Source: Maribacter litopenaei
Lineage (GTDB): Bacteria; Bacteroidota; Bacteroidia; Flavobacteriales; Flavobacteriaceae
DNA length: 64,000 nt
Assembly: GCF_025244665.1 (NCBI RefSeq)
Contig: NZ_CP104205.1
Coordinates: 3,469,001-3,533,000, forward strand
Direction: 5' to 3'
Position numbers and translations under genes: made by a program. Positions 1-64,000 of the stretch are shown in pieces; the stretch's first letter is position 1; each line of letters begins with the position of its first letter. Below the pieces are notes generated by a model. That model searched no databases and was not told where the DNA came from. It saw only the letters and a program-made list of their open reading frames with translations.

Positions 1-37
1 CGGATCAATTTTAAATCTACCTTCGCGCGAAAAATTA

Positions 38-642
38 GTGACCTTACCGCAAAAAGTAACGTTGATAGAACAGTTGTTCCACCAATTGGAACAAGAGACT
101 TCTTCTTTTCAAAATAACACGGGAATTAGGTGTCTTTCCGGCTGCGGACGATGCTGTACCTATCCGGATATTGAAGCCTCTCCCCTAGAGTTTTTACCGT
201 GGGCCTTTCATCTGTTTTTGAACGGTGAGGCCGAAAAGATGTTACAGACCCTTCGAGATCTCAAAACTAGTACCTGTGTTAACTACCAACCACTTTCCGT
301 CGTAGACCAAGGCCATTGTAAGACGTACCGGTATCGCGGCCTTATTTGCAGGTTGTTCGGCTATGGAGCCAACACGGACAAATATGGTAAACTGCGCCTC
401 GCCACCTGTAAAATCATTAAGGAAGGGCAGACAGTAAACTTTACTTCCGCAAACGAAAAAATAGCTCAAGGGTTGCCCGTTCCCGTCTTTACGGAATACT
501 ACATGCAACTCAACCAAATAGACTTCCGTCACGGGAAATATTATCGTACCGGTCAATAAGGCATTACGCTTGGCTCACGGAAGAAGTGTTGCAATACTAT
601 GCCTATAGACCTTTGCCACTTTCGGACAAAGAGTGCGTGTAA
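38..642 (+). CDS. YkgJ-family cysteine-cluster protein (frame broken twice)
   Basis: Likely a YkgJ-type putative zinc/iron-chelating protein. The N-terminal half carries the family cysteine cluster (CLSGCGRCC near residue 32) followed by further Cys residues (CRLF, ATCKI). Translation stops at 559, but the C-terminal part expected for the family (…VPVNKALRLALEEVLQYYAYR…) continues to 642 if two sites reading TCACGG (529-534 and 575-580) are restored to TCTGG. GTG at 38 is taken as the start; the frame is open to the window edge, so the true start could lie a little upstream. Exact substrate is unknown. The family call rests on the Cys pattern and length (about 200 aa after repair). Confidence 0.72.
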
Positions 643-771
643 CCTTTTAGAACACATCTTAAAGCGTATTGGGTCAACCCCAAAAAGGGATTTAAAGTAC
701 CTTGTTGTCATAAGAAAATCGTATTGGAGTCATCATTAGGTCTTCACTATAATCATTAAAAAAACAAGGAA

Positions 772-1237
772 ATGAACATTTATAAAGCAATCAAGGACGA
801 TCACGATCTTCAAAGGGAGCTATGCTCTAAAATTTTAAAAACCTCACGGGGATTCTGAGGAACGAAGGGACATGCGGGAGGAACTGAAAAAGGAACTGGA
901 AGTTCATGAAGTGGCGGAAGAACGTTTCTTTTATTCCCCGTTGATAGATTCTGATAAGATGCAGGAAGACGCACGCCACGGGATGGCGGAACATCACGAA
1001 ATGGATGAACTTATAGAAGAACTGGATGACACGGACATGAGTTCTCCACATTGGTTGGCCACCGCTCAAAAATTGGTCGAAAAAGTAGAGCATCACTTAA
1101 AGGACGAGGAAGAGGACTTCTTTAAAAAGGCAAAGGATATATATTCCAGCGATGAAGCAGAGTCCCTTGCCAAAAGCTATGGTGAAACGGTTGCCGAATA
1201 TAGAAAGGCGTGGCCCGAAGCCATACCGGGAAAATAA
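772..1237 (+). CDS. Hemerythrin HHE-domain protein (one frameshift)
   Basis: Small four-helix HHE cation-binding protein of about 155 aa. It opens with MNIYKAIKDDHDLQRELC and has the family histidine pattern (DDHDLQ, LEVHEVAEERFFY, MAEHHEMDELI, KVEHHLKDEEEDFF) expected to hold a di-iron site. The ATG at 772 is chosen because the first HHE helix lies upstream of the nominal Met at 872. The frames join if TCACGG at 844-849 is read as TCTGG. Such proteins are linked to oxygen, NO or iron stress in the cytoplasm; the precise role here is not shown. A strong hairpin terminator follows. Confidence 0.8.
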
Positions 1238-1266
1238 ATAAAAAATTAGTTGCTGTTTGTATATAA

Positions 1267-1302
1267 AAAACCGCCGGGGATTCTGATCCTTCCGGCGGTT
1301 TT
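1267..1302. terminator. Bidirectional hairpin terminator
   Basis: Long inverted repeat: AAAACCGCCGG (1267-1277) pairs with CCGGCGGTTTT (1292-1302), and an inner GGAT/ATCC extends the stem. A-tract and T-tract flank it, so it can end transcription of the hemerythrin gene on + and of the converging lipoprotein gene on -. Confidence 0.85.
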
Positions 1303-1323
1303 AAACAACTAACCAACCTAAAA

Positions 1324-2239
1324 CTATTTTGTTCGCTTCCTAACTACATCCATGGTAGGATTGGAAGTCTTTGTTCTTTTCTTGGTGGCGGCACTTTTAC
1401 CCGACTTTAAATACTGCTGATAGCCCCTGCCCTTAAACTCGTAAATGGTACCGCTATCTCGGGTGATATAATTCAATGGTCGCATCATTGATAACATACA
1501 GTTCAAAATAATCGTCCCCAAAGAAGTCGTAATCCAACGTCAAAGTCTTCAGGGAGGCATCATTGGCAACATCATACACCTGATAATTACCTTCAAAATC
1601 CCATTGTAAACTTCCTAGGGAAGTACCGGGAGCATCCACTGAGGAACGAAACATAGTTGGCAAAAACTGAAGAAAGTTCTCATCATCAAAATCATTCAAA
1701 TCGCCCTCCACACTGGTATAGGTTTTCTCCCATGCATCATACTCCTGAATAAAGTAATTGATGTTGTCATAAAATACCTGGTCGTAATCAAAATTGCGTA
1801 TTTGATACCCTTTTAGTAAGTACGAAGTGTCCGTACTTGGATTATATAGTTCCAGCGTACTATTGTTGATAGCATACACTTCCAATAACCATACCCCATC
1901 CAAATCATGATCTATTTCAACCACACCCCTGTAGGTATCATAGAAACCTACATCGATTCCAAATCCATTACCGGTCTTCCCTATACCTACAATATTATTA
2001 TTGGCGAAGAAGGTACCATTGTCAAAGCTAACGGTAAACGCCCTTTGCAAAAAAGGAACCTCACCATTTCCACGTGTTTGGTTGATATCTATATACCAAA
2101 GGTCATAAACTTGTAAAACCTGATCCGTATTAAAAGCAGATTCTTCAATATACGCATCCTCAATAATAACATCCGCATAACAGGAAACCAACATGGTTGC
2201 CAAAAGTGCATATCCAAAAAGTAGTTTTACATTTTTCAT
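1324..2239 (-). CDS. Hypothetical secreted lipoprotein (one frameshift)
   Basis: Begins MKNVKLLFGYALLATMLVSC, a lipoprotein signal peptide with lipobox-like LVSC, so it is probably anchored in the outer membrane or periplasm. The mature part is acidic and aromatic-rich with two similar segments (…LYVINDATIELYHP… and …VYAINNSTLELYNPS…), suggesting a duplicated beta-rich domain in which each half ends in a similar strand pattern. The frame breaks at 1457-1462 (TCTCGG for TCTGG); after repair the protein continues DSGTIYEFKGRGYQQYLK and ends in a basic tail. No known family recognised. It converges on the terminator at 1267-1302. Confidence 0.6.
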
Positions 2240-2363
2240 ACCCCTAAGTTTTTAATTTTGATTATAATAAAACAAGCACCGTGCCAAAACAGCAAACACT
2301 TTGATTTACAGGATATAAACTCCTGCTTATTATTTGGTAATTTAGCAGCATCAAATTCTTGAT

Positions 2364-3365
2364 ATGAAGAAAGACGTAAAATTTGCGGTACTTGGTGGAG
2401 GAAGTTGGGCAACGGCCATAGTGAAAATGTTGACAGCGAATCAGGACATGGTGGGATGGTATATGCGGAACACCGATGCCATTGGCTACTTAAAAATTCA
2501 AAAACACAACCCTAATTATCTTACCTCAGTAGAGTTTAAGACAGAACAGCTGTTTCTAACCGATAATATCAATGAAATTGTTGCCTATGCCGATGTCCTT
2601 ATTTTTGCCATCCCATCTGCATTTTTAATGGAAGAATTGGAGAAATTGACCATCTCATTAGAGGACAAGATTATTTTTTCCGCCATAAAAGGTATTGTGC
2701 CGGAAACAGGAAAAATTGTAGGGGAGCATTTTCACGACTCCTATGACATTCCCTTTGAAAATATTGGGGTAATTACCGGGCCTTGCCATGCCGAGGAAGT
2801 GGCGATGGAACGACTTTCGTATTTGACCATTGCCTGTGCCGATCCCAAAAAGGCAAAATTGATAGCCGAAAACCTATCCAGCAACTTTATAAAAACCAAA
2901 ATAACAAAGGATATTATCGGTACCGAGTATGCTGCCATGCTTAAAAACATCTATGCCATCGCCGCGGGTATCGCACATGGTTTGGGTTATGGTGATAATT
3001 TTCAAAGTGTTTTGATGAGTAATGCGATTCGAGAGATGAAGCGCTATACCAAACGAATCCACAAAATAGACCGGAACATCAACCAATCAGCCTATTTAGG
3101 AGATCTACTGGTCACCGGATATTCCACATTTAGTAGAAACCGAATGTTCGGGAATATGATCGGGAAAGGATATACCGTTAAAAGTGCCCAAATGGAGATG
3201 AGTATGGTCGCAGAGGGCTATTACGCCACCAAAAGTGCCTACCAAATCAAGAACGATTTTAAAAAGAAGGTAAAAACGCCTATTATAGATGCTGTATACG
3301 AAGTACTCTACGAGAACAAAAATGCCAAAAAAGTCTTTGCGGCATTAACGGAGAAGTTGGATTAA
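2364..3365 (+). CDS. gpsA: NAD(P)-dependent glycerol-3-phosphate dehydrogenase
   Basis: Reduces dihydroxyacetone phosphate to sn-glycerol-3-phosphate for phospholipid synthesis in the cytoplasm. The 333-residue protein has the N-terminal Rossmann motif VLGGGSWATAIVKML, the family segment ITGPCHAEEVAMERL, the conserved TEYAAMLKNIYAIAAGIAHG with the catalytic lysine, and the C-terminal YLGDLLVTGYSTFSRNRMFG. Length and both domains are complete; the gene contains no frame error. It is transcribed divergently from the lipoprotein at 1324-2239 and lies near glpK-glpD, which handle the same metabolite in the catabolic direction. Confidence 0.95.
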   Translation: MKKDVKFAVLGGGSWATAIVKMLTANQDMVGWYMRNTDAIGYLKIQKHNPNYLTSVEFKTEQLFLTDNINEIVAYADVLIFAIPSAFLMEELEKLTISLEDKIIFSAIKGIVPETGKIVGEHFHDSYDIPFENIGVITGPCHAEEVAMERLSYLTIACADPKKAKLIAENLSSNFIKTKITKDIIGTEYAAMLKNIYAIAAGIAHGLGYGDNFQSVLMSNAIREMKRYTKRIHKIDRNINQSAYLGDLLVTGYSTFSRNRMFGNMIGKGYTVKSAQMEMSMVAEGYYATKSAYQIKNDFKKKVKTPIIDAVYEVLYENKNAKKVFAALTEKLD

Positions 3366-3493
3366 AAACCCTCAAGCTCTTAAAGACAGAATTCCTGACT
3401 ACTACTTTCCAACGGCTATTGGAAGTAATTAATGCCTTGCTTTAAATGAGTGTTTAATTTATTGATAATCAATGTTTTACAACTATTTGGAAG

Positions 3494-4018
3494 CTAGTGT
3501 ACTATTTTTTTTCGAATCTTATCAACTTTGCTGTTCCAAGCAAATCCTGTAGGATTAACTTTCATAGATTTTCCTGTGCTTTTATTTATTTCAAAAGCTG
3601 CAAGGGCAGTTTCTTTGCCAACATTACCAAAAGGGTGAAATGATTTTATGGAATAGTCTTTCTTGCTGGATATATAACATCCTGAGCATATATAGTAGTA
3701 CCCATCAAGAACAATAATATCCTGAATTTTGTAAACCCTTTGATTTGAGTCTGGGTCAATTCTCACACTTTCAGAGGTAATAATTTGGTAATCCCCCTCA
3801 GTAAAATTAGTTGAGCTAGTTTCTATACCATCCTTATTCACTTCGGCCCTTGACTTATACACTAGTCCATTTAATTCGGAGACATCCGAATACTCCATTC
3901 CTATCAGATAGTCAAACTTATCGGTATCAGATATGATTTCCTTTTGTTGCCCGAATCCGTTGAGAGAAAAAAGAGCAAAAACTAGGACAAATCGAAAAAT
4001 AGATTTAGTGGTTTTCAT
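3494..4018 (-). CDS. Hypothetical secreted protein
   Basis: A 174-residue protein with a signal peptide (MKTTKSIFRFVLVFALFSL… followed by NGFGQQ, a typical Bacteroidota signal-peptidase I site). The mature chain is beta-rich with a central YYYICSGCYISS segment and a basic end. No domain family recognised. It sits alone on the minus strand downstream of glpD with 42 bp between them, so it may be carried on the glpK-glpD transcript. Confidence 0.6.
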   Translation of the reverse strand: MKTTKSIFRFVLVFALFSLNGFGQQKEIISDTDKFDYLIGMEYSDVSELNGLVYKSRAEVNKDGIETSSTNFTEGDYQIITSESVRIDPDSNQRVYKIQDIIVLDGYYYICSGCYISSKKDYSIKSFHPFGNVGKETALAAFEINKSTGKSMKVNPTGFAWNSKVDKIRKKIVH

Positions 4019-4060
4019 TTTAACTTTTTTAAATAAGTTACAACAATAATAAAGTAAAAA

Positions 4061-5728
4061 TCAAGCCCTATTCAAGGAAAAATCCGAATGTTCCTTGATA
4101 TCGTTTGCCAAAATTTCCCTCCAAGCAGTTAATTGTGCATCGTCCGTTTTAAAGGTCTTTTTAAATTCCTTTAGGACTGGTTCCATATACTGAGTGATAC
4201 TGTCGATGTCAAAGTAAAGCCTTCCTGTACGCCTAATAAAGAAATCCATAGGATTCAATACCATTTCATTTGATATCCCATACTCCAATTCGGCCAAAAT
4301 AAGCTTGGTAGCATTGCCCTTTTCGGTTCTTTTTTCATACAGTTCCAAAATCGCATCTGTCTGTTCCCCATAATTGGTCACCAAAAACCAGGCATCGTGT
4401 TTGGTAAAACCATCCGCTTTGATACGCTCATAGACTTGGGCTATGTATTTTTTTACATGTTTGTATTTCTTGAAACTATCATTCCCACAGAGTGATATTT
4501 TATCCGTGTAGCATTTTTTAGTTTCCGTGTCGTGCTCCAGTTTCAGTTTTTCAACCACACGGTCGACCACACGTTCCGCCATTTTACGGTAGCCTGTTAA
4601 TTTACCACCTGCTATGCTGATAAGACCGGTATCCGATACAAAAATTTCATCCTTTCTAGATAATTCGGAGGCAGATTTCCCTTCCTCATGAATCAAAGGT
4701 CGGAGGCCTGCCCAAGAGGAAACGATATCATCCAATTCCGGATTGATATCCGGGAACATATTATTAACGGCAGATATCAGATAGATGGCATCGGCTATAT
4801 CTGTTCGCACCTTATCCTTATTATCGTTGTAATTGGTATCCGTTGTGCCTACATAGGTGATTTTACCGCGGGGAATGGCAAACATCATTCTTCCATCCGG
4901 AATATCAAAATAAACAGATTGCTTTACAGGTAGCTTCTCATAAGGAAATACCAAATGGACCCCTTTGGTAAGGTGCAGCTGCTTTCCCTTTTTTGAATTA
5001 TTGAGTACCCTAAGGTCATCTACCCAAGGTCCGGCAGCGCTAATGACGTATTTGGACTTGATCTCGAATTCAGATTCAGTTACCTCATCCCTCACTTTAA
5101 CCCCCGCTACCTTTTCTTTTTTGTAGAGAAAATCGGTAACCGTAGCGTAGTTCAAAGCTTGTGCCCCGAACAATAGACTTGTCTTAATGTTTTCAATGGT
5201 CAAGCGGGCATCATCCGTTCTATATTCCGCATAATAACCTGCCCCATTTAATATTTTCTTTGGCAATAGGGGCTCCAATTTCAGGGCCTCTTTCTTCTCC
5301 AACATCTGCCGTTTGTCATCCCCGGTCACCTGGGCCAATATATCATAGACTTTTAAACCAATGGACGTCAACCATTTGCCATAGGAACCATTTTCGATCA
5401 AAGGCAAAAGCATCTTTTCAGGTAACACCAGATGCGGTGCCAATTTATGTACGATGGCCCTTTCGGAACCCACTTCTTTTACCAACCAAAAATCGAATTG
5501 CTTTAAATAGCGCAATCCCCCATGAATCAATTTAGTGGATTTGCTGCTGATCCCTGAGGCAAAATCGTTCTTCTCCAGTAAGGCAACCTTTAATCCCCTA
5601 GAAGCGGCGTCCAAGGCAATACCTGCCCCGGTAATCCCTCCTCCAATAACAATAAGGTCAAAAGATTCCTTTTGTAGTCGTTCTATATATTTTGTCCTAT
5701 TAAGATTGGTAAATTCTATATGCTGCAT
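4061..5728 (-). CDS. glpD: Aerobic FAD-dependent glycerol-3-phosphate dehydrogenase
   Basis: Oxidises glycerol-3-phosphate to dihydroxyacetone phosphate and passes electrons to quinone at the inner membrane. The FAD-binding motif DLIVIGGGITGAGIALDAA lies near the N-terminus, followed by GISSKSTKLIHGGLRYLKQ, a family signature, and the C-terminal DAO_C region. The start is placed at MQHIEFTNLNRTKYIERL (5728) because an upstream Met at 5764 adds only a short basic stretch. Full length and unbroken, although it contains an intact CCAGA near 5428. It follows glpK on the same strand with an 82 bp gap, forming a glycerol utilisation operon. Confidence 0.93.
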   Translation of the reverse strand: MQHIEFTNLNRTKYIERLQKESFDLIVIGGGITGAGIALDAASRGLKVALLEKNDFASGISSKSTKLIHGGLRYLKQFDFWLVKEVGSERAIVHKLAPHLVLPEKMLLPLIENGSYGKWLTSIGLKVYDILAQVTGDDKRQMLEKKEALKLEPLLPKKILNGAGYYAEYRTDDARLTIENIKTSLLFGAQALNYATVTDFLYKKEKVAGVKVRDEVTESEFEIKSKYVISAAGPWVDDLRVLNNSKKGKQLHLTKGVHLVFPYEKLPVKQSVYFDIPDGRMMFAIPRGKITYVGTTDTNYNDNKDKVRTDIADAIYLISAVNNMFPDINPELDDIVSSWAGLRPLIHEEGKSASELSRKDEIFVSDTGLISIAGGKLTGYRKMAERVVDRVVEKLKLEHDTETKKCYTDKISLCGNDSFKKYKHVKKYIAQVYERIKADGFTKHDAWFLVTNYGEQTDAILELYEKRTEKGNATKLILAELEYGISNEMVLNPMDFFIRRTGRLYFDIDSITQYMEPVLKEFKKTFKTDDAQLTAWREILANDIKEHSDFSLNRA

Positions 5729-5810
5729 ACGATTCTTTCTTATATAAAGATAAAAAGAAGGCAAGGAGAAAGGATCCCTTGAAACTTAATTTAATATTTA
5801 AATAACAGAC

Positions 5811-7293
<1,483 letters not shown>

Positions 7294-7336
7294 AAAATCA
7301 ATTGAATTTAAATGCAGCCAAGACTGCATGTTTCTA

Positions 7337-7367
7337 GAAAGATAAAGGGATCTGGCCAGTTTTCAAA
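7337..7367 (-). promoter_or_regulatory. Putative glpK promoter (Bacteroidota type)
   Basis: On the minus strand a -33-like TTTG (7364-7367) lies 19 bp before TATCTTTC (7337-7344), one mismatch from the Bacteroidota -7 consensus TAnnTTTG. It is placed about 45 bp before the glpK ATG. Inferred from consensus and spacing only. Confidence 0.5.
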
Positions 7368-7392
7368 GACAATACCAAAAGCGGAAGATCAA

Positions 7393-7704
7393 TTATTCAG
7401 ACTTTTCCCAAGCGTACTCGCGTTCCACCCTACAAATCCGAACCCTATAATTTTTGTACCAATCCTTGATTCCTTTTGATTGGGCCATTAAGTGTTCCGA
7501 ATTACTCTTCCAATTGGCTATGGACTCCAAACTTTCCCAATAGCTTACGGTAATGCCGAGTTCTTCCCTGGCACTTTCAATCCCCAAATAGCCAGGTTGG
7601 GACTTGGCCAATTCATCCATGGCCTTAGCCATTTCAGAATAGCCCTGGTCTCCATCAGTTCGGATAGAAGTAAAAATTACGGCATAATATGGCGATGGGT
7701 TCAT
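7393..7704 (-). CDS. Antibiotic biosynthesis monooxygenase (ABM) domain protein
   Basis: A 103-residue ferredoxin-like-fold ABM protein: YYAVIFTSIRT beta strand, a central helix with MAKAMDELAKSQPGYLGIE, then VSYWESLESIANWKSNSEHL, the usual W-x-S pattern of the family, and a final YKNYRVRICRVER strand. Relatives act as small monooxygenases or haem-degrading proteins, but many are uncharacterised. The ATG immediately follows the stop of the gene at 7705-8059, so the two are probably translated from one message. Confidence 0.75.
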   Translation of the reverse strand: MNPSPYYAVIFTSIRTDGDQGYSEMAKAMDELAKSQPGYLGIESAREELGITVSYWESLESIANWKSNSEHLMAQSKGIKDWYKNYRVRICRVEREYAWEKSE

Positions 7705-8059
7705 TTAGTTTATGAATTCCTTTTCCAAAAAATAGTCTACGATAGCCTCCTTCATTAGCACGGCCTGTTCTCCAGCTTTTAAAGGCGGCAGACTTTCCTT
7801 GATTTTATAATGTGGCCAACCATCTTCATCAAAATAATCGAATTCATAATACCCATAAGGTTCCAATAGTCTGCAGATAGCTATATGCATCAAATTTAAT
7901 TTGTCATCCTTTTTATACTTCCTATGGTACTGCCCAAGCTCTTGTACACCTACGAGGTATATGATAGCATCCAACTCCAAAGGATCTCTATCTGAAAATC
8001 TACTAGACAATTTATGCACCGAATCTCCCAACGTTCCTTTAAAACGGTATCCCTTGCCA
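7705..8059 (-). CDS. Conserved hypothetical protein (one frameshift)
   Basis: About 117 residues; no family recognised. The ATG at 8059 (MARDTVLKERLGDSVHKLSS) is reached only if CCAA at 8028-8031 (TTGG on the minus strand) is restored to TCTGG; otherwise only a TTG start at 8031 is available. The protein is soluble, with a helix-rich middle (LDAIIYLVGVQELGQYHRKY) and an acidic aromatic segment (YYEFDYFDEDGWPHYK). It abuts the ABM-domain gene with no spacing, which points to co-expression. Confidence 0.6.
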
Positions 8060-8140
8060 TTGTATATTTTAAATTGTGATGATAGTATTATGGATATAAA
8101 GGTACTAATCTAAAGTTTTATATTTGTTCAAACTCGGGTA

Positions 8141-8637
8141 ATGAATTTTTTGGATATTGTTCGGGCTTACTTCTAGTGTGGGGTCTTTGGAAAGGTCTTA
8201 GCAACGGACTATTAATCGAGATAGCCTCTATTATTGCCCTTGTTATAGGCATTTATGGGGCCATTCACTTTTCCTATATAGCAGGGGATTATCTTTCGGA
8301 AAGAATGGATTGGGACGAAAAGTTCATCAATATTGCCGCTTTAATAATCACCTTTATCATCATTGTTGTAGTGGTCCAAATTGTTGCAAAAATTCTGACT
8401 AAAATCATTGATATCGCCATGCTCGGCATCTTAAATAAAATAGCAGGTGCCCTTTTTGGTGTCGTTAAGGTAGCTGTCATCCTAGGTGCTCTTTTGATTT
8501 TCATAGAACGACTAAACACCAATTTCGATCTTCCTAGTCAAGAGATGAAAAATACATCTTTACTTTACTACCCATTAATGGAATTAGGAGCTTTTATATT
8601 TGACAACGTTTTGCAAGATGGACAATTGGAATTGTGA
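8141..8637 (+). CDS. cvpA: CvpA family membrane protein (one frameshift)
   Basis: Inner-membrane protein of the CvpA (colicin V production) family, about 165 aa with four hydrophobic helices. It starts MNFLDIVLGLLLVWGLWKGL…, the characteristic family opening, with helix 2 at ASIIALVIGIYGAIHFSYIA, helix 3 at IAALIITFIIIVVVVQIVAK and helix 4 at IAGALFGVVKVAVILGALL. The start ATG at 8141 is joined to the long frame only by restoring TCGG at 8161-8164 to TCTGG. Family members are involved in envelope homeostasis, but the molecular role is uncertain. Confidence 0.82.
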
Positions 8638-8849
8638 TTTCTTCGACCAATTTTAAAATAATACCGACCAAAAACACCTTTTCCTGAATTTTGGGCAGTT
8701 CATCGAAAAATGAACGGCTTTTACCCCAGTAAAACCTTATTTTAACTAATATTACAATGTTGATTTCCCCAATCAGCACGAGAACAAGAACCCTATCTTA
8801 CTTACCTACAAAGCTATCCTGAACGGCCTGCTTATTAAGAGAACACTAT

Positions 8850-9329
8850 ATGAAAATGAGATCGCTTTACGCTATCCCAGTTTTACTTGTTTTCCTCTTT
8901 TCGTGCACGGCCGAACCTTTGCAAGACGAGACGATAATACCGGAAGCGGAGAACAATGTTCAACTGGAGCAAGAGTTACTTACCGTGGTCAATGACCACA
9001 GGAACTCCCTGGGCTTAAACCAATTGGAATTCAGTGTTGTTGCGTATAAGTACGCCAATAAACATACAGACTACATGATTTCAAAAGGCAGTCTAAGTCA
9101 TGACAATTTTAGCGCTAGGGCATCTAGCATTAACTCTGAAGTAACGGTTCAAATGGTTGCAGAAAACGTAGCCAAGGATTATGATACTGCAATGGAAGCT
9201 TTTGAAGGTTGGTATAATAGCTCAAGCCATAAAAAGACTATGGAAGGTGATTTTACCCATACGGCCGTAAGCATTAAGAAAAATGTCCAAGGAGAATTTT
9301 ATTTCACCCAACTTTTTTACAAAGAGTAA
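8850..9329 (+). CDS. CAP/SCP-domain lipoprotein, copy 1
   Basis: A 159-residue secreted protein. Signal peptide with lipobox (LLVFLFSC) at residues 10-19, then a CAP (cysteine-rich secretory protein/PR-1) domain: LLTVVNDHRNSLGLNQLEF, YANKHTDYMISKGSLSHDNF and MVAENVAKDY…AFEGWYNSSSHKKTMEG, the order found in bacterial CAP proteins. The His and Glu that line the CAP cavity are present. Function of bacterial CAP proteins is poorly known. The next gene is a diverged paralogue in the same orientation. Confidence 0.85.
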   Translation: MKMRSLYAIPVLLVFLFSCTAEPLQDETIIPEAENNVQLEQELLTVVNDHRNSLGLNQLEFSVVAYKYANKHTDYMISKGSLSHDNFSARASSINSEVTVQMVAENVAKDYDTAMEAFEGWYNSSSHKKTMEGDFTHTAVSIKKNVQGEFYFTQLFYKE

Positions 9330-9550
9330 TTCCAAACCTAGGAATATCAATAAGTCATCTATGCCTTATTAAGTGGGATCACATCTTTAAACGGTTGATC
9401 AAAGCCGAATAAATAGTATTGTTGTTTGTCGATAAACCGTTATTTTTAGGTGTTTGTCGTATGGTCGTTTTTAAGAGACCGTATAAAGAATAGATTCCCC
9501 TTTACCCCAAGTTGCCCTTTATTTTTGCTCCAAATTTAACATTCCCCCGA

Positions 9551-10045
9551 ATGACAAAATATTACCTACTAGGATTTGTCCTAAACCTAATGCTATTACA
9601 ATCCTGCTCAAAAAATGAACTCATTGAAATAGAGGAACAAAATAATCTGAGTATTTCGGTTTCTGACAATACCCAAACTGAATTTGAGAACGAATTGTTT
9701 GATTTAATCAATGCGCACAGAATTTCCATAGGTCTGAATGAACTAGTTTTTGAAAGTACTAGCTACTATTATGCAAATGAGCATACAGACTTTATGATTG
9801 CCAACGGAAGCTTAAGTCATGAGAATTTTAGTGCTCGTGCAGAACAAATAGCCGCCAAAACAGGTGCCAAAGATATTTCTGAGAATGTTGCCAAAGATTA
9901 TAATTCTCCTCAAGAGGCACTTTCTGCTTGGTTGAACAGTTCTAAGCACAGAATCAATTTAGAAGGAAACTATACGCATTCCGCCCTTAGTGTAAAACCA
10001 AACAACTTGGGAGAGCTTTACTTTACGCAGATTTTCATTAGATAA
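9551..10045 (+). CDS. CAP/SCP-domain lipoprotein, copy 2
   Basis: Paralogue of the gene at 8850, 164 residues. Signal peptide MTKYYLLGFVLNLMLLQSC with lipobox LLQSC; then the CAP domain with ELFDLINAHRISIGLNELVF, YANEHTDFMIANGSLSHENF, ISENVAKDYNSPQEALSAWL and SKHRINLEGNYTHSALSVK. ATG at 9551 is preferred because it begins directly before the signal peptide. The two copies share the whole domain order and several identical blocks (NVAKDY, GSLSH), so they arose by tandem duplication, but 222 bp separate them and each may have its own promoter. Confidence 0.85.
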   Translation: MTKYYLLGFVLNLMLLQSCSKNELIEIEEQNNLSISVSDNTQTEFENELFDLINAHRISIGLNELVFESTSYYYANEHTDFMIANGSLSHENFSARAEQIAAKTGAKDISENVAKDYNSPQEALSAWLNSSKHRINLEGNYTHSALSVKPNNLGELYFTQIFIR

Positions 10046-10075
10046 GTTTAATTTTGATTTGATATTGCCATGTGA

Positions 10076-10100
10076 CCCTTGCCTTTGCAAGGGTTTTTTT
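10076..10100 (+). terminator. Rho-independent terminator after CAP gene 2
   Basis: CCCTTGC (10076-10082), loop CTTT, GCAAGGG (10087-10093), followed by seven T. Confidence 0.85.
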
Positions 10101-10154
10101 ATTCCATGTCCAAATTAGTAATTCACTTTTTCTACCTTTAGAAAAACTATGATT

Positions 10155-10697
10155 ATGGGAATAAAGCCTCCATTTAACCTCAATCAATGGATTGAGGAAA
10201 ATAGAAAAACATTAAAGCCTCCAGTCGGTAATAAAAATCTGTATAAAGAAGCGGGGGACTATATTGTAATGGTAGTCGCCGGTCCAAACGCAAGAAAAGA
10301 CTACCATTATAACGAGACGGAAGAACTTTTTTATCAGCTTGAAGGTAACATTGAAGTACATATACAGGAAAATGGTGAAAAGAAGACCATGAAACTAGGT
10401 CCAGGGGACATGTATCTGCATCCGGCCAGGGTTCCTCACTCCCCTGTGAGACATGAAAACTCCATTGGACTGGTTATAGAGCGAAAAAGAGCGGAAAAGA
10501 ATGTCGATGATGGATTACTCCGGTTCTGTGACAATTGCAACCACAAACTCTATGAAGCCTATTTTACCTTAAATGATATTGAGAAGGACTTTTTGGCCCA
10601 TTTTAAGCATTTTTATAGTTCCGAAGAATTAAGAACATGTGACAAATGTGGAACCGTTATGCCAGTTGATGAACGCTTCATAGCAGAGGAGGAATAA
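10155..10697 (+). CDS. nbaC: 3-hydroxyanthranilate 3,4-dioxygenase
   Basis: Opens the ring of 3-hydroxyanthranilate in the kynurenine pathway of tryptophan breakdown (or NAD synthesis). The 180-residue cupin protein has the iron ligands in DYHYNETEELFYQLEG and LHPARVPHSP, the family's GPGDMYLHP turn, and a C-terminal rubredoxin-like metal site with two CxxC motifs (CDNC and CDKC), typical of the bacterial enzyme. ATG at 10155 (MGIKPPFNLNQWIEEN) is preferred to 10149. Its stop TAA shares a base with the next ATG (TAATG), showing translational coupling. Confidence 0.92.
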   Translation: MGIKPPFNLNQWIEENRKTLKPPVGNKNLYKEAGDYIVMVVAGPNARKDYHYNETEELFYQLEGNIEVHIQENGEKKTMKLGPGDMYLHPARVPHSPVRHENSIGLVIERKRAEKNVDDGLLRFCDNCNHKLYEAYFTLNDIEKDFLAHFKHFYSSEELRTCDKCGTVMPVDERFIAEEE

Positions 10698-11072
10698 TGC
10701 TTATCATAGCCAAAATAATAACCCTGTTGGTGGCCTTGATGCACTGTTATTTCCTTTGGTTGGAAATGTTTGCATGAATGCACAAAGGCTAGGAAAGTGT
10801 TCAAGAATTTCCCTTCGGATTTATTTGAACCTACAAAAGGAATGGCTGCCAATCAAGGTTTGTATAACGGGTTTCTCGCCGCAGGCTTGTTCCAGTCCCT
10901 TCTAATTTCTTCTTTAGAATGGTCTGCAAATATCTCACTGTTCTTTTTAGGCTGTGTTTTGATTGCGGGCATTTATGGGGCACTTTCCGTTTCTAAAAAA
11001 ATCTTCTATGTTCAGGGACTCCCCGCCCTGTTGGGGATAATTCTATGGTCGATTATCAAATTTGGTTTGTAG
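10697..11072 (+). CDS. DUF1304 membrane protein (one frameshift)
   Basis: About 125 residues with four hydrophobic helices. The opening MLIIAKIITLLVALMHCYFL and WLEMFAW, then TKARKVFKNFP and ANQGLYNGFLAAGLFQ, follow the DUF1304 pattern (LEMFxWxxxxxxKVF and NQGLYNxFLAxGL). The frame is lost at about 10772-10780 and regained at ARKVF; the loss could come from a damaged TCTGG (giving EMFVW) but the original is not certain. Its start overlaps the stop of the dioxygenase gene, so it is probably co-translated with it. Function unknown. Confidence 0.72.
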
Positions 11073-11133
11073 GGAGCAAAGTATTCTTCGTATTTTTGTT
11101 TAAATATAACAATAGAGATATAAAAAGTTACAA

Positions 11134-12688
11134 ATGTCAGAAATTGCAAAAGAATTTGGAATAGTTGAGGCCTTAGCTGCTTTAGGCATAAAAGAAACAA
11201 ATAATGGTTCATCTACTGGTCCGGAAAGCTTTGCTTCGGGCCACCTGATTGAATCCTATTCTCCAGTGGATGGCTCTTTGATAAGCAAAGTGAAATCAAC
11301 CTCAAGGGAGGACTACGAAAAGGTAATGGAAAAGGCTATGGAAGCCTTTAAAATATGGAGAGCAAAGCCAGCACCCCAACGAGGTGAAATTATACGTCAA
11401 TTCGGAAACAGACTTCGGGAATTAAAGGAACCTCTTGGAAAGCTGGTTTCCTATGAAATGGGTAAAAGTTATCAAGAAGGTCGCGGGGAAGTTCAGGAAA
11501 TGATCGATATCTGTGATTTTGCCGTTGGATTATCAAGACAGCTTCACGGTCTTACCATGCACTCAGAAAGACCGGGCCATAGAATGTATGAACAATATCA
11601 TTCCTTGGGAGTGGTGGGAATCATATCAGCATTTAATTTTCCTGTAGCCGTGTGGTCTTGGAATACAGCTTTGGCATGGGTCTGTGGTGACGTTTGTGTA
11701 TGGAAACCTTCTGAAAAGACACCTCTATGCGGTATAGCCTGCCAAAATATTGCTGCTTCGGTGTTCAAGGAAAATAATTTACCGAGAGGGTATTTCATGT
11801 CTTATCAACGGAGATTATCAAGTAGGGGAATTTATGACTCAGGATAATAGAATTCCGTTGGTGTCCGCAACTGGATCTATTCGAATGGGTAAAATAGTGG
11901 CCCAAGCGGTCGCGGCCGGACTTGGTAAATCCTTATTGGAATTAGGAGGTAACAATGCAATTATTGTCACACCCGACGCCGACATAAAAATGACTGTTAT
12001 TGGTGCTGTTTTTGGTGCTGTGGGTACCGCAGGACAAAGATGTACTTCTACAAGAAGACTGATCATTCACGAGTCTATATATGACAAAGTAAAAGATGCC
12101 CTAGTATCTGCATACCAACAATTGAAAATTGGCAATCCTCTTGATCAGAACAATCATGTAGGCCCCCTTATCGATACCGATGCCGTAACGCTCTATTCAA
12201 AAGCTTTGGAGAAAGTTGTGGAAGAAGGTGGTGAACTCATTGTAGAAGGTGGCGTCCTAGAAGGAAAGGGCTATGAAAGTGGTTGTTACGTAAAACCTGC
12301 CATTGCAGAAGCTAAGAACGATTTTGAGATTGTGCAGCATGAGACATTTGCTCCGGTGCTTTATTTACTCAAGTATTCCGGTGATGTTGAGAATGCTATA
12401 GCATTGCAGAATGGTGTCGTACAAGGACTATCCTCTGCCATAATGACCAATAATCTTAGGGAAGCGGAAAAATTCCTTTCCGCAGCGGGAAGTGATTGTG
12501 GTATTGCCAATGTTAATATTGGAACTTCCGGGGCTGAAATAGGGGGTGCCTTTGGCGGGGAGAAAGAAACAGGCGGTGGCCGTGAAAGTGGTTCGGATGC
12601 ATGGAAAATTTATATGAGAAGACAGACAAATACAATTAACTATACTACCGAATTACCTCTTGCCCAAGGAATAAGATTTGATTTATAA
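11134..12688 (+). CDS. ALDH7-type aldehyde dehydrogenase (one frameshift)
   Basis: NAD-dependent aldehyde dehydrogenase of the ALDH7 (alpha-aminoadipic semialdehyde dehydrogenase, antiquitin) type, about 517 aa. Evidence: the N-terminal LAALGI segment, GVVGIISAFNFPVAVWSWN, WKPSEKTPLCGIACQNI, the oxyanion/NAD segment LLELGGNNAIIV, the catalytic cysteine in GTAGQRCTSTRR, and HETFAPVLYLLKY. The frame breaks at 11782-11787 (CCGAGA for CCAGA) and resumes as GISCLINGDYQVGEF. Family members oxidise aminoadipate semialdehyde in lysine breakdown; the kynurenine-pathway neighbour leaves a role in that pathway possible but unproven. Confidence 0.88.
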
Positions 12689-12706
12689 TAGATTATTATA
12701 ATCGAG

Positions 12707-12744
12707 AGCGGCTTGAAATTTTGTAAAATCTCAGGCCGCTTTTT
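12707..12744 (+). terminator. Terminator after the aldehyde dehydrogenase
   Basis: AGCGGC (12707-12712) pairs with GCCGCT (12735-12740) around an inner ATTTT/AAAAT stem, followed by five T. Confidence 0.8.
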
Positions 12745-13291
12745 GATTAGGCCTATCCGGTGTCCAACTACCTTCCAATAAATTCTGTATGCCCAATATC
12801 AAGAACATACACAGGAATTTAAAAACCTCAATACTTCCTTTTTTTAACTTTTTCATACTGTTCTCTTTGTACCAATTCAATGTAGCCATATAAAGAAAAG
12901 GGTGAACCCATCAATGTACGATTGGAGTTGATTTTTGTATGATTTGAAATTGTACTCACTTACCATCATAAAAAAGCCCCACGTCTGATAAAGAATGGAG
13001 CCTTTTATTTAAACCAACTAACTCAAATATTGAAACTATACTATTACAATGCCACATTCTTTGCGGGAGTAATAGGGATCAAATTATTTGTTATCATAAG
13101 TTCTAAAAAAATAATATTGTTTAAAAACTGATTTATACCACTGTTGACATCCCATGTACAAATGGAAAAAATATCTGTATAAATGGTAAATTCCTTTTTT
13201 GTCTGATTACTAGATATTAAGGCTTAGAAAATCCTAAAATTTTAAGATTTTTTTAATACATTGTATCACAGACACTAAACTATAATCAGCA
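12745..13291. other. Gene-free A+T-rich stretch
   Basis: About 550 bp with no supportable coding frame. It is rich in A/T runs, and no strong -33/-7 pair was found. It presumably contains the promoter for the OmpA-domain gene at 13292, but no site can be pinned down. Confidence 0.5.
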
Positions 13292-14201
13292 ATGAACAAA
13301 ACAACAACCAACCTATTGTTGATGTTGATTACCATTCTTTCCGGCACCTATTTCTACATTAATTATTGTAGCGAATGTGGCACCATGGCAACAGAGGTAC
13401 CTCCCATAGAGACCGTAATTCCGGAAGAGGTAGCATCAACATCCTATCCATTTGCTTTTAGCGACGGTAATTTTTCCTATGAAGTAAATGACAACTACAA
13501 CTTCCAATTTTCCTCATCGTCCATTTTGATGCCTTTGGCCACGGGCATTGGAACAGGTATCGATAAATTACAGGGGTATCTGTCAGAGAATCCGAGAGAA
13601 GGTTCTCAATATAATTGGCTATTACACCAGCGAGGAAGTAAATAATTCGGCCTATCCCAATCTAGGCCTTGCCAGGGCCAATGCCGTTAAGAATGATTTA
13701 GTGGCAAAGGGTATCCCTTCCACTCACATCAATACAAGCAGTGAGTTGAAGGAGATAATGGTTCCCGGAGACGACATTTTTTACGGCCCCATGGCCTACA
13801 CTATTGACGCTGTATCAGAAACTGCGGATGAGGAACTTTCGGCTCTTTTTGAAAAAATCAATGCTGATCCACTTATTCTATACTTCAATACGGCCGAAGC
13901 ATCCATAAATCTAAACGCAGAACAGCGTCAGAAAGTAGCGGATATATCCGGATTTATCGATAAAGTATCTGATGGTACAGTAAGCATTACAGGTCATACG
14001 GATAATACCGGCCTAGCCGAAACAAACATGAAACTTGGATTGGATCGGGCAAATTTTGCAAAGGACTACCTTATAAGAAATGGTATATCGGCAGACAAAA
14101 TAACGACTTCTTCCAAAGGTCAAACGGAACCCATTGCGGACAATGCCACTGAAGAGGGAAAGGCCAAAAACCGAAGAACCGTAGTGACTTTAAACAAATA
14201 A
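13292..14201 (+). CDS. OmpA-domain envelope protein (one frameshift)
   Basis: About 302 residues. An N-terminal hydrophobic segment (TNLLLMLITILSGTYFYI) may be an uncleaved membrane anchor. Two OmpA-like regions follow: a diverged one (NIIGYYTSEEVNN…LGLARANAVKNDLVAKGI) and a canonical one (ILYFNTAEASINLNAEQRQ…VSITGHTDNTGLAETN…LDRANFAKDYLI…KNRRTVV) that should bind peptidoglycan. The frames join at 13592-13597 by reading CCGAGA as CCAGA. It ends 29 bp before the helix-hairpin-helix gene, so the two are probably one operon. Confidence 0.8.
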
Positions 14202-14230
14202 AAACAACTAACTAATAAAACTCTTTAAAA

Positions 14231-14785
14231 ATGAATTTCGAAACAATGAATATCTGGTGCTGGCTTATACCCCTTTTAGTGGGAGCAATCTGTGGTATAT
14301 TAGGCTACCTTATTGGTAAATCCGCTACTACCACCATTATCAATTCCGCTGAGATTAAAATTTTGGAAGATAAAAACACCAAACTTCAAGCCGAATTGGA
14401 CGCTTGTAATAAAAAAGTTTCTTCCAAAGCCAACCTTGGAACAACCGCTACCTCCTTTGCCGCTGGTGCTGCTGTGGCCTCACTACCGTTTGATGCAGAC
14501 GCTGCCAAAGCTGTGTTTGGAAAAGCCGTAAAACAGGACGACCTTAAAGTTGTAGAAGGAATAGGTCCCAAAATAGAGGGCATGTTCAAGGATGCGGGCA
14601 TAAAAACATGGAAAGCCCTTTCCGAGTCTACTGTAGCAGACTGCCAAAAGGTGTTGGACGGTGGTGGGAAACGCTATCAAATACACGACCCAGCCTCTTG
14701 GCCCATGCAGGCAAAAATGTGTTATGAAGGTAAATGGAAGGAACTATTTAAATGGCAGGAAGAACATAAACACGGCAAATTGTAA
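14231..14785 (+). CDS. Membrane-anchored helix-hairpin-helix protein
   Basis: A 184-residue protein with one N-terminal transmembrane helix (WCWLIPLLVGAICGILGYLIG), a short coiled-coil-like segment (ILEDKNTKLQAELDACNKKV), an Ala-rich linker, and a C-terminal helix-hairpin-helix region (DLKVVEGIGPKIEGMFKDAG…TWKALSESTVADCQKVLDGG). This HHH segment resembles the one that databases often label as ribosomal protein L21-like or NADH dehydrogenase subunit E-like, but no such role follows. It is immediately downstream of the two-domain OmpA gene and followed by a clear terminator, suggesting a joint envelope function that is not known. Confidence 0.72.
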   Translation: MNFETMNIWCWLIPLLVGAICGILGYLIGKSATTTIINSAEIKILEDKNTKLQAELDACNKKVSSKANLGTTATSFAAGAAVASLPFDADAAKAVFGKAVKQDDLKVVEGIGPKIEGMFKDAGIKTWKALSESTVADCQKVLDGGGKRYQIHDPASWPMQAKMCYEGKWKELFKWQEEHKHGKL

Positions 14786-14810
14786 TTACCAAACCAGCCT
14801 AAACTAAAAA

Positions 14811-14836
14811 CCCAAGCAAGTCGCTTGGGTTTTTTT
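14811..14836 (+). terminator. Rho-independent terminator
   Basis: CCCAAGC (14811-14817), loop AAGTC, GCTTGGG (14823-14829), then seven T; ends the OmpA/HHH operon. Confidence 0.88.
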
Positions 14837-14854
14837 ATTCTTTATATTGATAAT

Positions 14855-15849
14855 TATAAAGCTCCATTGGCCTCTACCCATTTAAAATGGTATTGATCCT
14901 GGGGAAACTTCATACGCTCTGCAATACGTTCCAATCGGCAGGCAAACTTATAAGATAGTCCCTTGCCTTTTCGGCATCCTCATTTAATGACCGAATCGAT
15001 TCCAAATCCCAAAAAGCGTTTAACTTTCTCAAAATATCTACATAATCCTGGGCCGTGTAAACTCCCAATCGCTGAGCACAATTTGAAAAATTCTCAAATG
15101 CGGTACCAATGGTTCCACCGGATTCCCTCAAAAAATGTGCGGGCATCACTATTTTTTTCTTCATCATATCGGCAAATGCCAACATCATCCCGGAAGGTCC
15201 TCTCCAAATATATTTTTTACAAATTCCCTATAAGCAAGGTGGTGCCGCATTTCATCTCCAGCGATAATGGTACACATTTTACCTAAAAGTGCATTGCCTT
15301 TCTTCTTGGCCATCTGCCCTACGCGCTTATGTGATATATTGGTTGCCAACTCCTGAAAGGAAGTATAGACAAAGTTCTTGTAGGGATCCCTATCTGTTCC
15401 TATGTCAAAACCATCTGTCAGCAAATGTTGTGTGGTTATTTCTATTTCCCTCATATTTACCCTTCCGGATAGGTAGAGGTACTTATTTAAAACATCACCA
15501 TGTCTATTTTCTTCTCCTGTCCATGCCCTCACCCATTTGGCCCAGCCATTGGTCTTAAAATCTCCGTGTTGATCGATTCCAACAACATCCATCAACCATG
15601 ATTCATAGGTTGGTAAGGCCTCCTCAGTGATGGTATCCGCAACCATGGTCACCCAAAAATCATATCCCAACTCCTTGGATTCCTCGCGAATTTCCTTCAC
15701 CTTCTCCAAAAATCCATCTTCCTCCGAATCCGCAAAAAATCACTTGGCTGCCAAATTTTTTCAATGGGTACAAGAAAGGATTCCATAAAACCAGCGACTT
15801 TAGGTTCCAATGCCTGCATTACTTCCAATCGTATATTTTTTTCCGCCAT
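14855..15849 (-). CDS. Acyl-[acyl-carrier-protein] desaturase (three frame errors)
   Basis: Soluble di-iron acyl-ACP desaturase of about 330 aa, introducing a double bond into ACP-bound fatty acids. Di-iron ligands are seen in WTGEENRHGDVLNKYL and IIAGDEMRHHLAYREFV (two EExxH/DExRH helices), with FVYTSFQELATNISHKR between them. The start MAEKNIRLEVMQALEP is at 15849. Frame errors: 15729-15732 (TCCG where TCTGG restores FLPDSEEDGF), about 15189-15193 (in DLPxMM), and 14935-14938 (TCGG for TCTGG), after which the protein ends …FKWVEANGAL at 14855. Related to plant stearoyl-ACP desaturases and bacterial DesA1/2 types. Confidence 0.88.
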
Positions 15850-15913
15850 GTTTTATTTTTTATCAAAGTTCGACATTAATATACTGTTTTAGCGTTAAAA
15901 TCGAATTCATTTT

Positions 15914-16648
15914 TCAGTTTCTACCTTTTTCTCCTGGATAATAGGTATGGATCGGGTCGCTTTGCCAAAATTCCTTTGAATGGACATCCAATGCGGTCAA
16001 CGGACCTTTGAACGCTGCACCGGTATCTATGTTCCACACGTTGGCAGCTTTTTGAGGTGTTGTCTTTCCCATTCGAGTGACAGGTGTGTGACCAATGTAT
16101 ATTTCATCATAATGAATTAACCTTTGGGGGTAGTGCTCATGGGTTTGGCTCAAATGCGGGTTCAGGGACAGGGCAAGTTCCCAAAGTGTTCGATCCCAAT
16201 AAAAGGCCTTAGTAAAATATTCGTGTTCAACCCCCTTTAAATGGGTAAACCCGGCATGAAGAAAAAGCTTGTTTTCTTCGCTCAAATAATGGTTTAGCAA
16301 ACTTTCGTAAAAAGATATGTGAATATTCTTTGTTGCTTGATCTGCATTGGCATATGATTCTGCCGTGGCCCTTCCGCCATGCATAAACCAAGTGGGGTTG
16401 TCCTTACCTTCGGTAAGCCATTCATAACATAATTCGTCGTGATTACCCCTGAGAAAGATACAATTGTGAGATGCTCTCAGTTGAATCAAAAAATCTATGG
16501 TCTCCACGGCATCGCTCCACGCATCTATATAGTCCCCCGGAAAAATCAAGGTATCCTCCGAAGTGACCCTTGCCCTAACCAGTAAATCCTTTAATGCTTT
16601 TAATCCCGAATGGATATCCCCTATAACAAGGGTTCTTTGTGATGTCAT
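15914..16648 (-). CDS. PPP-family metallophosphatase
   Basis: A 244-residue calcineurin-like phosphoesterase with the metal-binding series of the PPP family in order: GDIHSGLKAL (residue 10), GDYIDAWSDAV, RGNHDELCYEWL, LHAGFTHL, and a final IGHTPVTRMG. It is probably a cytoplasmic serine/threonine phosphatase or a nucleotide phosphohydrolase; the sequence does not separate these. The start ATG overlaps the stop of the zinc-ribbon gene (ATGA), placing it as the third gene of the SPFH operon. No frame error. Confidence 0.82.
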   Translation of the reverse strand: MTSQRTLVIGDIHSGLKALKDLLVRARVTSEDTLIFPGDYIDAWSDAVETIDFLIQLRASHNCIFLRGNHDELCYEWLTEGKDNPTWFMHGGRATAESYANADQATKNIHISFYESLLNHYLSEENKLFLHAGFTHLKGVEHEYFTKAFYWDRTLWELALSLNPHLSQTHEHYPQRLIHYDEIYIGHTPVTRMGKTTPQKAANVWNIDTGAAFKGPLTALDVHSKEFWQSDPIHTYYPGEKGRN

Positions 16649-17724
16649 TTTGCAAAAATCGCAAATAGTCCTATTAAGACAAGAATAAACAGTACTAAAA
16701 AGAATATTTTCCGAAAGAATAGGGCCTACTACCGCTCACTGTTCCGGTTTGCCCATTGATATAGAAATTATAATCCTTACCGGAATATCTATAAGAACTA
16801 ATATAAATAGGTAATAATATGTGCTTAAATGTTTCATTGGAGAGTTTGATATCGGCGTTTGCAATACGTTGTGTATCGCCACCAATGTCCCTTCTGATCC
16901 AGTTGTATGCAATATTTTTAGCTTCCTGGAAGGATTGATGGTGCCCTTCCTTCAAGGAAACTGTATATTTTTCGGTAACAAATCCTGACAAATATTTGGT
17001 ATTAAACACTACAAGGTCCTTTAAGTTCCAAAAGGCCACTTTTTGAGGAATGTCACTTCTCTTTCGCTTTGAAGCATTTATCAAAATATCGTCCACAAAA
17101 CCCTCTACAACTCCTGAAGCATAGATCCATCGGGTCTTTCTAACCTGACGTGTCCTCTTTCCTTTATCACTGTTATAGGTTTGGGTTTCGTAATAATAAT
17201 CGCCTCTTTGACCTTGATATGATGCATATAGATTGGCATCAAAAGTCCAGTAAGGAACATAAAGTCCGTGCAAACCCTCCGGGTCAGGGCGGCTCTTTTG
17301 AGATTGTTGGGTGCAAACCAAAGGCTCCCAACCCATGTTTTAAAAATACTTCGGCCTTTTTTGCATCCAATTGAAATGGAACCAGTGCTCCTGGGGTTAT
17401 CCAACCCTCAACCTCAACATCTTCCCGTATAAGAGGATCACCACAGTAGACACAGTCCAATGATTTATAGTTTTCCTCCACATGTTGATTGGCCCCACAA
17501 TTTTTACAATGTAACAATTCAATCGTTTCAGTATAGGCATTTTCCCCAACCACTTTTAAGTAATGGGCCAGTTCCAATTCCTCAAAACTGCTCTTGGATT
17601 GCTCTATAAACTCCTCATACCCGCAATATTCACAAGTAAGCTGATGGGAACCTGGCTTAAATTTAAGTTCGGCCCCACAATTGGCACATGCTTTTTTAAG
17701 TTCTGACTGCTGAATATCTTCCAT
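16645..17724 (-). CDS. Zinc-ribbon membrane protein, YdjG-like (three frame errors)
   Basis: About 360 residues. Two zinc ribbons open the protein (CANCGAEL…CEYCGYEEF and CKNCGANQ…CVYCGDPL), then GALVPFQLDAKKAEVFLK, the conserved GLHGLYVPYWTFDANLYASY with QGQRGDYYYET, and a single C-terminal transmembrane helix (FFLVLFILVLIGLFAIFAK). This order matches the Bacillus YdjG type protein often mislabelled as a PriA-like helicase. Frame errors lie at about 17320-17340 (cause unclear), 17279-17284 (restoring TPEG) and 16711-16714 (CCGA for CCAGA, restoring the tail helix). It is downstream of the SPFH gene and overlaps the phosphatase start. Confidence 0.78.
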
Positions 17725-17778
17725 AGCAAAAGTGTCACTTATTCAACTAAGTGAAACTGTAAGTATTTAATTAGGACC

Positions 17779-18917
17779 TTAGGCCGATGGTAATGGAGGC
17801 GGGGTGTTACCTCCGAGAAAAGACTTAAGTTCTTCCACTTCCTTCAATGAAGCCCAGCTATCCATGCCCTGTTTCCATACCAACGTGTCCCTATTGATGG
17901 TCCTGCTGGCAAATAATTCCTTTAATCTATCGAAGGAAACAGGTCCCGCTTGTTGACCATTCACTGCATAAAAATAAGTTACCTGAGCAAAGGAATAGGT
18001 GGAGGTCCAACTGGGGCCTGCTGTGATTGATTTCCCATGGGCTGACTTGTGTTCTGACCCATCATATTGCCCATTTGCTGTGCCAGCACAAAACCCATAC
18101 CCATGCCCATTCCGGCCCCTGCAGTACCGCCCTCGTTCTTAGCTGCAGCTTCCATTGCCTTGGCAGCCTTAAACTGGGAAAGTTTTGTCATATCCAATTT
18201 ATCCAATCTGCTATACTCAAAAATTTCCTTTTTTAGTTCCTCCGGCATGGATACGTTCTCTATATAGAAGCGCTCCAATTCTATACCAACCCTATTGAAT
18301 TCCGGTTGCATTACCTCTTGGCATGTCTCTGATAATTCACTGGTGTTGGCCGCATATAGTTCTATGGGAAGATTGGCCTCCCCTACGGTATCGGTAAACC
18401 TTGTAACTATTAAACTTTTTAGGTGCTCGTTCACCTCATAATTGGTAAAATTACCATCGGTGCCCACAACATCCACCACGAATTTTCCAGGGTCGTTTAT
18501 CCTGAAACTATAGGTGCCGAATGCTCTAATTTCTACAAGACCAAAACGATCATCGCTAAGCATAAAAGGATTTTTGGTACCCCACTTTTCATCGGTGAAC
18601 AATCTTGTATTTACAAAATATACTTCGGCCTTAAAAGGACTATCAAAACCATATTTCCATCCTTTAAGTGTTGTTAGAATAGGAAGGTTTTTGGTATTCA
18701 AGGTATATGTGCCTGGGGTAAAAACATCCGCTAACTGGCCTTCGTTTACAAACACCGCAGTTTGCCCTTCGCGTACTATCAACTGTGCGTTGTTCTTTAT
18801 TTCATTTTGATATCTTTCAAATCTATGTACAATGGTGTCGTTACTGCTATCCAGCCATTCTACAATATCTATAAACTCGTGACTCAGTTTCTTTTTTATC
18901 TCATCGAATAATCCCAT
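17779..18917 (-). CDS. SPFH-domain/GYF-like protein, YdjI-like (one frameshift)
   Basis: About 380 residues. The N-terminal half is an SPFH (virion-core/YdjI) domain: MGLFDEIKKKLSHEFIDIV, IVREGQTAVFVNEGQLADVF, RAFGTYSFRINDPGKFVVDV, YIENVSMPEELKKEIFEYSR. A Met/Gly-rich linker and a proline run (VGPPPIP) lead to a C-terminal GYF_2-like domain (TYFYAVNGQQAGPVSFDRL…VWKQGMDSWASLKEV) ending PPPLPSA. The two parts are in different frames, joined near 17987-17992; the expected …PLAQVTYFYAVNG favours one protein. Homologues in Bacillus belong to the ydjFGHI envelope-stress operon with PspA. A zinc-ribbon YdjG homologue follows at 54 bp. Confidence 0.8.
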
Positions 18918-19242
18918 TTTCTTAGGTTTTTAATTGCTCTAAAAAGGTAGGGATTTAAAAGAATTCACGCAAAAAATAGCATGTTCAATAAGTGCTGTGA
19001 ATACTTAAATAAGGAAGACCGAATTGACCTCGTAAATCTTTATGAATGGATTATTCATAACCAAAGTATTAAGTAAGCTATTTTTTCTGATTACCTTAGA
19101 AACTATTATTTCTGTATTAAGGAAATAAAAAGTATCCGAGAAGAGTTATTTTTGGACTCTTTTTAGGTGTTTTTAGAAGCGCATACCAACACTTAAAAAG
19201 TTTTGGGATTACGATTGAAATAAAACCATTAAAACGAAACAA
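18918..19242. other. Divergent intergenic region
   Basis: 325 bp between the SPFH operon (minus) and the fructokinase gene (plus). A TATTTTTG box at 19147-19154 fits the Bacteroidota -7 consensus for a + promoter, but no -33 TTTG stands at the right distance and it is 90 bp from the ATG. Otherwise only A/T-rich sequence. Confidence 0.4.
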
Positions 19243-20187
19243 ATGAAAAAGGTGTTTTGCATTGGTGAACTACTCATTGATTTTGTAGCCGAAAACCAGG
19301 GCAAAAATTTATCCGTGGCCAAAGAATTTACAAAAAAAGCGGGCGGCGCCCCAGCAAATGTGGCATGTGCCATTAGCAAGCTGGAGGGCAAAAGCGTATT
19401 TGTTGGTTGTGTGGGTGACGATCCCTTTGGAAATTTTTTGCTGAATATTCTCGAAGAGAATAATGTGGATACTTCAATGGCCCAAAAATCGAACATTTTC
19501 ACAACTTTGGCCTTTGTTTCCATTGATGACGATGGCGAACGTGACTTTGTATTTAGCCGTGGTGCGGACAAGGAACTTAAATATGATTCTACCTTAAAGA
19601 AAGATTTCAAAAACAATATGGTTCATTTTGGGGCCGCAACGGCCATGCTTGGCGGTAATTTGGAAGAAGCCTATAACCGATACTTTTTTGATGCTCTCAC
19701 CAAGGATTCTTTCATAAGTTTCGATCCCAATTACAGGGAAGATCTTTGGAAACACAAAGAGGACGTTTTTATAAAAAAATGTATGCCTTTTATACAAAAA
19801 TCACATCCGGGAAAATTTAGTTTAGAGGAAGCAACACTACTTTCAGGAAAAAAGGATCTAGATGAGGCTTGCAATTTTCTCCACCAAACAGGTGTTGCCA
19901 TCATTGTAGTTACTTTGGGAAAGGAAGGTACACTATTGAGCACAAGGGATTTTAGAAAAACTATACCCAGTATCGAAGTGTCCCCTGTGGACACCACAGG
20001 TGCGGGGGATGCATTTATAGGTTGTATGTTGAAACAGATTGCCGAGCACGACAGTTTAGAGCTGCTCCTAGAAAGTGAACAAGAACTTTCCCAAATAGTG
20101 TCAAAAGCCAATAAGGCAGGGGCCATTACTACTACCAATTTCGGAGCCATTGAGTCTTTACCTACCCAAAAACAATTAGATTCCTAG
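19243..20187 (+). CDS. PfkB-family fructokinase
   Basis: Sugar kinase of 314 aa, probably phosphorylating fructose to fructose-6-phosphate. Ribokinase-fold signatures: KKAGGAPANVACAISKLEG (PfkB signature 1) and the C-terminal DTTGAGDAFIGCML (signature 2 with the catalytic Asp). The start MKKVFCIGELLIDFVAEN is typical of bacterial fructokinases. Its stop is 1 bp from the start of the amylosucrase gene, which releases fructose from sucrose, so the two form a sucrose-use operon. No frame error. Confidence 0.88.
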   Translation: MKKVFCIGELLIDFVAENQGKNLSVAKEFTKKAGGAPANVACAISKLEGKSVFVGCVGDDPFGNFLLNILEENNVDTSMAQKSNIFTTLAFVSIDDDGERDFVFSRGADKELKYDSTLKKDFKNNMVHFGAATAMLGGNLEEAYNRYFFDALTKDSFISFDPNYREDLWKHKEDVFIKKCMPFIQKSHPGKFSLEEATLLSGKKDLDEACNFLHQTGVAIIVVTLGKEGTLLSTRDFRKTIPSIEVSPVDTTGAGDAFIGCMLKQIAEHDSLELLLESEQELSQIVSKANKAGAITTTNFGAIESLPTQKQLDS

Positions 20188-20188
20188 C

Positions 20189-22127
20189 ATGAACCAAGCA
20201 GCATTGCACCAATTACTGGCCTCCAAGGACATACATGGTAAAAAAGGTAAATCTACTACGGAATTATTTAGGCAAAGATTTCATACCAATCTAACCTATA
20301 TTAAGGATTTGTTTTTTTCGCTTTATCCTGAGGCGGACAGTACGTACTTGTCCGAAAAACTACCGGCGAAATTAGAATCACTCTTTAAGGAACGGCCCTC
20401 TGAATTAAGGGAACAGGACTTAAATAGACTTCAAGAAGGAAATTGGTACCAAAGTGAAAAATTGGTGGGCATGCAATTGTATGTCGATCGTTTTAGCAAG
20501 GATTTAAAAAGTTTACAAGAAAAGTTACCTTATTTTCAAGACTTGGGGGTAAACTTTCTTCACTTAATGCCAATTACGACAAGGCCCAAGGGTGAGAACG
20601 ATGGTGGCTATGCCGTGAATAGTTACCATGAAATAGATCCGAGATATGGCTCAATGCAAGACTTCACGGAACTTTCTAGAAAAGCCCGTGAAAATAAAAT
20701 CATCCTGATGCTGGATTTTGTAGTAAATCATACCTCGGATGAATTTGAATGGGCTCAGAAGGCAAAAAAGAGGGATAGAAAATACCAGGAGTTCTACTAC
20801 ACATTTGACGATCGAACCATACCCGACGCATTTGAAAAGACCTTACCCGAAATTTTTCCCGAATCGGCACCGGGAAACTTTACCTATATCCAGAAATGGA
20901 AAAATGGGTGATGACCGTTTTCAATAACTATCAATGGGACCTCAACTATAAAAATCCGGAAGTTTTCTTGGAAATGTTGGGAAATTTATTGGCCTTGGCC
21001 AATATGGGAGTGGATGTTATCCGGTTTGATGCATTGGCATTTTTATGGAAAAAACTGGGATCATTTCTCAAAATTTACCGGAAGCCCATGCCTTAATTTC
21101 TTTGTTTAGAATGTGCCTTCAAGTAATCGCCCCCGGGGTTATTCTTTTGGCCGAGGCCATTGTAGCACCCCGGGACATACTAAAATACTTTGGGGAAAAC
21201 CAATATGAGGGGAACGAATGCGAAATAGCCTATAATGCTTCCTTAATGGCCCTTCTTTGGAATTCAATTGCAACCAAAAAATGCTCTTTGATGCTAAGGA
21301 GCTTAAAAGGAATACCGAGTAAGCCCATGGACAGCACTTGGATAAATTATATTCGTTGCCATGACGATATTGGATTGGGATATGATGATAATTTTGTACG
21401 GGAAATGGGGTGGGAACCTTTTCCACACAAGCAATTCATCCTAAATTACTTTTGTGGGAGATTGGAGTGGTCACCTTCTAAAGGCCTTATGTTCATGTAT
21501 AATCCCAAAAATGGGGACGGACGGATTACAGGTAGTGCCGCATCACTATTAGGATTAGAGTCGGCCATGGAACAGGGCAATGAGATAAGCATTTCCTATG
21601 CCTTGGATAAGATAATTATGATGCACGGAATCATTCTGTCCTTTGGAGGTATCCCCCTCATTTATGCAGGTGACGAAATAGCTACATTGAATGATTACTC
21701 TTATCTAGAAGATGAAAAACATAAAAACGATAGCCGTTGGGTAAACAGGCCAAAACAGGATTGGAAAGTTGTTGAAAGTCTTGAAAAATCGAATAGTCCT
21801 GCCTCAAAGGTATACCATTCATTGAAAAAAATGATAGCGCTGCGGAAGGATCATGAAGTTTTTGCGGATCATAATAACATCATCCTACATGAAACCCCTA
21901 ATCCACATATTTTTGTTTTTGAACGTACGTTGGACGACACATCAATATGGGTAATTTCAAATTTTGATGAGGTTTCACAATCATTGGATATTTCATGGCT
22001 TCTATCCATTGGTATATTGACTGGTGAGGATTCGGTGGACTTGCTTTCCGAAAAACCGCTGACCTTAAATGAAAATAAGGACCTTTATATAAAACCTTTT
22101 GGTCATCACTGGGTAACAAACCTTTAA
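20189..22127 (+). CDS. Amylosucrase, GH13 (two frame errors)
   Basis: About 645-residue GH13 enzyme; amylosucrase transfers glucose from sucrose to an alpha-glucan and frees fructose. Evidence: [73 protein letters not shown] (nucleophile Asp), [12 protein letters not shown] (acid/base Glu), and [14 protein letters not shown] (third catalytic Asp). Frame errors at 20890-20894 (one C missing before CCAGA; PEMEKW expected) and 21055-21058 (T missing, [14 protein letters not shown] expected). Sucrose phosphorylase is an alternative, but the size and YIRCHDDIG motif favour amylosucrase. Its 3' end overlaps the converging AlbA_2 gene by 4 bp. Confidence 0.87.
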
Positions 22128-23261
22128 TTGTATTTTACCTTTCGCAAAATTCTCAAAGATTCCTTTAGGGAAGTATAGGTATTGGGATATTTGTCCTTTA
22201 CCAAGTTTTTAGCAAGATCCATTTTATCCCGGGCCTCTTCAAAACCATTGAGATAGCATATTAAATAGGTATCAGCCAAATAATTCAAATCCTCTTTTTC
22301 CATGGGCTTCAATGCCATATTGTTCTTGATTTTTGAAATCAATGCGTTGCTGCTGTTGTACACATGAAACAAAGTTTTTCTATCATACTGCGGCGGTTCG
22401 AATAACAATTTGGATTCAATTTTGTAAGTGCCGTTATCCTTAAACCGTATGACCACTTTTTCCAAAGGATAATATCTTTGTTTGAACTCCAATCCTAAAT
22501 GAACATATTCCATTGTTGAGAAAGAATTGTCGTCAAAATCTATGGTTACCTCATCCAAATCCGAATAAAACAATTTCACCTGTTCATTGATTAATTCTAT
22601 GTCAACCCTATAGTAATACGTCTGCCCTTTAACCACTTTTGTATTCCCTGCCCAGCAAACCACAAACTGCTCCTTAAAAACCTTATAATCACTCTCAAGA
22701 TCCTTGTGCCGGTTGTTCAAAAAATCGATGACACCATCCAACGTCAATTCAATGTTATTTCCGGCATGTTGTTCAATCGTCGCCACAATGTCCGAATTAA
22801 GATCTTTTAGCTCCACCCCAAAAGCCTTGGGTAGACTAATACTCCCTTCCCTAAAAAAAACGGAACCCCCATAATACTTCCATATGTTTTTGCGCAGAGC
22901 ACAGACTTTTCCGATGGATCTGATAGTGACTAAACCTACCACCTTTCCTTCGCTTAAATGAGGAAAAGGTATGTTCTCATAAGAAATGATGGGCGGGTTT
23001 TCCGAGATAGGCATTGACCAAATTTTGAATTTTACTGTCATCAAAAAAATCTACGCCCACAATGGTATTGTCCTCGTCCTCAACCCCTACGACGATAAAG
23101 GAATTATTCTTAGGATTGCTGTTTGCCAAGGCGCAAACATGTTTCAAAAATTTTGCCTTGCCTTCTTTTTCCCCGATAGCAATAAAACGCTTTTTGTCGT
23201 AAAAACTATTCTCGTCATTATGGGCAAGCAAGTTTTTAACAAGTAAGCGTTTATTGATCAT
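22124..23261 (-). CDS. Schlafen-type AlbA_2 domain protein (one frameshift)
   Basis: About 378 residues. The N-terminal 130 residues fit the AlbA_2/Schlafen putative DNA-binding fold: GKAKFLKHVCALANSNPKNN, SFIVVGVEDEDNTIVGVDFF, IPFPHLSEGKVVGLVTI and the lysine-rich YGGSVFFREG. The C-terminal part is unassigned and ends in a helical region (LADTYLICYLNGFEEARDKM). The two frames join at 23002-23007 (CCGAGA for CCAGA, restoring NAYLENPPIISYE). The ATG overlaps the SDR stop (ATGA), so it is the third gene of an AKR-SDR-AlbA_2 operon. Family members range from RNases to transcription regulators; no activity can be assigned. Confidence 0.75.
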
Positions 23262-24014
23262 ACCTTTTTGTTAACTATAGTGGAGGATGCTTGGGCAGTG
23301 GGCATTACAATTAGGTCAGCAATATTAACGTGATACGGTCTCGGTAACCACAAAATAAATAATGTCGGCTATGTCTTCAGGTCTTAAAGGTTGAAATCCT
23401 TTATAGACATTATCCGCCCGTTCATCATCTCCCTTAAACCGCACATTGCTAAATTCAGTTTCCACCGGACCGGGATTTACGGCACCTACTCGAATGCCAT
23501 ACTGATTCAAATCAATACGCATGCCTTGATTAATGGCGTCCACGGCATGTTTGCTAGCACAATAGACATTCCCTTTTGGGTACACTTCCTTACCTGCAGT
23601 AGAGCCTATATTAATAATATGCCCTTCTTTCCTTTCGGTCATTTGTGGCAGTATTGCCTTGGTAACATAAAGCAATCCCTTCACGTTGATATCCATCATA
23701 GCGTCCCAGTCATCCAAAGAACCTTCTTCGATTGGGTCCAATCCATGTGCATTTCCAGCATTGTTTATAAGGATATCTATTTTCGAAAAACCCGCGGGCA
23801 AAGACTGTATCACTCTCTCAACAGCTTCCTTATCCCTTACATCAAAACAAAGAATATGAACTTTCACTTGTTTTTCAAGGGCTTCCTTAAGTTTCCTTAA
23901 GCGATCTTCCCGTCTTCCACAAATGACTAGGTCTATCCCATTATTTGCAAAAAGTTCTGCAGTTGCTTTTCCTATTCCACTGGTAGCACCAGTTATTAAT
24001 GCCGTTTTGCTCAT
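23258..24014 (-). CDS. SDR-family NAD(P)-dependent oxidoreductase (one frameshift)
   Basis: Short-chain dehydrogenase/reductase of about 251 aa, YdfG-like. Motifs: cofactor loop TGATSGIGKATAELF (residue 7), DILINNAGNAHG, catalytic Ser in INIGSTAG, YCASKHAVDAI (Tyr and Lys). The annotated end would fall at 23325, but reading TCTCGG at 23339-23344 as TCTGG gives the C-terminus expected for the family (VTRPYHVNIADLIVMPTAQA) ending at 23258. Substrate is probably a beta-hydroxy acid or aldehyde; not determined. Sits between the aldo/keto reductase and AlbA_2 genes with an 11 bp gap and a 3 bp overlap. Confidence 0.88.
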
Positions 24015-24025
24015 TTTTCAATTTT

Positions 24026-24901
24026 CTATGCTACTTCGCTCCCGTTACTTGCCTCCAACAAGAGAAACCAATCCTCCAAGTCTATTTGAATGGCCAAAGC
24101 ATTCATGGCCAAAGCCAATCTTTCAGGAGTGGCTGTTCCTACAACGGGGTAAATATTCGCAGGATGCCGTAATATCCAAGCAAGTAGTATTTGGTCTTCA
24201 GTAGCATCATATTTTGCTTTTAATTGTTCTAATGTCTTTTGAATTCGTTTGGTTTGATCTGAAGATTTTCTAAAATAAGTTCCTAGTGGGCTCCATGCCA
24301 TCGCCAATCGGTCATGTACGACACAGTCATCAAGGGTGCCGTCTTCCATGGCATCATTATGGGTCAAGGAACATTCTACTTGGTTTCCTTCAACCTTTAC
24401 AGTGGTTTCCAACAATTTTATTTGTGAAGGTGTAAAGTTTGAAACTCCAAATTGTTTTATTTTACCCTCTTGTTTTAATTTCGATATTGCCTCGAAAATC
24501 TCACTCGCATTCATCAGCGGGCTCGGCCTGTGCAATAAAAGAAGGTCTAGATATTCCGTTTTCAATTTTTTCAATGACTGTTCTACTGACCAAATGATAT
24601 ATGTACTACTATAATCATAGTGTTTCACCTTATTATTCCTAGTTTCAGCCTTAAACTGAATTCCGCATTTGCCAATAAATTGAACCTTTTCCCTCTTTAA
24701 GCCGCTTTTTGAAAAGGCTTCACCAAAATCCGATTCCGTTGTGTAATCACCATAAATATCAGCATGGTCAAATGTTGTAATCCCAAGGTCAACACAGGTG
24801 TTCATCAATTGCACCATTTCATCGGTTGAAAGTCTTTTTCCCCATTTGCCCCAAGTCATAGTGCCGGCAATAATTTTGGAATATTCCGTAGTACTTTTCA
24901 T
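24026..24901 (-). CDS. Aldo/keto reductase
   Basis: A 291-residue NADPH-dependent aldo/keto reductase of the YdhF type. Catalytic residues: Asp in TFDHADIYGDY, Lys in KVQFIGKCGIQ, His in DLLLLHRPSPL; cofactor-binding end at LRHPANIYPVVGTATPERL. TIM-barrel length is complete, with no frame error. First gene of a tight three-gene minus-strand operon (AKR, SDR, AlbA_2). The substrate cannot be told from sequence. Confidence 0.88.
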   Translation of the reverse strand: MKSTTEYSKIIAGTMTWGKWGKRLSTDEMVQLMNTCVDLGITTFDHADIYGDYTTESDFGEAFSKSGLKREKVQFIGKCGIQFKAETRNNKVKHYDYSSTYIIWSVEQSLKKLKTEYLDLLLLHRPSPLMNASEIFEAISKLKQEGKIKQFGVSNFTPSQIKLLETTVKVEGNQVECSLTHNDAMEDGTLDDCVVHDRLAMAWSPLGTYFRKSSDQTKRIQKTLEQLKAKYDATEDQILLAWILRHPANIYPVVGTATPERLALAMNALAIQIDLEDWFLLLEASNGSEVA

Positions 24902-25006
24902 AAGGAAGTTAAATTAAAAAGAAATACCTTAAATACTTCACAAAAATAAGGCCTTCTCGCATTTTTTAACCAATCGTTAACAGCTACTCAACCAATTAAT
25001 TTTCAA

Positions 25007-25039
25007 TTTGCACAACTGTTAAATTTTTAGCTAAATTTC
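25007..25039 (+). promoter_or_regulatory. Putative promoter of the bat operon
   Basis: TTTG (25007-25010), 21 bp spacer, TAAATTTC (25032-25039), one mismatch from TAnnTTTG; 20 bp before the MoxR ATG. Fits the Bacteroidota primary-sigma consensus. Confidence 0.5.
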
Positions 25040-25059
25040 GCGAAAATAGTAACTGATAC

Positions 25060-26062
25060 ATGGAAGAAAATACAACTGTAGACATAAGTGCGGTCAATGA
25101 GAAAATAGCACAGGAAAGCGCATTTATAGATTTACTTGTTCTTGAGATGAATAAGGTCATTGTAGGACAAAAACATATGGTGGAGAGATTGTTGATTGGA
25201 CTACTGGGGCAAGGACATATCTTGTTGGAAGGTGTTCCTGGTTTGGCAAAAACATTGGCCATCAATACGTTGGCCAAGGCCGTAAAGGGAAGTTTCAGTA
25301 GAATTCAATTTACTCCCGACCTTTTACCCGCGGACGTTGTTGGAACACTTATTTACAACATAAAGGAAAATGATTTCTCCATAAAAAAGGGTCCAATTTT
25401 CGCAAACTTTGTTCTTGCGGACGAAATCAATAGGGCGCCGGCCAAGGTACAGTCTGCACTTTTGGAGGCAATGCAGGAAAAACAGGTGACCATCGGGGAT
25501 GAAACCTTTGTCCTTGATAAGCCCTTTTTAGTAATGGCCACACAAAACCCAGTAGAACAGGAAGGTACTTATCCTCTGCCTGAAGCTCAGGTAGACCGTT
25601 TTATGCTAAAAACGGTAATAGATTATCCCAAAATGAACGAAGAACAGTTAATTATGAGACAGAATCTTTTGGGAGGATTTGAGAATGTTAAGCCCGTAGT
25701 AACGTTAAATCAGATTCTTAGTGCGCAAAAGGCGATCCGTGAAGTCTACATGGATGAAAAAATCGAAAAATATATTCTTGACATCATTTTTGCGACGCGA
25801 TACCCGGAAAAATATAACTTGGAGAAACTTAAACCGTTAATTAGTTTTGGAGCGTCTCCAAGGGGTAGTATAAACCTTGGCAATGCGGCAAAATGTTACG
25901 CTTTTATAAAGCGTAGGGGCTATGTAGTTCCGAGAAGATGTTAGGGCCGTTGTTCACGACGTTCTTCGACATAGAATAGGAATTACCTACGAGGCCGAGG
26001 CCGAAAACATTACGTCCGAAGAAATCATCAATAAAATCGTAAACGAAATAGAAGTACCATAG
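25060..26062 (+). CDS. MoxR-family AAA+ ATPase (one frameshift)
   Basis: About 334 aa AAA+ chaperone-like ATPase, first gene of the bat (aerotolerance) operon. Walker A variant GQGHILLEGVPGLAKT near residue 55, Walker B FVLADEINRAPAKVQS, sensor 1 FLVMATQNPVEQEGTYPLPE, and sensor 2 region FGASPRGSINLGNAAK. The frame stops early at 25941 because CCAGA at 25930 reads CCGAGA; repaired, it continues VVPEDVRAVVHDVLRHRIG… to 26062. MoxR proteins are thought to insert cofactors into or assemble complexes with the VWA proteins encoded downstream. Confidence 0.9.
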
Positions 26063-26160
26063 ATCAGTTCACGGGTGACATCGAAAGATATCTTTTCGTT
26101 TTAAAGCGGAAATATATTTTATGTTGATTGCTGCATACTAATTACTGTTTACTGAATAAA

Positions 26161-27027
26161 ATGGATACCAAAGAATTACTCAAAAAAGTTCGTAAGATTG
26201 AAATCAAGACGCGTCGTCTGTCCGACCATATTTTTGGTGGGGAATATCATTCTACGTTCAAGGGTAGGGGTATGACCTTCAGTGAGGTAAGACAATACCA
26301 ATTTGGCGACGATGTAAGAAGTATAGATTGGAACGTGACCGCCCGCTACAACGAGCCTTTTGTAAAAGTCTTTGAAGAAGAGCGTGAACTGACCATGATG
26401 CTCATGGTAGATATCAGCGGTTCGGAATTCTTTGGCACCAAAAATCAGTTTAAAAATGAAATAGTCACGGAAATATCAGCTACTTTGGCCTTTAGTGCCC
26501 TGCAAAACAACGATAAGGTCGGTATTATTTTGTTTTCCGATGAGGTAGAACTGTTTATCCCCCCTAAAAAGGGAAAGACCCATGTACTAAGAATCATTCG
26601 GGAATTGTTGGAATTCAAACCAAAAAGCAACAAAACGGATATCAGTGAGGCCCTTAAGTACCTAACCAACGTGATGAAGAAGAAGGCGATCGTATTTGTG
26701 CTTTCGGATTTTATTGCTACGGACTACGAAAAAACTTTAAAAATTACGGGCAATAAACACGACGTGACGGGAATACGGGTTTATGACGAACGTGAGGAAG
26801 CAATCCCAAATCTTGGTATGGTACAAATGGTGGATGCCGAAACTGGTGCCCTACAATTGGTCAACACACAATCCAAAAAAGTACGTAATTCCTATGCTGA
26901 ATTTTACAGGGATCGCGTGGAATATTTCAGGGAAACCTTTACAAAATCGGGATGTGGGGTTTTGGATTGCAGGGTAGATGAAAGCTACGTAAAAAAGTTA
27001 TTGGGTTATTTTAAAAGAAGAGGATAA
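26161..27027 (+). CDS. DUF58 domain protein
   Basis: A 288-residue protein with a DUF58/VWA-like domain: MDTKELLKKVRKIEIKTRRL, FSEVRQYQFGDDVRSIDWN, and a degenerate MIDAS in MMLMVDISGSEFFG, with KAIVFVLSDFIATDYEK later. The ATG at 26161 is preferred over an upstream TTG because the conserved domain begins there. Second gene of the bat operon, between the MoxR ATPase and the membrane-anchored bat proteins. Intact reading frame. Confidence 0.88.
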   Translation: MDTKELLKKVRKIEIKTRRLSDHIFGGEYHSTFKGRGMTFSEVRQYQFGDDVRSIDWNVTARYNEPFVKVFEEERELTMMLMVDISGSEFFGTKNQFKNEIVTEISATLAFSALQNNDKVGIILFSDEVELFIPPKKGKTHVLRIIRELLEFKPKSNKTDISEALKYLTNVMKKKAIVFVLSDFIATDYEKTLKITGNKHDVTGIRVYDEREEAIPNLGMVQMVDAETGALQLVNTQSKKVRNSYAEFYRDRVEYFRETFTKSGCGVLDCRVDESYVKKLLGYFKRRG

Positions 27028-27031
27028 AAAA

Positions 27032-28687
27032 ATGCGTCATAATAGAAACACATACTTTTCAATTTCACCATGGGTGTGTTGTGTGTTCTTTTTATGCGCC
27101 ACTATGTTCACTTTTAAAGTAAGTGCCCAGGAGAATCCTCAAATTAATACTTCTGTAGATACTACTTATATTAAAATTGGAGAACAAATCCATTGGAAGG
27201 TTTCTGTGGATGTAGATTCTACAGACCAGGTAATTTTCCCTGAGGGGCAGACCTTTTCGCCACTAGAAACCGTGGAGGCGTTTGCAACGGATACGACCAG
27301 AAAAAAGGATAGACTTACCTTACAAAAAATATATGCGCTTACCCAATTCGATTCAGGATCTTATAAACTACCAACACAGCGCATAGAAATCAATGGAGTA
27401 GGGTATTTTACCGATAGCATGATGATCAATGTAGAAACCGTTCCTGTGGATACGGTGGCTCAAAAAATGTACGACATAAAACCTTTGATCAATGTGAACA
27501 AAAGCTATACCGGCTGGTGGAAATATTTGGTCATTGGGCTTTTGATAGTATCGGTTCTTGGAGGGCTTTTTTATTGGTTCGTTCTAAGAAAAAAACCTTT
27601 GACCCAAGAGGAGAAAGAAGCTTTGTTGCCTGCTTATGACAGAGCTCTTTTGGAACTAAAACGATTGGAAAATTCCAAGTATTTGATTCAAGATGAATTC
27701 AAGGAATATTATTCTGAATTGACCACCATCGTAAGAGCCTATCTCGGAAGAGGATGCGCATGTCGCCGCCTTGGAAAGCACTACAGGGCAATTAATAGAA
27801 CGACTGGAACTCTTGAGCGATTCCGGAGAACTGGAATTGGACAAGGATACCATTCAGCAATTCAAGAACATTCTCCAAACAGCAGATTTGGTAAAGTTCG
27901 CCAGGATCAAGCCTTCTACCGCAGTTGCCGAACAAGACCGAAAATTAGTAGAGCAAATAGTGGTCAAGACCCATGATGCACTCCCTGAACCTACAGAAGA
28001 GGAATTAATGCAACAAGCGGAGTATTTGGAAGAATTAAGCCGAAGAAAACAAAAAAGAAAGCTTGTAATTGGACTCTCCACCTTGGCAGGAATCATTGTG
28101 CTCGGGGTCGTAATCGCTGGTTTTAAGTACGGATTCACCTACTTGAAGGATTCCGTGATTGGGCACCCTACCAAAGAATTATTGGAGGGTGAATGGATTT
28201 CCAGTTCCTATGGGTTTCCTCCCATTATTTTGGAGACCCCAAAAGTATTGGTACGGCAAGAAGTGAAACTTCCGCCGAAGCCAAGGCCAACATCCAGGAC
28301 ATCCAAGCCTTTGGTTACCATAGCCCAATAGGATTATTCACCGTGGCCACGACTTCCATAACCATGAATCAGGAGGTGGAGGCCGCTTTTGAGCAGACCA
28401 TAGAACAAATCATACAAGGCTTTGAAGCCCAGGGAGCAAAGAATATTATTACGAAGCAAGAGGAATTCTCAACTATTAGTGGTGTAAAGGGGATAAAGAT
28501 TTTTGGTAATGGGGATTTCCCCGTTCCTGGTTCCAAAGAGTTGGTAAAGGGGGAGTACACCGTGCTACTTTTTGGTGGAAAGGGATTTCAGCAGAACGTT
28601 ATACTTACTTGGTTAGATGAGGATACCTATGCGCAGGATATCGTTGATAGAATTCTTAGCAGTGTGGAGGTAAAAACAGATGTTTAA
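27032..28687 (+). CDS. Bat-operon membrane protein, unnamed (two frame errors)
   Basis: About 550 residues. N-terminal signal sequence (VCCVFFLCATMFTFKVSAQ), an Ig-like extracytoplasmic domain (TSVDTTYIKIGEQIHWKVSV), a transmembrane helix (YLVIGLLIVSVLGGLFYWFV), a cytoplasmic helical part, a second hydrophobic segment (LVIGLSTLAGIIVLGVVIAG), and a C-terminal domain (VEAAFEQTIEQIIQGFEAQG…IFGNGDFPVPGSKE). The first half resembles the N-terminal part of BatD. Frame errors at 27742-27747 (TCTCGG for TCTGG) and 28275-28278 (CCGA for CCAGA). Regularly found here in flavobacterial bat operons; role unknown. The next ATG starts directly after its stop. Confidence 0.75.
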
Positions 28688-29684
28688 ATGTTAGATAATA
28701 TATCATATGCAAATCCGGATTTCTTTTGGCTGTTATTATTGCTGCCATTGGCTATAGCATGGTATATTTTCAAACGTAAGGAGGAAACGGCTGCCTTAAA
28801 AATCGCGACCATCAAAAGCTTTAGGCACAAGAGTTTACTTCCAAAGTTAAAACCTGGACTTTTTGTTTTGAGGCTCTTGGCATTGAGTGCCATTATTGTA
28901 GCCATGGCCGGACCCCAAACGGAAGATATATCCACCCGAACCAAAACCACAAGAGGTATCGATATTGTAATGGCCATTGATGTCTCCTCAAGTATGTTGG
29001 CAAGGGACTTAAAACCCAATCGCCTTTCCGCCCTTAAGGAAGTCGCTGCCGATTTTATAAAAAAAAGGCCCAATGATCGAATTGGTTTAGTGGCCTACGC
29101 CGGTGAAGGGTATACTAAAACACCCATTACTACGGATAAAAACATCGTTCTAAATTCCTTACAGGAAATTACCTATGGCCAATTGGAGGACGGTACGGCT
29201 ATTGGTATGGGACTTTCCATATCGGTGAATAGACTAAAGGAAAGCAAGGCCATAAGTAAAATCATTATTCTTTTGACGGATGGGGTAAACAATTCGGTTT
29301 CATTGAACCACAAACTGCTGCGACCTTGCGGTAGAATATGATATTAAAACCTATACCATAGGTTTGGGCACCAATGGTAATGCCCTATCCCCTATTGCGT
29401 ATAATGCAGACGGTTCCTACAGGTACGGGATGCGACAAGTTGAAATCGATGAGGATTTATTGAAAAATATTGCCGACGTTACAGGTGGAAAATATTTTAG
29501 GGCTACGGATAATGAGACCTTGGAAGAAATCTATGATGAAATCAACAAACTGGAAAAAACGGATATCGAGGAATTCAAGTATTACCGCTATGAGGAAAAG
29601 TTCAGACCTTGGGTACTGCTCGCCGGAGCACTACTTCTTTTGGAATGGATTTTGAGAAATACGGTATTTAGAAGCTTTATATAG
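28688..29684 (+). CDS. batA: BatA, VWA-domain membrane protein (two frame errors)
   Basis: About 333 aa. Two N-terminal transmembrane helices (FFWLLLLLPLAIAWYIF and LFVLRLLALSAIIVAMAG) precede a von Willebrand factor A domain with an intact MIDAS (VMAIDVSSSMLARDLKPNR, later LLTDGVNN), then a C-terminal helix (WVLLAGALLLLEWILRN). Frame losses at 29294-29297 (TCGG for TCTGG, restoring NNSGFIEPQTAAD) and about 29321 (CGA where CAGA is expected). VWA proteins of this operon are thought to form a membrane complex in the periplasm, needed for aerotolerance in Bacteroides. Confidence 0.9.
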
Positions 29685-29687
29685 GGA

Positions 29688-30733
29688 ATGATTCAATTAG
29701 ACGAGAAAATATACTTTTATCTGCTATTCATCGTACCGGTGATCATAGTCCTTTTTCTGTTGCTTCTCGTTTGGAAAAAAAGGACACAAAAGAAGTTTGC
29801 CGATACCAATCTGCTTAAAAGATTGACACCTACAAGGTCTTATTACAAAGGCACTTTAAAGCTCATTTTCTTTCTTTTGGGACTATCAGCATTGATTATG
29901 GGACTTGTAAATCCCAAAATTGGCACCAAATTGGAAACCGTTAAGAGAGAGGGCGTTGACATTGTTTTTGCAGTGGATGTTTCCAAAAGTATGCTGGCCG
30001 AGGATATTGCTCCCAACAGATTGGAAAAAGCCAAACGTTTGGTTTCGGAAATTATCAATCAGTTGGCTAGTGATAGAATTGGAATTATTGCCTATGCAGG
30101 ACAGGCCTTTCCACAATTGCCGATCACTACGGACTATGGAGCTGCAAAAATGTTCCTACAAAGCATGAACACGGATATGCTCACCTCACAAGGTACAGCT
30201 ATCAATGAAGCCATAGAATTGGCAACAACTTTCTATGACGATGAGGAACAGACCAATAGGGTCTTGTTTATAATTTCAGATGGAGAGGACCATTCTGAAG
30301 ATTCTACTTTGAGCGCAGTAGAAAAAGCCGTTGATGAAGGAATCACCATTTACACGATTGGAGTTGGGATCGAAAAAGGCTCCGTAATTCCCATTAAAAG
30401 AAATGGCATTATGGAATCCCTAAAAAAGGATGCCCAAGGACTTGTGGTCATTACTAAATTAAATCAGGAAGTGCTCACCGAAATTTCCAATGAGGGCAAC
30501 GGCGAATATATTGACGGTAGCAATACAGAAGCTGCTGTCGAGTTCATCAAGGAAGAGTTGTTGCAAATGGATAAAAAAGAGTTCGAAGCCAAACAATTTG
30601 CTGAGTACAAGGATCAATTTCAATGGTTTCGGGAGCCGGATTATTGTTCCTATTTTTGGAAATATTTATCTTGGACCGCAAGACAAAATGGTTGAAGAAA
30701 CTCAATTTGTTTAACGATAAACATCCGGAATAA
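29688..30733 (+). CDS. batB: BatB, VWA-domain membrane protein (one frameshift)
   Basis: About 348 aa and parallel to BatA: N-terminal helices (FYLLFIVPVIIVLFLLLLVW and LKLIFFLLGLSALIMGLV), VWA domain with MIDAS VFAVDVSKSMLAEDIAPNR and FIISDGEDHSEDS, and a C-terminal transmembrane helix plus short basic tail. The tail (WFLGAGLLFLFLEIFILDRK… to 30733) appears only after TCGG at 30629-30632 is restored to TCTGG; unrepaired, the protein ends in a nonsense tail. Its stop is 1 bp before the batC ATG. Confidence 0.9.
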
Positions 30734-30734
30734 A

Positions 30735-31591
30735 ATGAGAAACCTGATATATACATTATTATTCCTTTTCATTTCCGTTCCTATTATTTCGCAGGAAGAG
30801 GATGCAAAGGAAAAGGAGAGGGCTTTGAGGACCTCTACCAATCTCACATGGGATGGAAATAAAAATCTATCCGAAAACAACTTTGTACAAGCCGAAGTAG
30901 ATTACAGAAAGGCCATTGCAAAAAGTCCTGAAAATGCTGCGGCTCCTTATAACCTTGGTACCGCATATTATAACAATGAAACTTACAGTGAAGCATTTGG
31001 ACGGTTTAAGGAAGCTGGGGAAGTAGCCACTTCCAAAAAGGAAAAACATAAGGCATACCATAATATGGGCAATGTTTTTATGAAACGAAAAGACTATCCA
31101 AAGGCCGTTGAAGCTTACAAGGAGGCGTTAAGAAATGACCCTACGGACGATGAAACCCGTTACAATCGGCCCTAGCAAAGGAAATGCAAAAAAAGGAGGA
31201 AGAGGAAAACAAGGACAAGAACGACGAAAATAAGGATCAGCAAGACCAAGAGGATAAAAAAGACCAAGATCAAAATAAAGAAGGGGATAATAAAGACGAT
31301 CAGAATCAAGACAATAAAGATCAAGGTGAAGATGGGAATGAAGGAGATAAGGGAGATGAAAATAAGGATGAAAACAAAGAAGGGGATGGTGATCAAAAAG
31401 AGGAGCAGAATAAGAAACCCGAGCAAGGAGACCAACCTCAGGACCAACCTCAACGAAAACCAAATCAGCTTTCAAAGCAACAAGTAGAAAACTTATTGAG
31501 GGCTATGCAAAATGCCGAAAAACAGGTTCAGGAAAAAATAGATGCCAAAAAGGTGAAAGGCGCAAAAGTGAAAAACGAAAAAGACTGGTAG
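30735..31591 (+). CDS. batC: BatC, TPR protein with acidic linker (one frameshift)
   Basis: About 285 aa. Signal peptide (LIYTLLFLFISVPIIS), three TPR-like repeats (QAEVDYRKAIAKSPENAAAP, YSEAFGRFKEAGEVA, YPKAVEAYKEALRNDPTDDE), then a roughly 90-residue run composed almost only of K, D, E, Q, N and G, and a C-terminal helix (QQVENLLRAMQNAEKQVQEK). The frame between TPRs and linker is restored at 31166-31169 (TCGG for TCTGG, giving RYNLALAKEM). Expected to be periplasmic and to scaffold the Bat proteins. Confidence 0.88.
31184..31470 (+). repeat. Purine-rich low-complexity tract coding the BatC linker
   Basis: Roughly 290 bp of almost pure A/G codons (GAT, AAA, GAA, AAG, CAG, AAT) coding Lys/Asp/Glu/Gln/Asn, with imperfect short repeats such as DQNQDNKDQ and GDKGDENKDENKEGDGD. 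Strong strand asymmetry creates a long but meaningless Leu/Ile/Phe-rich frame on the opposite strand. Confidence 0.8.
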
Positions 31592-31601
31592 ACAAAGATC
31601 A

Positions 31602-33380
31602 ATGATTAAAAGACTTTTTTTCTCGGTTCCATTATTCTTCTTCATTCTGTCCATGCAAGGACAGGAAGGGGATGCCGTAACCTTTGAAATGAAGTTGAGC
31701 AAACCAAAACTGGGGCTGAATGAACGTCTCAGGGTTGACTTCACCATGAACAAGGACGGTGATAACTTTAATCCCCAGATTTTAGTGGATTTCGAGTGTT
31801 AATGGGTCCTTCACAATCCATCAGTTCTTCCTGGATCAATGGGGTGAGAAGTTATTCCAAGACCTATTCCTACACCTTGGCACCAACTGCAAAAGGTACA
31901 TTTACCATTGATCAGGCGACCATTGTCATTGCTGGTAAAACGTATAAATCCCTACCAAAGGAAATAGAAGTGACCGCGGCGGTCGATAAACCAAGTGATC
32001 AGATGACCGCAGAAGATGTAGCGGATGAAAACCTTCATTTGGTTGCAGAGGTTTCGAAAAACAACCCCTATCTAAACGAGGCGATCAGTGTGGTCTACAA
32101 GCTTTATGTAAGTCCTAATATAAGCGTTTCCAATTATCAACCTTTGGATAATCCAACGTATAATAATTTTTGGAGCCAGGATATTAAAGTTTCTAGGTTG
32201 ACGGCACAGAATGGAACCTATCAAGGGAAGCCCTACCGGTATGTCGTTTTAAAAAGGGTGGTACTATATCCACAAAAGGTAGGTAAATTGGAAATAGAGC
32301 CCCTATCCTTGGACGTAACTGTAGATGTTCCAACGAGCAGAAGGGACTTCTTTGGTGGTAGAATCTATTCCCAAACAAATAAAACGGTTTCAGCCGGAAA
32401 TCGGGTCATTGATGTAAAAAACCTTCCAACTGCCAATCAACCGGTAAATTTCACGGGTGCCGTTGGTGAGTTCGATTTTTCGGTAAATACCACAAAAACA
32501 GATCTCAACGCCACAGAATCCCTACAAGCAACCGTTGAAGTAAGTGGCAAGGGAAACCTAAAATTGTTCAAACTTCCTGAACCGGAACTTCCCAGCTCCT
32601 TGGAAGTATATGAGCCAGAATTTACCGAGGATGTAAGAACCAACCTAAGTGGTATGCAAGGAAAGGTAAGTAATAGTTATACGATTGTACCTTCTTTCAG
32701 GGGTAAGTATCCAATTCCCGCCATCTCATTTAGTTTCTTTAATCCAAAAACGGAAAGATATGAGACCCTAAATTCAGAAGAAATCATAATCAATGTTCTT
32801 GAAGGTCCCAACAATGGTAGTAACCTTTCAAATCCAGCTGTTGGACAACCTAATAAACAACAAGTGGTTGCCACTGGTAATCAGTTCAATTTCATAAAAC
32901 TTACCCCCAACCTCTCGAAGATAGGTACTTCGTACTTCTTTGGTTCTACCAACTATTATTTGTGGCTTTTTGTCCCTTTATTATTCATTCCTTTGGCAAT
33001 ATTCCTTCGAAAGAAAAGGGATGCCATTGCTGAAGATGTAGTGGGAAATAAGGTTAAACGTGCTAATAAATTGGCCGGAAAATATCTTTCAGCCGCAAGA
33101 AAGGAACTTGGCAACAAGGATGCTTTTTACATTGCCTTGGAAAGGGCCTTGCATAATTACCTAAAAGCAAGATTAAAAATAGAGACCTCTGAATTCAGCA
33201 AGGATAAAATTTCAGAATTATTATTGAAAAAAGGGATTGATGAACCTACCATATCAGAGTTTATAGGGTTGTTGAAGAATTGTGAAGCGGCCGAGATATA
33301 GTCCGTTTTCAAAGGTAGAGATGCAACGGGACTACGACAAAGCAAGTGAAGTAATCTCATTAATGGATAAACAATTTTAG
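31602..33380 (+). CDS. batD: BatD, oxygen-tolerance protein (two frame errors)
   Basis: About 592 aa. Signal peptide (LFFSVPLFFFILSMQGQ), then three or more Ig-like beta domains: LSKPKLGLNERLRVDFTM, SSSWINGVRSYSKTYSYTL, YQPLDNPTYNNFWSQDI, NTTKTDLNATESLQATVEVS; a transmembrane helix (YYLWLFVPLLFIPLAIFL) and a cytoplasmic helical tail. Frame errors at 31773-31779 (one base missing before CCAGA; NPPDFSGF expected) and 33291-33296 (CCGAGA for CCAGA; repaired tail RYSPFSKVEMQRDYD… ends at 33380, 2 bp before batE). Matches the BatD family architecture. Confidence 0.9.
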
Positions 33381-33382
33381 AT

Positions 33383-34144
33383 ATGTTCAAAAAATTATCC
33401 ATACTATTTGGTCTTTTAATAGGGTTCTTAGGTAATGCCCAAAATGAGGCCCTTTTTAATCAGGCAACGGAGGCGTATAACAGCGGTGAATATGAAAAGG
33501 CCATTGAAGCGTACATGTCCATTTTGGAAAAAAACGAACATTCCGCAGCTTTGTACTACAACCTTGGGAACGCCTACTATAAATTAAACGAAATACCAGA
33601 GAGCATCTATTATTATGAGAAATCGCTTCTATTAAATCCAGATGACCAAGAAGTGAAAACAAACTTGGGATATGCCCAAAATATGACACTAGATGCCATA
33701 GACACCCTACCACAAACGGGATTTTCGAGACTTTATAAAGGCATTACATCAAAACTGACCTATGACCAATGGGCGTATATCAGCATAGTGTGTATGATTC
33801 TATTTGTATTGTTATATATAGCCTTTTATTACAATCAATATTCCACAAAAAAAAGGTTTGCCTTTATCGGAAGTTTAATTGCGCTTTTTTTGTGTATCGT
33901 TTTCATTGTTTTTGCTTCTATAGAAATGAATGCGTTCAATGCGGATAATCCAGCTATTATATTTGCCGATGAAGTTGCTGTAAGCTCCGAGCCTAATGAA
34001 TCCAGTGATGATATTTTCACATTACACTCCGGAACAAAAGTGAATGTGTTGGACAGTCTGAACAACTATCGGAAAATTAGGCTTTCCGATGGAAAAACAG
34101 GCTGGATGCTGGCCGATGAACTTAAAATTCTAAAAGATTTTTAG
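33383..34144 (+). CDS. batE: BatE, TPR/SH3-like protein
   Basis: A 253-residue protein, last gene of the bat operon. Signal peptide (LSILFGLLIGFLGNAQ), TPR repeats (NSGEYEKAIEAYMSILEKN, LYYNLGNAYYKLNEIPESIY), two transmembrane helices (AYISIVCMILFVLLYIAFYY and LIALFLCIVFIVFASI), and a C-terminal bacterial SH3-like domain (SSDDIFTLHSGTKVNVL…YRKIRLSDGKTGWM). No frame error even though two CCAGA sites (33596 and 33636) occur in it. Confidence 0.88.
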   Translation: MFKKLSILFGLLIGFLGNAQNEALFNQATEAYNSGEYEKAIEAYMSILEKNEHSAALYYNLGNAYYKLNEIPESIYYYEKSLLLNPDDQEVKTNLGYAQNMTLDAIDTLPQTGFSRLYKGITSKLTYDQWAYISIVCMILFVLLYIAFYYNQYSTKKRFAFIGSLIALFLCIVFIVFASIEMNAFNADNPAIIFADEVAVSSEPNESSDDIFTLHSGTKVNVLDSLNNYRKIRLSDGKTGWMLADELKILKDF

Positions 34145-34214
34145 CCCTATTAAAGAGATTTCACAGGCATTCCCTCTATATTATGTATATTAGTGAGAAG
34201 CAAACCTAACAAAA

Positions 34215-34514
34215 TTGAAATCACTTCTTATTTATTTTTTGTCCTTTTCCTTAATGGTTGCCATACTTGCCCCTTCTATTGGTACAATATTGGAGCTCGA
34301 TAAAAGTGGTCAATGGGTTATGGATGTAAACGAAGAAGAGGAAAACAATAACCAGGAGACCAGTGAGTTCCTGGAAAAACAGTTAATAGATAATTCACTT
34401 CAAGCTGATTTGGGTATGCTACTCCTAAATAAGTCACTTCTATTTGATAAGAATAGGATTGAAATCATCACATCTAACGATATAGAAGTTTCTTTACCTC
34501 CTCCTAAGCTATAG
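34215..34514 (+). CDS. Small hypothetical exported protein
   Basis: 99 residues from a TTG start. N-terminal hydrophobic segment (LLIYFLSFSLMVAILAPSIG) looks like a signal sequence; the rest is acidic (NEEEENNNQETSEFLEKQL). No family recognised. Placed between batE and the SulP gene, not obviously part of either unit. Confidence 0.45.
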   Translation: MKSLLIYFLSFSLMVAILAPSIGTILELDKSGQWVMDVNEEEENNNQETSEFLEKQLIDNSLQADLGMLLLNKSLLFDKNRIEIITSNDIEVSLPPPKL

Positions 34515-34590
34515 GTTGATTTTTTAATACTGATAATTCTAAAATTAACCTGTCTTCCCTATAGGGCAGACTTAAAGTTTTCAATAAACT

Positions 34591-36184
34591 ATGTTCAAAC
34601 ATTTAAAAAGCGATCTTCCAGCAAGTATCGTAGTATTCTTTGTAGCCCTGCCTCTTTGTTTAGGTATTGCTTTAGCCAGTGGTGCACCTTTGTTTTCTGG
34701 TTTAATTGCAGGTATTATAGGAGGTATTGTTGTAGGTGCCCTTAGCGGTTCCAATATTGGTGTAAGTAGTCCCGCGGCAGGTCTTGCCGCCATCGTTCTT
34801 ACAGCCATTGGTGCCCTTGGTGGATATCAAAATTTTTTGGTGGCTGTTGTACTAGGCGGTGTTATTCAACTAGTTTTTGGAATCCTGAAAGCCGGTATCA
34901 TTGGGTATTATTTTCCATCTTCCGTCATCAAGGGAATGTTAACCGGCATTGGTATCATCATTATATTAAAACAAATTCCCCATTTTTTTGGCTATGATTC
35001 CGATCCTGAAGGTGACTTTGCTTTTTTTCAAGTAGATGGTGAAAATACTTTCAGCGAAATATTGAATACAGTGAATAATATCAGTCCAGGAGCAACTTTA
35101 ATCGCAATAATAGGATTGGCCATATTGATTCTTTGGGACAGCGTATTGACCAAGAAGTCAAAAATTTTTCAGCTCATTCAGGAATCGGTAGTGGCAGTTG
35201 CTGTTGGAATAATTTATTATCTGTCAACAGCCGACCATGAAGTGCTAGGTATCTCAAAAGAACATTTGGTAAGTGTTCCGGTACCGGAGAACTTAACTTC
35301 CTTTTTTGGACAATTTAGTTTTCCTAACTTTTCAGCGATTACCAATCCACAAATTTGGGTTACCGGTTTTACCATAGCTTTAGTGGCAAGTTTGGAGACC
35401 TTATTATGTGTCGAGGCCACAGATAAATTAGACCCCTATAAAAATGTGACCCCCACAAACAGGGAATTATTGGCTCAAGGTACAGGCAATATCATCTCAG
35501 GTCTGATCGGTGGATTACCTATAACACAGGTAATCGTCCGAAGTTCAGCCAATATTCAATCTGGCGGTAGAACCAAACTTTCCGCTATAATTCATGGTTT
35601 TTTTCTTTTGTTCTCCGTAATTCTTATTCCTACAGTTCTAAATATGATTCCCTTATCGGTTCTGGCGGCCATTTTATTTATTGTGGGCTACAAGTTGGCA
35701 AAACCTGCATTGTTCAAAAAAATGTATGACTTGGGCTGGAAACAATCCATTCCATTCTTTGTAACGGTAATCGGAATTATTTTCACAGACCTACTTATTG
35801 GGATAGGACTTGGATTGTGTGTGGGAATATTTGTTATCCTATTAAAAAGCTATCAGAATTCCCATTTCTTGCGAAAAGAGAAAAATACTGATGGTAAGGA
35901 TATTATTAAAATGACACTGGCGGAAGAGGTTACTTTTTTTAACAAAGGTGCTATTCTCAAAGAATTAGAGAGCATTCCAGTAAAACACGTACTTAGAAAT
36001 TGATAAATTAAACACCCGTTACTTGGATTATGATATCATTGAAATCCTTGAGGATTTTAGGTACAAAGCCAAGGAACGTAATATAGATATTAAATTATTA
36101 TCAAAAAGAGGGATTGTCGAGAACCCACAAAGTTTTATTGAGTTTTTTAGACCCGATTCAAAATCATCATCGAGTGTTACTTAA
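34591..36184 (+). CDS. SulP-family anion transporter (one frameshift)
   Basis: About 530 aa SulP permease with a C-terminal STAS domain. The membrane part shows the family opening ASIVVFFVALPLCLGIALAS, GIIGGIVVGALSGSNIGVSSP, and NRELLAQGTGNIISGLIGGLP. The frame ends early at 36003; reading the CTTAGA at 35992-35997 as a damaged site one base shorter restores the STAS segment EIDKLNTRYLDYDIIEILED and a stop at 36184. Bacteroidota members of this branch often accompany carbonic anhydrase and are suspected bicarbonate transporters; two beta-carbonic anhydrases follow directly here. Confidence 0.85.
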
Positions 36185-36198
36185 TTTAAAAAAATACT

Positions 36199-36825
36199 AT
36201 GAAAGCACATACAAGAGAAACGCAGGCAACAATGACTCCGGAAAAGTCATTGCAATTTTTAAAGGAAGGAAACCAGCGATTTCAGAACAACCTTAAAGCG
36301 AACAGGAACCTTTTGGAACAGGTGAACGATACCAGTGAGGGCCAGTTCCCTTTTGCTACCATTTTGAGCTGTATAGACTCCCGTGTATCGGCGGAATTGG
36401 TGTTTGACCAAGGATTGGGTGATATTTTCAGTGTTAGGATTGCAGGTAATTTTGCGAACGAAGATATTCTAGGTAGCATGGAGTTTGCCTGTAAATTGGC
36501 GGGTACAAAACTTGTCGTTGTGTTAGGGCATACTAGTTGCGGTGCCATAAAAGGTGCCTGTGACCATGCCGGATTAGGAAATCTCACAGCATTGATCAAT
36601 AAAATTGAACCGGCGGTCGCCGCTGTCAAGGAACCCACAGATGAAAGTAAAAGAAATTCTTCCAACCTTGAGTTCGTGGACGCCGTATCTGCAAAAAATG
36701 TAGAAATAACCATTGAGAACATTAGACAGCGCAGTAGGGTTTTGGCTGACATGGAAGAAAATGGGGAAATCATGATAGTGGGTGCTATGTACGATATCTC
36801 TTCAGGAGCCGTAGAGTTTTACTAA
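36199..36825 (+). CDS. Beta-carbonic anhydrase, copy 1
   Basis: A 208-residue zinc enzyme interconverting CO2 and bicarbonate. Zinc ligands and catalytic dyad: CIDSRVSAELVFDQG (Cys and Asp-Arg) and VVLGHTSCGAIKGAC (His and Cys). Lies 14 bp after the SulP stop, so probably in one transcript with it. Intact frame. Confidence 0.93.
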   Translation: MKAHTRETQATMTPEKSLQFLKEGNQRFQNNLKANRNLLEQVNDTSEGQFPFATILSCIDSRVSAELVFDQGLGDIFSVRIAGNFANEDILGSMEFACKLAGTKLVVVLGHTSCGAIKGACDHAGLGNLTALINKIEPAVAAVKEPTDESKRNSSNLEFVDAVSAKNVEITIENIRQRSRVLADMEENGEIMIVGAMYDISSGAVEFY

Positions 36826-36840
36826 AAAATATTCATAAAG

Positions 36841-36870
36841 AAAGGCCAATGTAACTTACATTGGCCTTTT
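36841..36870 (+). terminator. Terminator between the carbonic anhydrase genes
   Basis: AAAGGCCAATGTAA (36841-36854) pairs perfectly with TTACATTGGCCTTT (36856-36869) followed by T. Confidence 0.85.
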
Positions 36871-36913
36871 CTATTTCAGAATGGATTATCTTTCAAAGGA
36901 ATAATGCTCTTCT

Positions 36914-37548
36914 ATGGCTTCAGATTACTTGAACAAAATATTTGAAAACAATAAAAAATGGATTCAGGATAAATTATCCCTGCAACCTAACTACTTCGAT
37001 GAACTTGGTAAAGGACAAAACCCGAATCCCTATATATAGGCTGTTCCGACAGCCGGGTAACGGCAGAAGAACTTATGGGTTTAGATCCAGGTGAGGTATT
37101 TGTTCATCGGAATATTGCCAATATGGTCATTAACATTGACCTAAATACGATGTCCGTAGTCGAGTATGCCGTGGAGCATTTGAAAGTAAGCCACCTCGTG
37201 GTTTGTGGCCATTATGCCTGTGGTGGTGTCAAGGCTGCCATGCAGTCTGCTGATTTGGGGATTTTAAATCCATGGTTGCGTTGTATTAGGGATGTATACA
37301 GGCTACATAAGGAAGAACTGAATGCCATTGAGGATGAGGAAAAAAAATACGATCGTCTGGTCGAATTGAATGTTCAGGAACAATGTGTCAATCTCATTAA
37401 AACTGCGGTGGTACAAAAAGCGTATCGGCAAAGGGAACTTACGGTTCATGGATGGGTATTTAATGTCCACACGGGAGAGCTCATTGACCTTAATATAGAT
37501 TTTGAGGGTATTCTAAAGGAAATTATGGAAATATATCATTTGGATTAA
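36914..37548 (+). CDS. Beta-carbonic anhydrase, copy 2 (one frameshift)
   Basis: About 212 aa. Start at MASDYLNKIFENNKKWIQDK (36914). Zinc and catalytic motifs: GCSDSRVTAEELMGLDPGEV, VVCGHYACGGVKAAM. The first motif and the N-terminus lie in another frame unless CCGA at 37022-37025 is read as CCAGA (GQNPEFLYIGCSDSR). It differs clearly from copy 1 (longer, different insert LNAIEDEEKKYDRL), and resembles the Can/CynT type. A terminator separates it from copy 1, so it may be expressed separately. Confidence 0.9.
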
Positions 37549-37616
37549 ATGAGTCCGAACACTATTTGTTGAATATCTTAATCTATAAAAACACAGTCTA
37601 CCTATTCTAAAAGTTT

Positions 37617-37624
37617 TAAATTTG
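37617..37624 (+). promoter_or_regulatory. Putative -7 box of pheS
   Basis: TAAATTTG fits TAnnTTTG exactly, 18 bp before the pheS ATG. No clear -33 TTTG at the usual distance, so the promoter call is tentative. Confidence 0.4.
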
Positions 37625-37642
37625 CCCCTCTAATCAAGCATT

Positions 37643-38662
37643 ATGATTGATAAAATAAAGGAGCAGATTGCCGAAGTATCCTCTTTTACTGCTGACAATA
37701 TGGAAGCTGTAGAAGCTTTCAGAATTAAATATTTAGGTAAAAAAGGGATATTAAATGACTTCTTTGCAGCGTTTAAAAATGTTCCCAACGAGCAGAAAAA
37801 AGAATTCGGCCGAGACTATCAACCAGTTGAAACAGGCTGCGACCGAGAAAGTTGATCAGTTGAAACAAACTTTGGAAAGCAATGCATCCGAAGAAAAATT
37901 GTTCGGTGATCTTACCGGACCTGGAAATCCGACTGAGTTAGGGGCCCGACATCCAATATCCATAGTCAAGAATAAAATTATAGATATATTTTCCGGAATA
38001 GGGTTCAACGTTTCAGAAGGGCCTGAAATTGAGGATGATTGGCATAATTTTACCGCTCTGAACTTGCCGGAATATCACCCAGCTCGTGATATGCAGGATA
38101 CTTTTTTCGTGCAAACCAATCCGGACATCCTACTAAGAACGCACACTTCATCGGTCCAGGTGCGGTACATGGAAAACAACAAGCCACCTATTAGGACAAT
38201 TTCTCCAGGACGGGTTTACAGGAACGAAGCAATTTCGGCAAGATCCCACTGCTTCTTTCACCAAGTAGAAGGCTTATATATTGACAAGGATGTATCCTTT
38301 GCCGATTTAAAACAGACTCTACAATATTTTACCACGGAACTATTTGGAAAATCAAAAATAAGGCTTCGTCCTTCCTATTTTCCCTTTACCGAGCCCAGTG
38401 CAGAAGTCGATGTTTATTGGGGATTGGAAACTGAAACCGATTATAAAATGACCAAGGGTACTGGTTGGTTGGAAATCATGGGATGTGGTATGGTGAATCC
38501 AAACGTTCTTAAGAATTGCCAAATAGATCCGAAGTATATTCAGGTTTTGCATTTGGAATGGGGATAGATAGGATTGCTCTATTATTACACCAAATTAGTG
38601 ACATTCGTTTGTTGAGCGAGAACGATCTACGCTTTTTAGAGCAATTTAAAAGCGCACTGTAG
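37643..38662 (+). CDS. pheS: Phenylalanyl-tRNA synthetase alpha subunit (two frame errors)
   Basis: Catalytic alpha subunit, about 340 aa, charging tRNA-Phe. N-terminal helical part ([19 protein letters not shown]), [20 protein letters not shown], class-II motif 2 region [20 protein letters not shown], and motif 3 [19 protein letters not shown] with the usual ending [12 protein letters not shown]. Frame errors at 37810-37815 (CCGAGA for CCAGA, FGQTINQLKQ expected) and 38529-38532 (CCGA for [17 protein letters not shown] expected). As pheS is essential, these breaks are strong evidence that the frame errors are not biological. Confidence 0.95.
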
Positions 38663-38690
38663 CTATTTATCTTTTCTTAAAACCAATTTC

Positions 38691-39086
38691 TTGAAAAAAG
38701 ACATAGAAATACCGATTGCCAAGGATGTTTATATTGCCCTTGTTCATGAATGGAACGAGGAATTTTCATCCAAGGACTGGAACGCCTATATCATCAATAA
38801 TAGGAAAACCCCTATTGAGATGGCCCTTATCGTTTCTAAAGGATATGACGAGCAAGTTAAAACCTCTACCATGCGGCATGCTATTGGGGTTGTAGCTCCT
38901 AAATCCTTTGAAAAGGTGGAATTGATCCAAGAAGAAGTACTGCGACTGAACAATGAGTTTTTTGTTACCTATTATGCGGACAACAAACTATATGAAAAAA
39001 GATTTCTATTTGAAAAAGGAACCGTTAGCGAACGCAACCTTATTCACATTCCATTGATAGAAAAGGATGGGATATTCGCAAAATAA
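38691..39086 (+). CDS. Conserved hypothetical protein
   Basis: A 131-residue soluble protein from a TTG start (MKKDIEIPIAKDVYIALVHE). Beta-rich with conserved-looking SSKDWNAYIINNRKTPIEM and STMRHAIGVVAPKSFEKVEL segments. No family recognised beyond a likely flavobacterial conserved protein. 28 bp after pheS on the same strand. No frame error. Confidence 0.6.
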   Translation: MKKDIEIPIAKDVYIALVHEWNEEFSSKDWNAYIINNRKTPIEMALIVSKGYDEQVKTSTMRHAIGVVAPKSFEKVELIQEEVLRLNNEFFVTYYADNKLYEKRFLFEKGTVSERNLIHIPLIEKDGIFAK

Positions 39087-39245
39087 CCCTTGTTTTTGAA
39101 CTCATAATTATCATGTTGATAATTTTACCCTTTTATAATTATATTTTAAAAATATTAATTACCTGATTTTTACATTATTAGGATAGGAATTGGACGATTC
39201 TAGTTTTAAATTAGTCTCTATAGCTAATTAAACCATATAGAACTA

Positions 39246-40440
39246 ATGGAAACAGGAAAATTAAATCGTAGAAACTGGTTAAAGACAGGGTTGCTCACAG
39301 CAGGAGGTATTACTTTATTTCCGCATTTAGGTATCTCTGAGGTTCCTAAAACATATATTCCTTTGGATGCAAAAGGAAACGCCTTATACAGCCCCTTTTT
39401 CAAGGAGTTCGTACCCAAGGAATTTCCTGAGGAATCTAAACTTTTGGCAAAGTTGAATGCCAATGAAAACCCTTATGGGCCATCACCAAAGGCGGTTGAG
39501 GCTCTCAATAATGTGGCTACAAAAGGTAATCGATATGCCTGGCGAGAGTTGTTTGACCTTGTAGATAAAATCGCTGCCGAAGAGGGCGTAAGTCCAAAGA
39601 ATATAATGATGGGGCCAGGGTCTTCCGATCTTCTCGGAAAAAACAGGTATGATCCTTTTCCTAAATGGCGGCAACGTTGTTTCGGCAGATCCATCCTATA
39701 TGTCCTTAATGCAGGTAGCACAAGCAACCGGGGCCAGTTGGAAGCCTGTTCCATTAAAAGATGACTGGTCACATGATTTGAAGGCTATGGAAGATGCCAT
39801 AGACTCCGAAACAAAACTCGTTTATATATGTAACCCCAACAATCCAACTGGTAGTATAACCGACAGCAAAGAATTGTTGGATTTCTGCTCTAGAGTTTCA
39901 GAGAAAGTCCCTGTTTTTGTAGACGAAGCTTACTTGGCATTCCTAGAAGATGGGGCCAAACAAAGTATGGTTAGCCTTATCAATGAAGGTAAGGACGTAA
40001 TAATTGCCAGGACTTTTTCAAAAATCCATGGCATGGCAGGGCTTCGTGTTGGTTATATAGTGGCACAGGAGTCTACATTGGAAAAAATTCAAAAAATTAC
40101 CAGGGGCGGTATGGGTATATCCTATACTTCGATTTTTGCCGCCCTTGCTAGTATGGATGATAAGGCGTTTCAAGATTCTTCTCGTGAAAAAAATGCTGCG
40201 GCAAGGGAATATGTTTATAAAAGTCTATCAAAATTGGGATATGACTATGTTCCATCCCATACAAGCTTCATCATATTTCCAATAGAAATGGACGGTAAGC
40301 TTTTCTTGGAAAAAATGAGTGAGAAACAGGTTGGTGTAAGAGCTTTTGAATTTATGGGCAAAAATTGGTGTAGAGTTAGTATGGGCACCATGGAAGAAAT
40401 GAAAATTTTCACTGCTGCACTTACAGACGTTTTGGCTTAA
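39246..40440 (+). CDS. PLP aminotransferase (HisC-like) with Tat signal (one frameshift)
   Basis: About 398 aa fold-type I aminotransferase resembling histidinol-phosphate aminotransferase. PLP motifs: NANENPYGPSPKAV, YICNPNNPTGS, VFVDEAYLAF, and the Schiff-base lysine in ARTFSKIHGMAGLRVGY. It starts with a twin-arginine-like leader (NRRNWLKTGLLTAGGITL), unusual for cytoplasmic amino-acid metabolism; such exported HisC-like enzymes occur in Bacteroidota. Frame error at 39632-39637 (TCTCGG for TCTGG; SSDLLEKTGMILF expected). No his genes nearby, so histidine synthesis is unlikely. Confidence 0.85.
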
Positions 40441-40444
40441 AAAC

Positions 40445-41587
40445 ATGGATTATACACTACAAAAGACATTTACCTTTTTGTTATTTATTGGTATTGGTCT
40501 ACTCCTTAAATTCAAATTTGGATCAAAGGAAGAGCTGACCGGTATTAAGAAAATAATTTTAAACCTTGCCTTACCCGCTACTATTTTTATAGCCTTATTG
40601 GGCATTCAGATAGATGCGGCACTGCTTTCTTTGCCATTTTTAGCTCTTGGTCTAAACATCCTCCTTTTTTTGTTATTTCCCTACATTATGCCCGTTACGG
40701 GAATTAAGAAAAATACTCCTGAATATAGAACTGCAAGACTGTTGGTACCTTCCTTGGCACCCGGACTATCCTGCTTTCCATTTGTACTGGAATTTTTAGG
40801 TGAAGAGTATTTGGCAAAGGCAGCTATGGCAGACTTGGGCAACAAAGTTTTTGTATTGATTATCCTCTACCTCGTAGCCATGAATTGGTACTATAGCAAA
40901 AGGGCTATTAAAGATCAATCAAGAGCTTCAAAATTAAAGTCTTTGACAATGGCAATGATCTCCGAACCCGTAAATATCTTTATAGTCATTGCCTTGATTT
41001 TGGTATTTTTTGGTTTTAAAATGGAGTCGTTGCCATTTATCATTAGTGATACGCTAACCCGTCTTAGTGTGATCATGACGCCCCTTGTTCTTTTGTTCAT
41101 AGGATTGGCCGTGAAAATTAAGAAACAGCAGATTTACAAAATTTTCTCATTACTATTTTTGAGGGCAGGTTTTGTAAGCGTACTTTCCGGAGTATTTATT
41201 TTAGTTGCCGATATTTCAGTTCAACAAGACATACTTCTATTGCTTTCATTCGGGCTTAGTGCCTGTAGTTTCCGGCCATTTTCACATATTGCCGTTGTTG
41301 GTTCCCAAGAAATTGATATCAAAAAGAAACAAAAGACCTTCAATGCAACCTTTGGAGTGAATATTCTTGCTTTGTCCTTTCCCTTGTCAACAGTTTTAAT
41401 ATTGGGGATTTTATCAAGCGGAAATCTTTTTTCCAATGGATATTCCGTTTTGGTTTTAGGTCTAATTTTTACGTTTGTCGGCACAATACCTTACTTGTTA
41501 AAGCAAATTTTCAAAACTAGAAAGAAGGTAGGTCAACAAAAGGCCGATTGGGTAATATACAAGACTACCCGAACCGAAACGACCTAA
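40445..41587 (+). CDS. AEC-family permease
   Basis: A 380-residue auxin-efflux-carrier-like membrane protein with about ten hydrophobic helices (TFTFLLFIGIGLLLKF, ILNLALPATIFIALLGI, NIFIVIALILVFFGF, LSVIMTPLVLLFIGLAV, LILGILSSGNLF). The helix containing NLALPATIFIAL and the final TM3-like unit fit AEC transporters. Starts 4 bp after the aminotransferase stop, so it may export or import that enzyme's substrate or product; the substrate is unknown. Confidence 0.8.
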   Translation: MDYTLQKTFTFLLFIGIGLLLKFKFGSKEELTGIKKIILNLALPATIFIALLGIQIDAALLSLPFLALGLNILLFLLFPYIMPVTGIKKNTPEYRTARLLVPSLAPGLSCFPFVLEFLGEEYLAKAAMADLGNKVFVLIILYLVAMNWYYSKRAIKDQSRASKLKSLTMAMISEPVNIFIVIALILVFFGFKMESLPFIISDTLTRLSVIMTPLVLLFIGLAVKIKKQQIYKIFSLLFLRAGFVSVLSGVFILVADISVQQDILLLLSFGLSACSFRPFSHIAVVGSQEIDIKKKQKTFNATFGVNILALSFPLSTVLILGILSSGNLFSNGYSVLVLGLIFTFVGTIPYLLKQIFKTRKKVGQQKADWVIYKTTRTETT

Positions 41588-41611
41588 TTTTAAAAAAGAG
41601 TAGAAACAAAT

Positions 41612-42100
41612 CTATCTTAGTGGAAATCCTTTAGCGGCCCACCAAGGATGAATTTCAATAACAAGCCTTCCAGCTTTTACCATAGGATCCATATTCGCAA
41701 GACTATCTGCCATTTTCAGCGTTGGAGTGTTGTAAATGGTAATTCCCCTAATTTCCCCGTCATCACCAAATGGACCTGATATATCCGCATATCCCAATTC
41801 ATACATCCGGCCCGGATGTGCCATATGAAGAGATTGCAGACTATCTGCTTCCTCCTTTGTTTGACTTCTGCTTGATCCCGATTTTAAAAACGCTATGAAA
41901 TACTGCTGCATCAGCACCGTATCTTTGGTTTCCTCATCTACATAATCAAAGATTTCATAACCTTTATCCGTCAATTCTTTCTTTATTTCTGAGGTAGTTT
42001 TGGTCGGCTCTTTCAATGGACTGTCCATTTCCCTATCCAGTTTTGGATTCCCACAGGAACAAATCAATATCAGTAAAAGGGCATTAAAAACGTTCTTCAT
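41612..42100 (-). CDS. YciI-like domain lipoprotein
   Basis: 162 residues. Signal peptide with lipobox (LLLILICSC), then a YCII-like dimeric alpha/beta domain (YFIAFLKSGSSRSQTKEEAD…GRMYELGYADISGPFGDDGE…KAGRLVIEIHPWWAAKG). Cell-surface or periplasmic location is unusual for the YCII fold. Function unknown. Its start is adjacent to the CYTH gene end, same strand. Confidence 0.68.
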   Translation of the reverse strand: MKNVFNALLLILICSCGNPKLDREMDSPLKEPTKTTSEIKKELTDKGYEIFDYVDEETKDTVLMQQYFIAFLKSGSSRSQTKEEADSLQSLHMAHPGRMYELGYADISGPFGDDGEIRGITIYNTPTLKMADSLANMDPMVKAGRLVIEIHPWWAAKGFPLR

Positions 42101-42101
42101 A

Positions 42102-42569
42102 TTACCAGGTATTAAAAGGTTGTTTGCTTAATTGTGAGTTGTAATATTTTATATCGCCGGTCACTTCTTCACCAAGCCAATTTGGTTTTTGGAACAGTTC
42201 GTTTTCGGTCGTCAGTTCAATTTCGGCCAAAATAAGCCCTTTGTTATCGCCATCGAACACATCGACTTCAAAATTATGGCCCTCAAAAGGTACCAAATAT
42301 CCGGTTTTATCTAGAACGCCTTTTTCACATAATTGCAGTAATTTTTGGGCATCGGAATGACCAATCTCGGTTTCCCATTCAAAACGGGTAGTTCCGCTAG
42401 CGTTCGATTTTCCTTTAACGGTCATAAACCCTTTTTGCCCTTTAATCCGTACTCTAACCGTACGCTCTGGGTGGGTATTTAAAAAGCCCTGTACAATTTT
42501 GGTTTTAGAGACCGCTCTATCTACAAAGTGCATGGACCTTACCAAAAACTTCCGCTCTATTTCAATCAC
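42102..42569 (-). CDS. CYTH-domain triphosphate tunnel protein
   Basis: A 155-residue CYTH protein beginning with the family signature MIEIERKFLVRS, then TVRVRIKGQKGFMTVKGK and FEVDVFDGDNKGLILAEIEL, whose alternating charged residues line the metal-triphosphate tunnel. Bacterial relatives are inorganic triphosphatases or adenylyl cyclases (class IV). Its start overlaps the end of the oxidoreductase gene by 8 bp. Confidence 0.88.
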   Translation of the reverse strand: MIEIERKFLVRSMHFVDRAVSKTKIVQGFLNTHPERTVRVRIKGQKGFMTVKGKSNASGTTRFEWETEIGHSDAQKLLQLCEKGVLDKTGYLVPFEGHNFEVDVFDGDNKGLILAEIELTTENELFQKPNWLGEEVTGDIKYYNSQLSKQPFNTW

Positions 42570-43233
42570 CTTTTGCTATTCTTTTAATTTCATCTGAAGC
42601 AATTATTCCACTCTTTTTATCCGTATTTGACAACCTAATCATACATTTTGCTATTTCATTTGGGTGGATAGAGCGATATTTTTTTAAAGGGCCTATTAAC
42701 AATACATTGAAAATATTGAATAATTGCTTAGCAAGCCATTCCCCAAAACGCCATTCTTCCCGTCGGCCTGAAATCAAGGAAGGCTGTAAGATATATGTTC
42801 GGGGAACACCTATTTTAAAAACACTCTCCTCCATTTCTCCCTTTAATCGATTGTAGAAAATGTTGCTTTTTGGATTCGCACCCATTGCTGAAATAATAAT
42901 CAACGTGTCAATATCATTGGCCTTGCACAATTTACCAGCAGCCACGGGGATTCCATAATCTATTTTACGATAAAGCTCCTTATCAGGAGTTTTGGAATTG
43001 GTTGTACCAATACAGCAAAATACCTCATCCGCTTTAAATTCTGAACTAAAGCTTTCCAATGTCAAAATATCACCTATATATTCCTCAATTTTCTGTGAGG
43101 ATATATCCACACTATTTCACGGAGAACAATTTTATTTTTTCATACCTGTCATCCTGCAACAGCAATTTTAAAAGAGCATTGCCAGTGAGACCGGTAGCTC
43201 CCGAATTATGGCTGTTTTTTTGAGCTGTTCCAT
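42562..43233 (-). CDS. NAD(P)-binding protein, HTATIP2-like (two frame errors)
   Basis: About 224 aa atypical SDR (NAD(P)H-binding, HTATIP2/YbjT-like). The N-terminal glycine motif IILGATGLTGNALLKLLL appears only after CCGA at 43201-43204 is repaired, and LFSRNSVDIS after TCACGG at 43117-43122 is restored to TCTGG. The rest is intact: ADEVFCCIGTTNSKTPDKEL, IIISAMGANPKSNIFYNRLK, RTYILQPSLISGRREEWR. The first in a minus-strand run with CYTH and YCII genes. Substrate unknown. Confidence 0.8.
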
Positions 43234-43261
43234 CAAATTAAATATACCTTAATTTTACAGG

Positions 43262-44365
43262 ATGTCCAATGAATTTCCATTACGAAAAATTATCCATGTG
43301 GATATGGATGCGTTTTACGCCTCCGTTGAACAGTTGGACAATCCTGAACTTAGGGGCAAGCCCATTGCAGTTGGTGGCAGCTCAGACAGAGGCGTCGTTT
43401 CCGCCGCAAGTTATGAGGCACGAAAATATGGAGTGCGAAGTGCCATGAGTAGTGTTTTGGCCAAACGAAATTGTCCTGATCTTATTTTCGTAAGGGCCCG
43501 TTTTGATCGATACAAGGAAATTTCCAAACAAATTCGTTCTATATTTTATGAGTACACGGATTTGGTTGAGCCACTATCCCTGGATGAAGCTTATTTGGAT
43601 GTGACCGTAAACAAAAAAGGAAATCCTTCCGCGACACTCATTGCAAAAGAAATTCGGGCTAGAATCCTTCAAGAAACAGGGCTAAATGCATCCGCTGGAA
43701 TTTCCATAAATAAATTTATAGCAAAAGTGGCAAGTGATATAAATAAACCCAATGGTCAAAAGACCGTAAATCCTGAAGAGGTTGTTTCATTTCTAGAAGA
43801 ATTGGAAATAAGAAAGTTTTATGGTGTTGGTAAGGTCACTGCCGAAAAAATGTATCGCTTAGGGATTTTCACTGGCAATGACCTTAAAAGTAAAACTGAG
43901 GGATTTTTGGAAGAGCACTTTGGCAAGAGTGGTAGTTATTATTATAATGTAGTAAGAGGTATCCATAATAGTCCTGTAAAACCACATAGAATTCCCAAGT
44001 CGGTAGGAGCCGAGCGTACGTTCAACGAAAATCTGAGCAGTGAAATATTCATGCTGGAACGCTTGGAACATATAACCAACGAATTGGAAAAACGACTAAA
44101 AAAATCCAATATAGCCGGTAAAACGGTAACCCTAAAAATAAAATATAGCGACTTTACCCTAAATACCCGAAGCAAGACATTGCCTTATTTTATATCTGAC
44201 CAAAAACTAATCCTAGAAACGGCAAAAGAACTGTTATATCAGGAAAAACTACAGAACTCCGTTCGTCTTTTAGGTATTTCTTTGGCTAATTTGAACACAG
44301 AAAAAAAGGAAAGAACAAAGGAAGTTAAAGAAGTAGTTTCGGTACAACTTAAATTTGAATTTTAG
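43262..44365 (+). CDS. dinB: DNA polymerase IV (Y family)
   Basis: A 367-residue translesion polymerase. Catalytic motifs HVDMDAFYASVEQ and PLSLDEAYLDVT, steric segment ARFDRYKEIS, helix-hairpin-helix region FYGVGKVTAEKMYRLGI, and the little-finger domain with VGAERTFNENL. Unbroken reading frame; no CCAGA or TCTGG site was noticed in it. Followed by its own terminator. Confidence 0.95.
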   Translation: MSNEFPLRKIIHVDMDAFYASVEQLDNPELRGKPIAVGGSSDRGVVSAASYEARKYGVRSAMSSVLAKRNCPDLIFVRARFDRYKEISKQIRSIFYEYTDLVEPLSLDEAYLDVTVNKKGNPSATLIAKEIRARILQETGLNASAGISINKFIAKVASDINKPNGQKTVNPEEVVSFLEELEIRKFYGVGKVTAEKMYRLGIFTGNDLKSKTEGFLEEHFGKSGSYYYNVVRGIHNSPVKPHRIPKSVGAERTFNENLSSEIFMLERLEHITNELEKRLKKSNIAGKTVTLKIKYSDFTLNTRSKTLPYFISDQKLILETAKELLYQEKLQNSVRLLGISLANLNTEKKERTKEVKEVVSVQLKFEF

Positions 44366-44373
44366 TTGAAACA

Positions 44374-44399
44374 AAAAAGCCTGTTAAAACAGGCTTTTT
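44374..44399 (+). terminator. Terminator of dinB (also usable by pyk)
   Basis: AAAAAGCCTGTT (44374-44385), loop AA, AACAGGCTTTTT (44388-44399); symmetric A/T flanks make it bidirectional for the converging dinB and pyk genes. Confidence 0.88.
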
Positions 44400-44417
44400 A
44401 CATTTAGTATTGTGGAA

Positions 44418-45860
44418 TTAGAAATTACAGGTCTCTATCTCAGTAACCCTCAGTGTATTAACCATTCCTTTCGCTTTTATTGGCATAGCTGCAAGGCTAA
44501 CAAGCATATCCCCTACTTCTAAATAGCCCTTTTTACACGCAATTCCGTTTACATCTTCAATAGTTTGATCTGTGGATACAAACTTATCATAGTAAAAAGC
44601 CTTCACTCCCCATAATAAATTCAACTGTGTCAATATTCGTTTATTGGAAGTGAACACCAAAATGTGGGCGCTAGGTCTCCATGCTGAAATCTGAAAAGCC
44701 GTATACCCACTATTTGTTAATGTGGAAATGGCCTTTGCTTTAATCTCATTTGCCATAATAGCCGCATGGTAACATATCGATTTGGTAATATATCTATTGG
44801 TTCTTACATGAGGTGGTTCGTGAGGAACTTTAATTAATTCTGAAGATTCTACGCTTTTGAGAATGCTCGCCATTTTTTCTATAACCTGTACCGGATAATT
44901 TCCTACGGAAGTTTCTCCCGAAAGCATCACAGCATCAGCCCCATCCATTACCGAGTTGGCAACATCGTTTACCTCCGCTCTCGTAGGGGTTAGACTCGTA
45001 ATCATTGTTTCCATCATCTGAGTGGCAATAATTACAGGAATCCGTGCCTTTTTGGCCCTCAAAACTAATTTCTTTTGAATCAATGGAACCTCGTGTGCAG
45101 GAACTTCAACACCCAAATCCCCCCTAGCTACCATAAGACCATCACAGTATGCAACAATTTTATCAATATTTTCTACCGCTTCGGCTTTTCTATCTTTGCA
45201 ATAATGGGAATTTTATGGGAGGAATGTTCCTTGATTATATTTTGAAGGTCAATCAAATCCTGGCTGAACCTCACAAACGAAAGTGCAATCCAATCCACCT
45301 GAAGGGAAATGGCAAATTCCGCATCCTTGATGTCCTTTTTTGTAAGTGCGGGCAATGAAATATTGGTATTTGGAAGGTTTACCCCTTTCTTGGACTTTAA
45401 AGGCCCTCCTTGAATCACCTTAGCCTTTACTTCAGATTCACCATTGGTGGAAACTACCTCAAAAATCAATTTACCATCATCCAAAAGAATTCTTTCTCCA
45501 GGTTTTACGTCCCTTGGGAATTCTTTATAATTCATATATACTCTTTCTGCGGTACCCTCAAAAGGTTCGCCAGTCACAAATGTAATTTCATCACCTGGGC
45601 TTACCACTACTTCACCGGACATTACTCCTACCCTAAGTTTATAGTCCTTGTAAATCGGCCAAAATAGCCGTATTGGTTTCCAACTCCTCGTTTAACTCCC
45701 GAATTAGATCTACACGTTCCTTTACATCATTATAATCGGCGTGGGAAAAATTGATTCTAAAGACATCCACTCCTGCCAGCATCATGCTTTTTAGCACCTC
45801 TTTCTTACTTGTAGCGGGGCCTAAGGTTGCTACGATCTTTGTCTTCTTGTTGCTTGACAT
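44418..45860 (-). CDS. pyk: Pyruvate kinase (two frame errors)
   Basis: Final glycolytic enzyme, about 480 aa. Start SSNKKTKIVATLGPAT with FRINFSHADY; the metal/substrate motif IIAKIEKPEA, MVARGDLGVEVPAHEVP, and ADAVMLSGETSVGNYP. Frame errors near 45640-45650 (after DLQGP; not clearly a CCAGA site) and at 45181-45184 (TCGG for TCTGG, restoring IEKPEAVENIDKIV). Its ATG follows the IPExxxVDY gene by 2 bp, the usual flavobacterial arrangement. Confidence 0.95.
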
Positions 45861-45862
45861 TA

Positions 45863-46330
45863 TTAAAAAATTAAATTATTTCTAGATTTTAGTTTGTTTA
45901 CTTCTACCTGATAGGCAGCCATTATCTTAGGAATGCCCAAAAGGGTTTTTATTATGTCATCATCATCCATTGTATCGTCCTCGTCCTCAATTTTAAGGAA
46001 ATAATCCACTTCCTTAAGCTCGGGAATTAAACGTGGTGTAGAATAGGTAGTTTCGTACTGAAATAAATCATTGTTTGCTACCAATTCTTTTTTAGAGCTA
46101 TGATTGGAAATTAGTACCCAATACCTATAATTAAGTTCATCTTCCCAATCATAATAGGGAAAAGACCGGTTTTCCGATAAATCAAAATCCTCCCTATTTC
46201 TTTTAAATTTTGCCTTTAACGCTCTATTTAAACCGTATGCAATGGCATAATCTTCTAAGGTACTATGCAATGCGACCAAAATAAAAGAATCATCAAAATA
46301 TTCATCCTTTATTTTAATTACTGCCGACAT
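45863..46330 (-). CDS. IPExxxVDY family protein
   Basis: A 155-residue protein carrying the eponymous motif (LIPELKEVDYFLKIE near residue 112). Starts at MSAVIKIKDEYFDDSFILVA (46330), preferred to a longer frame because the hydrophobic upstream residues lack family support. The gene order rnc - this gene - pyk is a known flavobacterial neighbourhood. Function unknown. Confidence 0.88.
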   Translation of the reverse strand: MSAVIKIKDEYFDDSFILVALHSTLEDYAIAYGLNRALKAKFKRNREDFDLSENRSFPYYDWEDELNYRYWVLISNHSSKKELVANNDLFQYETTYSTPRLIPELKEVDYFLKIEDEDDTMDDDDIIKTLLGIPKIMAAYQVEVNKLKSRNNLIF

Positions 46331-46449
46331 ATATGCACTGAAAAACGGTAAATATAGAACTATTAAAGTATAAAGCCTAACAGGCAAATAAGTTTAAGAT
46401 GTGGTTATAGTTACGAAAACGTTAGTGTTTTGTTGTAATTATAACGTTT

Positions 46450-47181
46450 CTATTTCATTTTGTCCTGGAGGGCAAAGAACGCTCTTTTGGAGGCCCTTTC
46501 CTCTGCCTTCTTTTTGGAGGTGGCCCTTGCTTTTGCCACCACATTGTCGTCTATGGACAGTTTAACGGCAAAGTGCTTTAAGGAATCGTTTCCTGTATCC
46601 TCATAGACGTTAAAATTAAAGGATTTCTTTTGTTTTTGGCACCACTCGATAATCAAACTTTTATAACTAATGACCTTACCTTCCAACTGCTCAATATCCA
46701 CATAAGGTTCTATGACCCTTTTGTTTATGAATTTTTCACAATACTTATAACCTCTATCCAAATAAATGGCCCCCACCAATGCCTCAAAGACGTTTCCATG
46801 TATGTTTTCCCCAAAATGGGATTTTGGAATCCTACTTTCTACATACTTAATTAGCTCCAAGTCCTTGCCGAGTTCATTAAGGTGCTCCCTACTCACTATT
46901 TTAGACCTCATTTTTGTAAGATAACCTTCATCACCTTCGGGAACCTCATTATATAGATGTTTGGAAATAATGGTTCCCAACATGGAATCCCCCAAAAATT
47001 CTAATCTCTCATAATTCATGGGATTTCCATTTTCGTCCTTTTGGTTCATAGACCTATGTAAAAAGGCCTTCTTGTAATAAACCAAACTTTTCGGCTTAAA
47101 ACCTAATATTCTTTTTAGTCCTAAAAAAAAATCCCCATCCTGTTTAGAATGGGAATTAAAGATATTTTTAGGAAAGGTCAT
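46450..47181 (-). CDS. rnc: Ribonuclease III
   Basis: A 243-residue dsRNA endonuclease. Signature YERLEFLGDSMLGTIIS, second acidic cluster in NVFEALVGAIYLD, and a C-terminal double-stranded RNA-binding domain (SYKSLIIEWCQKQKKSFNFN…KARATSKKKAEERASKRAF). Starts 7 bp after fabF stop on the same strand. Unbroken. Confidence 0.95.
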   Translation of the reverse strand: MTFPKNIFNSHSKQDGDFFLGLKRILGFKPKSLVYYKKAFLHRSMNQKDENGNPMNYERLEFLGDSMLGTIISKHLYNEVPEGDEGYLTKMRSKIVSREHLNELGKDLELIKYVESRIPKSHFGENIHGNVFEALVGAIYLDRGYKYCEKFINKRVIEPYVDIEQLEGKVISYKSLIIEWCQKQKKSFNFNVYEDTGNDSLKHFAVKLSIDDNVVAKARATSKKKAEERASKRAFFALQDKMK

Positions 47182-47188
47182 ATAGGTC

Positions 47189-48441
47189 TTAATCTATTTT
47201 TTTAAAGACAACGCATGCGTTATGCCCTCCAAAACCAAAGGTATTACTCATGGCGACCCTCACATCCCTCTTCCGGGCTTTGTTGAGTGTCAGGTTTAGA
47301 CTAGGATCTATATTTTCGTCTACCGTTGTGTGGTTTATAGTTGGTGGAACTATTCCATGCTCCATGGCCAAAATGGAGGCAATGGCTTCAATAGCGCCTG
47401 CAGCACCTAACAAATGTCCTGTCATGGACTTGGTGGAGTTTATGTTGATATTCTTTGCATGAATTCCCAAACACCTCTGAAATGGCCTTTAATTCTGCAA
47501 CATCTCCTAAAGGGGTCGACGTACCGTGTGTATTAATGGCATCAACTTCTTCAATATTCATCCCTGCATCACGTAAGCAGTTCTCCATTACCTTTACCAC
47601 TCCTATTCCATCCGGATGAGGGGCGGTCATATGATAGGCATCACTAGAGAGTCCTCCTCCCGCAACCTCGGCATAAATTTTTGCTCCTCTTGCCTTGGCA
47701 TGCTCATATTCCTCAAGTATCAAAGCTCCTGCTCCTTCACCAAGGACAAAGCCGTCCCTAGTGGCATCAAAAGGTCTAGAAGCAGTTTCTCGGACTATCG
47801 TTACGGGTAGAAAGTGCGTGCATCGCACCAAATCCTCCCATACCAGCAATCGTGACCGCAGCTTCACTTCCTCCGGAAACTATTACATCACAATGTCCCA
47901 AACGAATGTAGTTAAGTGCATCTATCAAGGCGTTAGCTGAGGAGGCACAGGCAGATACCGTTGTATAATTAGGCCCCATGAAACCATGTTTAATGGAGAT
48001 ATGACCAGGTGCTATGTCCGCAATCATTTTAGGAATAAAGAAGGGGTTGAACCTTGGAGTACCATCACCTTGGGCAAAATTCATTACCTCATTTTGAAAG
48101 GTTTCCAAACCACCGATTCCAGCTCCCCAAATCACCCCCGTCCTAAACTTGTCCAGTTTGTCCAAGTCCAGTTTGGAATCTTTAATGGCTTCATCAGAGG
48201 ATATTAGTGCATATTGTGCAAACCTATCCAGTTTACGGCCTTCTTTGCGGTCAAAGTAATCCTCTGTATTGTAGTTTTTTAGTTCGCAGGCGAATTTTAC
48301 CTTAAATTTTTCAGTGTCATAATATGTTATGGGTGCAGATCCACTTTTCCCATTTACAAGACCGTTCCAATACTCCTCAATATTGTTACCTATCGGGGTA
48401 AGTGCCCCCAACCCGGTAACCACAACTCGCTTTAATTGCAT
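47189..48441 (-). CDS. fabF: 3-oxoacyl-ACP synthase II (two frame errors)
   Basis: About 416 aa condensing enzyme that elongates acyl-ACP. Start [18 protein letters not shown], active Cys in [20 protein letters not shown], His in [30 protein letters not shown] with the second catalytic His, and the ending [16 protein letters not shown]. Frame errors at 47788-47793 (TCTCGG for [17 protein letters not shown] expected) and near 47460-47470 (one extra base in a GGG run; [13 protein letters not shown]). Part of acpP-fabF-rnc. Confidence 0.95.
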
Positions 48442-48549
48442 TGAACTTATTTTTAGTTTAGAAATAAACCGAAGGTAAATTAAAAAAAATTATCCATGCG
48501 GAGCATTTACCACATGGATAATTTAAATTCTGTTTAAGAAATCATCAAA

Positions 48550-48783
48550 TTACTTTGCTTCTTCTATATAGCTAATGGCTTGGCCAACTGTTGCGATGTT
48601 CTCAGCTTGATCATCAGGGATTTGAATATCGAATTCTTTTTCGAATTCCATAATCAACTCAACAGTATCCAATGAATCTGCCCCTAAATCGTTGGTAAAG
48701 CTAGCTTCTGATACCACTTCGTTTTCGTCAACTCCTAATTTATCAACAATGATAGCCTTAACTCTTGATGCAATGTCTGACAT
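48550..48783 (-). CDS. acpP: Acyl carrier protein
   Basis: A 77-residue acidic protein with the phosphopantetheine serine in [20 protein letters not shown]. Shuttles fatty acyl chains to FabF, encoded 108 bp downstream, and probably to the acyl-ACP desaturase at 14855-15849. Intact. Confidence 0.97.
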
Positions 48784-48816
48784 AATAATATTGGTTTTAA
48801 AAATTTAAATTGATGG

Positions 48817-48849
48817 CAAAAATAAAAAACTTTGGATTAATTACACCAA
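48817..48849 (-). promoter_or_regulatory. Putative acpP promoter
   Basis: Minus strand: TTG (48847-48849), 22 bp spacer, TATTTTTG (48817-48824), an exact TAnnTTTG match about 33 bp before the acpP ATG. Confidence 0.55.
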
Positions 48850-49041
48850 TTGTCGTTAAAATGTACTGTAATTTAAGAAAATAAAATTCATGCCCCGGTA
48901 TTTAAATGTAGAAAATTTTAGCACATAAATAGATATAGTTCAAAGTTGTTTTGATCAAAACTTTGTCCCTTATTTAATTTCTGTTTTCTTTTGCCTGTAT
49001 TATAAGGCATACCTTTCATATAAATAAAAAACCGTTATTCC

Positions 49042-49612
49042 TTGAAATCTAAACAAATTGTACTTTTTGCATCTGGATCTGGATCCAATGTTGAAAACAT
49101 TGTAAACTATTTTAGTGAAAACTCCTCTATTGGCATAAAGGCTGTTTTGACCAATAAACGGGATGCCCAAGTTTTGGATCGCTGTGACCGACTTAATATC
49201 AATGCACTTTATTTCAATAAGCATGCTTTTCTTAAAAGCGATTGTGTTTTAACTATCCTCAAAAGTTTGAATCCGGATTTAATAGTTTTAGCGGGGTTTC
49301 TTTGGAGGATCCTTAGAAAATATTATTAACGATTTCCCTAATAAAATCATTAACATTCATCCAGCATTGCTACCTAAGTATGGGGGTAAAGGAATGTATG
49401 GTATGAACGTACACAATGCCGTGAAGGAAAATGGGGAAACGGAAACAGGCATCACAATCCACTATGTGAATGCCAATTATGACGAAGGAGCGATAATTAA
49501 ACAAGTGAAGACCCCGGTTTTTGAAGGGGACACACCCGAGAATATCGCAGGTATAGTCCACCAACTGGAGTATGAACATTTTCCAAAAGTGATTGAAGAA
49601 TTATTGTCCTGA
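49042..49612 (+). CDS. purN: Phosphoribosylglycinamide formyltransferase (one frameshift)
   Basis: About 190 aa enzyme of purine synthesis transferring formyl from 10-formyl-THF to GAR. TTG start with KQIVLFASGSGSNVENIVNYF; catalytic IINIHPALLPKYGGKGMYGM and TGITIHYVNANYDEGAII. The frame is lost at 49312-49317 (CTTAGA where CCAGA gives WRIPENIINDFPNK). Stop and the rnhA ATG overlap (TGATG). Divergent from acpP, a conserved flavobacterial layout. Confidence 0.93.
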
Positions 49613-50247
49613 TGGGAAAAAAGAACAAATTCTATGTGGTTTGGAAAGGCAAAAGGCCTGGAATCTATGAGACATGGGAGGATTGTAAGGCGGCAATAAG
49701 TGGTGCCAAAGGAGCGGAATACAAATCTTTTGGAACATTCGATCTTGCTAAAAAAGCTTACAATGGCAACTATTCGGATTTTAAAGGCAAAAAGAAAGGA
49801 CAGTCCGACCTATCCCCCGAAGATCTTCTTAAAATAGGGCAACCAAACTACCATTCCATTGCGGTGGACGCTGCATCCAGTGGAAATCCCGGAATGATGG
49901 AATACCAAGGTGTGGACACCAAAACCAAAAAGAAGCTATTTAAACAAGGCCCCTTTGAACAGGGACCAATAATATTGGGGAGTTTTTGGCCATAGTACAT
50001 GGATTGGCATTTCTTAAGGAACGTAATAGTGACCGTATCATCTATACAGATTCCGAGAACGGCGATGAGTTGGGTACGAAAGAAAAAGTGTAATACTAAT
50101 CTTACGGAAAACCTAAAGAACAAAGCATTGTTCGATCTTATCCATAGGGCAGAAAACTGGCTCAAATCAAATTCCTATAAAACCCCCATCGTAAAGTGGG
50201 AAACCAAAGCCTGGGGTGAAATTCCTGCGGATTTCGGAAGAAAGTGA
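49612..50247 (+). CDS. rnhA: Ribonuclease H with viroplasmin-like N-domain (two frame errors)
   Basis: About 210 aa. N-terminal RNase H1 hybrid-binding (viroplasmin) domain: NKFYVVWKGKRPGIYETWED…YKSFGTFDLAKKAY. The C-terminal RNase H domain has the catalytic series SIAVDAASSGNPG, NIGEFLAIVHGLAFL and IIYTDSRTAMSWVRKKKCN. Frame errors at 49966-49969 (base lost before AATATTGGGG; possibly CCAGAT reading CCAAT) and 50053-50058 (CCGAGA for CCAGA, restoring YTDSRTAMSW). Cleaves RNA in RNA:DNA hybrids. Confidence 0.92.
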
Positions 50248-50271
50248 TTACTTTTCAACAAAAGAAATGTC

Positions 50272-51718
50272 ATGCCTCAGAAATTCCTTTTTCTATCATC
50301 CCTATTTTTCCTTGTTGCCCATGTTCAAGACATCAGAAGTCAAGGAAATTGGGTCTGTACCTTTTTTTATTCGGAAACAGAAGTTCGCTATGAAAATGTC
50401 TCAGAAGAGCAAAAAAATCAATTGAAAGAATTCCTCTTACAAAACGGTCTTCAAGATGAGTTTCCATATTCCATTTCAATTAATGGTTATAACCATATTA
50501 CGGCTTTTGCTGGACTACGAAATAATGGGAAGCCGTTTAGAAACATAATATTCCCAAGTTCATTTTTAGATTCCTTGTCCAAAAAAAGAATTCAAGAAAA
50601 TCGGCTATTTGAGTTTTTTCACGCGTATGGGCATCATTTAAATAAGCACAAGGTAATTGATAGTTTATCCGAGAAGAAGAAATGAACTGCAAGCTGATAG
50701 ATTTGCCGCATTTCAACTAAACCGATTGGGGATTGTTAGAGACACGAACGATCTCACAGCTTTAATACCAGACTTGAATAGAAAAGAAGAAAGATTTGGT
50801 TACCCATCTAGAATAAAGGCCTTTAGAAAAGGTTGGGAACTTTACGAACAGGAGCGGAAGCATTATTTAAAGAACATCAACTTGTCGTTATATAGTTACG
50901 ATAGAAAAAAAGAGGATTCCCTATTCAAATTCGCAAGAGAGGAACAACAGGTGAATCCGGAGGAAAGTGCTTTGGCATTTTCCAATACCTACAGGTATAG
51001 TGCTGGTAAAAACCTGAAAGCTTTACATAATGCCTTCATAATCTATTCGCAACTAAAGGATTTCGAACTTGCCTTATTACATGGGAATGAAATACTGAAG
51101 ATTGGATCCGGTTTTCTTAGGGAGAAAGAACAAATGGATTTCTTTTTAGAGATGAGCAAAATATATTTTCAGAAGAACCATTGTAGTAAGGCCTTTGACT
51201 TTTTTACTCTTGCTACAATGATTGATGGGGAAGACATAGCTATGTTAGAGTATCAGACTCAATTATCTAGGCTATGCTCCAGTTTCGAGGAAAATACGGC
51301 CTTATTACAGAAGAGAATCATTGTTGAAGGTGCGAACCCGGAGTTATATTATCAACTATCAAAACAATATTTTGACCACCTAGATTACCTAGAAGCAATT
51401 AGATATTTAAAAAGAACGATGAAACTAAGTCCTGAACATATGAATTCCAGATTATTACTTTCAAAAATCTATTTTCAAGAATGGAAGGACATGATTCATA
51501 TTCTTAAAAATCAGCGGAATTATATTAGTAAGTTTGATTTCGATAAAATCATAACAACAAAAAATGACCTTTTTAAAAAGGCCGAAGATGTTTTAAAAGA
51601 GGGTCTAAAATTGAACCGAAACAATAAGTTACTTAGGGTAGAGTTAAAAAACATCAGAAAAGTCGAAAGAGCTGTATCCATTTATTGGCCACAATCGGGA
51701 AATTATATAATAGAATGA
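50272..51718 (+). CDS. M48-like protein with altered HExxH and TPR tail (one frameshift)
   Basis: About 482 residues. Signal peptide (KFLFLSSLFFLVAHVQ). A peptidase-like region follows with FFHAYGHHLNKHKVID and NELQADRFAAFQLNRLG: layout of an M48/Zn-peptidase (HExGH plus downstream ExxAD), but the expected HELGHH reads HAYGHH, so the catalytic Glu is absent. The C-terminal two thirds is helical with TPR-like units (ELYYQLSKQYFDHLDYLEAI). CCGAGA at 50669-50674 must be CCAGA to join the two frames (SLSRRRNELQAD). Either an inactive relative or a base error in the motif. Confidence 0.65.
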
Positions 51719-51801
51719 GTACCTCAAAACTTTTGATAAATCATTTTAATTAAAGACAGGCATAACTGCCAAGTAAATTTATAATTCCCTATTCAAATCC
51801 T

Positions 51802-51809
51802 TATATTTG
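51802..51809 (+). promoter_or_regulatory. Putative -7 box of the PfkB gene
   Basis: TATATTTG matches TAnnTTTG, 23 bp before the ATG at 51833; no clear -33 partner. Confidence 0.35.
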
Positions 51810-51832
51810 CAACTTCATTTTTTAACTGCTGT

Positions 51833-52760
51833 ATGGGTAAGCTTTTAATTGTAGGAACGGTTGCATTTGACGCCATAGAAACCCCTTTTGGCAAAACGGA
51901 TAAAATATTGGGGGGTGCCGCTACCTTCATTGGCTTGGCTGCTTCGCAATTTGATGTTGATTCGGCCATTGTTTCCGTGGTCGGGGAAGACTTTCCAAAG
52001 GAATACCTGGATTTATTCGAGGATAGAAACATTGATATTTCCGCACTTGAGGTAGTTAAAGGGGGTAAAACTTTTTTTTGGAAAGGTAAATACCACAATG
52101 ATCTTAATTCTAGAGATACTTTGGCTACGGAGCTCAATGTATTGGCGGATTTCAACCCCAAAGTCCCAAGTGATTACAAGGATGCTGATGTTGTAATGCT
52201 GGGAAATTTGCACCCAAATATTCAAATGAGTGTAATTAATCAGATGGAAAAACGACCAAAGCTCATCATTTTGGATACGATGAATTTTTGGATGAATCAT
52301 ACCTTGTCAGAATTGGCAGAAGTCATCAAAGAAATAGACGTTTTAACCATAAACGACGAGGAAGCTAGACAGCTTACCGGTGAGTACTCCTTGGTGAAAG
52401 CTGCACAAAAAATTTATGAAATGGATCCGGAATACGTGGTCATTAAAAAAGGGGAGCATGGAGCCTTACTTTTTCACGGGGGACAAGTGTTTTTTGCCCC
52501 TGCCTTACCCCTAGAGGATGTTTTTGACCCCACCGGTGCAGGCGACACTTTTGCTGGAGGATTTTCCGGCTATCTCGGCGGCATCGGAGGATGTTTCTTT
52601 TGAGAATTTAAAAAAAGCCGTAATCCATGGATCCAACCTTGCCTCGTTTTCAGTAGAAAAATTTGGAACAGAACGGATGTTGAATCTCGAACGGGATGAA
52701 ATAAACAGCAGGTTGCATCAATTTAAGGCACTAACACAGTTTGAAATTGAATTACAATAA
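51833..52760 (+). CDS. PfkB-family kinase (one frameshift)
   Basis: About 309 aa ribokinase-fold sugar or nucleoside kinase. ILGGAATFIGLAASQFDV near the N-terminus, VIKKGEHGALLFHG, and the C-terminal DPTGAGDTFAGGFSGYL with the catalytic Asp. It is broken at 52573-52578 (TCTCGG for TCTGG; SGYLAASEDVSFEN expected). Substrate not predictable: the motif set is shared by ribokinase, adenosine kinase and others. Different from the fructokinase at 19243. A terminator precedes purF. Confidence 0.85.
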
Positions 52761-52788
52761 CCCCACGCCCCTTTTTCGGGGTTTTTTT
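52759..52788 (+). terminator. Terminator between PfkB and purF genes
   Basis: AACCCC…GGGGTT hairpin (stem 52759-52764 with 52778-52783) followed by a T run to 52788. Confidence 0.7.
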
Positions 52789-52801
52789 AATACATATACC
52801 A

Positions 52802-54699
52802 ATGAGTGACGCTATTAAACATGAGTGTGGCATCTCGGTCATCAGGCTGCTCAAGCCGCTTGAATATTACAAGGAAAAATATGGATCGGCTTTTTATGGG
52901 GTAAACAAGATGTACCTCATGATGGAAAAGCAACATAATCGAGGACAAGATGGTGCTGGTTTTGCCAGTATTAAACTGGATGTGGAAGCGGGTCAAAGAT
53001 ACATGAGCCGGGTACGTTCTTGTGAGCAACAGCCAATACAGGATATATTTGCACAAATCAATCAGCGTATAAATAATGAGCTTAAAGAACATCCGGAATA
53101 CGAGAATGATGTGGCCCTTCAGAAAAAGAACATCCCCTATATAGGAGAGCTTTTATTGGGCCATGTTCGATATGGAACCTTTGGAAAAAACAGTATAGAA
53201 AGTGTACATCCTTTCTTGAGGCAAAATAATTGGATGCATCGAAATCTAATCGTTGCTGGAAATTTTAACCTGACCAACGTACACGAATTGTTTGACAATT
53301 TAGTGCAGCTGGGCCAACATCCAAAAGAAATGGCGGATACGGTGACCGTTATGGAAAAAATAGGTCACTTTTTGGACGATGCCGTGGCCAAGCTGTATAA
53401 ACAGATCAAGAAGGAAGGGTATAGCAAGCAGGAGGCTTCCCCTATTATAGCTGAACGCTTAAAAGTCTCCAAAATATTAAAAAGGGCCGCCAAGAATTTT
53501 GACGGAGGATTTGCCATGGCCGGACTTCTAGGACATGGTGATGCATTTGTGTTAAGAGATCCCGCAGGTATCAGACCGGCATATTACTATAAGGATGATG
53601 AAATAGTAGTGGTAGCTTCTGAAAGACCCGCTATTCAGACCGTTTTTAATGTTCCATTTGAGGAAGTAATTGAATTGGAGCCCGGAAATGCCATAATTGT
53701 CAAAAAGAATGGCACCACTAAAATTAAGCAAATATTGGAGCCTAGGGAACGTAAAGCATGTTCCTTTGAGCGTATCTACTTCTCAAGGGGAAGTGACAAG
53801 GAAATTTACCAAGAACGAAAAATGTTGGGAAAACTAGTTTTTCCTCAAATTCTTAAAGCTATAGACAATGACCTTAAGAATACCGTATTCTCCTATATTC
53901 CAAATACGGCAGAAACTTCTTTCTTTGGTATGGTAAAAGAGGCCCGGAATTACCTCAACAAGAAAAAAGAAGAGCAGATTCTTGCCATAGGTGCGAATAT
54001 AACCAGTGAAGAACTACATGAAATTTTAGAGGTAAGACCCGAATTGAAAAAGTTGCCATTAAGGATGCCAAACTTAGAACTTTTATTACTCAAGATGATA
54101 GTCGTGATGATCTTGTGGCCCATGTGTACGACATATCCTATGGCTCGGTGAAGAAAGGGGATAATCTGGTTATTATTGATGATAGTATTGTTAGGGGTAC
54201 TACCTTAAAGAAAAGTATTTTGAGGATACTTGATCGGCTTTCCCCAAAAAAGATAATTGTGGTTTCTTCTGCCCCACAGATACGATATCCTGACTGTTAT
54301 GGAATCGACATGGCGAAGCTTGAAGATTTTATTGCTTTTAGGGCCGCACTGGCACTACATGAGGAGAACAACTCCATGCATATAATAAAAGAGGTCTATA
54401 AAAAATGTATTGAGCAAGTGAGGTCTAAGGATAAGGACATCATAAACTATGTTAAGGAAATATACGCCCCTTTCAGTGCAGACCAAATTTCCCACAAAAT
54501 AGGGCAGCTATTAAGTCCAAGTGATATTAAGGCCGAGGTCCAAATAATCTACCAAGGCATTGCAAACCTTCATGAGGCATGTCCAAAAAATTTAGGGGAT
54601 TGGTACTTTACCGGAAATTATCCAACACCTGGTGGCAATAGAGTGGTTAACAGGGCATTTATTAATTTTTACGAGGGAAAAAACGAAAGGGCCTACTAA
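52802..54699 (+). CDS. purF: Amidophosphoribosyltransferase-like protein (one frameshift)
   Basis: About 633 aa, first committed step of purine synthesis. N-terminal Ntn-hydrolase glutaminase with the nucleophile Cys after a short propeptide (KHECGISVIRLL), QHNRGQDGAGFASIKL, GHVRYGTFGKNSIESVHPF; phosphoribosyltransferase part with VIIDDSIVRGTTLKKS. Longer than typical PurF (about 500 aa) by inserts. The frame is restored at 54039-54042 (CCGA for CCAGA; VRPRIEKVAIKDAK expected). May be a second, flavobacterial PurF-like enzyme. Confidence 0.85.
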
Positions 54700-54804
54700 T
54701 TGAAACTATTCATTCAACCCTAAAACATTGCATTTCGTCGATAAAAAATGTATTTTGTCGATGTAATGGTTTTTCAGATAGCACTAACCTTACTTTTAAG
54801 CTTG

Positions 54805-54876
54805 CCATAGCATAAGTAGGTTAAGTTCATGGTAAGATTTGGGGCAAAAAAGGTGGAGGACTCTCCGCCTTTTTTA
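54805..54876 (+). ncRNA. Small RNA, cassette copy 1
   Basis: First of three near-identical units. The conserved core begins CCATAGCATAAGTAGG, continues TTAAGTTCATGGTAAG and ATTTGGGG, then a terminator hairpin AAGGTGGAG-GACT-CTCCGCCTT with a T run. CCAT and the later ATGG can pair (4-5 bp). A weak -7-like box TACTTTTAAG lies 4 bp upstream. No start codon or reading frame is conserved across copies, so a noncoding transcript of about 72 nt is proposed. Confidence 0.72.
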
Positions 54877-54996
54877 TTTTCTGTACTTTTCTAAAATTCA
54901 ACTTTCCTTAGCTGTAGGATAATAATACAACTTAGGTATTTCAACTAAGGTTTAAGTCGTTCAACCAATTCCTTTTATTTGAACGTTCTTTGAATA

Positions 54997-55004
54997 TATC
55001 TTTG
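54997..55004 (+). promoter_or_regulatory. -7 box of small RNA copy 2
   Basis: TATCTTTG, exact TAnnTTTG match, 4 bp before the conserved RNA core. A TTTG lies 15 bp upstream (54978-54981), shorter than the usual 19-21 bp spacer. Confidence 0.5.
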
Positions 55005-55008
55005 GAGA

Positions 55009-55081
55009 CCATAGCATAAGTAGGTTAAGTTCATGGTAAGATTTGGGGAAAAAAGGTGGAGCTATGCTCCGCCTTTTTTAT
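55009..55081 (+). ncRNA. Small RNA, cassette copy 2
   Basis: Core identical to copy 1 from CCATAGC through ATTTGGGG; the terminator loop differs (GGTGGAG-CTATG-CTCCGCC) while the stem is kept. A perfect -7 consensus TATCTTTG (54997-55004) ends 4 bp before the core, so transcription is expected to begin right at the conserved block. The preceding 100 bp are not similar to the region upstream of copy 1. Confidence 0.75.
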
Positions 55082-55194
55082 TTTGACTCAATACCAATTA
55101 CTTACCATATAAGTAATCATGACACTTTAAATAGAAAATAAAATTTTTTAACATTTCTTTTTTTATTTCCCACAATACCAGTAATTTAGTCATG

Positions 55195-55268
55195 CCATAG
55201 CATAAGTAGGTTAAGTTTATGGTAAGATTTGGGACGAAAAGGGTGGAGACTTCTCCGCCCTTTTCTAT
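55195..55268 (+). ncRNA. Small RNA, cassette copy 3
   Basis: Same core with one change (TTCATGG to TTTATGG, which keeps the CCAT/ATGG pairing). The terminator is AAAAGGGTGGAG-ACTT-CTCCGCCCTTTT: an A-U pair of copies 1 and 2 is a G-C pair here, a compensatory change. -7-like box TAATTTAG (55182-55189), 5 bp before the core. Confidence 0.72.
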
Positions 55269-55346
55269 TGTATCCAAACAAAAACCACTTACAGATTTTC
55301 TCTATAAGTGGTTAATATTGTCACTATTGAATTGTTATTTAACCTT

Positions 55347-55956
55347 CTATTTATTCGCCGAATACAATTTTGACACCTCTTCCCAATTGATAATGTTAAA
55401 AAAAGCATTTATATAATCAGGTCGTTTATTTTGATAATTTAAATAGTAGGCATGCTCCCAAACATCCAATCCTAAAATGGGATGTCCTCCACATCCAACC
55501 CCGGGCATAATTGGGGTGTCTTGGTTAGGAGTAGAGCAGATTTCCAATTTACCTCCCTTATGCACGCACAACCAAGCCCATCCAGATCCAAATCTAGAAC
55601 CTGCGGCATCACTGAATTTTTCCTTAAAACTATCGAATGAACCAAAAGCGTCTTCAATAGCTTTGGCTAAATCCCCGGAAGGTGCTCCTCCTCCATCCGG
55701 GGAAAGTATAGTCCGAGAAAAGAGAGTGATTATAAAAACCTCCTCCATTGTTACGGACTGCCATATTGTTCATATCCAAGCCCGACAAAATATCTTCGAT
55801 TGATTTTCCATCTAGATCGGTTCCTTCAATCGCCGCGTTCAATTTTGAAGTATATCCGTTATGATGTTTTGTATGATGTATTTCCATTGTCCTAGCATCA
55901 ATATGTGGTTCTAAGGCCTCATATGAATAGGGCAAATTTGGTAACTGAAAAGCCAT
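55347..55956 (-). CDS. sodA: Superoxide dismutase, Fe/Mn type (one frameshift)
   Basis: About 203 aa enzyme converting superoxide to peroxide. Metal ligands in [27 protein letters not shown], and the C-terminal [32 protein letters not shown] is typical. Frame break at 55713-55718 (CCGAGA for [18 protein letters not shown] expected). An intact CCAGA occurs at 55582 in the same gene. Converges with the small RNA cassette, whose last terminator is 80 bp away. Confidence 0.93.
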
Positions 55957-56076
55957 AATTTATTTGTTTTTAGATTAATAATTAATGTCCTTCAAATTTA
56001 AGGATTTTAACATTTATATTAACCCAATTATTTGTTAAGAACTGTACCATAATCCTTATTTTGCAAGTAAAAATAG

Positions 56077-59000
56077 GTGCAAGAAAGTCCATTCAAGATA
56101 TACAACGCCTCGGCCGGTTCAGGGAAGACCTATGCCCTCTCAAAGGCCTATCTTAAAATAGTACTTTCCTCCCCATATAGTTTCAAAAGAATTTTGGCCA
56201 TTACATTTACCAACAAAGCTGTAAACGAAATGAAATTTCGAATACTGGATAGTCTCTATTCTTTTGGTAAAGTCCGTTCGTTGGATAAGGCGCCGCCACT
56301 TTTCCTAGATCTCATGGAAGATTTACAATTAAGTATGGATTCCTTGAGGGATGTAAGCAAGCTCCGTTTAAAGGAAATATTGCACAACTACGCCTTTTTT
56401 GACATCTCTACGATTGATAAATTTACACATAGGGTGATTAGAACCTTTGCAAGAGACCTAAAAATACCTCAAAACTTTGAGGTATTCTTGATGTAGATAT
56501 ATTACTCAATGAAGCTGTTTCTAGGGTCTTATCGAAAGCGGGTGAAGACCAAGAACTCACCAAAATCCTAATGGATTTTGCAATGGAGAAAATTGATGAC
56601 GATAAAAGTTGGGATATTGGTTTTGACCTTTTAAAAATAGCAAAACTTCTTTTAGATGAGACAAATACATACCATATTCAGCATTTTAGGGAAAAGAGGC
56701 TTTCCGATTTTATTGCTTTGCAAAAACATATACAGTCGCACATTACACAGACGGAAAAAAGTATACATCAACTAGCCAAAGAAACACTTTCTTTTATACA
56801 CGCAAGTGGAATTGATGAATCCGATTTTCCAAGACAAACACTTCCCAATCATTTCAAAAAGATTTTGGACGGGGTTATTAATCCATCCCTTATTTATAAT
56901 AATAAGTTAGAGGATAACCTGATAGAAGGGAAAATATTAAAAGCGGGGTTAGCTAACCCATCAGAAGATTTTGCCCATAATATATTACAGAAATACTTGT
57001 CTATAAAGGAACTGGTCTATCAGCGAGGTTTTCTCTTTAATATATACAGCAACCTTGTTCCACTAACTCTTTTGAATACAATAGAATATGAATTAAAGCT
57101 TATTCAAACGGAGAGAGACCAACTTTCCATTTCAGAATTTAATACTATTATTTCCAAGGAAATAAAAAATCAACCAGCACCCTTCATCTACGAGCGATTG
57201 GGTGAAAAATACAAACATTATTTTATTGACGAGTTTCAGGACACTTCTGAGATGCAATGGGACAATTTGGTCCCATTGATTGGGAACGCATTGGAGGGAA
57301 CTGATGAACAAGGTAGAGCCGGGTCCTATTTTTGGTTGGGGATGCAAAACAAGCTATTTATAGATGGCGAGGAGGTAAAGCGGAGCAATTTTTGGATTTG
57401 GCCACCCGAAAAACAATCCATTCTCCATAACCGGTGAAACGTATCAGCTTCCCAAAAATTATAGGAGCTATGACGAAATTATCCATTTCAACAACAACTT
57501 CTTCCAAAACAGTAGTTCCATTTTGGAAAACCCTGAATACCAAGTTTTTTTTAAAGCGGGAAACCTTCAAGAAACGAATAATAAGGACGGTGGGTATGTT
57601 GAACTAAGTTTTTTACCCGAAGAAGATGACAAAGCATACGCTCTTAAAGTTATGGATGCTATTGGCCATTCGCTAGAATCCGGATTTGATTATGGAGATA
57701 TCTGCATTGTAGTACGTAAAAAGAAACACGCCGTTGCCCTGACAGATTTCTTAATGTCTCAGTCCATTCCCGTGGTTTCCTCGGATTCGCTTTTATTATC
57801 TAGCAGCCCAAAAGTTCAATTTCTGATTTCATTGGCACGATTTTCCTTAATTTCAGATTATAAGGAAACCAACTATAAAATTCCGGAGTATTTATCCGAG
57901 ACAAAAGAGGAAAGGCATGACTTTGTCCATACCCATTTAACTGAATTGAATTTGTTCTTAAAGTCGGAGTATGATTTTGATATAGATAAGGTTAGGGGAC
58001 AATCCCTATTAGATTTTATGGAACATGCCATAAAGGTTTTTGATTTGGCGCCTGATTCTGATGCGCATCTGCTTTCTTTTATGGATTTTGTATTTGATAC
58101 GGAGCAGCAAAATGGTTCTGATTTCCATGCCTTATTGAACAATTGGGAACTTAAATCCAATACCTTAAGTATTAGTACCCCGGAGAATACGTCTGCTGTC
58201 TTGGTCGTAACCATACACAAATCAAAGGGATTGGAATTTCCTGTAGTAATTTTCCCTTATGCAAATTCCAATATTTTTGAGGAAATAGACCCAAAGCTTT
58301 GGATACCCGTAGATCCAAAGATATTCATGGGTTTTGATGAGCTCCTTATCAGTAAGAAGCAAGAGGTGAAGAATTATGGGGAAATTGGTAATGCCCTTTT
58401 TGAAATGGAACAACAAAAACTTCAATTGGATGCATTTAACCTATTATACGTGGCACTTACGAGGGCAATACACTCCCTATACATCATCAGTTACTATGAT
58501 ATAAAGAAAGACGGTACTCTAAAAACCGATTATTACTCCGGCCTATTCCTAAAATACCTAAAGGATATTGGTGCCTGGAGAGATGGAGTTTTAGAGTATA
58601 AATTCGGAAAAGAGAGAAAGTACTTTACACCGGAAGGTAAGGAGGAGAAAAGATTTACGGTTCCATATCTATATTCATATAAGGATCGTGAAACATTTAA
58701 AATCCACACCAAAGCAGGAATGCTATGGGATACAAACAGGGAAATAGCTTTGGAACAAGGAAACGTGTACCATCATATCCTTGAAAATATAAGTACTGTT
58801 CATGATTTGGAACCGGTTTTGGACAAGGCCCTAAAAAAAGGCCTTGTGACAGAATCATCCTATGGGAAGGTCCGTGAAACCCTTTTTAATTTAATTCAGC
58901 ATCCAAAATTGGAGGAGTATTTCCAGGAAGACAATATTGTTTATAACGAAAGGGAACTTCTATTATCTGACGGTTCCTCTTTAATACCGGATCGTGTAGT

Positions 59001-59169
59001 CCTAAAGGAAGATGCCGTCATTATCATAGACTACAAAACAGGTAAAAAAAGTCCCAAATACAAGGAGCAGCTGGAATCCTACGCAAATGCATATGAAGAA
59101 ATGGGATTCAAAGTAGAAAATAAAATCATTGCTTATATTAACAAACACATAATTGTAGAATATATTTAA
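56077..59169 (+). CDS. UvrD/AddA-type helicase-nuclease (several frame errors)
   Basis: About 1,030 aa. Superfamily 1 helicase: Walker A YNASAGSGKTYALSKAYLKI, ITFTNKAVNEMKFRILDSL (motif Ia), HYFIDEFQDTSEMQWDNL (Walker B), ILVVTIHKSKGLEFPVVIFP (motif V), NLLYVALTRAIHSLYII (VI). The C-terminal nuclease has IIIDYKTGKKSPKYKEQLES. Frame errors at 56484-56489, about 57332 (likely TCTGG), and about 57411 (cause unclear). GTG start. With the AddB-like gene at 61895 it would make a RecBCD/AddAB-type double-strand break repair enzyme. Confidence 0.85.
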
Positions 59170-59171
59170 AA

Positions 59172-60364
59172 ATGTACGGAAAAATAAAAGAGTATTTACA
59201 GGCAGAGCTACAACAAATAAAGGAGGAAGGCCTTTATAAAAAAGAGCGAATTATTGTTTCTCCTCAAGATGCGGTCATAAAAATTTCAACCGGAGAAGAG
59301 GTAATTAATTTTTGTGCCAATAATTATTTGGGGCTATCCTCTCATCCATCTGTAATCCAAGCTGCCAAAGATACTTTGGATACCCATGGGTTTGGAATGT
59401 CGTCAGTAAGGTTTATATGTGGTACACAGGATATACATAAAGAACTCGAACACAAAATTGCTGAATTCTATGGTACCGAGGATACCATTTTGTATGCGGC
59501 CGCCTTTGATGCAAATGGTGGGGTTTTTGAGCCTCTTTTGGGTCGGAAGATGCCATTATATCAGATTCATTGAACCATGCCTCAATAATTGACGGTGTTA
59601 GATTGTGCAAGGCACAAAGGTATCGATATGCCAATAGCGATATGGATGACTTGGAAACACAATTAAAAAAAGCCAATGAAAATGGAGCTAGATTTAAAAT
59701 AATCGTTACTGACGGGGTGTTTTCCATGGATGGTCTAGTAGCACCATTGGACAAGATATGTGATTTGGCGGATAGATACGATGCAATGGTCATGATAGAT
59801 GAGTGCCATGCTGCCGGTTTTATAGGTTCAAAAGGGATAGGAACTTTGGAGGAAAAAAATGTATTGGGCAGAATCGATATCATAACAGGAACTCTAGGTA
59901 AGGCCTTGGGAGGTGCAATGGGCGGATACACTACCGGTAAAAAGGAAATCATTGAGCTATTAAGACAACGATCTAGACCTTATTTATTTTCAAACTCGTT
60001 GGCACCCGCAATAGTGGGAGCGTCTATTAAGGTGTTCGATATGTTAGCCAAGGACACCTCATTGAGGGATAAATTACAATCGAATACCAATTATTTCAAG
60101 ACAGGCATGAAAAAGGCTGGATTTGACATAATTGATGGGGATTCAGCCATTGTCCCCGTAATGCTGTATGATGCAAAGCTTTCACAACAAATGGCTGAAA
60201 GGCTATTGGAGGAAGGGATTTACGTTATTGGTTTCTTTTATCCCGTAGTCCCAAAAGGAAAAGCAAGAATCAGGGTACAGTTATCGGCAGCTCACGAAAA
60301 AGAACATCTAGATAAGGCAATCAACGCATTCATTAAGGTTGGAAAGGAGCTGAATGTCGTTTAA
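59172..60364 (+). CDS. kbl: 2-amino-3-ketobutyrate CoA ligase (one frameshift)
   Basis: About 397 aa PLP enzyme splitting 2-amino-3-oxobutyrate into glycine and acetyl-CoA in threonine breakdown. Signatures: [69 protein letters not shown], and Schiff-base lysine in [18 protein letters not shown]. Frame error at 59543-59546 (TCGG for [18 protein letters not shown] expected). 3 bp after addA, before ompA. Confidence 0.92.
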
Positions 60365-60411
60365 ATGCGCATTTTATGCTATTAAATGAGTTAAAAAAAC
60401 AAGAAATTGAT

Positions 60412-60442
60412 TTTGTTAATAATATTTAACAACTTACATTTG
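60412..60442 (+). promoter_or_regulatory. ompA promoter, consensus Bacteroidota type
   Basis: TTTG (60412-60415), exactly 19 bp, TACATTTG (60435-60442): a perfect TTTG-N19-TAnnTTTG pair, 35 bp before the ATG. The most convincing promoter in the window, matching the high expression expected of a major porin. Confidence 0.8.
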
Positions 60443-60477
60443 CAGCTAATAAACACTTAAAACTTAAAATTTTGAAC

Positions 60478-61823
60478 ATGAAACATCTTAGCAAATTATT
60501 GGTTGTTGTCCTACTTGTTGTAGGTTTTAACAACATACAAGCGCAAGACGAGAATAATCCTTGGCAAGTGCAGTTCGGTGCTAACGCTATCGACGTATAT
60601 CCTACCGGGGATGTAAGTTCTTTTGGTAATGAATTCTTTAACGTAAACGACCACTGGAACATCCTTCCTTCTATTTCTTATGTAGGAATATCCAAAAGTG
60701 TTGGCGGTGGCTTTTCCATTGGAGCTAGAGGTTCCTTAAATAAAATAAGCAAATTAGGCGATGTTAGTGTTGATGACTTGTCTCACTATGCTATAGATGG
60801 TACAATAAAATATAACCTAACGAAAGAAACTGTAATCCAGCCATTTATTGAAGTTGGTGGTGGTTATACTTGGGTTGATGAAATTGGTGCAGGTACTGTA
60901 AATGGTGGATTAGGACTTAACTTTTGGTTCACTGAAAACCTTGGTCTTACATTACAATCTACTTACAAGCATGCTTTCGAAGATTATGGTGTTAAACATT
61001 TCCAACACTTAGCTGGTATCTCTGTTAAGTTTGGAGGTACTGATACTGACGGTGATGGTATTTATGACAAAGATGATGCTTGTCCGTGAAGTTGCTGGTC
61101 TAGAAGCGTTTAATGGTTGTCCGAGACTCTGACGGTGATGGTATAGAAGACAGTAAAGATAGCTGTCCAAACGAAGCTGGTTCTAAAGAAATGAATGGAT
61201 GTCCTGATTCTGACGGTGACGGTGTTGCCGATAAGGATGATGCTTGTCCAAATGAAGCTGGTCTAGCTGCTTTGGCTGGTTGTCCGAGATGCTGATAGCG
61301 ACGGAGTTGCTGATAAAGACGATGAATGTCCAAACGAAGCCGGTCCATCTGAAAACAATGGATGCCCATGGCCTGATACTGATGGAGATGGCGTTCTTGA
61401 CAAAGACGATCAGTGTCCGAGATGTAGCTGGTACTGTAGCTAATGCTGGATGTCCGTGAAGTTACTGAAGAAGTACAGAAGCAATTGAACGACTATGCTA
61501 GAACTATCTTGTTCGACACTGGTAAGTCTTCTATCAAAGCTGAATCTACTTCTGTAATGGTTGATATCATCCAAATCTTGAATGAGTACCCAACTGCTAA
61601 ATTTACAGTAGAAGGACATACTGATAGTGTAGGTAGTGCCAAATTGAACCAAAGTCTTTCTGAGTCAAGAGCTCTTTCTGTAAAAGAATTCTTAGTAGAC
61701 AAAGGTATCGAAGAGTTCAGGTTGTCAGCTGTTGGATATGGTGAGGACAAGCCAATCGCTACTAACAACACAAGAGCTGGTAGAGCACAAAACAGAAGGG
61801 TAGAAATTAACTTAGTAAAATAA
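60478..61823 (+). CDS. ompA: OmpA-family porin with TSP3 repeats (five frame errors)
   Basis: About 447 aa outer-membrane protein. Signal peptide [17 protein letters not shown], an eight-strand beta-barrel region, thrombospondin type-3 repeats with Ca-binding DxDGDGxxD motifs (61039-61440), and a C-terminal OmpA peptidoglycan-binding domain ([46 protein letters not shown]). The frame breaks at 61084, 61121, 61284, 61417 and 61454; in each the codon pair CCA-GA (Pro-Asp/Glu) reads CCGAGA or CCGTGA. Pro-Asp pairs coded CCT-GA in the same repeats are intact. Confidence 0.9.
61039..61440 (+). repeat. Thrombospondin type-3 repeat region of ompA
   Basis: About five repeats of the pattern [19 protein letters not shown] with short spacers ending GCP. 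The nucleotide repeats are close to identical (GACGGTGATGG, GATGATGCTTGTCC), which also makes local misassembly possible. Confidence 0.85.
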
Positions 61824-61859
61824 GTTACCTTAAATAAACATTAAGTGTTTTTATACTTG

Positions 61860-61888
61860 AAAAGCTCCGCATTCTGCGGAGCTTTTTT
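61860..61888 (+). terminator. ompA terminator
   Basis: AAAGCTCCGCA (61861-61871), loop TTC, TGCGGAGCTTT (61875-61885) and T tail. Confidence 0.88.
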
Positions 61889-61894
61889 ATTTTT

Positions 61895-64000
61895 ATGAAC
61901 ATGGTTAGTTTCCTAGACGAAGTAATTGATGAATTATGCAGCCAAGAGGTTAAGCTAGCTGAATGTATCTACATACTTCCCAGCAAAAGAGCTGGAACCT
62001 TCCTTAAAAAAATTATTTCCAAAAAACTAGGAAAGACCATACTCTCCCCTGATGTATATAGCATTGAAGAATTTGTTGAAAAAATTGCAGATTTATCCTA
62101 TGCGACACAAACACAACAACTTTTCGAACTATACAAAGCTTATCTAGAATCAGGTACTTACGAGAAGGAATCCTTTGAATCTTTTTTGAACTGGGGACAA
62201 ACACTACTTCAAGATATTAATGAAATAGACAGGTATTTAATCGACACTTCTTCGTTGTTTTCCGGATTGGCTGCAATACAAGAAGTAAACCATTGGTCAC
62301 TAAGGGAAAACCAAACGTCCCTAATGAAAAACTACCTACGCTTTTGGAACCAATTAGACGATATTTACCACACCTTCAATGCCAATCTTATTAGCCAGCA
62401 TATCGGCCATCAAGGTCTAGTGTATAGAAAAGCTTCCGAAGTGGTAATACAGTATGAAAATCAAGAAAAAAGACCGCATATCTTTTTGGGGTTTAATGCA
62501 TTGAATGCCGCAGAAAGCAAAATAATACAAATTCTACTGGGCAATCAACAATCTAAGATTTTTGGGACCTGGACACCTACTTTCTAAATGACAACATACA
62601 TGATGCCGGATTGTTCATAAGTAAACACAAGAAATCCTGGCCTTTCCTTAAATCCAATCCTCTAAAAGGAATTAGTGATAATTATAGGGAGAAGAAAAAT
62701 ATAAGGGTCGTCGGCATACCTAAAAGTATTGCACAAACCAAATATGTAGGTGACCTTATAAATCAAATCCAAGAAACGAATCCAAAACAATTAGAAGGTA
62801 CGGCCGTCATACTAGGAGACGAATCACTCCTTAATCCTTTGTTGAACAGTATCCCTAAAACTATTGCTTCCGTTAATATTACCATGGGGCAGAAATTGGA
62901 TTTGACCGGTTTAGCCACATTTTTCTCCAATTTTATAGACCTGCACCTAGCAGTAACCCGAAAAGGATGGTTTTATACTGATTTTACAGCATTTATAAAC
63001 AACCCTTATTCCATTGCATTACTTGGAATAAGTGATATCAAAGCCGAAAAATTAATATCTCATATACATCAAAAAAATTGGATATATATCTCGAATAGAG
63101 AGCTTCGTCAATACTCAGATTCGAATCCGAGAGGTTTTTGATCAGCTGTTTTTCGAATACAAAACCCCAGCACGATTTGTTGAAAAGTGCTCATCTCTGA
63201 TTCAAACTTTAAAATTGATATTCGAAAAAAACAATGAATACCTCGCCCTCGAGCAATTATTTAAAATACATACCCTATTCAATCAAATTGGGGAATTGGT
63301 ACAGGAATATGAATATCTAAATTCCTTAAGGAGTCTTAAAAGCCTTTTCCGCCAATTAATTTCGTCAGAGACGTTGGATTTCCAAGGTGACCCGTTAGAG
63401 GGTCTTCAAATTATGGGAATGTTGGAAAGCAGAAACCTAGATTTTGAAACAGTAATTCTGACTTCGGTAAATGAAGGTATCCTCCCATCCGGAAAATCAA
63501 ACAACTCATTCATCCCCTTCGATTTAAAAAATGAATTCGGATTACCCACCTATAAGGAAAAAGACGCCGTGTACACTTATCACTTTTATCGATTGCTGCA
63601 GCGGGCCAAAAATATTTACTTGATATATAATACGGAACCGGATGTTCTCGGAAGGAGGTGAAAAAAGTAGGCTTATCACCCAAATATTAACTGATGAAAA
63701 CAGGGACGATGTAGTTGAGAATATTGCTACCCCTAACATTCAGGCAATAACTCATTCCCAAAAAATTATCCATAAAAGTAAGGGGCTCATTGACCTTTTG
63801 AACAACTATGCCGTCAACGGATTTTCCCCTAGCTCACTAAGCAACTACATTAGAAATCCGATAGATTTTTATAAACAGAACCTATTGGGCATACAATATA
63901 CTGAAGAGGTTGAGGAAAATATTGCAGCCAACACCATGGGGACTATTATACATGACAGCCTCGAGGAACTTTACACTCCATTTATTGATAAGGAAATTGA
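61895..64000 (+). CDS. AddB-like nuclease subunit, partial (three frame errors)
   Basis: Runs off the window end at about 700 residues. Opens with IYILPSKRAGTFLKKIISKK and TILSPDVYSIEEFVEKIA, as in AddB-type inactive-helicase/nuclease proteins, continues with MGMLESRNLDFETVILTSVNEG and VYTYHFYRLLQRAKNIYLIY, and reaches GFSPSSLSNYIRNPIDFYKQ, the entry to the C-terminal PD-(D/E)XK nuclease. Frame errors at 62562-62565, 63127-63132 and 63646-63651, all explained by CCAGA/TCTGG repair. Partner of the addA-like gene, separated from it by kbl and ompA. Confidence 0.85.

Follow-up and report, generated by a model that had tools for sequence, protein, structure and literature searches.

Frame breaks in the Maribacter litopenaei assembly center on CCAGA and are probably consensus errors at a methylated motif

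The pentamer CCAGA (TCTGG) is strongly eroded in the genome sequence of Maribacter litopenaei, and edited forms of it coincide with breaks in conserved reading frames. Very probably these breaks arose as errors in the consensus of a long-read assembly, at CCAGA sites methylated by a candidate C5-cytosine system of the same genome. We propose that CCAGA carries 5-methylcytosine in the cell and that a type II restriction-modification system, with its genes outside the stretch under study, puts it there. The modified base would shift the pore signal so that the neighboring A is called as G, nothing, GA, T, or GT, the flanking bases determining which miscall arises, and the errors would persist in the consensus of the assembly, most likely a nanopore one.

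Frame breaks were sought in one 64,000-nucleotide stretch (positions 1..64000, the window) by frame-aware protein-to-DNA alignment with four congeners, independently of the list on which the original prediction was based. Of 67 break clusters, 61 were backed by at least two of the four congeners and 52 by all four, close to the figure of about 60 reached from the sequence alone. The net shift of the supported breaks was +1 in 31, −1 in 29, and +2 in a single case. With both strands counted, the window holds 29 CCGAGA, 20 CCGTGA, and 21 intact CCAGA (10 on one strand and 11 on the other), compared to 57 CCAGA expected from a third-order Markov model of the window. CCGAGA lies within 12 nucleotides of 19 of the 31 net +1 breaks (0.9% at random places) and CCGTGA within the same distance of 6 (0.5%); CCGA is that close to 19 of the 30 remaining breaks (10.4%). 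Seen from the other side, 19 of the 29 CCGAGA copies and 6 of the 20 CCGTGA copies are at a supported break, and the other copies mark none.

Altogether, 44 of the 61 supported breaks have a simple edited form of CCAGA within 12 bases. For the other 17, a congener has CCAGA near the homologous codon in 9 cases and none does in 8; GGACC/GGTCC is close to 4 of these 17. The earlier assignment of roughly 50 breaks to CCAGA was thus fair, the number being 44 to 53. Over all supported breaks, at least one congener has CCAGA near the homologous codon at 35; taken singly, congeners have it at 13 to 20 of 54 to 60 breaks, compared to 3.6 to 4.4% at random places. All 25 edited forms originally listed are present where they were placed, and 24 of the corresponding breaks were recovered, the one at 50669 being absent from the supported set. 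The five intact copies named are likewise real, with one at 35560 rather than 35561, but the total is 21 and not about 17. One of the five (55582..55586, plus strand) is followed by T, a flank where more copies survive.

Essential genes are among those broken. On the plus strand, an aldehyde dehydrogenase (11134..12688) is split at the CCGAGA at 11782 into two overlapping frames, which match profile positions 8 to 186 and 182 to 460 of 461. The pheS core (tRNA-synt_2d; 37755..38567, plus) has supported breaks near 37813 and 38533, the N-terminal domain of a fabF-like beta-ketoacyl synthase (47776..48441, minus) has one near 47788 at TCTCGG, and the C-terminal part of an Fe/Mn superoxide dismutase (55347..55748, minus) has one near 55714. 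A frame with an RNase H1 N-terminal domain (Cauli_VI; 49612..50054, plus) is broken at 50054, at CCGAGA, and near 49961, where there is no form of CCAGA and GGACC is close by. The densest cluster, five supported breaks in 370 bp (near 61089, 61126, 61289, 61422, and 61459), falls in 60472..61823 on the plus strand; its frames 60472-61089 and 61443-61823, the second of the OmpA family, would together make one gene. Glutamine amidotransferase domains are found at 52802-54151. Elsewhere in the genome, two genes that we read as dnaA and ligA are also in pieces. As originally argued, then, gene decay is not the cause: real mutation or decay at CCAGA, programmed frameshifting, or correction at the RNA level is hardly credible when essential genes such as pheS, the fabF-like gene, dnaA, and ligA are broken, when about 80% of CCAGA sites are lost in the genome samples, and when the main edits repeat in another genome.

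Counts across the genome bear out the claim that errors center on one pentamer. A 464-kb sample contains 158 CCAGA, a density of 34.1 per 100 kb, and another 680 kb contain 216 (31.8), compared to 156 to 193 per 100 kb in five Maribacter congeners (80 kb each); CCGAGA is raised to 43.5 and 46.2 per 100 kb in the two samples, compared to 8.8 to 22.5 in congeners. Among all 512 pentamers, CCAGA is the sole clear outlier from the five congeners (log2 ratio −2.29, the next being −0.66), and it remains so on 1.14 Mb (−2.35 and −0.60). The loss of CC[A]GA, 136 per 100 kb, is set against gains of CC[G]GA (+76), CC[]GA (+44), CC[GA]GA (+30), CC[T]GA (+20), and CC[GT]GA (+9). The largest of these gains is a frame-neutral A-to-G change and hence was missed by the first, frame-based reading. 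Survival of sites varies with the flanking bases, ACCAGAT being mostly kept.

Alignment of congener DNA gives no clean count of indels, because at 74 to 80% identity the sequences are too diverged. Still, in the alignment with congener G007, CCAGA is retained at 4 of 102 sites and carries indels at 17 of 102, making it the top indel pentamer; the corresponding values in a control alignment of G013 with G007 are 26 of 108 and 3 of 108. Indels at CCAGA number 11 of 98 and 10 of 99 in the alignments with G013 and G005, in which CCAGA is not alone at the top. Two other pentamers, GGACC/GGTCC and CCATC/GATGG, are also depleted relative to Markov expectation, but the congeners show both depletions. 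Perhaps GGACC/GGTCC is a second, weaker error motif; its observed-to-expected ratio is 0.47 here and 0.59 to 0.73 in congeners, with a density (71.1) at the lower edge of theirs (71.2 to 150). GATC and GGNCC densities are inside the congener range. A conserved CCAGA in rRNA would offer a direct test of the artefact, but no rRNA was found in the stretches examined by pattern searches or at the seven loci searched with Rfam.

What kind of enzyme might mark CCAGA? The original prediction of a CCAGA-specific DNA methyltransferase holds in that the genome encodes a good candidate, but its suggestion of a possible type III or IIG enzyme is not supported. The type III Mod profile (PF01555) has no match in the genome, although the same search was positive in 11 of 14 control genomes, and PF02086 has none either. 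A search for type IIG methylase-nuclease fusions with an Eco57I or N6_Mtase domain (PF07669 and PF02384) found none; what it picked up was a pair of type I HsdM-like proteins, one TrmN, and one protein that we read as PrmC. In principle, the same artefact could stem from m6A or some other mark, placed by an enzyme of type III, type IIG, or another kind. The edit sits on the A of CCAGA, A/G confusion is among reported modification errors (PMC11610573), and MmeI-type enzymes (PF20473) were outside the search. We nevertheless consider this origin improbable, given the matches just listed, a PF01555 count of zero here and one in the second affected genome, Lacinutrix neustonica, so that such an enzyme is not common to both, and a C5 methylase of the candidate's kind with CCAGA specificity already on record in PMC7973814 and PMC7046676.

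There are three C5-cytosine methylase genes in the genome, one of them in two pieces. The gene at 3681891 was the first candidate for CCAGA; counting its own genome, 34 of the 36 in the genus have it with an identity of at least 72%. It was set aside because relatives on plasmids lie near Sau3AI/MutH or BglII/BstYI nucleases in three of six regions, neighbors that point to GATC; the remaining three regions have an HNH endonuclease with Vsr, DndB, and no nuclease. The gene at 3175056 adjoins an EcoO109I nuclease (RGGNCCY), a neighbor that points to GGNCC.

The candidate proper, a C5 methylase and HNH nuclease pair recognized by profile matches, lies outside the window (G000:C1:1952085-1954716). 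Its methylase frame (L064:7085-8626) has a full PF00145 match and an N-terminal helix-turn-helix; an overlapping frame (L064:8601-9716) matches HNH_2 and would encode an active nuclease. The other 35 genus genomes show just partial matches to this methylase, whose family amounts to 302 related stretches in one scan. A related pair is found between hldA and hldD in a Neisseriaceae genome, G085, presumably of Neisseria meningitidis. The two methylases are 68% identical overall. They share 44 of 48 residues of the recognition core (residues 313-360, limits that we set) and 96 of 120 across the wider recognition region, but the catalytic half is less alike, at 112 of 180. All three loci compared have an HNH_2 nuclease, with nuclease identity of 64 to 66% (64% to that of G085). 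CCAGA is only mildly depleted in G085 (observed/expected, 0.73), and edited forms are lacking, consistent with neither strong avoidance nor the artefact. Asymmetric sites usually have paired methylases. A single C5 enzyme may nevertheless modify both strands here, since miscalls affect about 80% of sites in a consensus to which reads from either strand should contribute.

Lacinutrix neustonica, located through the methylase alone and not through loss of CCAGA, repeats the pattern. Its 81% identical enzyme is the only protein there to match PF00145. No pentamer is more depleted than CCAGA (observed/expected, 0.42), CCGAGA reaches 50.5 per 100 kb, and the shortness of open frames recalls M. litopenaei. 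Relative to three genomes of other genera, a comparison set with a lower CCGGA background, the three largest gains are those of M. litopenaei in identical order; CC[C]GA also gains 23 per 100 kb, with no clear such gain in M. litopenaei. Retention by flank is correlated between the two genomes (Spearman 0.72, P = 0.0016, 16 contexts). These results bear on whether the base-caller or polisher is simply weak at CCAGA for reasons unrelated to modification. Flank-dependent errors are what one would expect of a base-caller. We rate such a weakness as very unlikely, however, since the second genome was reached via the methylase alone and since consensus errors in one benchmark fall mainly at Dcm sites and homopolymers (PMC6591954).

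Of 67 testable loci that carry a related enzyme, only one combines low CCAGA with a gain of CCGAGA; at a few others (e.g., L167, L122, and L100) CCAGA is scarce but CCGAGA is not raised, and the remaining loci may come from short-read or polished assemblies. Three genomes with 81 to 82% identical enzymes keep CCAGA (G053, 155 per 100 kb; G055, 179; and G054, 104). Since M. litopenaei carries a restriction system, one could envision real, selective loss of CCAGA under restriction pressure. The chance of this seems minimal; those three carriers keep the site, and avoidance accounts for neither CCGAGA nor broken frames.

If errors at methylated CCAGA are indeed the cause, the consequences extend well beyond the window. 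Extrapolation from the sampled densities gives about 5,300 false sites for M. litopenaei and about 4,300 for L. neustonica. Such sites are read as pseudogenes, and they probably lower the completeness estimate of 81.7% (97 to 100% in 20 of 24 congeners). The CCAGA pattern offers a cheap screen for affected genomes and a motif at which to point base-caller training, and a methylase family gains a testable specificity. A bolder suggestion, which we hold tentatively and on balance doubt, is that a finished assembly alone, read as a fossil methylome, can reveal both a methylated motif and the enzyme behind it, and that a CCAGA m5C system is common to Neisseriaceae and flavobacteria.

The type of artefact is already known. 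Both 5-methylcytosine at Dcm sites (PMC6591954) and unknown modifications (PMC10687267) are documented sources of nanopore consensus errors, and the errors described there and in PMC11610573 resemble ours in being systematic and in surviving assembly and polishing; a Klebsiella case (PMC11610573) involves A/G confusion, as here. The differences are the motif, the frequency of frame-changing edits, and the reading of the pattern from a finished assembly alone. The open-access literature searched, as far as its available text goes, contains no link of CCAGA to nanopore errors.

Among restriction-modification systems, the Sau3AI-like (GATC) and EcoO109I-type (RGGNCCY) systems of the same genome also have C5 methylases, with neighbors that point to other sites. 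The LlaJI-associated C5 methylases of Acinetobacter and Vitreoscilla plasmids are 62 to 63% identical to the candidate and have a related recognition region, although their partners are an AAA ATPase and a LlaJI family nuclease. Because such relatives share as much as 35 of the 48 core residues (Vitreoscilla), similarity of the core is no proof of specificity. The closest parallel is NEIS0771 (M.Nme15193ORF2725P), a meningococcal CCAGA m5C methylase reported between hldA and hldD (PMC7973814 and PMC7046676). There the motif is a REBASE assignment backed by MspJI digestion, SMRT sequencing failed to detect it, and one of the two papers explains a CCAGR signal by two enzymes. Our candidate resembles that system in pairing a C5 methylase with an adjoining HNH_2 nuclease, a likeness drawn via the G085 pair at the reported locus, and differs in its extra N-terminal helix-turn-helix. 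It seems likely that the system of M. litopenaei is a new member of this known kind of CCAGA m5C type II restriction-modification system.

CCAGA is eroded throughout the genome of M. litopenaei. In a 464-kb sample (the window and 20-kb pieces taken every 200 kb), it occurs 34.1 times per 100 kb versus 156 to 193 in five congeners, and it was the one clear outlier among the 512 pentamers. A further 680 kb gave 31.8 per 100 kb; pooled, the two samples give 32.7 (log2 −2.35, with the next pentamer at −0.60). The loss relative to the congeners goes with gains of edited CC_GA forms. With bracketed letters standing in place of the A, CC[G]GA gains 76, CC[]GA 44 and CC[GA]GA 30 per 100 kb in a mass balance, followed by CC[T]GA (+20) and CC[GT]GA (+9); these gains do not exactly sum to the CCAGA loss because background frequencies vary among species. 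The largest class, CC[G]GA, keeps the frame and was therefore invisible when the window was read for frame breaks. Survival of CCAGA depends on the flanking bases, from 0.76 of the congener rate for ACCAGAT (44 versus 50 counts) to 0.03 for CCCAGAC (1 versus 25). By extrapolation, some 5,300 sites would be altered across the genome.

Frame breaks in the window were sought independently of the initial list by aligning syntenic proteins of four congeners to it by dynamic programming in which the frame may change. Of 67 break clusters, 61 were backed by at least two congeners and 52 by all four, in agreement with the roughly 60 first claimed. At the 31 +1 breaks, the hexamers with the strongest enrichment include CCGAGA (19 versus 0.28 expected) and CCGTGA (6 versus 0.13); the top-enriched tetramer at the other 30 was CCGA (19 versus 3.0). 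Most breaks are indeed tied to CCAGA: 44 of the 61 carry one of these simple edited forms and, among the other 17, nine have CCAGA at the same place in at least one congener and eight do not. Checked letter by letter, all 25 edited forms originally quoted are present, as are the five quoted intact copies, one of them off by 1 base; intact copies number 21 rather than about 17, and a break quoted at 50669 was not confirmed among the supported ones. Five supported breaks fall inside 370 bp (window 61089-61459), partly upstream of an OmpA-domain frame and partly within it. Because the words at these breaks resemble each other, they suggest a repeat-rich linker, each repeat holding the pentamer. 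Elsewhere, Rfam models mark a tmRNA (L005:14830-15230) and an S16-Flavobacteria leader (L003:3489-3524), signs of a flavobacterial genome.

DNA methylases were sought family by family (PF01555, PF02086, PF02384, PF07669 and PF00145). Profile searches of the genome gave no match to PF01555 or PF02086; the hits to PF02384 and PF07669 were two HsdM-like proteins of type I, one adjoining a type I HsdR, as well as TrmN and, by our reading, PrmC. This speaks against the type III or IIG enzyme first proposed; the candidate is a C5 methylase. Two type I restriction systems are present (L066 and L067), the latter with what we read as a Fic-like frame between hsdM and hsdS-like frames.

The four PF00145 matches are taken to represent three C5 genes, one of them broken in two. 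The first (L068:7891-9777, G000:C1:3681891-3683777) occurs in 34 of the 36 Maribacter genomes, this one included, lies 127 to 184 kb from dinB in four genomes and is adjoined by a 205-aa frame. Six plasmid relatives were examined: three are neighbours of Sau3AI/MutH or BglII/BstYI nucleases, one has an HNH endonuclease and Vsr nearby, one has DndB nearby and one has no nuclease nearby. This enzyme is perhaps GATC specific. The second, at 3175056, adjoins an EcoO109I nuclease, and both genes of this system (L069:7127-9376, G000:C1:3174127-3176376) are each split in two frames in this assembly. It might cause a second, weaker error: GGACC/GGTCC lies within 12 nt of 4 of the 17 breaks lacking a CCAGA form (about 0.3 expected), all of them −1 (window 15198, 49961, 57325 and 62562). 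GGACC density in the genome lies at the low end of the congener values. The third (1952085-1953626) has an N-terminal helix-turn-helix and overlaps an HNH_2 nuclease frame; the other 35 genomes of the genus gave only partial matches to it.

Recurrence in a second genus ties the third C5 to CCAGA. Named genomes, scanned with an alignment of this enzyme and three plasmid relatives, yielded 302 relatives; of the 80 loci listed, the 67 of at least 9 kb were screened for CCAGA and CCGAGA. One, in the complete genome of Lacinutrix neustonica HL-RS19, was low in CCAGA with a gain of CCGAGA. Its enzyme, an 81% match to the third C5, is absent among the matches of the 36 Maribacter genomes. Over 261 kb of this genome, no pentamer is more depleted than CCAGA (o/e 0.42), and CCGAGA stands at 50.5 per 100 kb. 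The top three gains follow the M. litopenaei order (G, deletion, GA), after which come C and T in Lacinutrix and T in M. litopenaei, and 16 flank contexts rank alike in the two (Spearman 0.72, p 0.0016). Frames of at least 300 codons cover 0.36 of the Lacinutrix sample versus 0.53 to 0.77 in three comparison genomes; for M. litopenaei, the figures are 0.38 to 0.43 versus 0.61 to 0.65 in congeners. The single PF00145 match in Lacinutrix is the third-C5 relative; its single PF01555 match has no M. litopenaei counterpart. Erosion was not seen in Algibacter, Winogradskyella and Tenacibaculum genomes with 81 to 82% identical enzymes, as would be expected if other data were used for their assembly or polishing; the Algibacter contig has a name ending in "pilon." By themselves, assembly errors led here to one particular enzyme and brought to light another public genome that is affected. 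Acinetobacter and Vitreoscilla plasmids (L094, L095 and L096) carry near-alike sets of a C5 methylase resembling the CCAGA enzyme, an AAA ATPase and an LlaJI nuclease, one set also with a Vsr gene.

Methylated cytosines alter the nanopore current, so that base-callers untrained on a motif err reproducibly, the likely cause of the edits here. The motif, the edit spectrum, its recurrence and the homology of the enzymes are read directly from the genomes. The platform was probably nanopore; CCAGA would be methylated in the strain, at one or other cytosine, and the HNH_2 frame would encode an active nuclease. Errors of this kind have precedents in three reports: Dcm sites (CCAGG/CCTGG) made up about 70% of consensus errors with then-current ONT base-callers (PMC6591954), modifications of unknown type are documented as a source in Listeria (PMC10687267), and the Klebsiella pattern includes A/G confusion (PMC11610573). 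Apart from its last base, CCAGA matches the Dcm word CCAGG.

Two methylome papers assign CCAGA to the m5C methylase NEIS0771 of Neisseria meningitidis, with activity supported by MspJI digestion and methylation missed by SMRT sequencing, in a system between hldA and hldD; one gives CCAGR, explained by two enzymes (PMC7973814, PMC7046676). Among 83 Neisseriaceae-family genomes, we found two full-length relatives of the third C5 (78% and 74%), with HNH_2 nucleases 64 to 66% identical to that of M. litopenaei. The genome with the 74% relative (G085; 2.19 Mb, 52.6% G+C in 91 kb sampled) has the order hldD (TIGR02197), HNH_2 nuclease, methylase, hldA (rfaE domain I), placing the pair, like the NEIS0771 system, between hldA and hldD. 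The recognition cores of its enzyme and the third C5 are identical at 44 of 48 positions, above the catalytic half (112 of 180). By sequence likeness, this is a further link of the third C5 to CCAGA. In G085 (L216, L231-L234), CCAGG and GGACC show strong depletion, and GACGC a milder one, which resembles real site avoidance. The initial observation is sound, and its interpretation was right in outline and wrong in enzyme class; the artefact is of an already known type, and the restriction system adds a member to one already reported.
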